A stretch of 64,000 bases of DNA, taken from contig JAVTVX010000035.1 in assembly GCA_033439265.1 (NCBI GenBank), forward strand, positions 10,256,001 to 10,320,000, given 5' to 3'. This DNA comes from Dillenia suffruticosa (lineage: Eukaryota; Streptophyta; Magnoliopsida; Dilleniales; Dilleniaceae). Positions within the stretch are counted from its first letter, which is position 1. Every line of letters begins with the position of its first letter. The position numbers and the translations under genes are program-made. Below, piece after piece: positions 1-64,000 of this stretch. A model generated the notes under the pieces. It saw only the letters and a program-made list of their open reading frames with translations. It was not told the origin of the DNA and made no database searches.

Positions 1-900
1 ATAATAAAAAATATTAAATCAAAAAAGAAAAAAAATAAATTAATTAAAAAAATATATAATTTAAATAAAATAAAATATATGGTTTTTTTAAGAATTAAGA
101 AATATAATATAATAAAATAAAATGTAAATTAAAATATTATAAAATAATAATATGATTTGTTAATATAAATTAATAAAATAAAATAAAAAAATAAAATTAT
201 AATTAAAAGAAGATAAAATTCAGCGACGGATTTGGAATCCGTCGCTGAAATTATTAAAATAAAATAAAAATAAAATAAAATTCTAATTATTCAGTGACAG
301 ATTTGGAATCCGTCGCTAAATCAGCCACGGATTTGGAAATTCGTCACTAAATTAAATTTAGTTGTTAAATTAATTTTTTAATTTAAATATTATATTAATA
401 TTATATTTTATTTAATTATATATATAAAACCTATTTAGCGACGAAACAGCGACGGATTTGGAATCCGTCACTAAATGAGTCACGGATTTGGACATCCGTC
501 ACTAAATTAAATTACCAACCGTGGTTGTTAAATTAATTTTTTAATTTAAATATTATATTAATATTATATTTTATTTAATTATATATAAAAAACTTATTTA
601 GTGACGAAATTTGCAACGAATTTTTTTTTTGTCGCCAATTAGCGACGAATTTAGTCACGAAAATTTTTTCGTCACTAATTAGCGACGCATTTAGCCACGA
701 AAATTTTTTTGTCATTGATTAGCGACGAATTTTGTTACGAATGATGTGTCCGTCGCTAATTTAGTCACGATTTCCTTTTCGTTGCAAATTTTGTGGCAAA
801 TTAGCGACGAAAAAGTTTTTGTCGCTAAATTCGTCGCAAAATAGCGACGGATTTTTTCCGTCGCGAAAATTTATAGCTAAAACCATGTTTTTTTGTAGTG
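1..900 (-). mobile_element. CACTA (En/Spm) transposon, terminal 900 bp
   Basis: The segment ends at 900 with TTTTTTTGTAGTG, the reverse complement of a CACTACAAAAAAA terminal inverted repeat. About 220-880 is filled with degenerate subterminal repeats in both orientations of the type GCGACGAATTT / CGTCGCTAA, the usual binding-site-rich end of CACTA elements. Positions 1-220 are an A/T-rich tract that matches, reversed, the interior of the CACTA element at 16549-19233 (compare 40-110 with 17240-17300), so the two belong to one family. The other end lies outside the window. It is inserted in the spacer of a tandem-array unit, whose sequence resumes at 901. No coding capacity is visible, so it is probably non-autonomous. 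Confidence 0.88.
220..880. repeat. CACTA subterminal repeat field
   Basis: Many imperfect copies, about 15-35 bp each, of motifs such as AGCGACGGATTTGGAATCC and AGCGACGAATTTAG occur as direct and inverted copies. In known CACTA elements the subterminal repeats bind the element-encoded TNPA-type protein. That role is inferred here from position and composition only. Part of the block (about 300-370 and 430-510) is duplicated with its A/T-rich partner. Confidence 0.8.
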
Positions 901-1016
901 TCTAATCACATGCCCAGTCCAACAATAGAAACAAAACAGCTTTGGTAGTGAAACTTTATGGCCCAACATAAGTCTTTTGACATCGCTGAAAAGCTTTAGG
1001 AAAAAAAGAGATACAA

Positions 1017-1090
1017 TGTCTAAGCTCGGGTTTGAACTAGGGACCTCTAGTGTGTGAGACTTGTGTCATAACCAACTACACCACCCAAAC
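1017..1090 (-). pseudogene. tRNA-Val(CAC)-like copy 1
   Basis: Full-length 74 nt. The anticodon loop reads CTCACAC (anticodon CAC) and the acceptor stem pairs with wobbles. The T stem has two mismatches and the anticodon stem one, so this is probably a pseudogene. The A-box core GTGTAGTTGG and a B box GTTCAAACC remain. Confidence 0.7.
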
Positions 1091-1235
1091 CATTGATGAT
1101 AAAACAATCAAAGGGAAATAAATTCAATCCCCCTATTATTACGAATAAATGCAATCATTGAAGCTAATAAAGTTTTGTTATATTCTTTCCATTTAATATC
1201 AACGCAAACAGCATGAAAGAAAGAAGGGCTTTCCA

Positions 1236-1700
1236 CTTGTCAGGCCCTTTTCCCATACTATTGTAAATGGATACTTTTGTTAACATGTCCCTTTCCACCT
1301 CTTTTAACTTAAGCCATTGATAAAATTTTTTGAAAGTTTCATTTTTTGTTTCACTAACTGCTTTCCTTATTATTCCTGGTTACAACTTATTTCTTTAAAT
1401 TTTTCTTGCCTTTACTTGTGTAAAGTAAAGTATAAGCGGTACTTTCGCCTTTACTTTTTTTTGTATTTCCTTTTTCCATCACCAAGACTTTTAATTTAGA
1501 GGTACATGCCCTTTTTCTCATCAAATCCACTCTTGGCCAATGTTTTCACATGAAGCATCATCTTCCCTTATGCCATATCAAGGTCACTATGTATTTCTCC
1601 TAAGGCTTGTTCTCCTACTCTCTTCTTAAAATTGTTTCGTTTTTGATCGTTTAAATTCCAGCACTTAATCCTAAGGGTTGTACACACTTTCTTTCTTCGA
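1236..1700 (-). pseudogene. RTE-type LINE pol fragment, array unit 1
   Basis: Minus-strand remnant of the LINE linker between endonuclease and reverse transcriptase. The DNA aligns throughout with the better-preserved copies at 11987-12241 and 12842-13078, but stops and frameshifts break the frame. It cannot make a working protein because both catalytic domains are absent. Confidence 0.6.
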
Positions 1701-1908
1701 ATACTGTGCTTGAAGAAAGTGCTTGGGTATTTTCTTGGGTTTTTGTTTTGTTATGATGAATGTGAAAATGCAAAATAAAAACCAAGTTAGACATGTCTAA
1801 TGACAAGCCCACAACAACGGAAGCAAAATAGCTCTGATAATGAAGCTATACGACCAAACATAAGTCTTTTGACATCACTGAAAAGTTTTTGAAAGATCTG
1901 AGATAAAA

Positions 1909-1982
1909 TGTTTGAGCTCGGGTTCGAATCGAGGACCTCTACTGTGTGAGACAAGCATGATAACGAACTACACCACCTAGAC
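1909..1982 (-). pseudogene. tRNA-Val(CAC)-like copy 2
   Basis: 74 nt with anticodon CAC. The T loop TTCGAAC is kept, but acceptor and anticodon stems each carry mismatches and the A box reads GTGTAGTTCG. Probable pseudogene. Confidence 0.7.
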
Positions 1983-2131
1983 TATTTAAGGTAAAATAGT
2001 CAAGGGGGAATAAATTCAATCCCCTTACTGTTACGAACAAATGAAATCATAGATGCAAATAAAATTTTAGTTGTTATTTTCTTTCCTTATCATATCAATT
2101 CAAAAAGAATGAAAGAAAGAATGTCTTTCTA

Positions 2132-2730
2132 CTTGTCAGGCCCTTTCCCCATACTATTGTGAACATATACTATTGTAAATACGTCCCTTTCCACCTCTTT
2201 CGTCTTAAGCAGTTGATAAAAGTTTTTGAAAGTTTCATTTTTGGTTTCACTCACTGCTCTGTTCACCTCTTTTTTGGTTATAATGTACTTCTCTAAATGT
2301 TTCTCATTTTTACTAATGTAGAGTATATTATAAACAGTACTTTTCGTCTTTCCTTACGTTTGTATTTCCTTTTTGCACCAACAACATTTTTTATTTAGAG
2401 GTACATGTCCATTTTCTCACAAAATCCACTCTTAGCCATCATTTTCACATCAAATGTTATCATCCCTCATGCTGTATTAAGGTCACTATATATTTATCCT
2501 AAGACTTGTTCTCCTACCCTCTCGTTAAAATTGTTTCGTTTGCATCATTTAAATTCCACCACTTAATCCTAAGGGTTGTGCACATTTTCCTTCTATGAAT
2601 ACTATGCTTGAAGAAAGTTTTAGCGTATTTTCTTGGGTTTTTGTTTTCTATTGATGAATGCAAAAATGCAAAATAAAAACCAAGCAAGACATGCCTAATG
2701 ACAAGCCCAATCTTCAACGGAAGCAAAATA
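2132..2730 (-). pseudogene. RTE-type LINE pol fragment, array unit 2
   Basis: The minus-strand ORF at 2514-2726 contains TTLRIKWWNLND, matching the (R/K)(I/T)KWWKLK segment that begins the endonuclease-RT linker of plant RTE-type LINEs (often auto-named craniofacial development protein 2-like). The downstream part (plus 2132-2510) keeps the array reading but is frameshifted. Its neighbours are tRNA copies 2 and 3 on the same strand. Confidence 0.65.
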
Positions 2731-2808
2731 GCTTTCGTAGGGAAGCGCTATAGCCCAACATAAGCCTTTTTACAACATTGAAAAGTTTGAGAAAGAGCTG
2801 AGGTAGAA

Positions 2809-2882
2809 TGTCTAAGCCCGAGTTCGAATCGAGGACCTCTAGTGTATAAGACTAGCATGATAACAAACAACACCACCCAGAC
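2809..2882 (-). pseudogene. tRNA-Val-derived copy 3, anticodon drifted to TAT
   Basis: 74 nt. The anticodon loop reads CTTATAC, so the anticodon would be UAU instead of CAC through two C-to-T changes on the tRNA strand. The A box (GTTGTTTGTT) and T stem are also damaged. Confidence 0.65.
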
Positions 2883-3080
2883 CATTGAAGGAAAAACAGT
2901 CAAAGAGGGATAAGTTCATTACCCTTACTATTTTGAACAGATACAATCATTGAAGCAAATAAAATTTTTGCTGTTATGTTCTTTCCCTTTCATATCAGTG
3001 CAAACAGTAAGAAAGAAAGAAGGACCTTCTACTTGTCAAGCCCTTTTCCCCTACTATTATGAACAAATACTATACTGAAT

Positions 3081-3085
3081 ATGTC
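3081..3085. repeat. Left target-site duplication of the gypsy element
   Basis: ATGTC here matches ACGTC at 9447-9451 with one substitution. The unbroken array sequence at this point is ATACGTCCC. Confidence 0.7.
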
Positions 3086-4559
3086 GATAGGGTTTAAATG
3101 AGTGTAATATTTACAATTGATTTTGTATTATTTTTGAATAAATATTACATTAATATTTATGTTTTATGACAATTGATTTAGGAGGAGATTTATTATGAAA
3201 AATAAAGAAAAACAAGCTAAATTGGAGTAATTTTGAAATGCATGAAAAATTTGACAGGAATGCTCTTTCATTAGTACGTGGGCACGCTGAATTTGAGAAG
3301 AAATACAAGACTTTTGAAGATTCTTTTCCTAATATTAAGGAGTGTAAAATTTTGGGAAGTTGCAAATGTCAAAAAATACTCTATTTAGGATTTTTCTTTT
3401 ACCATAAGTTTTTAGAGTTTTATTTATTAGGGAGTTTCATTCAATTTTAGAAAATATTTTTGAATAATTTTTCTAAGGTAAAGATAAGAAGATTTTACCT
3501 TTTGCTTTAGGGTTGCACCTGGCTCTTGGGATATATATATTGCCCTATTCTTGACTTTAGAGAGACAACACTTTTGGGGAGGCAGCAGCTGGGCAGCCCC
3601 GTTGGGGGCAGCAAACATCATTTTCTCTAGGAGGAAAAGGGGGCAGTAGCACTACTCACGTCCATTGTAGCAGCCGGCCGAGGAGCATTTTTGCAATAAT
3701 GTAGTTCCAACATTCCCATTCCATTTTTATTTATTTGTGAGTTTTTCTTTTTATATATTTTATTTCTGATTTAATTTTCTAGTCAAAGGATTTTTGAAAC
3801 ATTGATGAATGATAATTATGAGATCTAAATGATCTTATTTGCTTGATAGTTTTGGGTATTTATTTAATCTCTATATTTAATGTTTATGATTGTTTTGGGT
3901 TTGTTAAATAGTGCGCTATATTTAATAACCCTAAAATAGTCTACAAAGATTTAAAAACAGCAACCTTTGTGTGTTTTTAATAGAGTAGTAATTGACATAG
4001 TTTTATGACCTCACAAACGGTAGGATTCATATCAAGAGATTAGATAATCTAATTTAAATAAATCCAGATTGGAATTTATTGGTTAGAATTAGATCTCTCT
4101 AGATTTTAATTCTGTCAGAATATTAAATCCAATGAGGGTCTCTTGGGTTGTTTTTCGATTAGAGAAGTAATTAACGATAGTATCTTGATTATCGAAAAAG
4201 TAAGGAGAGATTGGACGTTTCGTGATCCTTAACGGCTATAACCAATTATTTATATAATATCGAGTAATTTTTGTATCGATAATCAATGAAACACATCAAG
4301 GTAGAAATAACTCATTTGGCTAGATTTTACTGTCATTGACATTCTCTCTTTTAATTAGCATTATTTAGTTGTTTTATTTTAGTTAATTTTTATTGAGTTA
4401 TTTTTTTTTGTTAGGTTTAGATAATTGCTCAAACCCCCTATATTTTCATTTTACTTGAAAGAGATAAATCCACCGTTCCCTGTTGATTCGACCCTACTCA
4501 CCCTAAACTTGTCTTTAGTGAAGTAAGTATTTTATTTTTAATTGTTTGACGACACACCA
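3086..4559 (+). repeat. 5' LTR (1474 bp)
   Basis: Direct repeat partner of 7973-9446. The first T of the expected TG start is missing or changed (sequence GTCGATAGG). A TATA-like run ATATATATAT at 3531-3540, followed by TTGCCCTATTC, is a plausible U3 promoter. Short ORFs inside, such as 3238-3450, are not supported as genes because they fall in LTR sequence and are broken in the other LTR. Confidence 0.9.
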
Positions 4560-4564
4560 AATTT

Positions 4565-4582
4565 TGACACCGTTGCGGGGGA
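4565..4582 (+). other. Primer binding site, tRNA-Asp type
   Basis: TGACACCGTTGCGGGGGA, five bases after the 5' LTR, matches the complement of the 3' end of plant tRNA-Asp(GUC), TGGCGCCGTTGCCGGGGA, with three differences. This primer is typical of Athila-type gypsy elements. Confidence 0.75.
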
Positions 4583-4859
4583 ACGGCGGTGTTAAGTGAT
4601 TTATTTCTTTTAAGTTTTGTTTCATTTTTATTTTTGGGACTAATATTTGCGGTGAACTTACTGGAAGTTTGTCAACAACGTAGAAAAGAAGGATTTTAAA
4701 CACTCGGACATGGCCAGTCAAAAGATTTTGAGGGAGTTGTTATTTCCTGATTATAATTAACACACCTTTTGCAGTGATTTTCTTAATATTGAGATGTCCC
4801 GACAATTTGAAATATGAAAAGATGTTTCAAAAACGGTCAATGAGGTAAGTGATTTTTCT

Positions 4860-5444
4860 CTTCGTCAAGAATTGAGAGAACTAATGTCCCTTATGCGTAA
4901 TTTTATTGTAGGAAAAAAACAACCGGTACAAACTTGTGGAATTTGTTCAGAGATGAATCATCCAACCGATAAGTATCCATTCTGTATGGTGACCCATATT
5001 CGAACATCTACAACCAAGGAAGGTGGGATCAACCAAACTTCAGTTATGGAAATTGGTAACAAAGTTCCCCCAACAACTACAATGTCGACCACAATTTCAA
5101 CCACATCAATCCTCTTCAAATCAAGGTATGTCTATAGAAGAAATTGTTAAAAGTTTGGCTAACAGCACTCAATTGTTTCAACAGGAAACCCAACGGTTAC
5201 AATAGGAAAACTAATGATTTCAACTATAGACAAGAACCAGCATCCAAAACTTGGAAAATCAGGTGTCGCAACTGGCAACGACCATGAGTCGAATAGAGAA
5301 AAATAATGGGAAGCTACCCTCTCAAGTAGAGATCAACCTGAGAGAAAATATGAGTGTTATGGTGGTCAAGAATGAAAGGAAATTATAAGACAACTCATCG
5401 ACAACTGAAGGAGATAAAGAGGCCGAACAAAGCAAAGTATCAAT
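4860..5444 (+). pseudogene. gag: Retrotransposon gag remnant with damaged zinc knuckle
   Basis: The ORF at 4872-5150 carries CGICSEMNHPTDKYP, a CX2CX4HX4C knuckle whose last Cys is Tyr. It is followed, after a frame change near 5100, by SIEEIVKSLANSTQLFQQ and then NLENQVSQLAT...KLPSQ. This order (knuckle, MEDLVKxLAxxxxxFQQET-like helix, IQNLExQxGQLA, GKLPSQ) is characteristic of plant Athila-type gag C termini. A stop lies at 5203-5205 and others follow, so it is not translatable as one protein. The N-terminal gag is hard to recognise. Confidence 0.8.
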
Positions 5445-5445
5445 A

Positions 5446-5790
5446 TTGAATGAATCGGCCACGAAGGTAAGTGAGGAACCGAACAACTCAAATTTGAAAC
5501 TGACTATCTCTTCTTCTTTTCCTGGTAGGTTGGCATATTCCGAGGAACAAGATGATGAGAAGGAGATGGATTTCATTGTTCATGACTTTTTTATGCAAAA
5601 TAAATTGGATTTTTGGTTTGAAGAGAATTTTACAAATAATTTTGCACAATGGGACAAATTTTTTCAAGACAAACTCCCATATCAAAAGCAATTTATGGTA
5701 GGCCAAATAGTCCTTAATTTCATTTCAAGATTAAAATTCATGTCAGGCAAGTTTGAAATCAAAATGGACTGGACCGGTTTTTGAACAAAG
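5446..5790 (+). pseudogene. gag tail joined to integrase C-terminal scrap (pol deleted)
   Basis: The 112-codon ORF begins with gag-tail-like sequence (SSSFPGRLAYSEEQDDEKEM, like PPFPxRLxKxKxEExEKEI of Athila gag). It ends with KQFMVGQIVLNFISRLKFMS and a GKFEIKMDWTGF segment, which resemble the FxxGQxVLLYNSRLxLFPGKLxSRWxGPF end of integrase. The several kilobases of pol that normally separate these two regions are missing. About 50 bp later, GGGAGGCAACTCAA is the motif that usually follows integrase in this family. The join is my inference from family layout. Confidence 0.65.
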
Positions 5791-5799
5791 AGCTAATGT

Positions 5800-7957
5800 C
5801 GAGCCAAAGATATTAAACAAAGGCATTTATTGGGAGGCAACTCAATATTTTCTTTATGATTTATTTATTTATTTTTATTTTTATTTATTTATTATCATAT
5901 ATGTTAGCTTGATTTATGATTGATTCTAAAAAAAAACATAAGTACTCCTTGTTTAAAGCGTGACCACGCCTTAAGCCAAATCCATTTCTGTCCACACAAA
6001 TCACATGGACAGCTTTGCTCCTTACTTATGGCGTGTCCACGCCCTAGGTGAATTCCATTTTAGCCAAAGGAGCATACATTTCACTGCATGACTAGAAACA
6101 CTCTTTATTTAGGACGTACCCATGTCCTAACCACACTTCACTTCTGAAAAAAATAAATAAAAAAAATAAATAAAAAAAAAAGAAAAAAAAAGAAAGAGAG
6201 AGAGAAGCGAATTTCACTTCTATTTTAACACTTGCATTTCATTTTTTTTAGGACTTCTCTCTCTACCTTAAAGTCTCAAGAATGGACCAAAATGCTTGAT
6301 GATTACGAAGTGCCCACGTCATAGCTCTTTTTTCAATTTATTGGAATTGTTTCTCCATTCTCCACTCCGCCCTAGGGGAGTATTGTTCTCACCTTCCTCT
6401 TTTATTTCTTTATGTTTTTCTTTTATTTTGTATGATTGATTTTAAGCATTTTTTTATTCTTTTCCTTTTTCTCTCTTTTAACATGAGTATACATTAGGGA
6501 CAATATATGATCTAGGTGTGGGGGGATGTTAGGCGTTTCCTTCTTTATTTTTTTATTTTTTTGACACTATATTTATTTTTTTACTATATTAGTTTAGATT
6601 TTATTTCTTCAAAAATAAAAAAATAATAAAAAAATTTGAAAAAAAATTGAAAAAAAAATTCCGAGTTTTCTTAGTTGATATATGTTATTTGGTTGACTAG
6701 AGATATATGAAAAATGGTTTGTATCAATAACTTTTGTGCATGAAATGGGTACTTATATTTTTAATATTTTTATTTGAATGATGAACATGCAAAGATTTGA
6801 CACAAAACCTACTTAAAAAGTGATGTTTTGAGCTTAAGATGAGCAAATTCATTTTTTGTGTTTGGGATTATTTTTCTTGATGAGTGACTATCACACTTGG
6901 ATTGCACATTCTAGAACTTGTATTGTTATACATTTCAAGACCACACCCTAAAATTTTATGCATTGAAATGACAAAAACACTTAGGTTTTACCCCTTTTGG
7001 CTTTCTAAAATCCCTACTTTGATTTCATAAACCCGTAGTTAACCCAATTTGAGTCTTTTCCCTTTTTCTTCTTTAAAACTCACTTAATACAACACCTAAC
7101 CTTTGATTTTTGCTTTCGTTTCAAACCCTTGTACCAAAGGTATATATATTTAATTGCATGATTTTGGTTTTATGTTCACCTCAATACGAAAATGAGAATT
7201 GAAATTTTGATGTTGACAATTTCATAAAGATGATATATGTTTGAAAAAAAAGCAAGAGAAAAAAAAAAGAGAAAAATGATGAAAAAAAAAAGAAAAGAAA
7301 AAAAAAAGGTGGATGAGAAAGAGAAGTGTTGCATTTTGATTGAAAATTTATTCATTTATACTTCAGTTATGGGGATTAGAAAAATCGATTGACATTCTTG
7401 TATACTATTTGCTATTGGCTATACATTTGAAGAGCAAGAAGTTAAATTTTGTTTGTTATTTGTTTAAGGTAAAGATCGATCAATGTTATGAAAATTGTGT
7501 AGATTGATTATATATTACCTTTGGTATATTTTTAACCCTTAAATATCACCTTATCCTACCCTTTACCTAAGTTCCGTTACAACCAAATAAAAGACCTTTA
7601 GATTGATGCATGAAATTCCAATTTTTAAGTATTGGAGATTTGATATATTTGCCGGCATATGGTAATGACATTCCATGTTGTTGAATTGAGAGACATATAT
7701 ATTTTTTACCCTTTTGAGTGCATTAGAGTGATCCCTTGGAGAGGATTGTCGAATCTTGCTATTTGGATTTCATAAGATACTGTTGGGATATGTAGTGGTT
7801 GTTTTAGTACATAATGCTATGAAATACTTGTTGTTTCCATTATGTTTTCTGTTTGACTCTTATAGTAATTGTTGACTTGGAAGTTTAGAAGGAAAAAATT
7901 AGGTTGGATAGTTTTAATTTTATTTGAATTAGGGATACTTGAGGACAAGTATCATTT
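5800..7957 (+). other. Non-coding 3' interior of the gypsy element
   Basis: A/T-rich with long A and T runs (6150-6200, 6600-6660, 7245-7320). I see no ORF with recognisable similarity. An internal GACAATATATGATCTAGGTG at about 6500 resembles the sequence around the end purine tract and may be a duplicated or older tract. Two short sections with GCGTGNCCACGCC-like wording (5960-6130) recur but I cannot assign them. Confidence 0.5.
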
Positions 7958-7972
7958 AGGTGTGGGAAAATT
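7958..7972 (+). other. Polypurine tract of the gypsy element
   Basis: AGGTGTGGGAAAATT lies directly before the 3' LTR start at 7973, preceded by GAGGACAAGTATCATTT. This placement and wording are usual for plus-strand priming in Athila-like elements. Confidence 0.65.
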
Positions 7973-9446
7973 TGATAGGCTTTAAATGAGTGTAATATTT
8001 GCAATTGATTTTGTATTATTTTTGAATAAATATTATATTAATATTTATGTTTTATGACATTTGATTTAGGAGAAGATTTATTATGGAAAATGAAGAAAAA
8101 CAAGCTAAATTAGAGTAATTTTGCAAAGCATGGAAAATTTGATTGGAATGCTCTTTCATTAGTATGTGGGCATGCTGAATTTGAGGAGAAATAGAAGACT
8201 TTTGAAGATTCTTTTCCTAATATTAAGAAGTGTGAAATTTTGGGAAGTTGCAAATGTCAAAAATACTATATTTAGGAATTTTCTTTTACTGGAAGTTTTT
8301 AGAGTTTTATTTCTTAGGGAGTTTCATTCAATTTTAGAAAATATTTTTGAATAATTTTACTAAGGTAAAAATAGGAAGATTTTACCTTTTGGCTTTAGGG
8401 TTGCACCTGGCTCTTGGTATATATATATTGCCCTATTCTTGACTTTAGAGAGACAACACTTTTGGGGAGGCAGCAGCCGGGGAGCCCCGTTGGGGGCAGC
8501 AAACACCATTTTCTCCAGGACGAAAAGGGGGCAACAGCACTATTCACATCCATAGTAGTAGCCAGCCGAGAAGCATTTTTGCAATAATGTAGTTCCAACA
8601 TTCCCATTCCATTTTTATTTATTTGTGAGTTTTTCTTTTTATATGTTTTATTTCTAATTTAATTTTCTAGTCAAAAGATTTTTGAAATCTTGATGAATGA
8701 TGATTATGAGATCTAAATGATCTTATTTGCTTGATATTTGTGGGTATTTATTTAATCTCTATATTTAATGTTTATAATTGTTTCAGATTTGTTAAATAGA
8801 GCGCTATATTTAATAACGTTAAAATGGTCTACAACCATTTAAAAACAGCAAGATTATGTGTTTTTAATAGAGTGGTAATTGACATAGTTTTATGACCTCG
8901 CAAGCGGTAGGATTGATGTCAAGAGATTAGATAATCTAATTTAAATAAATCCAGGTTGAAATTTATTGGTTAGAATTGGGTCTCTTTAAATCTTAATGCT
9001 ATCGAAACATTAAATCTAATGAGAGTCTCTTGGGTTGTCATTCGATTAGGAAAGTAATTAACGATGGTATCTTGATTACCGTAGAAGTAAGGAGAGATTG
9101 AACGTTTTGTGATACTTAACGGCTATAACGAATTTATTCATATAATATCGAGTAATTTTTGCATCAATGATCAATCAAATACATCAAGGTGGAAATAACT
9201 CCTTTGGTTAGGTTTTACTCTCATTGACATTCTCTGTTTTAATTAGCATTATTTAGTTATTTTATTTTAGTTAATTTTCATTGAATTATTTATTTTTGTT
9301 AGGTTTAGATAATTGTTCAAACCCCCTATATTTTCATTTTACTTGAAAGAGATAAATCCGTCGTTCCCTATGGATTCGACCTGCTCACCTTAGACTTGTC
9401 TTTAGTGAAGTAAGTATTTTATTTTTGATTGTTTGACGACACACCA
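7973..9446 (+). repeat. 3' LTR (1474 bp)
   Basis: Begins TGATAGG and ends ACACCA. It has the same length as the 5' LTR, with scattered substitutions. Target duplication ACGTC follows at 9447-9451 and the tandem array resumes. Confidence 0.9.
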
Positions 9447-10074
9447 ACGTCCCTTTCCACCTCTTTCGCATTAAGCCATAGATAAAAGTTTTTGAAAGTT
9501 TAGTTTTTGGTTTCACAGACTACTCTCCTCAGCTCTTTCTTGGTTATAGCATGTTTCTCTAAATTTTCTTGCTTTTACTCATGTAGAGTAAATTCTAAGT
9601 GGTACTTTTCGCCTTTACTTTTTCTTGTTTTTCCTCTTTCTACCTCCAAGATTTTTTATTTAGAGGTACATACCCAATTTCTCACCAAATCCACTCTTAG
9701 CCATTGTTTTAACATGAAACATCATCCTTACTCATGCCTTATCAAGGTTACTATGTATTTCTCCTGATGCTTGTTCTCCTACCCTCTCCTGAAAATTGTT
9801 TCATTTTTGATCGTTTAAATTCCAGCACTTAATCCTAACGGTTGTGTACAGTTTCCTTTTACGAATACTGCGCTTGAAGAAAGTGCATGGGTATTTTCTT
9901 GGGTTTTTGTTTTGTTATGATGAATGTGAAAATGCAAAATAAAAACCAAGTAAGACATGTCTAATGACAACCCAGTCCAACAACGGAAGCAAAACAGCTT
10001 TGATAGTGAAGTGATATGACCCAACATAAGTCTTTTGACATCACTGAAAAGTTTTAGAAAGAGCTGAGATAAAA

Positions 10075-10148
10075 TGTCTAAGCCCGGGTTCGAACCGAGG
10101 ACCTCTAGTGTGTGAGACTAGCGTGATAACCAACTACACCACTCAGAC
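10075..10148 (-). tRNA. tRNA-Val(CAC), structurally intact copy 4
   Basis: 74 nt. The acceptor stem GTCTGAG/CTTAGAC pairs fully with one wobble. The anticodon stem CTAGT/ACTAG is perfect with loop CTCACAC, and the T stem CTCGG/CCGGG pairs with one wobble around TTCGAAC. The A box (GTGTAGTTGG) and B box (GGTTCGAACCC) are intact. A CAA lies just upstream and a TTTT about 30 bp downstream on the minus strand. It could be a working tRNA gene, though its setting in a decayed array makes silencing likely. Confidence 0.65.
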
Positions 10149-10297
10149 CATTGAAAGAAAAATAGTGAAAGGGGAATAAACTCAATCCCCCTACTGTTAC
10201 GAACAAATGAAATCATTGGCGCAAATAAAATTTTAGCTGTTATATTCTTTTCCTTTTATATCAATACAAAAAGCATGAAAGAAAGAATGTCTTTCTA

Positions 10298-10916
10298 CTT
10301 GTCAAGCCCTTTCCCAATATGATTGTGAACAAATACTATTGTGAACACGTCCCTTTCCACCTCTTTCGTCTTAAGCTATTGATAAAAGTTTTGAAAGTTT
10401 CATGTTTGGTTTCACACACCGGTCTCTTCACCTCTTTCTTGGTTTCAAAGTACTTCTCTAAATGTTTCTCATTTTTACTAGTGTAGAGTAAATTATGAAC
10501 TGTACTTTTCACCTTTCCTTGCATTTGTATTTCTTTTTTCTAGCACCAACATTTTTTATTTAGTAGTACATGCCCATTTTCTTACCAAATCCACTCTTAG
10601 CTATCATTTTCACATCAAATGTTATCATCCCTCATGCTGTATTAAGGTCACTATGTATTTATCCTAAGGCTTGTTCTCCTACCCTCTCCTTAAAATTGTT
10701 TCGTTTTCATCATTTAAATTCCACCACTTAAATCCTAAGGGTTGTGCATACTTTTCTTTTATGAATACTATGCTTGAAGAAAGTTCTTGGGTTTTTGTTT
10801 TGTTTTGATGAACGCAAAAATGCAAAGCAAAAACCAAGCAAGACATGCCTAATGACAAGCCTAATCCAGCAACGGGAGCAAAATAGCTTTCGTAGGGAAG
10901 CGCAATAGCCTAACAT
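10298..10916 (-). pseudogene. RTE-type LINE pol fragment, array unit 4
   Basis: Minus-strand ORFs at 10728-10916 (ends KVCTTLRI) and 10336-10524 (contains LLYTSKNEKHLEKY and VCETKHETFKTF) are consecutive parts of the same LINE linker. The intervening frame is lost. The segment KxEKxLEKYxxxKKExKR corresponds to the WxxYKxAKKExKKAVSEAR stretch of RTE-type pol. Confidence 0.7.
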
Positions 10917-10961
10917 AAGTCTTTACATCACTAAAAAGTTTGAGAAAGAGCTGTGGTAGAA

Positions 10962-11035
10962 TGTCTGAGCCCGGGTTAGAACCGGGGACCTCTAGTGTAT
11001 AAGACTAACGTGATAACCAACTACACCACCCAGAC
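10962..11035 (-). tRNA. tRNA-Val-derived copy 5, intact fold, anticodon UAU
   Basis: The acceptor stem GTCTGGG/CTCAGAC pairs fully, T stem CCCGG/CCGGG is perfect, and anticodon stem TTAGT/ACTAG pairs with a wobble. The loop is CTTATAC, giving anticodon UAU (isoleucine codon AUA) on a valine tRNA body. The B box carries one change (GGTTCTAACCC). By identity elements it could still be charged with valine, and whether it is expressed cannot be seen. Confidence 0.5.
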
Positions 11036-11183
11036 CATTGAAGGTAAAACAGTCAAAGAGGGATAAGTTCATTCCCCTTACTATTTTGAATAGATACAAT
11101 TATTGAAGCAAATAAAATTTTTGCAGCTGTATTCTTTCCCTTTCATATCAGTGCAAATAGCCAGAAAGAAAGAAAGACCTTTA

Positions 11184-11640
11184 AATTGTCTGGCCCTTTC
11201 CCCCTATTATCGTGAATAGATACTATTGTGAATACGTCCCTTTACACCTCTTTCTTGTTAAGCCATAGATAAAAGTTTTTGAAAGTTTCGATTTTGGTTT
11301 CACAGACTACTCTCCTCCCCTCTTTCTTTGTTATAGAGTATTTCTCTAAATTTTTCTCGTTTTTACTTGTGTAGAGTAAATTATAAGTGGTACTTTTTCC
11401 TGCACTTTTTCTTGTTTTTCCTTTTTCTACCACCAAGATTTTTTATTTAGAGGTACATGCCCTTTATCTCACCAAATCCACTCTTAGCCATTGTTTTAAC
11501 ATGAAACATCATCTTCCCTCATGCCATATCAAGGTCACTACGTATTTCTCCTAAGGTTTGTTCTCCTACCCTCTCCTTAAAATTGTTTCATTTTTGATCA
11601 TTTAAATTCCAGCACTTAATCCTAAGGGTTGTGCACACTT
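11184..11640 (-). pseudogene. RTE-type LINE pol fragment, array unit 5
   Basis: The ORF at 11242-11436 reads YNLLYTSKNEKNLEKY, then TKKEGRRVVCETKIETFKNF. The spacing of Lys/Glu residues and the aromatic end match the RTE linker KKAVSEARxxAYxxLY. It lacks both endonuclease and RT motifs. Confidence 0.7.
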
Positions 11641-11792
11641 TCCTTCTATGAATACTGTGCTTGAAGAAAGTGCATGGGTATTTTCTTGGGTTTTTGTTTT
11701 GTTATGATGAATGCGAAAATGCAAAATAAAAACCAAGGAAGACATGCCTAATGACAAGCCCAGTCCAACAACGGAAGCAAAACAACTTTGAT

Positions 11793-11840
11793 ACCTCTAG
11801 TGTGTGAGACTAGCGTGATAACCATCTACACCACCCAAAC
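11793..11840 (-). pseudogene. Truncated tRNA-Val(CAC) copy 6
   Basis: The acceptor 5' strand, D arm and anticodon arm (CTCACAC) remain. A deletion has fused the variable region directly to spacer sequence, removing the T arm and B box. Spacing to the next copy is still that of one unit. Confidence 0.75.
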
Positions 11841-11986
11841 CATTGAAGGTAAAACATACAAAGGGGAATAAATTCAATCCCCCTACTATTATGAACAAGT
11901 GAAATCATTGATGCAAATAAAATTTTAGCTGTTATACTCTTTCCCTTTCATATCAATGCAAAAAGCATGAAAGAAAGAATGTCTTT

Positions 11987-12440
11987 CTACTTGTCAAGCC
12001 CTTTCCCCATATGATTGTGAACAGAAACTATTGTGAACACGCCCCTTTCCACCTCATTTGTCTTAAGCGGTTTATAAAAGCTTTTGAAAGTTTCATTTTT
12101 TATTTCACTTACTACTCTCTTCATCTCTTTCTTGGTTACAACGTACTTCTCTAAATGTTTCTCGTTTTTACTAGTGTAGAGTATATTATAACAGTACTTT
12201 TCGCCTTTCCTTATGTTTGAATTTCCTTTTTCCACCACCAATTTTTTTTAGAGGTACATGTCCATTTTCTCACCAAATCCACTCTTAGCCATCATTTTCA
12301 CATCAATTGTCATCTTCCCTCATGCCGTATTATGGTAACTATGTGTTTGTCTTTAAGGCTAGTTCTCCTACCCTATCTATAAAATCGTTTCGTTTATGAT
12401 TTAAATTCCGCCACTTAATCCTAAGGGTTGTTCACACATT
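11987..12440 (-). pseudogene. RTE-type LINE pol fragment, array unit 6
   Basis: Among the best-preserved copies, with an 84-codon open frame (11987-12241). Residues 1-20 are basic, residues 21-35 read ILYTSKNEKHLEKY, then TKKEMKRVVSEIKNETFKSF and NEVERGVFTIVSV. This parallels the RTE pol order WxKYKxAKKExKKAVSEA, LYxxLGTKEGEKxIYxxA. The reading continues off a CC-rich end that overlaps the 5' flank of the next tRNA. Confidence 0.75.
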
Positions 12441-12660
12441 CCTTCTATGAATACTATACTTGAAGAAAGTTCTTAGGTATTTTCTTAGATTTTTGTTTTG
12501 TCATGATGAATGCGAAAATGCAAAATAAAAACCAAGTAAGTATACCAAATGACAAGCACAATCTAACAACGAAAGAAAAACAACTTTCGTAGGGAAGTGC
12601 TACGGCCCCATATAAGTCTTTTGACATCACTGAAAAGTTTGAGAAAGAGTTAAAGTAGAA

Positions 12661-12734
12661 TGTCTGAGCCCGGGTTCGAACCGGGGACCTTTAGTGTGTG
12701 AGACTAGCGTGATAGCCAACTACACCACCCAGAC
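12661..12734 (-). tRNA. tRNA-Val(CAC), near-canonical copy 7
   Basis: The acceptor stem GTCTGGG/CTCAGAC and T stem CCCGG/CCGGG are perfect and the anticodon is CAC. The anticodon stem has one C-A mismatch at its base (CTAGT/ACTAA). The A box is GTGTAGTTGG and the B box GGTTCGAACCC. It differs from the consensus of the array at two positions. Flanks are as in the other units. Confidence 0.65.
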
Positions 12735-12841
12735 CATTGAAGGTAAAATAGTCAAAGGGGGATAAGCTCATTCCCCCTACCATTTTGAAAAGATACAATC
12801 ATTGAAGCAAATAAAATTTTTGCTGTTATGTTCTTTCCCTT

Positions 12842-13340
12842 TCATATCAGTGCAAACAGCCAGAAAGAAAGAAGGACCTTCTTCTTGTCAAGCCCTTTCC
12901 CCCTACTATTGTCAAGTGATACTATTGTTATCACGTCCCTTTCCATATCTTTTGTGTTAAGCCATAGATAAAAGTTTTTGAAAGTTTCGTTTTTGGTTTC
13001 ACTCATTGCTCTCCTCACCTCTTTCTTGGTTACAGCGTATTTCTCTAAATTTTTGTCATTTTTACTTGTGTAGAGCAAATTATAAGTGGTACTTTTCGCC
13101 GTTACTTTTTCTTGAATGTCCTTTTTCCACCTCTAAGATTTTTCATTTAGTGGTGCATGCCCTTTTTGTCACCAAATCCACTCTTCGCCCTCATTTTCAC
13201 ATGAAGCATTATCTTTCCTCAAGCCATATAAAGGTCACTACGTATTTCCCCTATGGCTTGTTCTCCTACCAAATTGTTTTGTCTTTCATAGTTTAAATTC
13301 CACCACTTAATTCTAAGGGTTGTGCACACTTTCCATCTAT
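12842..13340 (-). pseudogene. RTE-type LINE pol fragment, array unit 7
   Basis: A 78-codon open frame (12842-13078) starts LYTSKNDKNLEKYAVTKKEV, followed by RRAMSETKNETFKNFY, LNTKDMERDVITIVSL and DNSRGKGLDKKK. LNTKxxExxVxxI matches LGTKEGEKxIYxL of RTE pol. The upstream WWNLN portion (to about 13300) is frameshifted. Confidence 0.75.
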
Positions 13341-13554
13341 GAATACTGTGCTTTAAAGAAAGTGCTTGGATATTTTATTGGGTTTTTGTTTTGTTATGAT
13401 GAATACGAAAATGCAAAATAAAAACCAAGCATGACATGCCTAATGACAAGCCCAGTCCAACAGCAGAAGCAAAACAACTTTGTTAGTGAAGTGTTACGAC
13501 CCAATATAAGTTTTTTGACATCACTAAAAAGCTTTAGAAAAAGCTGAGGTACAA

Positions 13555-13628
13555 TGCCTGATCTTGGGTTCGAACCGGGCATCTCTAGTGTGTAAGACTA
13601 GTGTGATAACTAACTACACTACCTAGAC
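13555..13628 (-). pseudogene. tRNA-Val-derived copy 8, anticodon TAC
   Basis: 74 nt. The loop CTTACAC gives anticodon UAC, which still reads valine codons. The acceptor and T stems have several mismatches (for example CCCGG/CCAAG), so it is probably inactive. Confidence 0.65.
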
Positions 13629-14448
13629 CATTGAAGGTATGACAATCAAAGGGAAAAAAATTCAATCCCCCTACTATTATGAACAAATGCAATCATTGAA
13701 GTAAATAAAATTTTAGCTGTTATATTCATTCCCTTTATATCATTGCAAACAACATGAAAGAAAGAAGGTCTTTCTACTTATCAACCCCTATCCCCTTACT
13801 ATTGTAAACAGATACTATTGTGAACACGTCCCTTTTCACCTCTTTCGACTTAAGCCGTTGATAAAAGTTTTTGAAAGTTTTATTTTTGGTTTCACTCATT
13901 GCTCTTTTCACCTCTTTCTTGGTTACAACGTACTTTTCTAAAGTTTTCTAATGTTTACTAGTGTAGAGGATATTATGAACAGTACTGTTCGCCTTACCTT
14001 TCTCATGTATTTCCTTTTTCCATCACCAAGATTTTTTATTTAGTGGTACACATCCATTTTCTCACCAAATCACTCTTAGCCATTGTTTTCACATCAAATG
14101 TCATCTTCCCTCATGCCATATGAAGATCGCTATATATTTCTCCTAAGGTTTGTTCTCCTACCCTTTCCTCAAAATTGTTTTGTTTTTTATCATTTAAATT
14201 CCACCACTTAATCCTAAGGGTTGCACACATTTTCCTTATATGAATACTATGCTTGAAGAAAGTTCTTGGGTACTTTTTTTGGTTTTTGTTTTGTTACGAA
14301 GAACGTGAAAATACAAAATAAAAACCAAGCAAAACATGCCTAATGACAAGCCCAGTCCAACAACAAAAGTAAAACAACTTTTGTAGGGAAGCACTAAGCC
14401 CAACATAAGTCTTGACATTGAAATGTTTGAGAAAGAGCTGAGGTAGAA

Positions 14449-14522
14449 TGTCTAAGCCCGGATTCGAACCGGGGACCTCTAGTGTGTGAGACTAGTGTGA
14501 TAACCAAGTACACCATCCAGAC
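14449..14522 (-). tRNA. tRNA-Val(CAC), well-folded copy 9
   Basis: The T stem CCCGG/CCGGG and anticodon stem CTAGT/ACTAG are perfect and the anticodon is CAC. The acceptor has one mismatch at its inner end (GTCTGGA/CTTAGAC). The A box has one change (GTGTACTTGG), which may weaken pol III transcription. Confidence 0.5.
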
Positions 14523-14667
14523 CATTGAAGGTAAAACTGTCAAAGTGGTATAAATTCAATCCCCCTATTATTTTGAACAGATACAATCATTGAAATAAAT
14601 AAAATTTTTACCTCATGATCTTTCCCTTTCATATCAATTTAAACAGCCAGAAAGAGGAAAGGTCCTT

Positions 14668-15020
14668 CTACTTGTCAGGCCCTTTCCCCCTACTATTGTG
14701 AACAGATACTATCATGTTAAGCCATGGATAAAAGTTTTTGAAGGTTTCATTTTTGGTTTCACTCTCTGCTCTCCTCACCTCTTTCTTGGTTACTATGTAT
14801 TTCTCTAAATTTTTCTTGCTTTTACTAATGTAGAGTAAATTATAAGTGGTAATTTTTGCCATCAATTTTTCTTGTATGTTCTTTTTCTACCATTAAAATT
14901 TTTTATTAAGAGGTACATGCCCTTTTTCTTGTATTTCTCTAAGGCTTCTGCTCCTACCCTCTCCTCAAAATTATTTTATTTTTCATTGTTTAAATTCTAC
15001 CATTTAATCCTAAGGGTTGT
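14668..15020 (-). pseudogene. RTE-type LINE pol fragment, array unit 9 (internally deleted)
   Basis: The ORF at 14668-14865 keeps YNLLYISKSKKNLEKY and KKEVRRAESETKNETFKNFY, but the TKxxExDV section is missing and the reading jumps to IVSVHNSRGKG. A second deletion (near 14925) has removed the WWNLN part, shortening this unit to about 800 bp. Confidence 0.65.
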
Positions 15021-15249
15021 GCACACTTTCCTTCTATGAATACAGTGCTTGAAGAAAGTGCTTGGGTATTTTCTTTGGTTTTTGTTTTGTTAAGATGAAT
15101 ATGAAAATGGAAAATAAAAACCAAGTAAGATGTGCCTAATGGCAAGCCCAGTCCAACAGCAGAAGCAAAACAGCTTTGGTATTGAAACGTTATGCCCAAC
15201 ATAAGTCTTTTGACATCATTGAAAAGCTTTAGAAAAAGCTGAGGTACAA

Positions 15250-15323
15250 TGTCTGAGTTCGGGTTCGAACTGGGAACCTCTAGTATATGAGACTAGTGTG
15301 ATAACTAGCTACACCATCTAGAC
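15250..15323 (-). pseudogene. tRNA-Val-derived copy 10, anticodon CAT
   Basis: Loop CTCATAT, anticodon CAU. The acceptor GTCTAGA/CTCAGAC has two A-C mismatches and the A box reads GTGTAGCTAG. Pseudogene. Confidence 0.65.
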
Positions 15324-15989
15324 CATTGAAGGTAAAACAATCAAAGGGAAATAAATTCAATCCCCCTACTATTATGAACAATTGCAATCATTGAAGAAAA
15401 TAAAATTTTAGCTATTATATTCTTTCCCTTTCAAATCAATGCAACCAGCATGAAAGAAAGTTCTTTCTACTTGTCAGGCCCTTTCCCCATACTATTGTAA
15501 ATAGATACTATTGTGAACAGTATTGTTCGCCTTACCTTTCTCTTGTATTTCCTTTTTCTACCACCAAGATATTTTATTTAGAGGTACATGTCCTTTTTCT
15601 CACCAAATCCACTCTTAGCCATTGTTTTAACATGAAACACTATCTTCCCTCATGCCATATGAAGGTCGCTATATATTTCTCCTAAGCTTGTTCTCCTACC
15701 CTCTCCTTAAAATTGTTTTGTTTTTTATCGTTTAACTCCACCACTTAATCCTAAGGGTTGCACACACTTTCCTTCTATGAATACTATGCTTGAAGAAAGT
15801 TCTTGGGTATTTTCATGGGTTTTTGTTTTATTTTGAAGAACGCAAAAAGTAAAAATAAAAACCAAGCGGAACATGCCTAATGACAAGCCTAATCCTAAAA
15901 CAAAAGCAAAACAGCTTTCGTAGGGAAGCACTACAGCCCAACATAAGTCTTGACATCACTGAAAAGTTTGAGAAAGAGTTGAAATCGAA

Positions 15990-16063
15990 TGTTTGGGCCC
16001 AAGTTCCAACCAGGGACCTCTGGTGTGTGAGACTAGTGTGATAACCAACTACACTACACAAAC
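15990..16063 (-). pseudogene. tRNA-Val(CAC)-like copy 11
   Basis: Anticodon CAC. The acceptor GTTTGTG/CCCAAAC pairs except for one position and the T stem pairs with wobbles, but the B box is GGTTGGAAC, losing the invariant C. Confidence 0.65.
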
Positions 16064-17444
16064 CATTAAAGGTAAAACTGTCAAAGTGGTATAAATTCAA
16101 TCCCCCTATTATTTTGAATAGATACAATCATTGAAATAAATAAAATTTTTGTTGTTATGTTCTTTCCTTTTCATATCAATTTAAACAATCAAAAAGAAAA
16201 AAGGTCCTTCTACTTATCAGGGCCTTTCCCTCTACTATTGTGAATAGATACTATCATGTGAAGCCATGATAAAAGTTTTTGAATGTTTCATTTTTGGTTT
16301 TACTCACTGCTCTCCTTGCCTCTTTCTTGGTTACAACGTATTTCTCTAAATTTTTCTCGCTTTTACTAATGTAGAGTAAATTATAAGTGGTATTTTTCGC
16401 TTTTACTTTTTCTTGTATTTTCTTTTTCTACCACTAAGATTTTTTCTTAAGAGGTACATGCTCTTTTTCTTCTATTTCTCTAAGGCTTTTGCTCCTACCC
16501 TCTTCTCAAAATTGTTTCGTTTTTCATCATTTAAATCCCACAACTTAACACTACAACAAAATACGATTTTAACCACGGATTTTCGTGACAAAAAAAATTC
16601 GTTGCTATTTTACGACGAATTCAGCGATAAAAACTTTTTCGTTGCTAATTTGCAACAAATTTTGCGACGAAAATGAAGTCGTGGCTAAATTAGTGACAAA
16701 TACATCATTCGTAGCTAAATTTGTCACTAATTAGTGACGAAAAAATTTTCGTAGCTAAATTCGTCATTAATTGATGATAAAAAATTTTTCATTGCAAATT
16801 TCGTAACTAATTAGCAACGAATAATATTTCGTGGCTAAATTTTGCCACGAATTTAAAATCCGTCGTAAAATTTAATCTTTTTTAAATAGAATTTATTTTT
16901 TCTATTTTTCTTTTTATTTTATTAATATGTTATATTTAACTTAAAAATTAATTTAGGGATGGATTTGTTTTCCGTCGCTAAATTTAGCGATGAAAATCCC
17001 AATCCGTCACTAAATTTTTTATATATAATTAAATAAAATATAATATTAATATAATATTTAAATTAAAAATTAATTTAACAACAACAAAATTTATCCGGTG
17101 GTAATTTAGCGATGGATTAAAATTTGTCGCTGAATTTAATCTTTTTTTAATTAAAATTTTATTTTATTAATTTCTATTAACAAATCATATTATTATGTTA
17201 TAATATTTTAGTTTACATTTTATTTTATTATATTATATTTCATTTTTTTAAAAGAATAATATTATTTAATTCTTAAAAAACCATATATTTTATTTTATTT
17301 AAATTATATATAGATTTTAATTAATTTATTATTTTTTTTCTTTTTTTGTTTGATTTAATATTTTTTATTATTGTATTGATAACTTTTATTTTATTTATAT
17401 TATTTTATTCAATAATACAAAATTTTTAATTAAATATTAATCCG

Positions 17445-17880
17445 GACATGTTGGGCGCGAGCCTGCGCGGGTGTTGGTGCATGCACGTAGGGGCGCCGGG
17501 TGCAGGCAGGGGGTCGCGCCAGGCGCAGGCAGCCGTGCGTGCATGCTCGTACGGGAGCCCATACCCTACGCGCGCCTGCCCGCTCCCTGCGCACGCCGGT
17601 GCCCTTCGCGCGCCTGCGTGCCAGGGCGCCCACGCATGCCCGCACAGGCGTCCGCGCCCTGCGCGCGCCCGCTCCCTTTGCCAGCCCACACCCTACGCGC
17701 AGGGGGTCGCGCCAGGCGCAGGTAGGCGCGCGCATGCCCGTATGGGCGCCCGCTCCCTGCGCCCACCCACACCTTACGCGTGCCCTCCCGCTTTCTACGC
17801 ACGCCGGCGCCCTTCGCGCGCCTGCGTGCCAGGGCGCCCGCGCATGCCTGCATGCCAGGGCGCCCTTCATTGTTTTAATG
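17445..17880. repeat. GC-rich island with a 193-bp internal duplication
   Basis: Strongly GC-rich inside an A/T-rich element. GGGTCGCGCC recurs at 17511 and 17704, and the following sequence (up to CGTGCCAGGGCGCC) repeats with changes, giving a period of about 193 bp. All six frames are long and open because of composition (Ala, Arg, Pro-rich), so these ORFs are not evidence of a gene. It may be captured host DNA. Confidence 0.7.
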
Positions 17881-17893
17881 TTAAAAAAAATAC

Positions 17894-17966
17894 TAAATGC
17901 TATTGAAGAGATTTGAACCTTGGACTCGCATTTAAACAGAAGACATGTCACCACTGTACCACCACT
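17894..17966 (-). ncRNA. tRNA-like pol III module (SINE-like) in CACTA
   Basis: On the minus strand GGTGGTACAGTGG resembles an A box, and about 45 bp later AAGGTTCAAATC resembles a B box, followed by a run of eight T. The fold and anticodon are not convincing as a true tRNA. A tRNA-derived SINE fragment is the likelier reading. Confidence 0.4.
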
Positions 17967-18577
17967 TAGTATTGTGTGATAATATTTTTTTTTACTTTCT
18001 TCCTCATCATTTGTTTTCTATTCTCACTTTTTTTTCCTTCCTCTTACTCTCGTCTCTATTTTTGATTTTTTTTCTTTCTATTCTCATTATTAAAATTTCT
18101 TATATATAATAATTATATTGAAATTTCTTATATATTCAAACAAACAAAAATATTTTTTGATTAAATATATAAATTTTTTAAATTATTAATATATTATAAT
18201 TTTTTGATAATTATAATTTTATATTATTGAGTTGTCGTAATCCATTTTTAAGCTATGGAGTAAAAAATAAAATAAAAATGAAAAAGAATAATAAAATAAT
18301 AAAATAAAAGAAACAAAAGAAAACAAAATATAATATTAATATATTTTTTAATTAATTTATTATTTTATTTTAAATTAGTATTTTATTATTTGTTATTTTA
18401 TTAAAAATTATCATATTTATTATTTTTAATTAATATTATTTTAGGTTGGTGGTTTAAATAAAAAAATTATTATATTTATTATTTTAAATTGTTATTATAT
18501 ATTATTTTATTATTATTAGAAAAATGTGAAGGAAAGATAATAAGTAAAAAAAAAAAAATTATATCACATAATATCAT

Positions 18578-18650
18578 TTGGCTTGGTGGTTTACAGGTTT
18601 ATGCTTATGCGTGTGCATACAGGTATGCAGGAGTTCGAACCACGGTGGAG
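18578..18650 (+). ncRNA. tRNA-like module in CACTA (plus-strand copy)
   Basis: TTGGCTTGGTGGTTTACAGG is followed about 30 bp later by GAGTTCGAACCACGG, a good B box (GTTCGAACC). The same module occurs reversed at 57950-58011 in another CACTA element, so it belongs to the transposon family and was not acquired locally. Confidence 0.45.
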
Positions 18651-18687
18651 GCAGGAGGCAAAGCGGCATTTTCCAGCAATTAAGTGA

Positions 18688-18895
18688 GGAGAGCGGCTGG
18701 GGAGAGCGGTTGGAGCGGGGGTGCTGGCTCGAGCGGGTGGACAGCTTGCAGGTTGGTGCTGGCTCGCGTGGGTGGGGGTAGGTGGGGCCTGTCCAGGCTT
18801 TAGGCTAGTGCTGGCTCGTGGGCAGGGCCATCCAGGCACATGCTAGCTCGGGTGGGCAAGGGCCCGTCTAGGCACGTGCGCTCCCCGGGCATTTC
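18688..18895. repeat. GC-rich minisatellite-like block in CACTA
   Basis: Imperfect repeats built on GCTGGCTCG(A/C)G(C/T)GGGTGG and GGCCTGTCCAGGC. Its reverse complement is the 57580-57900 block of the truncated CACTA element, where the repeat is more expanded. Confidence 0.65.
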
Positions 18896-19427
18896 GACGA
18901 ATTTGGAATCAGCGATGGATTCCAAATGCGTCGCTCATTCAATGACGGATTTTTTTATTCGTCGCTAAATTAGGGACAGATAATTTTTCAAAGGACTTTT
19001 TTTTCCTAAATTAGTGACGGATTTTAGCGACAAAAATTATCTGTTGCTAAATTTAGCGACAGATTTCATATTTTCGTCGATAAATTTAACGACGGATTTC
19101 TAATTTTCGTCGCTTAATTTTTGCGATGCGTTATTAGTGACGAAAAATTTTTCATCGCTAATGTTTTTAGTGACGAATTTTTTTAAAATTTTTCTCACTA
19201 AATTTATGGCTAAAAGGCTATTTTTTTGTAGTATAATCCTAAGGGTTGTACACACTTTCCTTCTATGAATACAGTGCTTGAAGAAAGTGTTTGTGTATTT
19301 TCTTGGGTTTTTGTTTTGTTAAGATGAATGCGAAAATGCAAAATAAAAACCAAGGCATGCCTAATAAGAAGCCTAGTCCAATTGCTGAAGCAAAACAACT
19401 GTGGTAATGAAGTGCTATGGCCCAACA

Positions 19428-19488
19428 AGTTTGAACTGTGGACCTCTTGTGTGTGAGACTTGTGGGTAACCAAATATACCACCCATAC
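19428..19488 (-). pseudogene. Truncated tRNA-Val(CAC) copy 12
   Basis: The anticodon loop CTCACAC and D arm are present. A deletion joins the T loop directly to the spacer word CCCAACA, removing the acceptor 3' strand. Confidence 0.7.
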
Positions 19489-19554
19489 CATTGAAGGAAA
19501 AACAGAAAAAAAGGGGAATAAATTCAATCCCCCTACTATTATGAACAAATGCAA

Positions 19555-20085
19555 TCATTGAAGCAAATAAAATTTTAGTTGTTGTATTCTTTCCCTTTCA
19601 TATAAATGCAAACAACACGAAAGAAAGAAGGTCTTTCTTCTTGTCAGGCCTTTCCCCAAACTATTGTGAATAGATACAATTGTGAACACATCCCTTTCCA
19701 TCTCTTTTGCCTTAAGCCATTGATAAAAGCTTTTGAAAATTGCATTTTTAGTTTCACTCACAGCTCGCTTCACCTCTTTCTTGGTTACAACGTCCTCTAA
19801 ATTTTTCTTGTTTTTACTAATATAGAGTAAATTATGAAAAGTAATTTTCGCCTTTCCTTTCTCTTGTATTTCCTTTTTCTACCACCGAGATTTTTTATTT
19901 AGTGGTATATGTCCATTTTCTCACCAAATCCACTCTTAGCCATCATTTTCACAACAAACGACATCTTCCCTCATGCGATATTAAGCTCATTATGTATTTC
20001 TCCTAAGGCTTGTTCTCCTACCCTCCCCTTAAAATTGTTTCGTTTTTCATCGTTTAAATTCCACCATTTAATCCTAAAGGTTGTG
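19555..20085 (-). pseudogene. RTE-type LINE pol fragment, array unit 12
   Basis: The ORF at 19555-19773 reads MKRAVSETKNAIFKSFYQWL, KAKEMERDVFTIVSIHNSLG. The upstream part, in the frame of the ORF at 19971-20189, gives TFRIKWWNLNDEKRNNFKGR then VGEQALGEIHNELNIA, matching the KWWKLKGEExxxFKxKVxEEGxWxL run of RTE pol. A small frame break separates the two parts. Confidence 0.75.
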
Positions 20086-20219
20086 ATGAACACGAAAATG
20101 TAAAATAAAAACCAAGTAAGAGATGTCAAATGACAAGCCCAATCCAACAATGGAAGCAAAGCAGCCCAACATAAGTCTCTTGTCATCACTGAAAAGTTTG
20201 AGAAAGAGTTGAGGTAGAA

Positions 20220-20293
20220 TGTTTGAGCTCGGGTTCGAACCAGAGACCTCTAGTATGTGAGACTAGCATAATAACCAACTAAACCATCCGGAC
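20220..20293 (-). pseudogene. tRNA-Val(CAC)-like copy 13
   Basis: Anticodon CAC and B box GGTTCGAACCC are kept, but the acceptor GTCCGGA/CTCAAAC and the T stem have mismatches. Confidence 0.65.
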
Positions 20294-20438
20294 CATTGAA
20301 GGTAAAATAGTCAAAGGGGAACAAATTCAATCCCCCTACTATTATAGACAAATGCAATCCTTCAAGCAAATAAAATTTTAGCTGTTATATTCTTTCCCTT
20401 TAATATCAATGCAAAAGCATGAAAGAAAGAAGGTCTTT

Positions 20439-20895
20439 CTACATGTCATGCCCTTTCCCCATACTATTGTTAACAGATACTATTGTCAACATGTTCCTTT
20501 CCACCTCTTTTATCTTAAACTGTTGATAAAAGTTTTTGAAAATTTCATTTGTTGTTTCACTCCCTGCTCTATTCACCACTTTCTTGGTTACAACGTACTT
20601 CTCTAAATTTTTCTCGTTTTTACTAGTGTAGCGTAAATTATGAACAGTACTTTTCATCTTTCCTTTCTCTTGTATTTTCTTTTTCCATCATCAAGATTTT
20701 TTATTTAAAGGTACATGCCCATTTTCTTACCAAATCCACTCTTAGCCATCGTTTTCACATCAAATGTCATCTTCCCTCATGCCATATTAAGGTCACTATG
20801 TATTTCTCCTAAGGCTTGTTCTCCTACCCTCTCCATAAAATTGTTTCATTTTTTGTCGTTTAAATTGCACCACTTAATCCTAAGGGTTGTGCACA
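20439..20895 (-). pseudogene. RTE-type LINE pol fragment, array unit 13
   Basis: The 72-codon ORF 20439-20657 carries LRYTSKNEKNLEKYVVTKK, then NRAGSETTNEIFKNFYQQF and KEVERNMLTIVSV. The WWNLN portion upstream (to 20890) is present as DNA but out of frame. Confidence 0.7.
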
Positions 20896-21119
20896 CTTTC
20901 CTTCTGTGAATACTTTGCTTGAAGAAAGTTCTGGGGTATTTTATTTGGTTTTTTTTTGTTATGATGAACGCAATAATGCAAAATAAAAACCAAGCAAGAC
21001 ATGCCTAATGACAAGCCTAATCCAACAACAGAAGCAAAACAGCTTTTGTAGGGAAGCATTACAACCCAACATAAGTCTTTTGACATCACTGAAAAGTTTG
21101 AGAAAGAGCTAAGGTAGAA

Positions 21120-21193
21120 TATCTAAGCCCAGGTTTGAACCGGGGACCTCTAGTGTGTGAGACTAGCGTGATAACCAACTACACTACCCAGAC
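21120..21193 (-). tRNA. tRNA-Val(CAC), well-folded copy 14
   Basis: The acceptor GTCTGGG/CTTAGAT pairs with G-T wobbles, the anticodon stem CTAGT/ACTAG is perfect with CAC, and the T stem CCCGG/CTGGG pairs with a wobble. The A box is GTGTAGTTGG and the B box GGTTCAAACCT, still acceptable. The downstream T4 run is kept, but the array just 5' of it is deleted. Confidence 0.5.
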
Positions 21194-21546
21194 CATTGAA
21201 ATTTTCTCATTTTTTGACAATGTATTTCTCTCAAATTTTCTCATTTTTTCTAGCTTAGAGTAAATTATAAGTGATACTTTTCGCCTTTACTTTTTCTTAT
21301 TTTTCCTTTTTCAACCACCAAGATTTTTTATTTAGAGGTACATGCCCTTTTCGTCAGCAAATCCACTCTTAGCTATTGTTTTCACATGAAACGTCAACTT
21401 CTCTCATGCCATATTAAGGTCACTATGCATTTCTCCTAATGCTTGTTCTCCTACCCTCCCCCAAAAATTGTTACGTTTTTTATCTTTTAAATTCCACCAT
21501 TTAATCCAAAGGTTGTGCACACTTCCTATCTATGAATACTATGCTT

Positions 21547-21566
21547 TAACAAATACACTACCCAGA
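21547..21566 (-). pseudogene. tRNA-Val stub (15)
   Basis: Only the D arm and acceptor 5' strand of a tRNA copy remain, followed by the usual upstream flank. A deletion removed the rest of the gene and the spacer. Confidence 0.6.
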
Positions 21567-22390
21567 CTATTGAAGGTAAAACAATCAAAGGGGGATAAAT
21601 TCATTCCCCTTATTATTCTGAATAGATACAATCATTTAAGCAAATAAAATTTTTGCTCTTTTGTTCTTTCCCTTTTATATCAATGTAAACAGCTAGAAAG
21701 AAAGAAGGTCCTTCTACTTGTCAGGCCCTTTCCCCTACTATTGTGAACAGATACTATTGTGAGCATGTTACTTTCCACCTCTTTCGTGTTATGCCATAGA
21801 TAAAAGTTTTTAATAGTTTCATTTTTGGGTTTACTGACTGCTTTCCTTACCTCTTTCTTGGTTACAACGTATTTCTCTACATTTTTCTCATTTTACTAGT
21901 ATAGAGTAAATTATAAGCGGTACTCTTCACCTTTACTTTTTCTTGTATTTCATTTTTTCACCACCAAGATTTTTTATTTAAAGGTACATGCCATTTTTCT
22001 CACCAAATCCACTCTTAGCCATCGTTTTCACATGAAGTGTCATCTTTCATCATGCGATATTAAGGTCACTTTGTATTTCTCTTAACGATTGTTCTCCTAC
22101 CTCTCCTTAAAATTGTTTCATTTTTTATCGTTTAAATTCCACCACTTAATCTTAAGGGTTGTGCGCACTTTCCATCTATGAATACTATACTTGAAGAAAG
22201 TTCTTTGGTATTTTCTTGGGTTTTTGTTTTGTTATGATGAATATGAAATGCAAAATAAAAACCAAGTAAGACATGCCTAATGACAAACCCAGTCTAACTA
22301 AAAAAGCAAAACAGCTTTGGTAGTGAAGCGCTACGGCCCAACAAAGTCTTTTGGCATCACTAAAAAGTTTTAGAAAGAATTGAGGTAAAA

Positions 22391-22464
22391 TTTATGAACC
22401 CAAGTTCGTACCGAGAACCTCTAGTGTGTGAGACTAGCGTGATAGCCAATTACACCACCCAGAT
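22391..22464 (-). pseudogene. tRNA-Val(CAC)-like copy 16
   Basis: Anticodon CAC with the anticodon stem intact. The acceptor 3' strand reads GGTTCATAAA, no longer paired, and the B box is GGTACGAAC. Pseudogene. Confidence 0.65.
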
Positions 22465-22612
22465 CATTGAAGGTAAAACCGTCATAGTGGAATAAATTCA
22501 ATCCCCTACTATTACAAACAAATGCAATCATTGAAACAATGAAAATTTTAGCAATTATATTCTTTCCCTTTTATATCAATGCAAATAGCATGAAAGAAAG
22601 AAGGTCTTTTTG

Positions 22613-23043
22613 CTTGTTAGGCCCTTACTCCAAACTATTGTGAACAAATACTATTCTAAATGTGTTCCTTTCTACCTCTTTCGTCTTAAGCCAATGATAA
22701 AAGTTTTTGAAAGCTTCCCTTTTTTGTTTCACTCACTGCTCTCTTAACTTCTTTCTTGGTTACAACATACTTCTCTAGATTTTTCCCATTTTTATAAGTA
22801 TAGAGTAAATTATGAACAATACTTTTTGCCTTTCCTTTCTCTTGTATTTCCTTTTTCCAACACCAAGATAATTTATTTAGAGGTATATGTCCATTTTCTC
22901 ACCAAATCCACTCTTAGCCATCATTTCCAGATCAAACGTTATCTCACCTCGAGCTATATTAAGGTCACTATGTATTTCTCCTAAGCTTTGTTCTCGTACC
23001 CTCTTCTTAAAATTGTTTCGTTTTTCATCATTTGAATTCCACC
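22613..23043 (-). pseudogene. RTE-type LINE pol fragment, array unit 16, cut by CACTA
   Basis: The minus-strand frame 22877-23040 reads GWNSNDEKRNNFKKRVREQS, LGEIHSDLNIARGEITFD, then MMAKSGFGEKMDIYL. This matches KWWKLK...KVxxEG, then DxNxMWxxMAxxIKxVAKExLGESRG of RTE pol. The remaining few codons lie beyond the CACTA insertion at 36487. The first 24 codons of the listed frame belong to the CACTA end, not the LINE. Confidence 0.75.
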
Positions 23044-23059
23044 CACTACAAAAAAACAA

Positions 23060-24380
23060 GAATTCAGCGACAAATTTTAGTAACGAAAAATATTCGTTGC
23101 AAATCTTTAACAACTTTAGTGACTAAAAAGGGTATCGTTGCCAATTAGCCACGATTTTATCAACAAAAAAATTTTCATCGGAAATTTAGCAACAATAAAA
23201 TTTTTCTTTACAAAAGTTGTCACTAATTTTGGACGAAAAATTTTTGATGCAAAATTCGTTGCCAATTTGCGACGAAAAAAAAATTCGTCTCTAAATTTTC
23301 AACGAATTTCAAAATTCGTCGCTAAATTTACAACAAATTTATAATTCATCCCAAAATTTGCAACAAATTTCAAATTCATCCCAAAATTTGCAACGAATTT
23401 CAAATTCATCTCAAAATTTGCGATGAATAAATTATTCGTTCCTAAATTTGCGACAAATTTATCCATTCGTCCCTAAATTTGGGACGAATTCGCTTATTTG
23501 TCCCAAAAGTTTGCGACAAATTTCTCAATTCATCCCTAAATTTGGGACGAAAAGAATTTGTCCCTAATTTGTGAGAAATTTTTAAATTCATCGCAAATTT
23601 AGCGACAAATATTTATATTCATCGCAAAAAATTCGATTTTTTGTTGCTAAATTTGTTGCCAATTAGCGACAAATATAGCACTTGTGGCAAAATTCATCGC
23701 TAAAATTCATTTTTTAGTTTTCATGTGTTTGTAACATTTTCTAATTTTAAAAAATGATTTGAAAACGGTGATATGCACTGATAGCATAGAGAATCTTAAG
23801 ATGTTCACAAAACCAATCACTTTTTACAAAAAATAGTTCATTCATTATTTGGTTATATAAAAGAATAATAATATAGTGTAATCTTTTAAATTGGTACATT
23901 CATTTTTTGTTTATTTAAATGTTTCATATAATAATAAAAATATACATTAATTTTGCCAATATCTTATACATTTGTTTAAGTAATTGATTCATTAAACAAA
24001 GAGTTAAAGTAGAAATACTTGTTAATTAATGATCAATATAATGAATGTTTTTTATAATTATATCATAGTATGCAAATATTGTTAATAGCTTGTTTAAGTA
24101 TCGTTGCTAAATTTGTTGCAAATTGTAAAGAAAAAAATCAATTGTTGCTAAATTCGTTGCAAATTGCGATGAAAACATAAATTCATCGCAAATTTAGCGC
24201 GAAAACATTCTTTTCACAGATTTTAGCGATGAAAAATATTTTCGTCACTGATTCAGGGACAAATTTTGTTTCGTCCCTGATTTAGGGACAAATTTTTTTT
24301 CATCCTTGATTCAAGGACGAAAATTAAATTTCGTCCCTGATTTCCAACGAATTTAGGAACAAAAAATTTTTGTCCCTAAT
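23060..24380. repeat. Left subterminal repeat field of the large CACTA
   Basis: Dozens of degenerate repeats such as TTTGCGACAAATTT, AAATTCGTCGCTAAA and, further in, GGGACGAAAATTT / TTTCGTCCCTGATTT. The core drifts from GCGAC to GGGAC between about 23440 and 24370. A unique stretch (23710-24090) interrupts the field. Confidence 0.8.
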
Positions 24381-24410
24381 TTCAATATATTACTTCTTCA
24401 TTCTCACTCT

Positions 24411-24440
24411 CACGCTCTCTCTCTCTCTCTCGCTTTGTTT
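24411..24440. repeat. (CT)n microsatellite before the transposase
   Basis: CTCTCTCTCTCTCTC lies between the subterminal repeats and the GC-richer leader. A second short CT run is at 24519-24540. Pyrimidine runs are common in plant 5' leaders. Confidence 0.6.
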
Positions 24441-24555
24441 ATTTTCGAATAGCCACGAAGGTGGTTCTGCGAAGAGATGGCAGAAGGGATGCCGGATCTG
24501 CGATTGTGATAGGTAATCTTTCTCTCTCTTTCTCTCTCTCGGCCGCAGGAAGCAA

Positions 24556-24593
24556 GCCGTCGGATCTGGGTTATAAATGGCAGATCCGACGGC
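24556..24593. promoter_or_regulatory. 13-bp perfect inverted repeat enclosing a TATA-like box
   Basis: GCCGTCGGATCTG (24556-24568) is the exact reverse complement of CAGATCCGACGGC (24581-24593). The 12-base loop contains TTATAAATGG. It sits between the subterminal repeats and the first transposase codons, about 550 bp upstream of the ATG at 25143, where a CACTA promoter and its autoregulatory sites would be expected. A related half-site, GCCGGATCTG, lies at about 24491. Function is inferred. Confidence 0.5.
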
Positions 24594-24599
24594 CCTCTG

Positions 24600-25142
24600 T
24601 GCAACCCTGCCACTGAAAGGGGCTGCTGGCCCCTGTGTTGCGCAGCCTCGTGCAGGGGCCGCTGCCCCCTTGCTCCTTTATGTGTGGCCCATGGGGCTGG
24701 GCCCTTGCATGGCCCGGGTAAGCCCATTGGGCCCGACCCGACCCATCATTGCCACCTTAGATTAGTTAATAGATCAATGTTGTTAAATGTTCAATATTTT
24801 AAACTTTATTTGATTATATGAAAATATTTAATGTTATTGCAATAATTTAGTTAATTTGTTTGATATTAATTAAGTTTATAATATTATTTATTATTATATT
24901 AAATTTTTGTGAAATTAAGGTTAAGATTATTGATGATGTTGAGTTTTGAGAAATTAACATTACTTTTATAATATTTAATTTATACTGTGAAATTAACGTT
25001 AAATTTTTATGCAATTAACGTTATTATTTATTGTTATATCAATTTAGTTGGGATTAATGATGATATTATTATTGATAATTTAGTAGTTTTTTTAGTACTT
25101 TTTATTAATATTTTAAAATTTTTAAATTTGGAGATAAGGAAA
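24600..25142 (+). other. Leader or first intron region of the CACTA transposase
   Basis: GC-rich to 24760, then very A/T-rich with no convincing coding signal. The short open frame starting at 24577 has no similarity I recognise. An ATTTTTAAATTTGGAGATAAGGAAA run directly precedes the ATG at 25143, which I take as the transposase start because family similarity begins exactly there. Confidence 0.45.
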
Positions 25143-25487
25143 ATGCAGAAAGAAAGAAGTTGGATGTATAAAAAGAACTTATCTGATCATCGGAGTTTAA
25201 CTGATGAGTTTATTTTTGGGTTAGAATAATTTTTAGATTTTGCTTGTAGTCATGTTGATTTTATGGATGGGAATAAGCTAAGGTGTCCATGTAGAAGGTG
25301 TTGTAATGGTAAATTTTTGCAGTATGATAAAGTTAGGGAACATCTTTGTAGAATTGGTTTTACCCTGAATTACTGTAATTGGACATGTCATGGTGAACCG
25401 TTCATTTCTGATGAGGAGTGTGGACGAAACAGACAATTCTCAGTTAGTGGGGATCAGAGTTATTATGATCAATTGAATCAATATTAG
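25143..25487 (+). pseudogene. CACTA transposase N terminus, transposase-associated domain
   Basis: Begins MQKERSWMYKKNLSDHRSLT and continues DEFIFGLE, stop, FLDFACSHVDFMDGNKLRCP, then CRRCCNGKF. This is the transposase-associated domain (Pfam PF13963: SWMY, FxxFA, CPCxxCxN, HLxRxGFxxxYxxWxxHGE), including HLCRIGFTLNYCNWTCHGEP. The Cys residues likely to bind zinc are present. In-frame stops at 25227-25229 (TAA) and 25485-25487 (TAG) break it. It continues in the same frame into the next domain. Confidence 0.88.
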
Positions 25488-25490
25488 AGG

Positions 25491-26780
25491 ATGATAATTG
25501 ATGCAGTAGGTCTGAATTTTGTTCTCGAACCAAGCGCTGCAAGTTCTAGCTTCGCTCCAACATTTGAACATGGGTGTACTAGTTATGCATCACCATTGGA
25601 TGAGGTAGAAGTACCAGTCGTTGATGAAAATATGAATAATGAATCATCTCTTCAATTTCAGGAAGTGTTAAGAGCTGCAGATGAACTTTTGTGGGCTGGT
25701 TGTGATAGCCACACTGAGCTATCTCTAACTGCAAGACTGTTGAATGTCAAGGCAAAGCATAATGTGTCTGAGGAATGTTTAATGATTTTGTTCATGTTAT
25801 TGGAGAAGTGTTACCACATGATCACATTATACCCAATGATTTCTATAGTATGAAAAGGCTGGTAAAAGAATTAAGTCTTCCAGTGGAAAGAATGGATGTT
25901 TGTAGAGATGCTTGTTTGCTATATTGGAGAGATGATAAAGATACAAAATTTTGCAAATTCTGTAATCAATGTAGATACAAGAGTACTAGTAGGTTGGGTC
26001 GTAATCTGTGGTGTACATCATACAAACAAATGTTTTATTTTCCTTTAACTCTTAGGTTACAAAGGCTTTATGCATCTGAGACCACTGCTGAACACATGAC
26101 CTGGCATGTAAATCATGAAACAGAAGAGGGGTTAATGTGTCATTCTTCAGATGCAGAGGCGTGGAAATATTTTGATAGAACATATCCTGATTTTGCGAGA
26201 GAGACTCGAAATATTAGGTTAGGTCTCTGTGCTGATGGGTTTGCTCCATTTAGCAAATCATGAAGAACTTATTCTTGTTGGCCAGTTATCTTAACTCCAT
26301 ATAATCTTCCACCCGGTATGTATATGAAGACACCATATATGTTTTTAATATTGGTCATGTCTGGCTTACAAAATCCAAAGAAGTTAATAGATGTTTACAT
26401 GCAACCATTGATTGCAGAGTTGAAACAACTATGGCATGAAGGTATTCCTACATATGATATTCATACTAATAAGTGTTTGTAATGAAGGTTGCTCTTCTTT
26501 AGACCATAAATGACTTTCTAGCTTATGGTATGTTATCGGGATGGAGTCCCGCTGAGATTTTAGGATGTCCAATATGTTTGGAGAGATCAAAATCATTCAG
26601 ATTGAAATATAGGAAGAAAGCGAGTTATTTTGATTGACATAGATAATTTTTACCGTTAACTCATAAATTCAGAAGAAATAAAGAAGAATTCACTAAGAAT
26701 CGAATTGAAAGAACAACTCCTCCATTGAGATTAACCGGTGAACAAATTTGACATAGAGCCCTTAACTTTTCATCTGTTAT
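25491..26780 (+). pseudogene. CACTA transposase core (TNP2 type)
   Basis: Matches the TNP2-like transposase family (Pfam PF02992). Visible blocks are AADELLWAGCDSHTELS, MKRLVKELSLPVERMDVCRD, ACLLYWRDDKDTKFCKFCN, FYFPLTLRLQRLYASETTAE, HMTWH, RTYPDFARETRNIRLGLCAD and GFAPF, followed after a stop by SCWPVILTPYNLPPGM. A one-base frameshift lies near 25775, where two overlapping ORFs each hold half of the match. A stop ends the frame at 26261-26263. Further stops and shifts lie in 26460-26780, where only scraps (AYGMLSGWSP-like wording, RLTGEQI) remain. It cannot produce an active enzyme. Confidence 0.9.
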
Positions 26781-26874
26781 TGAAGAGCCACATGGTACAA
26801 CATATGGCTATGGTCATTCACATAAATAGACTAAACAGAGTATATTTTGAGATTTACCATATTAGAAGAGTCAT

Positions 26875-27570
26875 TTGGTTCATCATAATCTCGGTGTAAT
26901 GTATATCGAGAAGAATGTCTTTGATAATCTGATAAATACAGTGATGGATATCACTGGGAAAACAAAAGACAACTTGAATGCAAGAAAAGATATGCAATTC
27001 CTTTGTAAACGACCCTCTCTTGATGTCGATGAAAGTAGTAGGGGAGCAAAACCGAAGGCAGTTTATACATTGAATAAGGATCAGAGACAGAATGTTTGTG
27101 AATGGTTGAAATCATTGAGGTTTTCTGATGGTTTTGTCTCAAATCTTGGAAGATTTGTCGATTTGAAGGAATGTAAGTTGATTGGTTTGAAAAGTCATGA
27201 TTGTCATATATTTATGGAAAGACTAATTCCTATTGCTTTTAAGGAACTCTTATCAAATTTTGTTTAGGGTGTCATTATGGAGTTAAGTATTTTCTTTCAT
27301 GATATTTGCTCGATAGTGTTGAGACATTCACGCGTTGAGATGTTAGAGAGAGAGATTCCAATCATTTTGTGCAATTTAGAAAGGATATTTCCACTGTCAT
27401 TTTTTGATTCTATGGAACATCTTTTGGTTCACTTGCCATACGAGGAAAAGTTGGAGGTCATGTCCAATTTTGAAGGATGTATCCATTTGAAAGGTGAGTT
27501 TTTCATCTTTTATACTTCGTTATCAAGGCATATAAAATTACTAATTTTATTACATATAATTTTTTAATAC
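26875..27570 (+). pseudogene. CACTA transposase, DUF4218 region
   Basis: Starts MVHHNLGVMYIEKNVFDNLI, with NTVMDITGKTKDNLNARKDM just after. Then come GLKSHDCHIFMERLIPIAFK and, in the next frame (27277-27567), ICNLERIFPLSFFDSMEHLL-type wording followed by VHLPYE. This corresponds to PF13960, the usual partner C-terminal to TNP2. A stop at 27265-27267 interrupts otherwise aligned blocks, the first of which is long and well kept. Confidence 0.85.
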
Positions 27571-27599
27571 ATTTTGTTTTATTACAATTAGATTTCTAT

Positions 27600-28776
27600 A
27601 TCATTTGAAGAAGAAAGTAAAAAATAAGCTACGTGTTGAAGCCTCTATTGTCAATGCATACATTGTGGAGGAAGTAACAACATTTGTATCATATATTTTG
27701 AGCCTTACGTTCAATGCAAGAGGCGGAGAGTGGGAAGAAATGATGAGGGTCCTATTGATCCCAATTTGAAGTCATTTTCAATTTTTAACTACCTTGGTCG
27801 ACCAAGTGGACCATGTAAGCGTATATACTTAACTGGTCAAGAATGGCGGGTAGCCCACATATATATTTTACTGAATTGTCCAGAAGTGACGCCATATTTC
27901 GAGTTAATATATATTTTCTATTTTATGTATTTCTTATGTCGTAAATTATGTGTTAAAATTTATTTTCTTTGATGGTAGGATTTTCCAAAACGTATATTCT
28001 GAACTTTCGACACATAAGTTTGATTGTTTCTACGATGAAAAATTTGTGCCATGGTTCAAAAAATATGTAAGTGACTATAAATTATTTAAATATTTACTTT
28101 AAAACATATTAACATATTTATTTGACTTTAGATCCATGATAATCAAGCTTAAATTGAATAAGTCTTGTTAATCCATCTGTCATGGGGTCCAAAATCATTG
28201 GTGCGAACTTGGCCAACATATTTAATAAATGGGTATAATTTTCATACTGAAAAATATGGAATGGGAAAAATGACAATGAATAGTGGGGTTTGTGTTCAGT
28301 CATTTAATGATGGTAGAGATCAAAATAATTTTTATGATTTGTTGGATGAAATCGTAAAAGTAGAGTACCCTGGTCTAGAATTATGGATTGTTTTATTTAT
28401 GTATCGCTGGTATGACCCTGTCAAAGGGATGAAAGTGTATCCACAGTTTAATTTGATTAAAATAAATCATAAGAAATTATATATAAGATATGAACTATTT
28501 ATGTTGACACAACAAGCGATTCAAGTATTTTATGTTTCATATCCTAGTTTGAAATGTGACAAAATTGATTGGTGGACTGTTTATAAAACGAAAGCACGGA
28601 AAAAAATCGAGGAACATTGGGAAGACATAGCATATCAACAAGAGGAAGTTGCCAATACATTTCAGACCGAGAAATATAATATTCCAATGTTACGAGATCC
28701 CATCGGAGTAGTGATAGATGTGGATGCAAGTGAAATTCACGAAGAAAACGATGAAGAATCTAATTTTGAGACAGAT
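27600..28776 (+). pseudogene. CACTA transposase, DUF4216 region, interrupted by solo LTR
   Basis: Includes GRPSGPCKRIYLTGQEWRVA (27730-27900), then after an apparent intron (about 27905-28160) SWGPKSLVRTWPTYLINGYN, FHTEKYGMGKMTMNSGVCVQ, the EYPGLELWIVLFMYRWYDP block and DKIDWWTVYKTKARKKIEEH. This is the DUF4216 domain (PF13952) that ends plant CACTA transposases. The acidic tail reaches NFETD at 28776 and resumes in the same frame with DDEDEDE at 33248, the LTR lying between. The frame from 28165 is open to the LTR. Confidence 0.88.
28772..28776. repeat. Left target-site duplication of solo LTR 1
   Basis: CAGAT, repeated at 33243-33247 directly after the LTR. Taking out the LTR and one copy restores the reading frame of the acidic tail. 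Confidence 0.85.
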
Positions 28777-31700
28777 TGTAATACCGACATACGGTGTACT
28801 ATATATTGTACTTCTTATTACTCCATATATGATACATCTTTTTATTCATATAGAAAAACATTTAGAAATTTTTCTGAGCCAAAATGTTTTAGAAGAATTT
28901 CGGGCATGGCCCTGGGACGCTAAAAAGGGACCCTTCCGGACCATATTGAAATTTACGCATACGATTTCAAGTTCAATGAAATTACACATGCAAAATCACC
29001 CTAAAAAGTTAACAAAACTTGAATTTGGGCAAAACCACATCGTTTGCTCAGGAGTGCTCATGACGACTCGCCAGGGTGCAAGAAATGAGTTCCTACTGAG
29101 CCAAATCAAAATCTATCGTGCGAAATTACTGAAATTTTGCCAAGAAGTCAAATTTAGGCTAACTAATGATTTTCACAAGTCAAAACGAGATTTTGTGAAA
29201 TTTCCCAAAACTCGCCCAGTAGGATGGGAATTTACCCTATCGAGCCAAAATGAAAGCCACATGTACAAAATTGACGTCATGTTGTTTATATGTGCTAAAT
29301 TCATTTTATAAGTGAATCCCTAAGACAAAAAATTAAAATTTAAGCCGTAACACAAAAGTGCTCGATACCCTAGATTTTCACCCGATAAACCCTAAATTTG
29401 TGGGACAAATCAAAAATTGACTGAGCAAACGGTCTCATTTTCACTCAAAACCTATATTTTTTAAATGTATGTGTAAAAAGGAGTCCGTGATGAGATTTCA
29501 TGTATTTTGAGGTCGAGATCAAATTTTGACCGATCGAAAATTTCATTCACTCCGAAGGACATTTGGGCGATCAAACGACCTTAGACTAATGCAAAACCAA
29601 CGGCATTTGACTCAGCACGAAAACCTGGGTCCCGTGTGCGATTTTAGATTTTTGAGATGAATAGTAACTTTGACCGGTCTTGGATCGCGAGTCAACGAGT
29701 GGATAAGTACAAAGAACACACATTTAATGCTCTTGAAGTATGTGCACTCACTTTAGTGGAATGTGTGAATCCACTTTATTAGACTTTGTATAGTCTTGAC
29801 AAGTGACACTACATGATTGGAAGAAACTAATCCTAGTTAATTAGTAATGGTTAAATCTAACTAGAATTAAGTTAATTAAACTTAACTAGGGTTAGAAATT
29901 GACTTAAAAAATGGGCTTTGCTTGTGTGGCCAAATAATCCTAGGGCTAGGAATTAACCTCACAAATATTGGACGGCTAGGATTCATTGGGGAAAAATCTT
30001 GACAAAGTTAAAAACACTTAACTTTTCCTTCTCTTTCCAAACATTTCAACGTCTAAGCAAAAAGGCAAGAACACAAATGCTCTCTGGTCTTCTTCCATGG
30101 CTGTGAGTTTAAGGTGAGAGATCTAAAAATTTTCTATAGGACCACCTAAATTTTTTTTCATAGATCAATTCCACTCATGTCCAACTGTATTATATCCAAA
30201 AACTAGAATAAAAGGAGAAGTTTTATTCATGGAGATTCAAGAGGGGACCATGAGCTCTATTCTTGAAGGAAGGTAAGATTTCTTCAAGCTTTTCTTCGAA
30301 ATTTTGGTGTAGATTTATTCCTCACAAACCCTAGTATAACATATCCAAAAATTAGGAGGAAAAGAGAAGCCTAACCAAGTGGATCTAGAGAGAGACTAAA
30401 AGCTTCAAAGAGGTAAGAAATTCTAACCATATTGTTATATTTTGGTCATAACATTTTCTGCCCAAGGGAAAATTTAGTGAAATTTGTTACACATGAAACT
30501 AGACATTCAGAGCTTTAAAATGAGATAAGAACCGTTGCATTCTGAGTAGAGATGGATTTTATATGATTTTTCAAAATTAGATGTTCTCTACTAATTCCCT
30601 ATTCAGTCCTACATTTTTGCCTTGATTTCGGAAGCAACATTAACCTAAGTTTTCAATCCCCTTCGTGATAGATTCAGATCTTGTACTAGTTGAATGAATT
30701 GTAGATCCATGTCTTAGCTTTCTAACGAGGTAAGGATCACCTCAACTGACCCCTGTGTCAAACGTTACAGCCATTCTTCAGAAACTCGTCAGAGGGTCCT
30801 CCATTTTCCAATACTAAAAACATTAGCATTGTACGATTCCCTTCTAGCCCTTGTTTGCAAAAACACAAAGAAGAAAGTTGTAGATCCCCCTTGTATCCAC
30901 CTATTGTGAAAATCGCAGCCAATTCAGCCAAGGGAATCAAGAATTATACAAAATCTCCCAAAACTGTGCAGAAACAATTCTGTTTCTCGGCCAAAACTGA
31001 ACAGAGATTTTGGTGGTCAATTGCAAACCCCTTCTAGGCATAATTGGAAGAAACCCAAAACATGAAACATGTAAGGTTATGTGTCGTCTAGGTACTGTAA
31101 CAATTTCAGGTAATTTGGAGTTATATGTTAAACGTTGTGATGGTTGTACTAAAAATTGGTTAGAACAGACTTCTAAAATATAATGTGGGCAAAATGTTGC
31201 TATTTTAGGGATTTGAACTAGGAATCTGAGAACGTGCTTAACTAAGAAGTTGTAGCCTTGTGTCTTGACTACAACATAGTCACAAATTAGAGTCTTTGCA
31301 TGAATAGATTGTGAGATAGGGGAAATTATCTAAAACAGGATATAATGGAGAGTGAGATTTAGATTGGTTTGAAAATGTGGACTTTATGAAATCTTTCACT
31401 AAGATTTTGGAGATAAGTTCAGCATGAAAAGTATGAGTTTTTATGTGCGTCAACCATGGAAATTGAAATTTCCCAATTCCGACCCCGGATGAGAAACTTA
31501 TAGTCAATTCCCTAAAATAACACAAGAATAGAACTTGAAAACCCTAGGTTTGTCTATAACTAGGGTTGCATCACATTTACATTATTATATACGCATCCTA
31601 TGATCTCTTAAGTGACATATATTCTACATTGTGTTTATAGAGCTTTGTTGGTGATATTGAGGGGAGTATTTTTTTGTGTGTGTCTCGAAATTTGTGCCGA

Positions 31701-33242
31701 GGATGGCGTACCCTCCCGCATACTGTTAGTGAAATTTATTATATTATGTGTTCAATGCATAATAACATGTTTTAAAACGCTTTTCAATCCAAGCATGATT
31801 TATGATCGTATGCTATGATTTTTGGAATGGATTTGTGAAATGTTTTGTGAATCATTGAAGTGTCCACAATATGATTTTATTGTGAAATATGATTCCAAAT
31901 GATTTGCGAAATGCAAAACGTGCCATTGCATTGATATGTGTATGATTTTTATGAAATCAATTATGAGAAGTGTTTGATAAATGCTAGCATGGAACGTTCA
32001 TTATGATGATATTATGTTATCGGCCGAGGGCCTTTATGCATGCCATAATGATATAATTTATGAGATACGCCTATGAGTTGGGCATGTCGTAGCTACGAAG
32101 GGCGTTTGCAGAGGCACCTATTGTGTCCGGATACGTTTCTGCATGAGGTATCCCCAAATGTCGTATATGATATTGGGAGTCGACACGGTACTATTTGGGT
32201 TGAATCTGAAAGGGGGAGGACTAGGGAACGCCCTAATCTAGCACCTGATGAGGTTCGTCGCCAACGTCGGAGTAGAGAGCATTTTCTAACTTTGCATATG
32301 AAAACCCTCGATGTGCCTGCTATTGGTCGTGGTCGACCTTTGCCAGAAACTGATTTTTGCATGCTCTATACTTGCGTGATTCGGTTGATATGGATGCATA
32401 TGTATTTGAAATGTATGAAAAAGAATGATTTATAATGAATTGTTCATTATACACTGTTTTCATACATTATGCGGACTTGTGGATTTGTTGAATCATTTTG
32501 ACACTCCATTTTTCACCAACACATTGAACATACTTATATATACCCTCTCACTCACTGAGTATTCCCTATAATACTCACCCCTCACTTTCTGTTTCACAGA
32601 GATAGCTATAGTGGGATGCGTTGTGATATAGTAGCGTACGAGGTTTTGTTGGAGACATCAGACCTAGGTATAGTGTTAACCATTCTTCCGTAGGATTGTG
32701 CTTAAAAATATGGGATGATATATATATATTTGTATATTTGAGATTGTAGATAGACCATTGTACATGTATATAAAAGGGATGACAGTATGTAAAGAATTGT
32801 ACATATTACTGTAACTCTCATTTCATTGTATTGCATTGAGGCATAATTATACTATTATGTTCAATCACTTTGGGAAACGTGTCATGTCTAAGATTATCTA
32901 TTAGGTTCGCTCAATGCCACATCTAAATCACAGGAGGGGTGACTGGCGACTGTTCATGCCTTTGATGGGGGCATGGCAGTAGAGATCTATGGATAGAACT
33001 GGATTAACCTTACGTTATTTTGGATGTTGACAGGGATGTGGATTGGTTGGTTGTGTTGATGATTTGTCAGGTTGGCCTTTATACATTGGTATGTTATTGA
33101 TTGACGGGATTTTGATATAAGATGGATCTTTGATTTATGGGAAAGCTCTGTCCGTTTGTTATTGTTGATTGGGAATTTAATGTCAGTATTCGGGATAATG
33201 TGGCGGCTGCTTACGCCTTGGATCGAGGATCGGGGCATGACA
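28777..33242 (+). mobile_element. Solo gypsy-type LTR 1 (4466 bp)
   Basis: Starts TGTAATACCGACA and ends GGGGCATGACA, flanked by CAGAT. There is no interior, so it is the product of LTR-LTR recombination. Landmarks shared with solo LTR 2 (47897-50971) are GAGGCACCTATTGTGTCCGG (about 32113), TACTCACCCCTCACTTTC (about 32570), TTGCATTGAGGCAT (about 32831) and the CGGGGC(A/G)TGACA end. Very long LTRs of this design are known from Tekay/Retand-type plant gypsy elements; that assignment is an inference. ORFs within (28718-29311, 32073-32435 and others) are not supported as genes. Confidence 0.85.
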
Positions 33243-33350
33243 CAGATGATGAGGATGAGGATGAGGATGAGGATGTTGATGATAATGATGTTTAATTTTG
33301 AGACACATGATGAGGATGAGGATGATGTCAATAAAGATTTTGATTTTTGA
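33243..33350 (+). pseudogene. Acidic C-terminal tail of the CACTA transposase
   Basis: After the CAGAT repeat the sequence codes GAT/GAG/GAT runs (DDEDEDEDEDVDDNDV), then a stop, then further acidic codons. Acidic tails are usual at the end of plant CACTA transposase genes. The GAT-GAG repeat is a microsatellite and may have slipped. Confidence 0.65.
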
Positions 33351-33611
33351 TGACGGGTAAGTTTTGTTCTCCTAATATAATAAAAATTGGATATTTATCT
33401 ATTTACTATCTCATTCTTAAATTTATATATTTGATTTGTTAATATACTATATTTTTTTCTATAGGTCATTAAAGAAGATTTCTTGACATATTGGTGTCTT
33501 GTTTCGTCGCATTTAATTTGTCAAATTAAATATGGTAAGTTTATTCATGTTCTTCATTTTGCATCTGATGAACATGTAATTTTTATTTTTTATTTTTGTT
33601 AATAATATATT

Positions 33612-35483
33612 ATGGTTGACAGTTTCGATGTTGCGGCCATAGACGAAATTCTGATAGAAGATCATGCTCTTCACCATCATAGTCCGCTTCTGCACCTTTG
33701 CAATCCCATTCCCTTGTCGGCAATGTACCTTCGCCTCCCCTTTCTGTTGCAGGCCCTTCGCATTCTCAACAAATTGCTAGTAATGTACTTACTAGTCCCT
33801 TCGGTAGAACACTCTTATGCAGATAGGGAAGACAATCGAGAGTTGATAGCCCCTTATGGAGATTCATAAGTACTAAATTTTAAATTTTCATATGTATTAT
33901 TTCTTTTATTTATAAAACAAATTATTTTTTAACTATTTTGTTTATTTAACATTGTTTGTTTGAAACTTTATGATGGATTTATAAATTCTGTATATGTTAT
34001 TCATGATCTTAATAGAATAGTGAACAACCATTGGGGAGGGGTTTCGATGACTTACACAAGCACTCCGGAAGAAACAAAAGAGCTATGGTAGAGCGAGTTC
34101 AAGGTAAGTTATCCCAATCAATTTATATATGAAATTAAGTTAATAACTTTATAATCAATTAGTTTTTTTCCATTACAACGACTATTCACTTAGGACGAGA
34201 TTGAACAGTTGGAAGTAAGAAGGATTTTCAAGAAAAAATGTGACGATCACATCCGACACGTTCTAAATCATGCGAAGAGACACGAAAAAAAGCCAAACTA
34301 TATCACCAAGCAAAATTGGGGCATGATTGTGAATTTTTGGAAATAGGAGGAGAGCAAACGAAGGAGTGAGCAGAATAAAAAATAACTGAGTTTATAATTC
34401 AGGGGAATTGTCTGCGACGTATGCGCGAGGCTTGATCAATATCGGTGAACATAGAAATAGATTGGTAATTTTATACAAACACTAATTTTTTTAATTTAAT
34501 TTAAACTATTTCATTATTTCTAACCGTGTTTTTTTTATTTTAAACCAACGAAACGGGGACCGAGCCTTCATTCATAGATACTTTCACACGTACATTTTAG
34601 AAAAAAGACAAGACTTGGAGTGGGGAGAGAGTTTGAGCAATTAAGGTTTGTAATTTCAAAACTTCCAATTATTTAATGAACATTTTCAATGTTGATTTAA
34701 ATATATTATATTGAACATATCATAACAATGTAGAAAGATAAATTTATTAGATTAACCTCTCCCAAGTTTATTTTTATTGCTAACTTGATTCTTTGATTTC
34801 TAATGAATTATTTGATAGAGATTCTCTTTTTTTTTCATAAATTTCAACTTATTCAATATTAATATGAATGTTCATAATTTAGATCCTATATAGTCTCATT
34901 ATTTATGTTACAATTTTTTTTTATTTTCCTTCATATATATTATATATATCTAATCAAAATTATATGTGCTTATATTAAATTGTTATTGTAAATTTATTTT
35001 AATTTTTCTTATGACAATACAGGAGAAATATGATGAGCTATCATGCAGAAATTCGAGTGCTAGTGATGATGCTGGCGGATCTGAACCATCTGTTGATAAC
35101 ATGAAAACATGGCTCTAGGTGATTGGTGTACCAAAAGGGGGTAGAGTAGTTGGGCTAGGTTCTTTGAGCAGAACTTACAAAATCGTTGGTTTTCTTCTTC
35201 CACCCCACCAGCAGTAAGGGCAGAAATAAATCAATTGAATTAAGAGGTGAGCCATTTGAAGAAGTTACTGCTGCAAAGAGATCAGGAATTCAATAAATTT
35301 CAAGCAAAGTATACGCAAGAAATGAACGAGTTTCGCACACAGCAAATGTTAATCATGCAGCATCTTCAGTTAGCTTCTGCTCCACGTCAGATTCCCCCTT
35401 CTATTTCTCCTCCTGACAATGCTCGCGATGGTGATGAAGGTGATGATTTCTTCAATGATGATGATGGTGGAGGTCGTGCTTAA
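33612..35483 (+). pseudogene. Second CACTA gene, Transposase_24-like (TNPA-position)
   Basis: Coding scraps are separated by A/T-rich, intron-like DNA: 34020-34110 (SEQPLGRGFDDLHKHSGRNK), 34195-34345 (DEIEQLEVRRIFKKKCDDHI, then RHVLNHAKRHEKKPNYITKQ), 34540-34620 (GTEPSFIDTFTRTYI), and 35020-35483 (EKYDELSCRN, GVPKGGRVVGLGSLSRTY, then a helix MSHLKKLLLQRDQEFNKFQA and an acidic end). The KGRVYGLGS-like motif, the PTxxExFxxTH-like motif and a C-terminal coiled coil are marks of the Transposase_24 family (PF03004), which sits downstream of TNP2 in many plant CACTA elements. Stops (for example TGGCTCTAG at 35109-35117) show decay. Confidence 0.78.
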
Positions 35484-35789
35484 AATTGTGTATTGTTATT
35501 TAATTGTTACATTTTGATACTCGTTACATTGATTTTTTTGGTTATGTATGGTTATTGATATTTTAATATTCAGATTTGATGTTGCTTTTATCTTTGATAT
35601 TACTATTATGATTTCTTGTTTAATTTTTAATTTATTGATCTTATAGAAAGTTAATTATATTGATGAGTATAGATAAATGAAATTTGATATAAAAAAATGA
35701 TTTGGATGATTAATTGTTGGTGAGGTTAGATGAGCAGGTATAAATACAGGTTAATAAGGAAAAATGATCCAAATATGCTAATAAAATTT
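35484..35789. other. A/T-rich 3' flank of the second CACTA gene
   Basis: Non-coding and rich in T. It probably holds the 3' UTR, but I see no distinct polyadenylation or other signal I would defend. Confidence 0.4.
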
Positions 35790-36470
35790 ATATTTGTCGT
35801 AAAATACATATTCGTCGCAAAATTTGTCTCTGAAAACTATGCTCGTCGCAAATTTCATTGCTAAAATTGAATTGTAAATTTTGATTAGCGACGAATTTTA
35901 TAACGAAAAACATTCATCGCAAATTTGCGATAAATTCTGTGACGAATTTTTTTTCATTCCTAGTTTGCCATGAATACCATTTCGTTGCAAAAATTCCGAC
36001 AAAAAAAACTATTCGTCATAAATTTGTGACAAAAATTAGATTCGTAGCAAATATACGACAAAAAATATTTCATGGCAAATTTATGACGAATTATTTTTCG
36101 TTGGTAATTTGCGATGAATAACTTATTCGTTGCAAAATTTGCAACAAATATTTTTTCGTCGCAAAATTAGTGACGAAAATGTTATTCGTCACAAATTCGC
36201 AACAAATAAAATTTTCGTCCCAAATTTTGCAACGAAAATTTTATTTGTTACAAATTTACGACGAAAATTTTATTTGTTGTACATTTGCGACGAATAAAAT
36301 TTTTGTTGCTAAATTTGTTGCACATTTGCAACGATTTTTGCAACAAAAAAATATTTGTTGGAAATTTTTGCGACGAATAATTAATTTTTCATCCCAAAAT
36401 TTTGCGACGGCTTATTAGCAAAAAAAAAAATTTGTTGCAAAATTCGTCACAAATTTGTCGCAAATTGATG
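35790..36470. repeat. Right subterminal repeat field of the large CACTA
   Basis: Repeats such as TTCGTCGCAAAATTTG and TTTGCGACGAAT, closely spaced and in both orientations. It corresponds in motif to the left field but lacks the GGGAC variants seen at 24240-24370. Confidence 0.8.
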
Positions 36471-36735
36471 TTTTTTTGTAGTGACCTCTTAATCCTAACA
36501 GTTCTATACACTTTCTTTCTATGAATATTATGCTTGAAGAAAGTTCTTGGGTATTTTCTCGGGTTTTTGTTTTGTTATGATGAATGTGAAAATGCAAAAT
36601 AAAAACCAAGTAAGACATGCCTAATGGCAAGCCCAATAAAACAACGGAAGCTAAACAGCTTTCGTAGGGAAGTGCTACAGCCCAACATAAGTCTTTTGAC
36701 ATCACTAAAAAGTTTGAGAAAGAGTTGAGATTGAA

Positions 36736-36809
36736 TGTTTGAGCCCTGGTTCGAACCGGGGACCTCTAGTGTGTGAGACTAGCATGATAACCAACTACAC
36801 TACCCAGAC
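36736..36809 (-). tRNA. tRNA-Val(CAC), fairly well-folded copy 17
   Basis: Anticodon CAC with a perfect stem, A box GTGTAGTTGG, B box GGTTCGAACC. There is one mismatch in the acceptor (C-A) and one in the T stem (G-A). It is a borderline gene or pseudogene. Confidence 0.45.
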
Positions 36810-37657
36810 CATTGAAGGTAAAACTATCATAGGGGGATAAATTCATTTGACCAACAATTTTGAATAGATACATTCATTGAAGCAAATAAATTTTTTGTTG
36901 TTATGCTCTTTCCCTATGATATCAATGCACACAGCCAGAAAGAAAGAAGGTTCTTCTACTTGTTTGGCCCTTCTCCCTATTATTGTGAACAAATACTATT
37001 GTGAATATGTCTCTTTCCACATCTTTTGTGTTAAGCTATAGATAAAAGTTTTTGAAAGTTTCATTTTTGGTTTCACTAACTACTCTTCTCACCTCATTCT
37101 TGGTTACAATGTATTTCTCTAGATTTTTCTTGCTTTTACTAGTGTAGAGTAAATTATAAGCGGTGCTTTTCGCCTTTATGTTTTCTTGTATTTTCTTTTT
37201 CCACCACCTAGATTTTTTATTTAGAGGTACATGCCCCTTTTCTCACCAAATCTACTCTTAGCCATCGTTTTCATATGTAGTGTCATCTTCCCTCATGCCA
37301 TATTAAGGTAACTATGTATTTCTCTTAAGGCATGTTCTCCTACAATCTCCTTAAAATTGTTTCGTTTTTCATCCTTTAAATTCCACCAATTAATCCTAAG
37401 GGTTGTGCACACTTTCCTTGTATGAATATTGTTCTTGAAGAAAGTGCTTGGGTATTTTCTTGGGTTTTTGTTTTGTTATGATGAATGCAAAAATGCAAAA
37501 TAAAAACCAAGTAAGATATGCCTAATGACTAGCCCAATCCACTAACGAAAGCAAAACAGCTTTGGCAGTGAAGCGTTATGGCCCAACATAAGTCTTTTGA
37601 CATTACTAAAAAGTTTTAGAAAGAGTTGAAAAAGTTTTAGAAAGAGTTGAGGTGAAA

Positions 37658-37730
37658 TGTGTGAGCCTGGGTTCGAACCAAGGACCTCTATGTGTAAGAC
37701 TAGCGTGATAACCAATTACATCACAAAGAC
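37658..37730 (-). pseudogene. tRNA-Val-derived copy 18, anticodon TAC
   Basis: 73 nt, one base lost in the anticodon arm. Loop CTTACAC. The acceptor 5' strand reads GTCTTTG and no longer pairs well. Confidence 0.6.
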
Positions 37731-38496
37731 CAATGTATGTGAAATAGTCAATGGGGAATAAATTCAATCCCCTACTATTACAAACAGATGCAATTTTTGA
37801 AGCAAATAAAATTTTTGCTATTATATTATTTCCCTTTCATATCAATGCAAATAGCATGAAAGAACGGTCTTTCTACTTGTCAGGACCTTCCCCCATACTA
37901 TTGTGAACAAATACTATTGTGAACATGTCCCTTTCCATCTTTTTCGTCTTAAGCCGTTGATAAAAGTTTTTGAATGTTTCATTTTTGGTTTCACTTACTG
38001 CTTGCTTTACCTCTTTCTTTGTTACAACGTACTTCTCTATATTTTTCTTCTTTTTCCTTTTTTCACCACCAACATTTTTTATTTATAGGTACATGTCCAT
38101 TTCCTTACCAAATACACTTTTAGCCATCGTTTTCATATCTAACATCATCTTTACTCATGCCATATTAAAGTCACTATGTATTTCTTGTGAGATTGTTCTC
38201 CTACCCTCTCCTTAAAATTGTTTTGTTTTTCAGCGTTTAAATTCCACCACCTAATCCTAAGGGTTGTGCACACTTTCCTTGTATGAATACTATGTTTGAA
38301 GAAAGTTCTTGGGTATTTTCTTGGGTTTTGTTTTGTTATGATGAATGCAAAAATGCAAAATAAAAACCAAATAAGACATGCCTAATGACAAGCCCAAACC
38401 AACAACAGAAGCAAAACAGCTTTCGTAGGGAAATGCTACAACCCAATGTAAGTCTTTTGGCATCACTAAAAAGTTTGAGAAAGAGATGAGGTAGAA

Positions 38497-38570
38497 TGTC
38501 TGAACCTGGGTTCAAACCAATGACATCTAGTGTGTGAGACTAAATGGATAACCAACTACACCACCCAGAC
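38497..38570 (-). pseudogene. tRNA-Val(CAC)-like copy 19
   Basis: The acceptor GTCTGGG/TTCAGAC pairs with wobbles, the anticodon is CAC, and the anticodon stem TTAGT/ACTAG pairs. The T stem has one mismatch (ATTGG/CCAGG) and the B box is GGTTTGAACC, which may be active. It could be called a tRNA gene by a lenient search. Confidence 0.55.
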
Positions 38571-39383
38571 CATTGATGGTAAAACAGTCAAAGGAGGATA
38601 AATTCAATCTCCCTACTATTGTGAACAAACACAATCATTGAAGAAAATAAAACTTTTGCTGTTATGTTCTTTCCTTTTTATATCATTGCGAATAACATGA
38701 AAGGAAGAAGGTCCTTTTACTTGTCAAGCCCTTTCCCTACTTCTATTGTGAACAGATACTATTGTAAACATGTCCCTTTCCTGTTCTTTCGTGTTAAGCC
38801 ATTGGTAAAGGTTTTTGAAAGTTTCATTTTTGGACTTACTCATTGCTTACTTTGCCTCTTTCTTTGCTACTACGTACTTTTTCAATTTTTTGTCGTTTTT
38901 AGTTGTGTAGAGTAATTTATAGACAATTCTTTTTGCTTTTACTTTTTCTTGTATTTCTTTTTTCCACCACTAAGATTCTTTATTTAGAGGTACACGTCCT
39001 TTTCTCCCCTCATACACTCTTAGCCATCGTTATCTTCTGTCAAGCCATATTAAGGTCACAATGTATTTCCCATATGGCTTGTTCTCTTACTCTCACCGTA
39101 AAATTGTTTCATTTCTAATCGTTTAAATTCCATCACTTAATCCTAAGGGTTGTGCATACTTTCCTTCTATGAATACTATGCTTGAAGAAAGTTCTTGGGA
39201 TTTTTCTTGGGTTTTTATTTTGTTATGATGATTGCAAAAATGCAAAACAAAAACCAAGTAAGACATGCCTACTAACAAGACCAATCCAACAACAGAAGTA
39301 AAATAGCTTTGGTAAGGAAGCGTTACGGAACAACATTAGTCATTTGACATCACTTAAAAATTTGAGATAGAGCCAAGGAAAAA

Positions 39384-39457
39384 TGTTTAGGCCTAGGTTC
39401 AAACCGGAGACCTTTAGTGTGTGAGATTAGCGTGATAACCAGCTACACCACCTAGAC
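39384..39457 (-). pseudogene. tRNA-Val(CAC)-like copy 20
   Basis: Anticodon CAC. The anticodon stem CTAAT/ACTAA has two mismatches and the acceptor one. Confidence 0.65.
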
Positions 39458-39502
39458 CATTGAAGGTAAAACATTCAAAGGGGGACAAATTCAATCCCTC
39501 GA

Positions 39503-40030
39503 CTATTGTGAATAGATACAATCATTGAAGAAAGCAAAATTTTTGCTGTAACGTTTTGTCCCTTTCATATCATTGCAAACACACAAAATAATGAAGGTCC
39601 TTCTACTCGTCGGGCCCTTTCCCCTTAGTATTGTGAGCACGTCACTTTCCACTTCTTTCATGTTAAGCTTTTGATAAAAATTTTTGAAAGTTTTATTTTT
39701 GGTTTTACTCACTGCTCTCTTCACCTCCTTCTTAGCTATTACATATTTCTCTAAATTTTCCTCATTTTTATTAGTGCAGAGTAATTTATAAACTATTCTT
39801 TTCGCCTTTAATTTCTCTTATATTTCCTTTTTCTGCCACCATAGTTCTTTATTTAGAGGTATACGTCCTTTTTCTCACCAAATGCAATCTTAGCCATCGT
39901 GTTCATAAGAAATGTATCTTCTCTTATGCCACATTAAGGCTACTATGTATTTCTCTAAAGGCTTGTTCTCCTACTTCACCTTCAAATTATTTCATTTCTC
40001 ATCATTTAAATTCAACCACATAATCCTAAG
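39503..40030 (-). pseudogene. RTE-type LINE pol fragment, array unit 20
   Basis: The ORF 39503-39724 gives MKRAVSKTKNKTFKNFYQKL, MKEVESDVLTILRGKGP, a version with an in-frame deletion joining VLTI to RGKGP. The upstream KNEENLEKY and WWLNLNDE-like segments exist in other frames. Confidence 0.65.
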
Positions 40031-40266
40031 GTTTGTGCACACTTTCCTTCTATAAATACTATGCTTGAATAAAGTTCTTGGGTATTTTCTTGGGGTTTTG
40101 TTTTCTTATGATGAATGCAAAAATGAAAAATAAAAACCAAGTAAGATAGGCCAAACGACAAGCCCAATCCAACAACGGAAGCAAAACGGCTATGGTTGGG
40201 AAGTGCTATGGCCCAAGATAAGTCTTTTGACATCACTTAAAAGTTCGAGAAAGAGCCGAGGTAAAA

Positions 40267-40340
40267 TGTCTGAACCTGGGTATGATCTAGGGACCTCTAC
40301 TGTGTGAGACCAGCGTGATAACCAACTATACCATCTAGAC
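40267..40340 (-). pseudogene. tRNA-Val(CAC)-like copy 21
   Basis: Anticodon CAC, but the T loop is changed to TAGATCATAC, so the B box is lost. Confidence 0.6.
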
Positions 40341-40489
40341 CATTAAGGTAAAGCACTCAAAGGTGGATAAATGCTATCCCTCTACTATTGTGAACACATA
40401 CATTAATTGAAACAAATAACATTTTTGCTATTATGTTCTTTCCTTTTCATATCATTGCAAATAGCAGGAAAGAAAGGAGTTCCTTATAC

Positions 40490-40925
40490 TTGTCAGGCCC
40501 TTTCCCCCCTACTATTCTGAACTGATACTATATTGAAAACGTCCCTCTCCACTTCTTTCATGTTAAGCCGTTGATAAAAGATTTTGACAGTTTCTTTTTT
40601 GCTTTCACACATTGTTCTCTTCCCCTCTTTCTTGGCTACTACGTATTTCTCTAAATTTTTTTTCATTTTTACTAGTGTAAAGTAATTTATAAACAATTCT
40701 TTTCGCCTTTACTTTCTTTTGAATTTCATTTTTCCACTACCAAGATTCTTTATTTAGAGGTACATGTTCATTTTCTTATCAAATACAATCTTAGCCATCT
40801 TCATCTTCTCTCATGCCATATTAAGATCACTTTCTCCTAAGACTTGTTCTTCTACTCTCTCCTTAAAATTGTTTTGTTTCTCATTGTTCAAATTCAAGCA
40901 CTTAATCCTAAGGGTTATGCATACT
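40490..40925 (-). pseudogene. RTE-type LINE pol fragment, array unit 21
   Basis: The ORF 40493-40696 reads KMKKNLEKYVVAKKEGKRTM, CESKKETVKIFYQRLNMKEV, ERDVFNIVSVQNSRGERA. It retains the LEKYxxAKKExKR core better than most copies (AKKE rather than TKKE, closer to the RTE family). Confidence 0.7.
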
Positions 40926-41135
40926 TTCCTTCTGTGAATACAATGCTGAAGAAAGTTCTGGGGCTTTTGTTTTCTTAGGATGAATGTGAAAATGCAAAGT
41001 AAAAACTAAGCAAGACATGCCTAATGACAAGTCCAATCCAATAGCGAAAGCAAAACAGCTTTGGTTGGGAAGCACTACAGCCTAGGATAAGTCTTTAGAC
41101 ATCACTTAAAAGTTTGAGACAAATCCAAGGTAAAA

Positions 41136-41198
41136 TATCTGAGCTCGGGGACCTCTAGTCTGTAAGACTAGCGTGATAACCAACTGCACCACCCAAAC
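41136..41198 (-). pseudogene. tRNA-Val-derived copy 22 with T-arm deletion, anticodon TAC
   Basis: 63 nt. The T loop and one side of the T stem are deleted (CTCGGGGACC in plus orientation), removing the B box. Loop CTTACAG. Confidence 0.65.
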
Positions 41199-42008
41199 CA
41201 TTGAAGGTAAAATAGTCAAAGGGGATAAATTCAATCCACCTACTATTGTGAATAGATACAATCATTGAAGCAAATAAAATTTTTGCTATTATGTTCTTTC
41301 CTTTTCATATCAATGCCAGTAGCATGAAAGAAAGAATGTCCTTCATATCAAAACAAAACAGTCAGGCCCTTTCCCATTACTATTGTGAGCATGTCCCTTT
41401 CCACTTGTTTCGTGTTAAGCCGTTGATAAAAGTTTTTAAAAGTTTCATTTTTGGTTTCACTCACTACTCTCTTCAACTCTTTTTTGGTTACAATGTACTT
41501 CTCTAAATTTTTCTCGTTTTTACTGTAAAGTAATTTATAGATAGTTCTCAGCTTGACTTTCTCTTGTATTTCATTTTTCCACCACCAAAATTCTTTTTTA
41601 GAGGTTCACATCCTGTTTCTAACCAAATGCATTCTTAGCCATCATTTTCACATGAAACATCATCTTCTCTCATGCCATATTGAGGTCATTATTTCTCCTA
41701 TGGTTTGTTTTCTTAGTTTATCATTAAATTGTTTCATTTCTCATTTTTTAAATTCCACTACGTAATCCTAATGGTTGTGCACACTTTCCTTCTATGAATA
41801 CTATGCTTGAAGCAAGTTCTTGTGTATTTTCTTGGGTTTTTATTTTCTTCTGATGAATGCGAAAATGCAAATTAAAAACCATGGAAGACAAGCCTAATGA
41901 CAAGCCCAATCCAACAACAGAAGCAAAATGACTTTGGTTGGGAAGCGTTATGGTCCAGGATAACTCTTTTGACATCATTTAAAAGTTCGAGAAAGAGCCA
42001 AGGTAAAA

Positions 42009-42083
42009 TCTCTGAGGCTGGGCTCGAACCAGGGGACCTCTAGTGTATGAGACTAACATAATAGTCAACTACACCACCCATAC
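42009..42083 (-). pseudogene. tRNA-Val-derived copy 23, anticodon CAT
   Basis: 75 nt with one extra G beside the T stem. Loop CTCATAC. The B box GGTTCGAGCCC is good, but the acceptor strands GTATGGG/CTCAGAG carry mismatches. Confidence 0.6.
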
Positions 42084-42430
42084 CATTGAAGGTGAAACAA
42101 TCAAAGGGGGTAAATTCAAGCCTCCCCCTACCATTGTGAACAGATACAATCATTAAAGGAAATAAAATTTTTGATGTTTATGTTCTTTTCTTTTCATACC
42201 AGTGCAAACCGCATGAAAGAAAGCAGGGCGTTCTACTTGTCAGACCATTTCCCCCTATTATTGTGAATAGATGTCCCTTTACCGTTCTTTTGTTTTAAAC
42301 CGTTGATACAAGTCTTTGAAAACCACATTTTTGGTCTCGCTCACTACTCTCTTCAACTCTTTCTTGGATACTGCATACTTCTCTAAATTTTTCTCATTTT
42401 TTACTAATGTAAAGTAATTTATAGATAATT

Positions 42431-43390
42431 CTTTTCACCTAACAAGTTGTTCCCTATCAAGTTTCATATTACACTTCTTTTATTAGATTTAGACTTATTT
42501 ATTTTTTTATCATACTTCCTTTCAATAAGGAAAACTAAGGATTTATAATAAAATAAATTTATTACTAAAAAAAATCCATAAAATCATTCTTAATTTGAAG
42601 GATTTTCAAAATTAAGTTAACTACTAATTTTAAAAATATTGCTATCAACTAAAATAAGGAAACTATTATTTCTCTTAGAATATTTCCTTTTTAATAGTTT
42701 TTAAATATTTTTCTAAATACATTTTTTCTAGTAATATGCACCTTTTAAAATAATTCTTTCAAATAATATCCAAATGCGTATGATTATTCCCCTCCTAGAC
42801 AAAGAGCTTGTCCTCAAACTCAAATTCAAGATGGGTCTACTCAAATCTTCAAGAACTCCCAATAAGTCTCCTCCCTCGTCCTCTTCTTTAGACTTCCTAA
42901 AATTTCCCTTTTCTACAAATTTAGTATCATCAAGACATGTTTCCATAACGAAATACGTCACTTACAGACAGGCTATCAATTGCATTGCCAGATCATCATT
43001 CAGTTCCCTAAGGATCTGGCTAGATCATCATCTAGTTCTCTGAAGATATCTCCACAAGAGAAATTATGTCTCATTGTTCATCTCTATTAAGACATCAAAT
43101 TTTTTTCTTTATTAGTCATACTTCATTTAAATAAGGGAAACTAGGGATTTACAACAAAATAGAATTCTCACTAATAACAAATCTCTAAAATCATTTACAA
43201 TATGAATTATTCACAAAACTAAAGTAACTACTAATTTTAAAAATATTACTATCAAAATAAGGAAACTGCTATTTATCATAAAATATTTCTTTTTTACTAG
43301 TTTCTACATATTTTTCTAAAAAATCTCTTTACAATGATATGCATTTACTAAAATAAAATTTTCCAATAATATCTAATTGCATATCATTCT
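42431..43390. repeat. Unassigned insert with 604-bp partial tandem duplication
   Basis: A stretch beginning CATACTTC at 42511 recurs at 43115 and can be followed for about 270 bp (shared wording CTACTAATTTTAAAAATATT and AAATAAGGAAACT), ending near 42785 and 43393. Between them, on the minus strand (42728-42961), an ORF contains NLSLRTSSLSRRG, loosely like the short tail after gypsy pol, but the match is too brief to rely on. The insert interrupts the tandem array. Confidence 0.5.
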
Positions 43391-43530
43391 CTTATTCTCT
43401 CCTTAAAATTGTTTCATTTCTTGTCCTTTAAATTCCACCACTTAATCGTAAGGGTTGTGCACACTTTCCTTTTATGAATACCATACTTGAAGAAAGTTTT
43501 GAGTATCTTCAAATTCCACCACTTAAGGAC
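43391..43530 (-). repeat. Scrap of the tRNA/LINE array unit
   Basis: TCTCCTTAAAATTGTTTCAT through TTATGAATACCATACTTGAA is the LINE-spacer junction of the array unit. AAATTCCACCACTTAA occurs at about 43431 and again at about 43510, the second copy leading straight into copia coding sequence. Confidence 0.75.
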
Positions 43531-44060
43531 TATAGTATTTATATAAAGCAGGTTGAAAATAATTGTGTGATATTGTTATTTTATGTGGATAATATCTTAT
43601 TGAAATGAAAGTATGGGTGAAGTAGTTTACATTCTTGGTATAAAAATCCAAAGAAATCATTTAAAGAAATTTCGTACTCTTTCATAGGAGCCATATATTT
43701 TGAAAATTTTTGAACGATTTCATATGCAAGATTGCAAACCCTTGATACATTAATTGTGAAAGGTGAAACCCTTAGTAAGGAAATGTATTCTAAAGCTCCA
43801 TGAGAATTGAAATATATGGAAAAAGTTCCATACGCAAGTGTTATAGGGAACTTAATGTATGTCATGATATACACTCGTTCTGACATTTGTTATACAATTG
43901 GATTAACAAATAGATATCAATCAAATTCTGGACCATCTCATTGACGAGTGGTAAAGAGGAAATTGTAAAATGTTGTATATTTTGAAACAGTGATGTAAAT
44001 TCACCATGTTTATATGAGAAAAAACATGCATTGTTCACTATTTGTATCTTATCTATTATT
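43531..44060 (+). pseudogene. pol: Ty1/copia reverse transcriptase to RNase H fragment
   Basis: Reading frames give SIYIKQVENNCVILLFYVDN, ILL, then the diagnostic KYMEKVPYASVIGNLMYVMI, YTRSDICYTIGLTNRYQSNS, GPSH. This is the copia RT thumb and connection (family form: ENIPYASVVGSLMYAxxCTRPDIxYAVGxxxRYxSNPGxxHW). The YVDD catalytic motif is YVDN here. Stops and shifts occur between the blocks. Upstream RT and all other domains are missing, so it is a small relic on the plus strand. Confidence 0.85.
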
Positions 44061-45060
44061 AGTAGTGATAAGTGTGTCTCCAAATATTAGGTCGACCGTT
44101 TCCCACGAATGACCACCTCAAGTGTTGTGAGAGTATGTTGAGATGAGATTTATTTACGCTCTTGATTGGTGAGCTGCAAAATAGTGCTATTGAAATCAAG
44201 ATGAGTGTAATCCTACAAAAGTTCCCTTATTATAAGTCAAGATAAGGGCTGAATGATAATCCAAACATGATATCCCTCAATCATGTAATTTTGGATAAAA
44301 GCCGGATGCGAGATTTTAATGACACTTTGGATAGCGAGCTATTGAGATCTCAGGCTATAGAATAAAAGACATACATTCTTGTATAAGAAGTACTAAGAGT
44401 TTTCCACCATAAATTTTGTTTCATACCACATGTGCTATAGATGACCAAAGAAGGAAAGTGAGTTTTATTTTATGAAAATCTCTATCTCCTCACTTGAATA
44501 AGTTCCTTCAATGGTGTCCTATGCGACAAGGTGATAAAATAAATGTTTACTACTTTGGCATGCTCCCATGTTTGATTTGATCTTTTAGACATGCTAGGAC
44601 ATAGTTTATTTATCATTGAGTGACATAGGCAAAGGGAAGACAATTTTGATTATACCCTCTATATGTATTCACCGGTCGACCAAGTATATTTTCTTTTGCG
44701 AGTTAACATAATTGTGAATATATAGTGAAAAGTTGGTATCAATTACGACTTTTGAGAGATTGGGTAGACTTTGATGGTATAAAAAAAATGAGTTTGGGGC
44801 ACAACTAGATACAAAAATGTTATGCACTTTCTTTTGGGTTGTATCCACTATGTTATTCCTAACAGGTGCATAGTTTAGGTTTCCAAGCGCAGGTTGCACA
44901 ACCCATTTTCTTGTATAAAAGCGATAATTTCCCAGAATTGAATCTCAAGAAAGTTTAGATGGGTTCGTCCCATCATATGCAAGTTGGAGATATTGGAAGT
45001 CTACATGCTTTTGTGGGTGTGCAGCTGAGAGGAGGCAAGAAGGAATGAGATAAAGTAAGA
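44061..45060 (+). other. Unassigned region downstream of the copia relic
   Basis: No frame gives a recognisable protein. Part may be the 3' end and LTR of the copia relic (it follows the RNase H region in the right orientation), but I find no second copy in the window to prove an LTR. The short minus-strand ORFs 43862-44083 and 44669-44899 look like chance. Confidence 0.4.
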
Positions 45061-45069
45061 AACAAAGGG

Positions 45070-45096
45070 GGGAAGAGAGAGAGGGAGAGAGAGAGA
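45070..45096. repeat. (AG)n-rich microsatellite
   Basis: GGGAAGAGAGAGAGGGAGAG and neighbouring AG repeats. Confidence 0.6.
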
Positions 45097-45098
45097 AC

Positions 45099-45446
45099 TC
45101 AAGCTTGAAACAGAGTTTGTGAGTCTTTGTTTTTCACACATGGAAACGATCCTCCGTGTTCTTCTGCCAAAGATCTCTGCAAGAAAATTATCAATGGACT
45201 TGGGTTGTGGAATTGACTGTGGTTTCCATTTTGTGATCCACGCTGACCAAGAGCACGTGATTCAATCATTTGATCCGAATTCTGCTGCCTCATTGTGAAT
45301 GTCGGACAAAAGGCAATTATTTTATTGAATTTCTTTCCTAATGTTGTCATTTCCTTCAGTCTTGTATACCTCTTTTCGAAGCAATGATTTAGGTTTTTAC
45401 AGAGATCATGTGCATGAGAATTTGAAGAGGGATTAGAATGCAACAC
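45099..45446 (-). other. Unrecognised 115-codon ORF
   Basis: Contains LCKNLNHCFEKRYTRLKEMT and QQNSDQMIESRALGQRG. Composition looks more like ordinary coding sequence than the surrounding DNA, and a TATA-poor, GA-rich stretch lies at its C-terminal side. I know no family for it, and length alone in 64 kb is weak evidence. It could be an exon of a decayed gene on the minus strand or chance. Confidence 0.2.
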
Positions 45447-46403
45447 TTCATTAGGCTTTTCTTTTAATCTTTGATATCTTTTTTGACTTTTAAAATTTTT
45501 TATCCTTTGAGACTAATATATATTCTTTTCTCCATTAATAAAATTTCCATTTCTATCAGAAAAATAAAACAATAAGGCACATGTGGAGGAAGAATTAATC
45601 AACATTTGTATACTACTCTAATGTAAAGGCATTATAGCTTATAACGCCACACACAAAATACTAACAAGCATCAATAAGCTTTAGTGGCAAGTCTGTCAAA
45701 ATTACTTCTTATAATATGTATTCCACATTCCTTATACTATATTTTCCACACTATTTCCTTGATATACGTCATTGACTAAAATGTAGTAAATTTTTCTGTT
45801 GAAGTTTTTCATCTTTTGTTGCAAGTGCTGTAACTGGAAATGTTTAAACATCTCTTAGCAGTTAGAAGGTGCCCAGTAGCCTAAATTTTCATTCGTCATT
45901 CAATTATTTAAAAAAGAGAAAAAAAATTTGCAGATTGGTCAAAAAAGCAGTTTGTTGGATTAACAAAATAATATTAGTCACCCCAAAATCAAAGACAATT
46001 GGAGACAAGGAAGAACCAGGCAAAGCCGCTACCCCCTTTCATTGATCACTTAAGACATACAGTCTCTACATTCCAAGACACAAGAACTTATGATTTCCTA
46101 GAAAATAACGTTTGACCTAGCCTGGTCCACCTGTCCTGAAACCCCCAGATCAAACTTCATAGCAGTCAACGTTGCAGAACTTATGCAAACAAATTTCTGT
46201 TTTGTCTCCTTCCCTCTTCCCCCAACAGCAAAGGAAAATATAAAGGCTCGTCCATGAGTAGGTGGGAGGATGTGTGTGTCTCTCTGTTTATACACTTCAA
46301 TAAGAATCTCAATGTTTCATGGTAATAGAACTCATGGGCTAGTTACACCAAGTAAAATAGAAAAGGGAGAACAGAAAGAGTAGAGAGGAATACAGGCAAG
46401 AGG
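45447..46403. other. Non-repetitive intergenic stretch
   Basis: No similarity to the array, LTRs or CACTA elements. The minus-strand ORF 46098-46295 has no recognisable motif. With 46404-47698 it is the least repetitive part of the window. Confidence 0.4.
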
Positions 46404-46778
46404 ATGCCCCTCGGAGCAGCTCATAAGATGCTCCAGTGTATCTTTGATGGAAGCGTATCAAGATATGACATGGAAATTGATCGGAGACCCTATCACCGTT
46501 TCTGCAATTGTGCCTTGCATAAGTCAAAAGAAACTAGCATGAACACTTGTTTTCAACATAAGAATGTTTCATTACCGAAGAAGTCATTGAATGTGTGTTC
46601 CTTGTCAATAACAGCTTCAAGATTCTCTTCTCAATCCTCACTTCTCAACGGTTTATCAATCATATATGCAGAAGACACAAGGGATGATGTAAACAAGATG
46701 ATGAGTTTCCAGAGCACTTCTGCTAAGAAAATTCACCAATATTTCTATATTTTTCTTGTCTGTCCCTTGCTACCCTAG
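46404..46778 (+). CDS. Possible small serine-rich-like protein or fragment
   Basis: The 124-codon ORF opens MPLGAAHKMLQCIFDGSVSR, then YDMEIDRRPYHRFCNCALHK. The stretch EI(D/E)RRPYHRxCxCALHK resembles a motif I associate with a family of small plant proteins annotated as serine-rich protein-related, which also have Ser-rich C-terminal parts (here VCSLSITASRFSSQSSLLNG). After about residue 90 the sequence (IHQYFYIFLVCPLLP) looks unlike that family, so the gene may be truncated or disrupted at its 3' end. No introns or flanking exons are evident. The identification rests on one motif recalled from memory. Confidence 0.4.
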   Translation: MPLGAAHKMLQCIFDGSVSRYDMEIDRRPYHRFCNCALHKSKETSMNTCFQHKNVSLPKKSLNVCSLSITASRFSSQSSLLNGLSIIYAEDTRDDVNKMMSFQSTSAKKIHQYFYIFLVCPLLP

Positions 46779-47698
46779 CCCAAGAGAGGGGCAGCGGCTT
46801 TGCCTGCTTCCAAAATGTCAACTAGAAAAGCTGATTATTGTTCCTGGTTCTTCCAGAAAGAATTATTAGTCACCCAGAACAGAAAGGCTGAGGATGATTA
46901 TGGAAATTTTCAAGGACTCCCAAAAGATTTCTTTGTATAAAATTAAACATGGCATCAGAAACCCTGATCCACCATCAACCACCGCATGCCCTCCACCTAT
47001 TCTTTAATGGAAATGAAGAAGCATCATTGAAGAGAAAGGAAAAACACGGCACACACATACACACATATAAATCCACTTGCAAATTGAAAGAAGAATACAC
47101 GTGAACTCGTTAAAGTTTATCACAACAAAAATAAATCACCCACACCTCCCAAGCACATCCATTGCTCATCAGAAGTATTAAAGAAGTTCCATCTCATTCA
47201 GCTTCACCAAATGGCTTCTAAAGAGTTCACAACCATTTTCTGAATCTAAGTCCTTGTAGTCCAACAGAAGTTCATTTCAATCTAGCGCATCTCCTGTTTG
47301 CAAACCTCTCAACACCTATCTTGTCAAAACCAGGAAAAACCACATTTGTATTTGTCCAAGCATGTTTGCTTGTTTCTACTCCATTATGAGGATCCATCTC
47401 TAATTTTTGGGCCCGACTACTACTTTAAACGTAAACATGGATCTAAATATTGGCCTACACACATCATGTCTTTTGTTATATAACAATACACTGGCATGAC
47501 AGTCATGGCAATGTACAAAGCAATGTCTGTTACACTGCAACAAACTGTTACAACCATAACAAAGCTGTTATCAGAAACTGGAAATGAAAACCTCCTAGAA
47601 AAGGATTAGCAATATATCGTGCTAAAGGCAAGAAGAAGATATGACCTTTGGCATAATTTTTTTTTTTTCAAATTTCAAAGCTATGCAGGCATAATAAC
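46779..47698. other. Non-repetitive flank, no gene recognised
   Basis: Mixed-composition DNA with short ORFs only (for example 47298-47483). It contains no transposon signature and ends where the copia LTR begins. Confidence 0.4.
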
Positions 47699-47891
47699 TG
47701 TTGGATTTTTAGGATTTTCATACACAGTGGAAGTATACAATAATTTTTGGAAAAATAAAAAGGATCGGGTATAGGGTATCTCAATATGTAGAATCTTCAA
47801 AATTAACCGAACGGCATGTCTCTCGATCGGATCTCACGGCCAGAAGGGTGATCACGAAATTAGTTGAATCACCACCATAGTGTCACAACGC

Positions 47892-47896
47892 CACAA
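47892..47896. repeat. Left target-site duplication of solo LTR 2
   Basis: CACAA, repeated at 50972-50976. Confidence 0.85.
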
Positions 47897-47914
47897 TGTA
47901 ACACCAAGCCTAAC

Positions 47915-47946
<32 letters not shown>

Positions 47947-48011
47947 AGGGAGAGCCAAAACGCAGCGTTTTGGCCCTCCCCCCAATTGAATTAGGGCTAA
48001 AGCCCTAATTC

Positions 48012-48013
<2 letters not shown>

Positions 48014-48064
<51 letters not shown>
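48014..48064. repeat. (CT)n microsatellite in solo LTR 2
   Basis: Uninterrupted TC repeats of about 50 bp. A (TTC)n tract follows at about 48136-48187. Confidence 0.9.
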
Positions 48065-48068
<4 letters not shown>

Positions 48069-48446
48069 TCTCCGCCGACCCTTCGCCTCCCTCCCCCACC
48101 GCGGCGCTGGTCTTCACCGCAAGCTCCGCCGGCATCTTCTTCTTCTTCTCCTTCTCCTTCTTCTTCTTCTTCTTCTTCTTCTTCTTCTGCTTTTTTCTTC
48201 TTTCTCCCGCAGCTCATTTCCCTCTCTACCTCACTCTGTCTTCTCTCCCTCTCGCGATCTTCCACGATCGCTCTCTCTCCGCCTCGCCGCACACTGCCGC
48301 GAGCCGCGATCGAGCCACCGAGTGTGCAGCAGCACAGCGCATAGGCGTGCATCAGTGCACGGGCGTGCACCAGCGCGCATCAGCGCACTAGCGCGCGAGC
48401 AGGACCCAGCCGCAGCGCGAGCCCAGGCCGCGAGCAGGACTGAGTC

Positions 48447-48535
48447 CGCGAGCGCGAGCCCAGGCCGCGAGCGCGAGCCCAGGCCGCGAGCGCGAGCCCA
48501 GGCCGCGAGCGAGAGCCCAGGCCGCGAGCGCGCGG
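48447..48535. repeat. 19-bp GC-rich tandem repeat
   Basis: The unit CCGCGAGCGCGAGCCCAGG recurs about four to five times, with one copy altered (GCGAGAGC). Looser versions extend to about 48700. Confidence 0.8.
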
Positions 48536-49671
48536 CCCAGCGCACGAGTGTGCACGGGCGCGCGGCCCAGCGTGCAGCAGCGCAGGGGCGCGCGGCCAAG
48601 CTCACGGGCTCGCGGCCCAGCGCACGAGCGCGAGCAGAGCGCGCGAGCAGAGCGCTCAAGGGCGCGCAGCAGCGCGCGAGCGCGCACGAGCCAGCGCAGC
48701 ACACGGGCGAGCACCAGCCCGCGAGCCACTGTCGGCCCGCAGGCCCGCCAACCTGCAGGCCCATTAGCCGCAGGCCCATCAGCAGCAAGCCCACGGGCCC
48801 ACCAGGCCCGACAGCCCGTCCAAGCCCGCAGGTCCAGTACGGCCCGCGGCCCAGTTCAACCCATCGGTCCGCCAGCCCGCCGGCCCGCTACCCCGTAGCA
48901 CGCAGACCAGCGAGCCCGCTAGCTGTGGCCCACGAGCCCGCGACGGCCCGTGACGGCCCGTGACGGTCCGTGAGTTCGTGACAGCCCACGAATCTCCACG
49001 CAGGTAAATGACATAGGGTTTTGTTTCGGATCTATGTGTTTAGATCTAACAAATGAACCTTGTTTTGATAGTAAACCCTACAGACTTTGGAGTGACCGAA
49101 GCGACTTTCGGACGAGACTCGGCGCTTCGAGAAAACCCTAGGTGAGGAGATTTCGACTCTAATTGATAAATTGGACGAATCTAGGATTGAATTTAAGATG
49201 AAAGGTTTTGTATATGTTTAGAGTATAAGTGGAATGCATATAGAATACAAACTATGAAATGATTATCTATGAATTGAAGGTTAAGTATAGAATGTTACAG
49301 AAATTTGATAATCTGATTTAGGTTGATCTTTTGGAGACTCGAGCGGTCAGATCCGATTTGGCTTGTCAGTAGGGAGTGACTTCCCTCCCGTAGAACTGTG
49401 AGTGGGACTTTGACATTCGCTATTGATTGAAAACCATGTTTCAAAAATATCTTTTAAATGACATGTTTCTGCAAAATGTATGATTATTATGACTTTCCAA
49501 TATTTGATGAAATGTTTTGTGACCTTTGGAGTGTCTTAACTGCTGACCTTATTGATATGCATCCATGAGTTTTGATAAACGTATATTGTGCCACATTTTC
49601 GACATATTGATATGTTTTAAATGCTTTCACTGCATTGGCACATGGTTTTAAATGGATTTACTTACACATTT

Positions 49672-49851
49672 GGGCTGTATGCCCGGCCGACTTTATGATA
49701 TTATGTTTTGGGCTGTATGCCCAGCCGACTTTATGATATTATGTTTTGGGCTGTATGCCCGGCCGACGTTATGATATTATGCATGGGGCTATATGCCCGG
49801 CCGACTGGTGATGGGATGCATGGGGCTACGTGCCCGGCCGATTTGATATTG
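49672..49851. repeat. 38-bp tandem repeat, five copies
   Basis: Starts at 49672, 49710, 49748, 49786 and 49823, each beginning GGGCT(G/A)TATGCCC(G/A)GCC and mostly followed by GACTTTATGATATTATG. Solo LTR 1 has a single related block at about 32015-32085, so the expansion is specific to this copy or its sub-family. Confidence 0.85.
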
Positions 49852-51786
49852 TGATCCATAGCTACGAAGGACATCTGGTAGAGGCACCCCTTGTGTCCGG
49901 ATACGCTTCGGCCGGAGGTATCCGCCAGATTGTCGTGTGTATGGGTGTCCCAGGTTGACCCTCATCGGAGAGGACGTTGAGTACGGCTCCGTCTAGCACC
50001 AGGCGGGGGCACCAAACACGGCCGACTAGTTATATGTACACTATATACTTTTTACAGGCTAGTTGGGGTAGTCTGTGGCCAACATTGGGGCAGAGAACCA
50101 TTCTTTAATACTTGCATTTGGAAAAACCCCCAATGCGCCGTTCTTGGTCGAGGTAGACCATTGCCGGGAATATTTCATTGGCCGGTTCTTCATGACATTG
50201 ATGTAAAATTTTGGGATGCATATCTTGCTTTCTGATGTGTGCGTATTATATATGATTTTGAAATAACATGATCGGTTTGCACACTGTGGATATTTTCTTA
50301 TCTTATGCTTTGACACTCCAAATTCACCTCGATATTGATAGCATGATGTCAATCCCCTCACTTACTGAGTATCCTCCCATAGATACTCATCCCTCACTTT
50401 CTTTCCCACAGGATTAGTGTTGGATCGAGGAGATACCACTGGGATTGGGTATGGATATTTTCCATCTCTTCCGCTATGATGATTGGTGATATTATTATGT
50501 ATTGGAGGTTTTAGATTGACCAATGTATTTATATAAATTTTCTGGGATGACTGTATAAATTATGGACTTTATTTCGCGAAACTCGCGTGTTGATTATTTC
50601 GTTGCATTGAGGCATTTGTAAATATTTAAAAATAACTTGGGAATTTATTTTATATATGCGTAGAATTTAAGTCCGCTCGGTGTGGCGGCTGCTCATGCTC
50701 TAGTTGGGCATGACAGTAGAGGTCTGTTGCTAGGACTGTTAGAAACTTTATAGCCTTGCGTTGTTCTGGATGTTGGCTGTGGATATTGTTGATTTTGGAG
50801 AGGCCGGGATGGCCAATTGTTTATTTGTACTGGATGAATGTCATATACAGGTGAAATTGTACATGGGAAACCTCCGATTTATGGGGAGGTTCTGCCCGAT
50901 TTTCTGTAAAAATCCAGCCGGCATCCAGGGACAACGGGCGGCTGTTCACGATCCCGGTTCGGGGCGTGACACACAACCCTCAGTCCGGTGACTTTAACGA
51001 TGGGAGAAATTTTCCTTCACAAAGATTTCTCGTTCCCTCATTTTTATTCTCTCTCTCAAGAGAGATGTGCATCACTCAAAAGCCATAGCCATTTTTCTTG
51101 GCCATTGTGCTCTCAGAGATGCTCGGAAAATGTAACCTCTCTATATCATTAAGAGAGGGGGTCATTATGGGAGTTATGGAAGTTATCCAATACCTTTCTA
51201 AAATGCTCCACGATGGGCATTATCAAACCAATATCTTCCACTTGCACACGAGGGCATTTTACGTCTGTCACAAAATCACAACTCATGCGATTTTTCTCAT
51301 CACCCTACTGGATTTTCATATAGGATTTGGTATTGTGCGACTGATGAGTACACCTGCAAACAAAGACCTCTCGATATACTTGTTAGAATGATCGAGAAGC
51401 CATCATTAGTACTAAAAAATAACTCGCTGCACCCTAAATCCAAAACTAATTACATCCATCGAGCTACTTTCCTCACTAAATGTAATCCCCAATAATTGCT
51501 CGACTATATATCCACTATTATGCTTACATCCCAACATGGACAGACATAATAGGCTAGCCGGTAAATACAACAAATGATATAATGTCAATTAATCTTCCTT
51601 TTCCCAAACTTGAATCTATCAGTCTCGATTTATCTTCCAGGCCATCGATAAACAGACTAAAATAGCAACACTGTGCTAAAATTTCTAAAAACAGCCGAAA
51701 GTGATAAAAGTACAAGAGATCACACACAGTGGATCTCGGGTTCGCATAGTGTAAACAGGGATCTAAATCATGTCATGTCTCAAACA

Positions 51787-51800
51787 ATGCTCCCACTATC
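51787..51800 (-). other. Copia polypurine tract
   Basis: On the minus strand GATAGTGGGAGCAT immediately precedes the LTR start TGTTTGAG. AGTGGGAGAT before TGTTG is the usual arrangement in plant copia elements, and the T here is a slight variant. Confidence 0.65.
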
Positions 51801-52379
51801 CCTAGTCATAATACCGCACACGGTATGAAACGCGTGCCATAGTGTTATTCCCCATCTCTCAAGGGCATATGTTAGATTTCTCTTAACACTGTGCAGGTAT
51901 GGGACTAAGTCTACAAATAAGACTTTACCCAGAGATCTCAGAGAGAGTAACTCAGAGACTATATCACTAGTCGCAAGTGATATCTGAGAGCTCAAATCTG
52001 GTTACTTAAAGGCAACATGGATGTGGGTACGTCCATGTCGGTCATATCGCATATGATCTCATCCTGAACACGTATCAGGGCGACTTATGTTTTAGTAGGG
52101 CCACACTCAGAGCCTTTTACAACTAGAAATCGTCTCATCTCCGCTCACTCAGAGCTGGATGTGGTTACTCATGTGAAAGAGTCGACCACGCCTACCTGAC
52201 ATATCATTTATCACAATAAATCATAAAATATATGACAATAAAATAGTACAATAAATTAAACTCATGACTCATCATGTACACATGTCATATATATACATAT
52301 AAAACACAATAAGTATCAGTACAACAATAAGAAATGTAAAAAATATACATAAATCCAATGATTCCTATATCTCATACAG
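51801..52379 (-). other. Copia 3' untranslated region between RNase H and purine tract
   Basis: Downstream of the RNase H reading on the minus strand, with no further coding match. It is A/T-rich around 52200-52330. Confidence 0.45.
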
Positions 52380-52790
52380 GAACCCCTCGTAATAGGTTTA
52401 GTAAAGGGATCAGCCACCATACTATATACAAGTGCACTTATTTTTCACTTCACCCTTCTCGACAATATCTCTCATAATGTGGCATTAGGTATCAATGTGT
52501 TTGGTCTTATTGTGATACTTAGGGTCTCAGGTGTGGTCAGTGGGGACCTGATTTTCTCAATAAATCATCACTGTCCTCTCATTATCTATCACAATCCCTA
52601 GATCATCCAAAAATCTCTGAAACCAAACACTCTCTTGAACTGCTACTGAGTATCCCATAAGCTCAGCCTCTATCGTAGATAGAGATGTACAGGTCTCTCA
52701 CGAAACTTATCGATTTGTGTCTATCCAGATCACCATCTTATTCGGCATCTGAATACCCAATGAGACGTAAATCACCTCCTCCGTTGCACA
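52380..52790 (-). pseudogene. pol: Copia RNase H domain
   Basis: Minus-strand reading gives LIGYSDAE, stop, DGDLD (family YSDADWAGDxD), then STIEAELMGYSVAVQESVWF, QRFLDDLGIVIDNERTVMIY and ADPFTKPI. The Asp and Glu of the active site are partly kept (SDA, IEAEL), but in-frame stops show loss of function. Confidence 0.85.
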
Positions 52791-53080
52791 AGGAGAGGTC
52801 CGTAGTTCTCTCGAGATTTATCTCTGAATCCTTTTCACTATTTTTCAGTGATTCCTTCTCACTATTCTTTAGTGATTCCTTTTAGAATTTGATTGATATT
52901 TAATCAACAAACTTACTGCAAAGCAAACATCTGGTCATGTACGCAACATTACGTACATTACACTACTCACTGCACTGGTACAAGGGATTCTACTCATCTC
53001 CCTTGTCCTTTCCTGAGTCATAGGGCATATGTCAAGAATTAGGCTTTAACCTTTTAACGATAAGAATATCTATAGGATTG

Positions 53081-53610
53081 TTATCTTTCTTCTAGAAACA
53101 CTTGACAACTTCCTTGATGTTGGACTCCACTGAAAGAGCTAACACCTGTCTCGAGTGATCCCTCTGGATCTCGATTTCGAGGAAGAACTGAGCCTCTGTT
53201 GTTCCCGATCAATAAAATGTCATTTACACATAAGGATATGATCACAATAGAATCATAAGAACGTATAAAGTATATGCAATGATCCTCCTCGATCACCAAG
53301 AAACCGTGAGATATGACATTCTCGTGAAATCTCAAGCGCCACTGCCTGGATTGATGATTAAGCTCGTATGTCGACTTTCGAAATCAACAGACCTTTATCA
53401 TCCTGATCTACAGAAATGAAGCCAGATAGTTGTTCCTTATAGATCTTCTTATCTAAACTCCCACTCATGAAGGCAGTCTCTATGTCCATCTGGAGTCACT
53501 CCAGATCCATGTCTACGACAATTGCTAAAAGTAAATAGATCAAGGTAAACTCACCCTCAGTCTAATTGTAGCCCGAGATTATCAGACAAGCCTTATACCT
53601 CTCCACCGAT
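53081..53610 (-). pseudogene. pol: Copia reverse transcriptase domain
   Basis: Minus-strand blocks in order are QMDIETAFMSGSLDKKIYKE (first catalytic Asp kept), SRQWRLRFHENVISHGFLVI and EEDHCIYFI, then ISLCVNDILLIGNN, where the YVDD box reads CVND and the first Asp is lost. The longest open piece is 53081-53335. A stop and shifts separate the blocks. Confidence 0.88.
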
Positions 53611-54200
53611 CCATTGGTCTTTCTCTTGATTTTGAGAACCTACTTATTCCCAACGGCCTTACTACCTTCAGGTAAATTAACTAGATCCCAGATTCCGTTG
53701 AATCTGATCAACTCGTTCTCTTATCTATGGCCTTTGACCAATTGTCCTTTACAGAACCCTCAAGAGCCTTTAGGACCATTTAAGGTTCCTCATCCATCCT
53801 TAAAAGTCATAATTAGAGCCTCTCACTCAATCGGGAAACGACGGTTAAGTACACGTCCTCGATTACTCTTGCAAGGAGGGGAAATCTTTTCACCACAAGA
53901 TGCATCGCTTCCACTAAGACCAAGATCCTAATGGATTTTGAGGTCCTACCACTGGGATCAGCTAAACCATTAGGCTCACCCATCTTATATAAGGTAAAGT
54001 CCTAATCAATTTCACTTCTCATGGTGAAATCATTTTCAAGAAACTTGGTATCACGAGACTCAATCTCAGTGATAGTGTCATCCGTATGCTCATCCAGAAC
54101 ACATTCCCCTTGGAGCATTCTGAGTATCTCATAGAGATACAACTCTTTTCTCGCAAACCTAACTCGCCGTGTAGATGTGAGAAGCTATAAACATACCTGG
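53611..54200 (-). pseudogene. pol: Copia integrase-RT linker
   Basis: A broken minus-strand frame gives ESRDTKFLENDFTM near 54030-54070 and VRFARKELYLYEILRMLQGE-like wording near 54110-54170. It is positioned as the variable linker between integrase and RT. Confidence 0.6.
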
Positions 54201-54820
54201 CATAACTCTATAATCTCAAGTGGTTAAGGTCAGGCTGTCTCCCTGTCCAAAGCTCATATGAAGTTCTGACTGCGGACTTCGATAGAAGACGATTGAGGAC
54301 GTAGGCTGCAGCCAATAATGCATCTCCCCAATGGGAAACGAGCATGTTGGCATACGTCATCATCGACCCCACCGTCTTAAACAAAGTTCTATTCCTCTCT
54401 CAGCTACTCTACTCCATAAGTAATAGGAATAGTCAATTATCTCGTAATACCTTTCTCAAAACATAGCTCTTTAAATAAACAGACCCGCCCTCTATCGGTT
54501 CTGAGAATCTCAACTCTCAACTCTAACTGATTTTAAACCTCACCAATAAATCTCTTGAAGTATCACAATGCCTCAAACTTATGCGAAATCAGATAGACGT
54601 AACCGAAATGCGTGTAATTGTCTATGAACGTAATAAAATACCCAACTCCATTTCGGGTTCTCACGTTCATAAGGCGACAGGTGTCGGAGTGAGCCGACTA
54701 CAATAGAGTCCCAGCCCTTATTGCATTGTCGAATGGCTTTCTTGTAACTTTGTCATCTAGACAAAATTGATTAGCGGGCCCTACAGATTACTCACTGTTA
54801 ACCTGTTCATCCTCTCTCAT
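54201..54820 (-). pseudogene. pol: Copia integrase core
   Basis: Minus-strand blocks are VGYFITFIDNYTHFGYVYLI, SHKFEAL (first catalytic Asp region kept), VEILRTDRGR (second Asp kept), and SMMTYANMLVSHWGDALLAA, AYVLNR, SYELWTGRQPDL. These match copia integrase (FIDDxSRxxxVYxL, LRTDxGxE, SFWGxAxxTAxYxLNR, PYExW). Stops and shifts between blocks show decay. Confidence 0.88.
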
Positions 54821-56150
54821 GCTAGGAGGATAACAAGAAATACCATTAGAAGGATTTATTTCCAGTGCATATAGTCCCTCATGGACTATTCCAGAACCAA
54901 TCAAAGAACTGTAGTATTGAATGGAAACTATAAAATTTCCAAATTAACAGAGTATATCCCTGGCTTGAATCAACTTCCGTTGAATATTCGGAGTGTAAAT
55001 AACGTACAAAGTATGGCAACTTAGCAACTCCAACTTGCAAGTGCCATTATCTCTGCTGTCGACAAAACACTCCATGCCCTACGTAAATCCTCCTACTTAA
55101 GGACTCACTCGATGGAACTATATTTGTGCGCTCCTGTCTCGAGTTACGTGGTCTGTAGTTCCTGAGTTACAATCCACGAATGAGAGAAATCAGTGAGCAT
55201 CTCAAACCACGTAAAGAAAAAGGAGATAGTTTCTACTCGTCGTACTGACAAGCAAAATGACCAAGTCTACTACAGATGTAGCACTACACCTTGGTCTTAT
55301 CCATTTCCTTATTTTTGCGCTTTAATACTTTGTTGTCTGTTTTCTCAAATAGTTTCTTCTTACCTGAACTTCGAGTCGATTACTCATGGTTATTTCATTG
55401 CGGTCGGTGTTGCAGAAGTTCTTGCTCAACTCCATTACATAAGTATGACCTAAGTATGGCCTACTCACCTCCAGATGCTCCTATTCGAGCTCACTGTGTC
55501 TATTCACATTAGCAAAAGTACGTATACTTTCATCGAATGTGAAATAGATTTTTATGGTTACTCATGAATCAGGTAAAAACTAGATCGTATCCAGTACTTG
55601 AAAGCACATCCAAAATAGGCTCATTCACACTCCCAAACTCGGTGATCATACTCAACATTTTTATCAAATGTTGTATCATTGTATGATTAACCCTTTTCTT
55701 ATAAGTTATTAAACTTATAAATCAGAATCGTCGTCTTAGGATCTATAACAGCACCACAATGCTCTTTATAGGGCGAGCCAAACTAACAAAACCATAGGAT
55801 ATTGCTTATAAACCGGGATCACAACATCGTACATAATGTTCAGGGGGATTGCCTTAACTCGGCCATCCTTCCTCTTCCATGCACGTGATGTCTCCGAATC
55901 CTGTCTCTCTGAGGTGTGGTACCCTCCTCGGAGTCTACCATCTCATGCCTTAGAATTTCAATTAGATTTTGCTTCTCGGGGATAAACTAAATCTACTGAT
56001 GAAAAATCTCATAATTATCACCATTCAGCTTTATCCCCCCTTACAAATATCTAAAATGACAATTTTTGAATTAGTTTTAGAGACTTTTGTGACTTATCGA
56101 TACTTATTCTCACATTTTGTACACTCTACTAGTCATCAAGACCAAAATGA
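54821..56150 (-). pseudogene. gag: Copia gag and protease region
   Basis: On the minus strand, LNGDNYEIFHQ near 56000-56030 is the LxGxNYxxWxxxI entry of copia gag, and CYICSRLGHFACQY near 55245-55290 is a CCHC zinc knuckle whose last Cys is Tyr. The protease and pre-integrase stretch between 54821 and 55240 is present by position, but I could not identify its active-site motif. Confidence 0.7.
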
Positions 56151-57247
56151 CTCGAGTACAGACCCCAAGACGAGCGTATGAGTCAATAGACACCATACAC
56201 CAAAATCCGGGATCGCATCTCACTATTCGGACTATGATTCGGTTCACAAAAACCCACAAAAATCACATTTTTTGGCATAAAACCCTCAAAATTAGGAAAT
56301 TCCATTTTTAGGCAAGCCTACACACTGCCGAGAGGGTTCACGCACCATCAGACGTCTGAGGCGCGTCCCCACGCACCTAAAAGCACAGGGGAAGCCTTGG
56401 GGCACGTGTCAAACGCGTAGCACGTCAATCACGCGTTGCATGCATCCTTAGCACGTCAACGCACGTGCCAGACGTGCAGGGCATGGTTGCACGGACCACA
56501 TGGGTGCGACCCACCTGCCGGTTCGGGTTTCGGGTCTTGGTGCGGATCGGGCCATCGCGGATCGAATCTAGATCCGAGTCTGAACTGACCCGGACCGGAC
56601 TCTTCGATCTCATGTGCGTCTTTGCGTGTGAGATCCACGCGGCTGCCTCCTTACTACCACTCTCCTCTCGCGTGCGTGCATTGCACGCGCCTGCGGGTTT
56701 GGAACGTTTCTTCTCTGCCCGAATTCTCTGCAACCGGTTCTTTCGACCCGGTTGCTAGAAACCTCCATTTCCGACTGTATTTCCAACAGATTTCAACTGG
56801 TAAATTTATTGTGAACCTCCTTCATTTATCCTAACTCGATTTTATAAAGGATTAATGCTTGAACTAGTCAAATTGAACACCCAAAGTCACGGCCCTCGCA
56901 ACCAATTTCGGAAATCCCAGTTTCCGGCGACGACAATGTACAAAATATATATCAAAACTTAGATCAGCCCACGTAGAACACATATATGCTATTTGTTTAG
57001 ATCAATTCGTCCTTAAACACGACGAATTTAAGATTTAAAGGTCCGGTCAATATTTGAGCCGAAAACTTTAACCTCAGTTTTCATGGACCTAGAGTGCTCA
57101 AAAAATTCTATAAAAAATATATTCATGCTCTACTGATCATGGCAACTCAGTAGTGTTCTCGGATTCACGAAATTTATCCGTGATCCGAATCCTATATTTT
57201 ATGCCCTAAAATTCATTCCGAAAATTATTATTTTTTAATTTAGCCAA
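56151..57247 (-). other. Copia leader between primer site and gag
   Basis: About 1.1 kb. GC-rich at 56330-56760 with the word CACGTGCC/ACGCGT repeated, A/T-rich on both sides. The ORFs 56425-56733 and 56465-56758 overlap on opposite strands and are likely compositional. Confidence 0.5.
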
Positions 57248-57264
57248 CCTGACTCTAATACCAA
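57248..57264 (-). other. Copia primer binding site
   Basis: Minus-strand TTGGTATTAGAGTCAGG directly after the LTR end CCAACA resembles the initiator tRNA-Met complement TGGTATCAGAGC. Confidence 0.75.
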
Positions 57265-57286
57265 TGTTGGATTTTTAGGGTTCTCA
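57265..57286 (-). repeat. Copia 5' LTR stub
   Basis: Only 22 bp remain next to the primer site before the CACTA element begins. I could not find the rest of the LTR on the far side of the CACTA element, which lacks its right end. Confidence 0.65.
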
Positions 57287-57579
57287 CACTACAAAAAAAC
57301 AGATAATTTTAGCGATAGATAATTTTCTTCGATAAAATCTATTGCTAATTTAGAAACAAAAAATTATTCATCGCTAAATTAGCGACAAAAAAATTATCCG
57401 TTGCTAATTGAGCGACGGAAAAATTATCCATCGCTAATTTAGCAACAAAAAAAAGTTCGTCACTAAATTAAGACGAAAAATTATCCGTCCCTAATTTAGC
57501 GACGAATAAAAAAATCCATCGCTACATTAGCGACGGATTCTGAATCCGTCACTGATTCCAAATTCGTATGAATCCAAAA

Positions 57580-57905
57580 TGCCTAAGGAGCGCACGTGCC
57601 TGGACGGGCCCCTGCCCACTTGAGCCAACATTAGCCTGCAAGCCATGTGCCTGGACGGGCCCCCGCCCACCTGAGCCAGCACTAACCTACAAGCATGCCC
57701 GCCCGCCCGAGCCAGCACCCGCCTACAAGCGTGCCCACCCGTCTACAAGCGTGCCCACCCGCCTGGGCCAGCAGCCTCGCCCACCCGAGCCAGTACCCGC
57801 CTGCAAGCGTGCCCACCCGCCCGAGCCAGTACCCCCGCCCGCCCGAGCCAGCCCCCCCGCCTGCAAGCGCGCCCATCCACATGCCCGTTCCAGCGCCAGC
57901 CCTCA
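57580..57905. repeat. GC-rich minisatellite-like block
   Basis: Imperfect tandem units built on CCCGCCCGAGCCAGCACC and CCTGCAAGCGTGCCCACC, period about 35-40 bp, expanded relative to the related block at 18688-18895. ORFs here (57568-58002 and others) are compositional. Confidence 0.75.
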
Positions 57906-57920
57906 TTTAATTGTTGGAAA

Positions 57921-57953
57921 ATGCCTCCACTTTGCCTCCACTTTGCCTCCACT
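57921..57953. repeat. 11-bp tandem repeat, three copies
   Basis: TGCCTCCACTT repeated three times beside the tRNA-like module. The related element at 18650 has one to two copies (GGAGGCAGGAGGCAAAG in reverse). Confidence 0.7.
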
Positions 57954-58011
57954 GTGGTTCAAACTCCTGCACACACATAAACCTGTAAAAGCATTTAACT
58001 AGCAAGCCAAA
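57950..58011 (-). ncRNA. tRNA-like module in truncated CACTA
   Basis: Reverse-orientation copy of the 18578-18650 module: minus strand TTGGCTTGCTAG, then AGGAGTTTGAACCACAG. The B box is GTTTGAACC. It is weaker than the other copy. Confidence 0.4.
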
Positions 58012-59117
58012 TGTTAGTATGTATTATAAATTTTTTTTTACTTATTATCTTTCATTCACATTTTTCTAATAATAATAAAATAATATATAATAATAATTTA
58101 AAATAATAAATATAATAATTTTCTTTACTTATTATTTTTCCTTCACATTTGTCCAATAATAAAAAATAATATATAATAACAATTTAAAATAATAAATATA
58201 ATAAAATTTTTTTCCTTAAACCACCAACCTAAAATAATATTAATTAAAAATAATAAATATGATAATTTTTAATAAAATAAAAAATAATAAAATACTAATT
58301 TAAAATAAAATAATTAATTAATTAAAAAATATATTAATATTATATTTCGTTTTCTTCTTTTTTCTTTTCTTTTATTATTTTATTATTCTTTTTCATTTTT
58401 ATTTTTTTTTTGAATCCATAAAATAGTTTAAAAATCGATAACTGCCTAACCTAACCATCCGTGTCATCCGTATCATTATCTCCATTCTCCGAAAACTAAT
58501 GTTTGATCTACTTAGCAAATGAGATGGATCGTCAAATATGAATGTATCATCTATTATCTTCCTTGTCGAAAACAATGACAAATGAAGATAAATAATTGAA
58601 GTTTTAAATACAATAGAATTATATGAGAGAAGCGAACGGATATAGAAGATGAAAAACATAAATGGTGAACTCCACAACCGCAACTTATTTAAAATTGTTT
58701 ATTACAGATTTATTGAATTATTTATTATTGTAAATTCTCAGTTTGTTGAAAATTATAATATTTATTATATATTTAATTCAATTTTGTTATTCATAATTAG
58801 TTAAAACTGGGGACACGGTTGAATATATTTCCTAATAGAGTATAGAAAAAATTTAGTTACAAAATTAGTCTTAAATTTTGAAATATAAATAATAAATTAG
58901 CGATGAATTTAGCTATGAATGTTCTTTTTATGGTTAATTAGTAACGAATTTAGCTATAAATATTTTTTGTGGCTAATTAGTGACGAATTTAGTCACTAAT
59001 TTTAGAATTTGTTGCTAAATTTAGAGATAAATATTTTTTCGTGGTTAATTAGTGACAAATTTAACGATGAAAAATTTTTGTAGCTAATTAGTGACAAATT
59101 CATTGCTAAATGTCTTG

Positions 59118-59671
59118 AATTTTGAGAAGAAAATGCACAGTTCACACATGAAAAGTACAATAAGCATGAATAATTTCAACAAAAATGGAATCGGACCTAT
59201 TCAGTTTTCTAGTGCTGAATTTACTTAATTTTATGTTCACCAACACTTCTAGTATAATTTATAATTTACAATAGGATCAAACACATTACTTCAAAATTTA
59301 AAATTGTGTAAAGTCATTAAAATTTTATTGTGTTACCATGTTCATGTCATTTGATGTCTCGTATGGTTTGTGCCACAAGTTCATACCCATGCTTTATACT
59401 ACGTAGGCCTGTTAGGTCTCTTAAGGAATGCCACAAATAGGTTTCAATTCTTGTGATTGTATTATTTGTCAACCATTTAGTCTAAATCTTATGTAGAATG
59501 GTATTTTTATTATATCATATTTTTTGACATTATAACGCTACATGTGACTTATAAAAATGTTCTAAACATGTAGAATATTGAGTGGGGTTATATTACGACA
59601 TCAAGAATTTTAAACTCAAGGCTTCAATATTTAGAACCAACTACTTCATCTATAATTTCATAACTTAACAC
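59118..59671. other. Unassigned A/T-rich DNA
   Basis: Begins where the CACTA similarity ends and runs to the tandem duplication. No ORF, repeat or RNA I recognise. Confidence 0.4.
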
Positions 59672-61295
59672 TATTTCGTTTAAATAAAAGACAGCTAATC
59701 TATCAAGAAAAATTACTTTCACCAAAAAAGTAAATATATTAAAATAAGATGAGACAAGCTGAAATTGGAAATCTTAGTTCCGTGAACTGGCCCATAACCC
59801 CTGATTCAGTTTTCACCCTTTAAAATGGAATCAATTGGAAAATATACTGCCTCATTTTCTCCAAATTTAAACAAAACCAGAATAACTGAACCGAAGATGA
59901 GAGTCCTCTGAGCAATCAGGAGTGTCACGACGAGGATGGTAAATGGGGCTAAAATGGTTCATTCCCAACAAATTTAGCAATCATAAATGAAACCAACATA
60001 ATCCTAGTCATTTTTCACATCTTTACACACAAAAATGCTTGATTCCCTTTTCCTAATCCAAGAACAAATGCTCAATGAGTGGTGATTTTAGAAAATGCAT
60101 CATAAATTATTCACAGAAATTATAGAGGACACGAAGAATCAGAAAAAACCCAGTTCGATTAAATCCAAGAAAAAGGACAACAGGCAAGAAATGAAAATTT
60201 TGACTGGACAAGGCTGTCTTCAAATTTCCGTTCTATTAACAATTGTAATTTTTTTTCATGGACCAATCTTTCCATCAAATTTAAACATTCAAATGCTCAT
60301 AATTTCACGTCTTAAAAATTGATAGAGAGAGAGAGAGAGAAAGCCGGTGGAATGGAAGCGGGTCGGTTCAAGTTTGAAAGTACCGTCCGTACTACTAAAT
60401 TTCAATGAGACGAGACGTGGGTTTTTTTTTTCCAAATTATTATTATTTTAATAAAATATATTTAAATATTATTATTTTTTTTTTTGGTTTCATGAAGTAT
60501 TTCGTTTAAATAAAAAACAGCTAATCTCTACGAAGAAAATTACTTTCACCAAAAAAGTAAATATATTAAAATAAGATGAGACAAGCTGAAATTGGAAATC
60601 TTAGTTCCATGAACTGGCCCATAACCCCTGATTCAGTTTTCACCCTCTAAAATGGAATCAATTGGAAAATATACTGCCTCATTTTCTTCAAATTTAAACA
60701 AAACCAGAACAACTAAACCGAAGATGAGAGTCCTTTGAGCAATCAGGAGTGTCACGACGAGGATGGTAAATGGGCTAAAATGGTTCATTCCCAACAAATT
60801 TAGCAGTCATAAATGAAACCAATATAATCCTAGTCATTTTTCACATCTTTACACACAAAAATGCTTGAGTCCCTTTTCTAATCCAAGAACAATTGCTCAA
60901 TGAGAGGTGATTTTAGACAATGCATCACAAATTATTCACAGAAATTATAGAGGACATGAAGAATCAGAAAAAACCCAGTTCGATTAAATCCAAGAAAAAG
61001 GACAACAGGCGAGAAATGAAAATGACTGGACAAGGCTGTCTTCAAATTTCCGTTCTATTAACAATTGTAATTTTTTTTTCATGGACCAATCTTTGCATCA
61101 AATTTAAACATTCAAATGCTCAAAATTTCACGTCTTAAAATTTGAGAGAGAGAGAGAGAGCCGGTGGAATGGAAGCGGGTCGGTTCAAGTTTGAAAGTGC
61201 AATCCGTACTTCTGAATTTCAGTGAAACAAAACGTTGGGTTTTTTTTCAAATTATTATTATTTTTATTTAAATATTTTTTTTGTTTACCGAAGTA
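59672..61295. repeat. Tandem duplication, 826-bp period
   Basis: TATTTCGTTTAAATAAAA occurs at 59672 and 60498 and the two copies (59672-60497, 60498-about 61295) align throughout with only a few percent difference and small deletions. Each holds the same short ORF (60095-60322 and 60920-61138, starting MHHKLFTEIIED) and a (GA)n tract followed by GCCGGTGGAATGGAAGCGGG. The ORF is frameshifted near its end in copy 2 and belongs to no family I know. The GA-rich, GC-richer end resembles a plant gene leader, so a promoter region may have been duplicated. Confidence 0.85.
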
Positions 61296-61900
61296 TTGAT
61301 AGTGCAAAACCATTTTCGCACTCACGGTGTGTAAAATCACTGTTCCCCTACCCCCAACTCCTGCACCATAAATATATCCACTCCAATTCACATAACACCA
61401 CAACTTAAAATTGACCCTACTCCGATTTACAAAATTCCAAATTTTACTTTACTCCATACCAAAATACCACTAGCAATCCAGACCAAAACACCACAAGTAA
61501 TGCACGCCAACTTATAAAACAATAAAAAATCCACAATTATAATTCACGCTAAAAAACCATACTCCAAAATACAACCACTAAATAACCATTCTCCAAAATT
61601 CTACCAAATAATCATACTCCAAATATCAACAACCATACTCCACAATACAATATAACTTCATTACAACACATCCAAACTAAATACTGATAACACCAAACAC
61701 CAACAATATTTTCAAAAACAATCAAATACCAAACACACCCATAAATCAAAATATTTATAAATGTTGAAGTGAAATAAAAAAAATCATAAGAAAGAGACAA
61801 TAAAATAATAATAAATTTTTTTTATAAAAATTCAAATTAATGTATACAAAATTTAAATGTAATACGTATAAAATCCTAAACCTAAACTAAGTGTCGCAAG
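61296..61900. other. A/T-rich stretch with repeated CCA/ACTCCAAAAT words
   Basis: Low-complexity DNA with recurrent CATACTCCA, ACCAAA and CACAAC words on the plus strand. No gene or RNA is recognised. It lies downstream (minus sense) of the PMD pseudogene and may be its 3' flank. Confidence 0.4.
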
Positions 61901-61904
61901 GAGA

Positions 61905-63423
61905 TCATCCAGCATTACGTGACGGTTTATGTTTGACAAGAATACGAGCCGGCCTACCAGATGGAGATGAAGATATATCATCTAACCGTGTATCCTCATC
62001 AACCTCAGGAAATGCAATTATACTAACATCATCTAAATATCGACGATGATGACGCCGTTGCTTGTTAAGATTAAGTCGTGGAGTCTCAGTCGGTACTGTA
62101 TCATCAACATTGTCTCTAAACCCCAGACTTAGGGTCGGAGTCAGATAGGAAGATGACACAGGTATCTTCATCGGCACGTCATAAGTATCTAGCACCAAAA
62201 GTAGAAGGTATGTCCATCGGCTCATTCGGTGCAGAAGTCAAAGGACAGTAATTGTCAAATGGCACATGCTCGACAAATTGAAGTGCACGTCATGACGCAT
62301 CTCTACAATATCCAAATCTAAGATCTATTCCTTCCTCTGCAAGTATGTAAGATGCTGCTAAATACATGCGTAAAAACTCATAGCAATACAAAAGATGAAA
62401 AGAAATATTATGTAAATAATAAAATAGTATTAAACGGTGAACTTATTTTTACTTATGAGATACTCCATTTGCATCGCTTTGGACCGGAATCCTTGCTATT
62501 AACGATGCAAAGGGCTGGCAATCTATAAATGGGTGATCTGACGATACCACAACATATAATCAGCAGTCGTACTCGACTCATCGAAAATCTCAGCATCCTC
62601 TATGATGTGATATCTACGGTTATCCAACTATTGTAAGGGAACCACATGTATCCTAGTCCAATCGCTTCCATGTCTTTCGTGTCGATCAGTCCGATACAAC
62701 TCCTGGTTGGTCTGATAGGTAAAGGAACACGCTGCAGAAACCCTGAACTATCTCATAACTCTTTGAGAGAAATGATACTCTACGATCTCAAAACAAATAA
62801 GAGGGACATTGGCATGCCATATGTCACTGCCGATGAGGCAATAGGCAGGCAACACCGCAGATTGGCATATGAATATGACATCCAAATGAACTAAAAAGGA
62901 AGAAGAAAAATAATGTTAATTTGATCTACAATGATAGAAGTAGTTGGAAAAAATGAAATTTATACTCACCTCTATGTCTTCTATATGATCTAATTGATTC
63001 TGGTATGTCATACTAACAAACTGCCATATATGTACATAATTATGCGGAACATCCCAATTTTTTACAAATAAAACAATGTCAAGATGGAATTATACAAAAT
63101 CAATGGAATAAAGAAAAAATATGAATAAATGAAATAAACACTATGTATACAGATCCTCTAGGGCAGGAGGTAGGTGGTCAGTAGAAGGCATCCGATCAAT
63201 AGTATGACATCTGATGGGGTTAAAATTGGGCGCTCTCTCCCAAACCCAAAGTTGATAAAAGAAAAAATATTAAATAACTGATATAATATATGCAAAAAGT
63301 ATTATTAAATAAACAATAATAGATCAAATGGAGATAGAATACAGGTATAACCAAGATCGGACTACAAACATGTCTAACACCGTCTATAGAAACCCAACAC
63401 ATGGCTTTGTAAAGTGTCACCAA
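61905..63423 (-). pseudogene. Plant mobile domain (PMD, MAIN-like) gene fragment
   Basis: Minus-strand reading in order: TLYKAMCWVSIDGVRHVCSP then ILVI (63420-63350), an apparent intron, YQLWVWERAPNFNPIRCHTI (63250-63190), an intron, LPAYCLIGSDIWHANVPLIC, FEIVEYHFSQRVMRQFR (62850-62730), ADYMLWYRQITHL (62560-62530), then after an intron a tail with SGRPARILVKHKP (61905-62225). This is the PMD family (PF10536; compare LYRxLC...LLQLWxWER, PLICFxxVExHxPDRVxRQFG, Y..WYR), which occurs as host genes (MAIN, MAIL1) and inside transposons. The N-terminal half is missing, cut at the array junction at 63424, and a stop interrupts at about 62635. No MURA or other transposase is nearby. Confidence 0.82.
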
Positions 63424-64000
63424 CACCATTGAAGGTAAGATAGTCAAATGACGATAAAGTCAATCCCCCTACTATTGTGAACAGATATAATCATTGAAAC
63501 AAATAAAATCATTACTGCTATGTTCTTTCCCTTTCATATCAATGCAAACATCATGAAAGAAAGAAGGTCCTACTACTTGGCAGGCCCTTCCCCTCTACTA
63601 TTGTGAACAGATACTATTGTGAAAATGTCCTTTTTCACCTCTTTCATGTTAAACCACAGATAAAAGGTTTTGAAAGTTTCATTTTTGGTTTTACTCACTG
63701 TTTTCTTCACCTCTTTCTTGGCTACAATATACTTCTCTAAATTTTCCTCAATTATACTAGTGTAGAGCAATTTATAGACAATTCTTTTCACCATTACTTT
63801 CTCTTGTATTTCTTTTTTTCACCACCAAATTCTTTATTTAGAGGTACACGACATTTTTCTCAGCAAATACACTATTAACTATAGTTTTCACACGAAACGT
63901 TATCTCTTCTCATGCCATATTAATGTCACTATGTACTTCTCTTAAAGCTTGTTCTCCTGCTCTCACCATAAAATTGTTCAATTTTTCATCGTTTAAATTC
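63424..64000 (-). repeat. tRNA-Val/LINE tandem array, segment E
   Basis: Resumes at ACCATTGAAGGTAAG, the sequence immediately upstream of a tRNA copy whose body has been lost. The unit belongs to the same sub-family as the copies after 38600 (AATTTATAGACAATTCTTTTC). It runs off the window end. Confidence 0.88.
63573..64000 (-). pseudogene. RTE-type LINE pol fragment, last array unit
   Basis: The 73-codon ORF 63573-63794 reads YKLLYTSIIEENLEKYIVAK, KEVKKTVSKTKNETFKTFYL, NMKEVKKDIFTIVSVHNSRG. KKEVKKTVS and KKDIFTI are closer to the RTE family than most other copies. The upstream WWNLN portion is cut by the window edge. Confidence 0.72.

Follow-up and report, generated by a model that had tools for sequence, protein, structure and literature searches.

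The window, as the whole analysed stretch of 64,000 nucleotides of Dillenia suffruticosa contig C35 is called here, lies within a long tandem array of units of about 900 bp bearing tRNA heads of the tRNA-Val(CAC) type, and it is very probable that unequal exchange, starting from a tandem duplication, expanded a tRNA-Val(CAC) gene into an array that resembles satellite DNA and is largely in decay. Aligned to the unit consensus, the window shows 22 such heads, all on the minus strand; a preliminary description had claimed at least 23 tRNA-Val-like sequences on one strand, of which the strand was right and the count was not. The unit consists of the tRNA gene and ~827 bp of anonymous flank, and the TTTT terminator is present at intact copies in the array. 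The window is composed as follows (window positions).

899-3085, minus strand: array block 1, with two complete units plus fragments (blastn of unit and unit consensus)
1017-1090, 1909-1982, 2809-2882, minus strand: tRNA heads of block 1 (2809-2882 with an Rfam tRNA score of 46.8 bits)
3086-9448, no strand assigned: LTR-type insertion (sequence by eye; gap in unit coverage)
about 3090-4560 and 7977-9447, no strand assigned: ~1.47-kb direct repeats at both ends of this insertion (by eye)
9447-16548, minus strand: array block 2, eight heads (ARAGORN, Rfam, unit alignment)
10148, 11035, 11840 (truncated), 12734, 13628, 14522, 15323, 16063, minus strand: head ends of block 2
10075-10148, 12661-12734, 14449-14522, minus strand: Val(CAC) genes of block 2 (ARAGORN)
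10962-11035, minus strand: copy with Ile(TAT) anticodon in block 2 (ARAGORN)
13560-13628, 15250-15323, 15990-16063, minus strand: further tRNA matches in block 2 (Rfam)
11841-12734, minus strand: a good instance of one complete unit, 894 bp in length, its intact tRNA-Val(CAC) head being 12661-12734 (ARAGORN; Rfam 56.6 bits; unit borders)
16549-19233, no strand assigned: insertion with ends CACTACAA...TTGTAGTA, which we take from the end motif to be of the CACTA type; 3-bp target duplication TAA
19234-23043, minus strand: array block 3, containing four heads whose ends are 19488 (partial), 20293, 21193 and 22464 (ARAGORN, Rfam, unit alignment)
21120-21193, minus strand: Val(CAC) gene of block 3 (ARAGORN)
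23044-36483, no strand assigned: CACTA element with ends CACTACAA...TTGTAGTG and 3-bp target duplication ACC, containing pieces of tnp2 transposase (PF02992) and DUF4216 (PF13952) by Pfam
36484-42435, minus strand: array block 4, seven heads (ARAGORN, unit alignment)
36809, 37730, 38570, 39457, 40340, 41198, 42083, minus strand: head ends of block 4
36736-36809, 38497-38570, minus strand: Val(CAC) genes of block 4 (ARAGORN; both below the Rfam gathering score)
43387-43510, minus strand: short unit remnant, consensus 252-376 (unit-consensus alignment)
43506-63426, no strand assigned: 19.9-kb interruption of the array (gap in unit coverage)
63427-64000, minus strand: resumption of the array, its head lying beyond the window at C35:10,320,327 (unit alignment)

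When 100 kb on each side were added to the window, the unit-consensus alignment over these 264 kb gave 142 HSPs with 0 on the plus strand, all heads being on the minus strand. The array to which the window belongs (the left C35 array, C35:10,244,173-10,401,488) spans 157 kb and includes 107 heads and 98,320 bp (~98 kb) of unit sequence with a median unit of 897 bp; as the preliminary description had it, the array resumes near the position 63424 given there (at ~63.4 kb) and exceeds the window, running to C35:10,401,488. The spacing of ~890-900 bp proposed there agrees with the lengths of 15 window units (892, 900, 887, 805, 894, 894, 894, 801, 740, 921, 840, 887, 883, 858, and 885 bp), some of which are shortened. 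Pairwise identity among these 15 units is 78-90%.

In the whole genome a 30-mer of the unit body was found at 277 places, with 0 for the reversed control, and a 26-mer at 222 places, the searches being complete to 1 and 2 mismatches, respectively; the 100 places listed for each are all on C8 and C35. The number of 30-mer places against the reversed control, together with the identity of the units, excludes chance, and unit alignments, body-copy matches, and the 264-kb span jointly support a satellite-like head-to-tail array with a full tRNA-Val gene. Related arrays are situated at 11.03-11.30 Mb of C35, on the opposite strand, and at 13.77-14.01 Mb of C8. With a pericentromeric location of the arrays in mind, the stretch separating the two on C35 (10.46-10.98 Mb) was sampled in five 1.5-kb pieces, which contained no unit and no satellite, only short simple repeats. 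The C8 array and the right C35 array are near-identical, which may reflect recent duplication, homeologs, or unpurged haplotypes, and near-exact repeats could partly be assembly artefacts.

The amplified element is a canonical tRNA gene, since the array tRNA consensus shows no difference from five single-copy tRNA-Val(CAC) genes located on C5, C10 (two), C19, and C30, and, as in plant tandem tRNA clusters, one isoacceptor is repeated head-to-tail on the same strand with a spacing of about 1 kb or less. In the window ARAGORN takes 7 of the 22 heads (6 Val-CAC and 1 Ile-TAT) and Rfam takes 9 at gathering score, resulting in 11 accepted heads for both programs combined and the other half rejected by both; in the whole left C35 span 63/107 heads are ARAGORN-positive, so the near-total rejection as tRNA that had been named in advance as contrary evidence did not occur. 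tRNA-Val(CAC) has likewise been amplified on C4, in a 1,488-bp unit that has only the tRNA and a few bases in common with the present one, and on C17 in a unit of about 490 bp with the tRNA and some 75 bp in common, while tRNA-Ile(TAT) is amplified on C1 in an 819-bp unit. Since the tandem units bearing tRNA-Val(CAC) are of at least three kinds, whose flanks are unrelated or nearly so, and tRNA-Ile(TAT) has a further one, it can be tentatively proposed, with the balance still against it, that the tRNA gene itself nucleates tandem amplification, the founders being functional when copied and decaying later; fork stalling at Pol III genes could begin the exchanges. If true, tRNA genes would be seeds of new satellites.

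Unequal exchange, suggested earlier as the origin of the array, is the likeliest one judging by the pattern of unit identity. Mean unit identity is 0.887 within the young part of the array, 0.822 within the old part, and 0.779 between them. In the young part the mean identities at lags 1-6 are 0.895, 0.907, 0.893, 0.901, 0.894, and 0.910, lags 2, 4, and 6 being slightly favoured, and one lag-6 pair of units is 100% identical, while in the old part A and B units alternate. Of 84 neighbouring full units in this comparison, 62 are physically adjacent. Duplication and homogenisation are inferred from the head-to-tail order, the unit-length periodicity, the lag preference, the identical lag-6 pair, and the drop of identity between regions; the long head-to-tail arrays, higher-order repeats (their signal being slight), and regional homogenisation are those of satellite DNA.

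The fate of the copies was estimated on a flank-built tree of 108 units, where tRNA changes observed were compared with those expected. On terminal branches 396 tRNA changes were observed versus 375.4 expected (O/E 1.055) and on internal branches 130 versus 153.4 (O/E 0.848, with 10.8% of flank windows as low), with Fisher p=0.12; in a post hoc split the internal changes numbered 14 versus about 34 expected at A/T sites and 38 versus about 32 at CG. Overall, the tRNA has diverged by 8.8% and the flank by 11.5%, and 6.1% of flank windows reach a value as low as that of the tRNA. These comparisons of sequence suggest that the tRNA is substituted about as often as its flank, some measures hinting at past constraint. 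Transitions in the flank reach 0.178 at CG, 0.228 at CHG, 0.083 at CHH, and 0.039 at A/T, and such an excess at CG and CHG would be as expected of DNA-methylated heterochromatin.

These data bear on the proposal of a tRNA reservoir, according to which selection maintains the array as a source of tRNA-Val(CAC), perhaps only in particular cells, as has been reported of the Arabidopsis Ser/Tyr (SYY) cluster; it is improbable here, as the tree shows the tRNA behaving like the flank on terminal branches and only slightly below it on internal ones, and perfect single-copy genes are present elsewhere in the genome. The CAC anticodon is retained in 45 of the 63 ARAGORN genes of the 157-kb span, which would favour a reservoir, but the other 18 carry another anticodon and 44/107 heads are not accepted at all. 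Likewise, in the young part 34/48 heads are intact versus 41.5% simulated, with 4.33 substitutions per tRNA versus 6.81 expected, both figures being those of copies that share recent ancestry, and one C8 group (C8a) has 7/7 intact (simulated 89.9%), but the old part stands at the neutral level (5/20 ARAGORN-positive versus 26.7% in neutral simulation) and the remaining groups have 0/2 (C8b), 1/4 (C8c), and 3/7 and 0/3 (right C35). Most flank windows contain more gaps than the tRNA does (8 openings in the tRNA versus a median of 18 in 74-column flank windows, 5.7% of which are as low; 0.0009 versus 0.0028 per bp), the flank being AT-rich. Several subfamily tRNA consensuses are nearly identical despite differing flanks: in 8/28 pairs the tRNA differs at 0-3 of 74 positions against 3-20% for the flank, in the remaining 20/28 the tRNA differs at 4-14, and C8a heads diverge from the overall consensus by 1.35% within the tRNA but by 16.1% within the flank. 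Thus the reservoir suggested in the preliminary description finds no support in the old part and may still apply to the younger one.

Far less probable, indeed hardly credible, is a retroposon, either a SINE or a Helenus-type tRNA-bearing TRIM whose copies turned tandem, as reported for Cassandra. Every unit has a tRNA head at one end, and Helenus TRIM LTRs are described as containing tRNA-like sequence (PMC10886601) and Cassandra as forming long tandem arrays (PMC7215508); however, the array tRNA consensus equals the canonical gene, while the tRNA-like parts of Helenus are reported not to support tRNA function (PMC10886601). The TRIM with two LTRs was rejected since the unit contains no direct repeat of LTR length, the longest self-match in its self-comparison being 23 bp at E<=1. 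The claim that one and the same RTE-type LINE pol piece comes after each tRNA, and with it the composite of tRNA and LINE fragment, was not borne out: none of the six reading frames of the unit consensus, translated with X for stops, gave a Pfam reverse transcriptase, and all that they matched was Arc_C (E=0.17) and Rhabdo_glycop_FD (E=0.97), neither of which reached the cut-off. A SINE with a LINE-related tail was rejected on the same result, a test unable to catch a short LINE 3' end without coding sequence, and a SINE with dispersed copies and target-site duplications because all body matches among those listed are confined to the arrays on C8 and C35, so the genome-wide dispersal named beforehand as contrary evidence did not occur among these places.

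The unit consensus also contains a stable hairpin at 201-260 (z -4.3), which was rejected as a conserved RNA, double changes that keep pairing numbering 8 versus a permutation mean of 19.7, and showed no sign of structural selection, with 1445 kept pairs versus 1462 in permutations. Rfam at E<=1 on 1.7 kb indicated no second RNA in the unit, giving only the tRNA and sub-threshold miRNA models (matches at 11678-11747).

According to the preferred reading, that of unequal exchange, the starting point would have been a canonical nuclear tRNA-Val(CAC) gene that underwent tandem duplication together with about 827 bp of flank and was then enlarged into the satellite-like left C35 (107 heads), right C35, and C8 arrays; founder copies were probably functional when amplified, and individual copies would then mostly drift. 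CACTA and LTR elements were inserted into the older part of the array, with 3-bp target duplications at the CACTA insertions. The Pol III promoter is internal to tRNA genes, and intact copies, mostly of the young part, may by their sequence still be transcribable by Pol III.

The array shows a tRNA cluster grown to the size of a satellite, and a single genome displays several of its stages, including younger regular ~900-bp units, an older decayed and transposon-broken part, a nearly identical array on a different contig, and distinct arrays of this isoacceptor and of another. With such material one can examine whether satellites are seeded by tRNA genes and at what point the copies of a cluster cease being genes; also, tRNA gene counts in such genomes may include many decaying array copies, some with altered anticodons.

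Among known systems, Xenopus laevis tDNA also consists of kilobase-scale tandem tRNA-bearing units, its 3.18-kb repeat, unlike the present unit, having several tRNAs. The human 1q23.3 variable-number tandem repeat shares kilobase-scale tandem units with tRNA genes, its 7.3-kb unit being GC-rich and binding CTCF (PMC4041453), and Entamoeba histolytica shares tandem arrays of tRNA-bearing units, which hold almost all its tRNA genes, a unit there carrying as many as 5 tRNAs and spacers that resemble microsatellites (PMC2652664). No tRNA-Val(CAC) array of such kind was found in the open-licence literature searched, including passages of PMC9526063. Plant surveys describe 28 tRNA-Ile genes in maize and clusters of 2 to 110 genes, formed, like the present array, by tandem duplication of single tRNA types (PMC12652284; PMC11700998); they count high-confidence genes, whereas here decayed copies are a large share of the repeat. 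In Arabidopsis thaliana the tandem clusters comprise 27 tRNA-Pro genes, the Tyr-Tyr-Ser "SYY" cluster, and tRNA-Cys in 0.4-kb units; they are DNA-methylated, the role of methylation in the SYY cluster being debated, and the Cys cluster, preceded by a pseudogene, varies by whole units (PMC12308677; PMC10701932; PMC12652284). For the latter an origin as tandem Helitrons, the hallmark of which is TC...CTRR ends plus a 3' hairpin, has been proposed (PMC10701932); in the present unit a hairpin was noted at consensus 201-260, with no covariation in its support. The present array resembles the Arabidopsis clusters in head-to-tail tRNA genes of one or few isoacceptors and short repeat units, and differs from them in Val(CAC), the ~900-bp unit, 107 heads in one array with two more arrays, the weak higher-order structure, the 44 heads that ARAGORN does not accept, and methylation inferred from substitutions. 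It is best read as an exceptionally large instance of the tRNA clusters known from plants, one that behaves like satellite DNA.

The window covers positions 10,256,001-10,320,000 of contig C35 in a 596-Mb genome of 37 contigs. On its minus strand, blastn with a probe whose first part is an intact tRNA-Val(CAC) recovered a unit of about 900 bp, headed by a tRNA-Val(CAC)-type sequence. The unit blocks and the elements lying inside the array are as follows (window positions).

899-3085, minus strand, array unit block (blastn)
3086-9448, LTR-type element inside the array, terminal repeats of about 1.47 kb, judged by eye
9447-16548, minus strand, array unit block (blastn)
16549-19233, CACTA-type transposon inside the array, 3-bp target duplication
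19234-23043, minus strand, array unit block (blastn)
23044-36483, CACTA-type transposon inside the array, 3-bp target duplication
36484-42435, minus strand, array unit block (blastn)
43387-43510, minus strand, array unit block (blastn)
63427 onward, minus strand, array unit block (blastn)

The insertion at 16549-19233 is presumably CACTA-type, judging from its end motif, and no ORF in the LTR-type element at 3086-9448 reaches 150 aa. AT-rich short repeats of the "GACGAA" type are numerous near both CACTA-type transposons and also occur at 1-900 and at 57-59 kb. The unit spacing given in the preliminary description (892, 900, 887, 894 bp, etc.) was recovered, while its figure of at least 23 heads came down slightly to 22, 11 of which were accepted by ARAGORN (7) or Rfam (9). 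The copy at 10962-11035 combines a Val-type body with an Ile(TAT) anticodon.

At the start of the unit consensus stands a tRNA-Val(CAC) whose sequence is the same as that of single-copy genes on contigs C5, C10 (two), C19, and C30; next come TTTT and an anonymous, AT-rich flank of about 827 bp. The RTE-type LINE fragment previously proposed as the second part of the unit was not borne out, since no frame of the consensus has Pfam similarity to reverse transcriptase. Rfam returned only the tRNA and sub-threshold miRNA models for the unit; the hairpin at consensus 201-260 is stable and lacks covariation support.

When 100 kb was added on each side of the window (264 kb in total), the array was found to span C35:10,244,173-10,401,488, with 142 HSPs, 107 heads, 98,320 bp of unit, and nine internal gaps of more than 300 bp; no plus-strand HSP of the unit was present over the 264 kb. 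None of the 63 ARAGORN tRNAs in this region is more than 20 bp away from a head of the array; their anticodons are Val(CAC) (45), Val(AAC) (5), Val(TAC) (3), Met(CAT) (5), Ile(TAT) (2), Ile(AAT) (1), and Thr(CGT) (2). The Met, Thr, and Ile copies lie along the array.

Genome-wide, a 50-base tRNA core pattern with at most 3 mismatches has 93 places, clustered in this left C35 array, at C35 11.03-11.30 Mb (plus strand; the right C35 array), at C8 13.78-14.00 Mb (minus strand), and on C4 (eleven, 3.593-3.608 Mb), with single places on C5, C10 (two), C17 (two), C19, and C30. Unit-body patterns of 30 and 26 bases have 277 and 222 places, respectively (reversed control 0 and control 0); all 200 matches listed (100 of 277 and 100 of 222), a listing exhaustive up to 1 mismatch for the 30-base pattern and up to 2 for the 26-base one, fall on C8 13.77-14.01 Mb or C35.

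The C4 array (loci L048, L029, and L049; C4:3,591,671-3,609,521) also carries tRNA-Val(CAC), with 11 heads in a 1,488-bp unit whose copies are 97-99% identical and whose resemblance to the 900-bp unit is confined to the tRNA plus a few bases, the flanks being unrelated. The C17 locus (L047; C17:9,593,501-9,597,500) contains five mostly decayed tRNA-Val copies, some 380-500 bp apart; what it has in common with the 900-bp unit is the tRNA plus about 75 bp of 3' flank. On C1 (L050; C1:4,296,398-4,359,990) there are at least 24 tRNA places, many spaced 810-819 bp; the two heads read are both tRNA-Ile(TAT), and the spacer matches neither the 900-bp nor the C4 unit. The C4, C17, and C1 arrays, taken beside the 900-bp arrays, therefore indicate that this genome makes tandem tRNA arrays repeatedly, and from the same tRNA more than once. 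The tally, for C1 as for such arrays generally, is a lower bound, because 63 of 49,706 candidates were scored in the genome-wide tRNA search. On C13 one Ile(TAT) was read, with further tRNA places at 16.69-16.72 Mb among the matches listed.

Unit relationships were studied in 85 full-length units of the left C35 array, to which C8 and the right C35 array add 23 for a total of 108, after a length filter that dropped shorter units; 62 of 84 neighbouring full-length units are physically adjacent. Units of the young part share a mean identity of 0.887 and those of the old part 0.822, against 0.779 between the two parts. In the young part, the mean identity of units 2, 4, and 6 units apart is 0.907, 0.901, and 0.910, and slightly lower at distances of 1, 3, and 5 (0.895, 0.893, and 0.894); one pair six units apart is identical. 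Units of the old part show A/B alternation.

The C8 and right C35 arrays are antiparallel and 98% identical in two stretches (2.6 and 2.4 kb) of the 6 kb compared. One kilobase of sequence lying about 6 kb beyond the C8 array has a 97% match at C35:11,312,047 and 93% matches at two more places; a probe past the other edge matched a dispersed repeat and was uninformative. The near-identity of the two arrays may reflect recent duplication, homeologs, or unpurged haplotypes. Between C8:13.76-14.01 Mb and C35:11.03-11.31 Mb, antiparallel pieces are 97-98% identical, and further 93% copies exist.

Divergence of tRNA and flank by subfamily, and ARAGORN-positive units against neutral simulation (substitutions only; C8b outside the simulation)
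Old, 20 units: tRNA 12.5%, flank 10.4%; 5/20 against 26.7%
Middle, 17 units: 10.6%, 8.2%; 11/17 against 50.5%
Young, 48 units: 5.9%, 6.9%; 34/48 against 41.5%
C8a, 7 units: 1.2%, 2.1%; 7/7 against 89.9%
C8b, 2 units: 0%, 0.1%; 0/2
C8c, 4 units: 12.3%, 8.8%; 1/4 against 28.0%
Right C35, 7 units: 7.5%, 8.9%; 3/7 against 6.1%
Right C35, 3 units: 13.1%, 7.8%; 0/3 against 22.0%

Measured against the overall consensus over 102 units, the tRNA has diverged by 8.8% and the flank by 11.5%; 6.1% of flank windows reach the conservation of the tRNA. In a branch test on a flank-based tree with context-matched rates, 396 tRNA changes were observed on terminal branches against 375.4 expected, and 130 on internal branches against 153.4 expected (Fisher p=0.12). 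Transition rates are raised at CG (0.178) and CHG (0.228) over CHH (0.083), a pattern to be expected in methylated plant DNA. Against neutrality speak the ARAGORN success of the young part, a shortage of gaps in the tRNA (8 openings, where flank windows have a median of 18 and 5.7% of them have so few), the closeness of the tRNAs in 8 of the 28 pairings of subfamily consensus sequences, the distance of C8a from the overall consensus (1.35% in the tRNA, 16.1% in the flank), and the 14 internal A/T changes in the tRNA against about 34 expected, a split picked after seeing the data. The founder copies were probably functional at the time of amplification, most copies drifting afterwards.

Tandem tRNA clusters are a well-known kind in plants. 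Two reports give clusters of 27 Pro and of 27 Tyr-Tyr-Ser in Arabidopsis, 28 Ile in maize, and up to 110 genes per cluster in a 50-species survey (PMC12652284, PMC11700998). Further reports describe the Arabidopsis SYY cluster as methylated and silent in most tissues and active in root-cap cells (PMC12308677), the Arabidopsis tRNA-Cys clusters as varying by whole units (PMC10701932), and the fast turnover of tRNA clusters as linked to their interference with replication forks (PMC2888827). The left C35 array fits this kind; it is distinguished by how large and how decayed it is and by the fact that a single tRNA was amplified repeatedly and independently.
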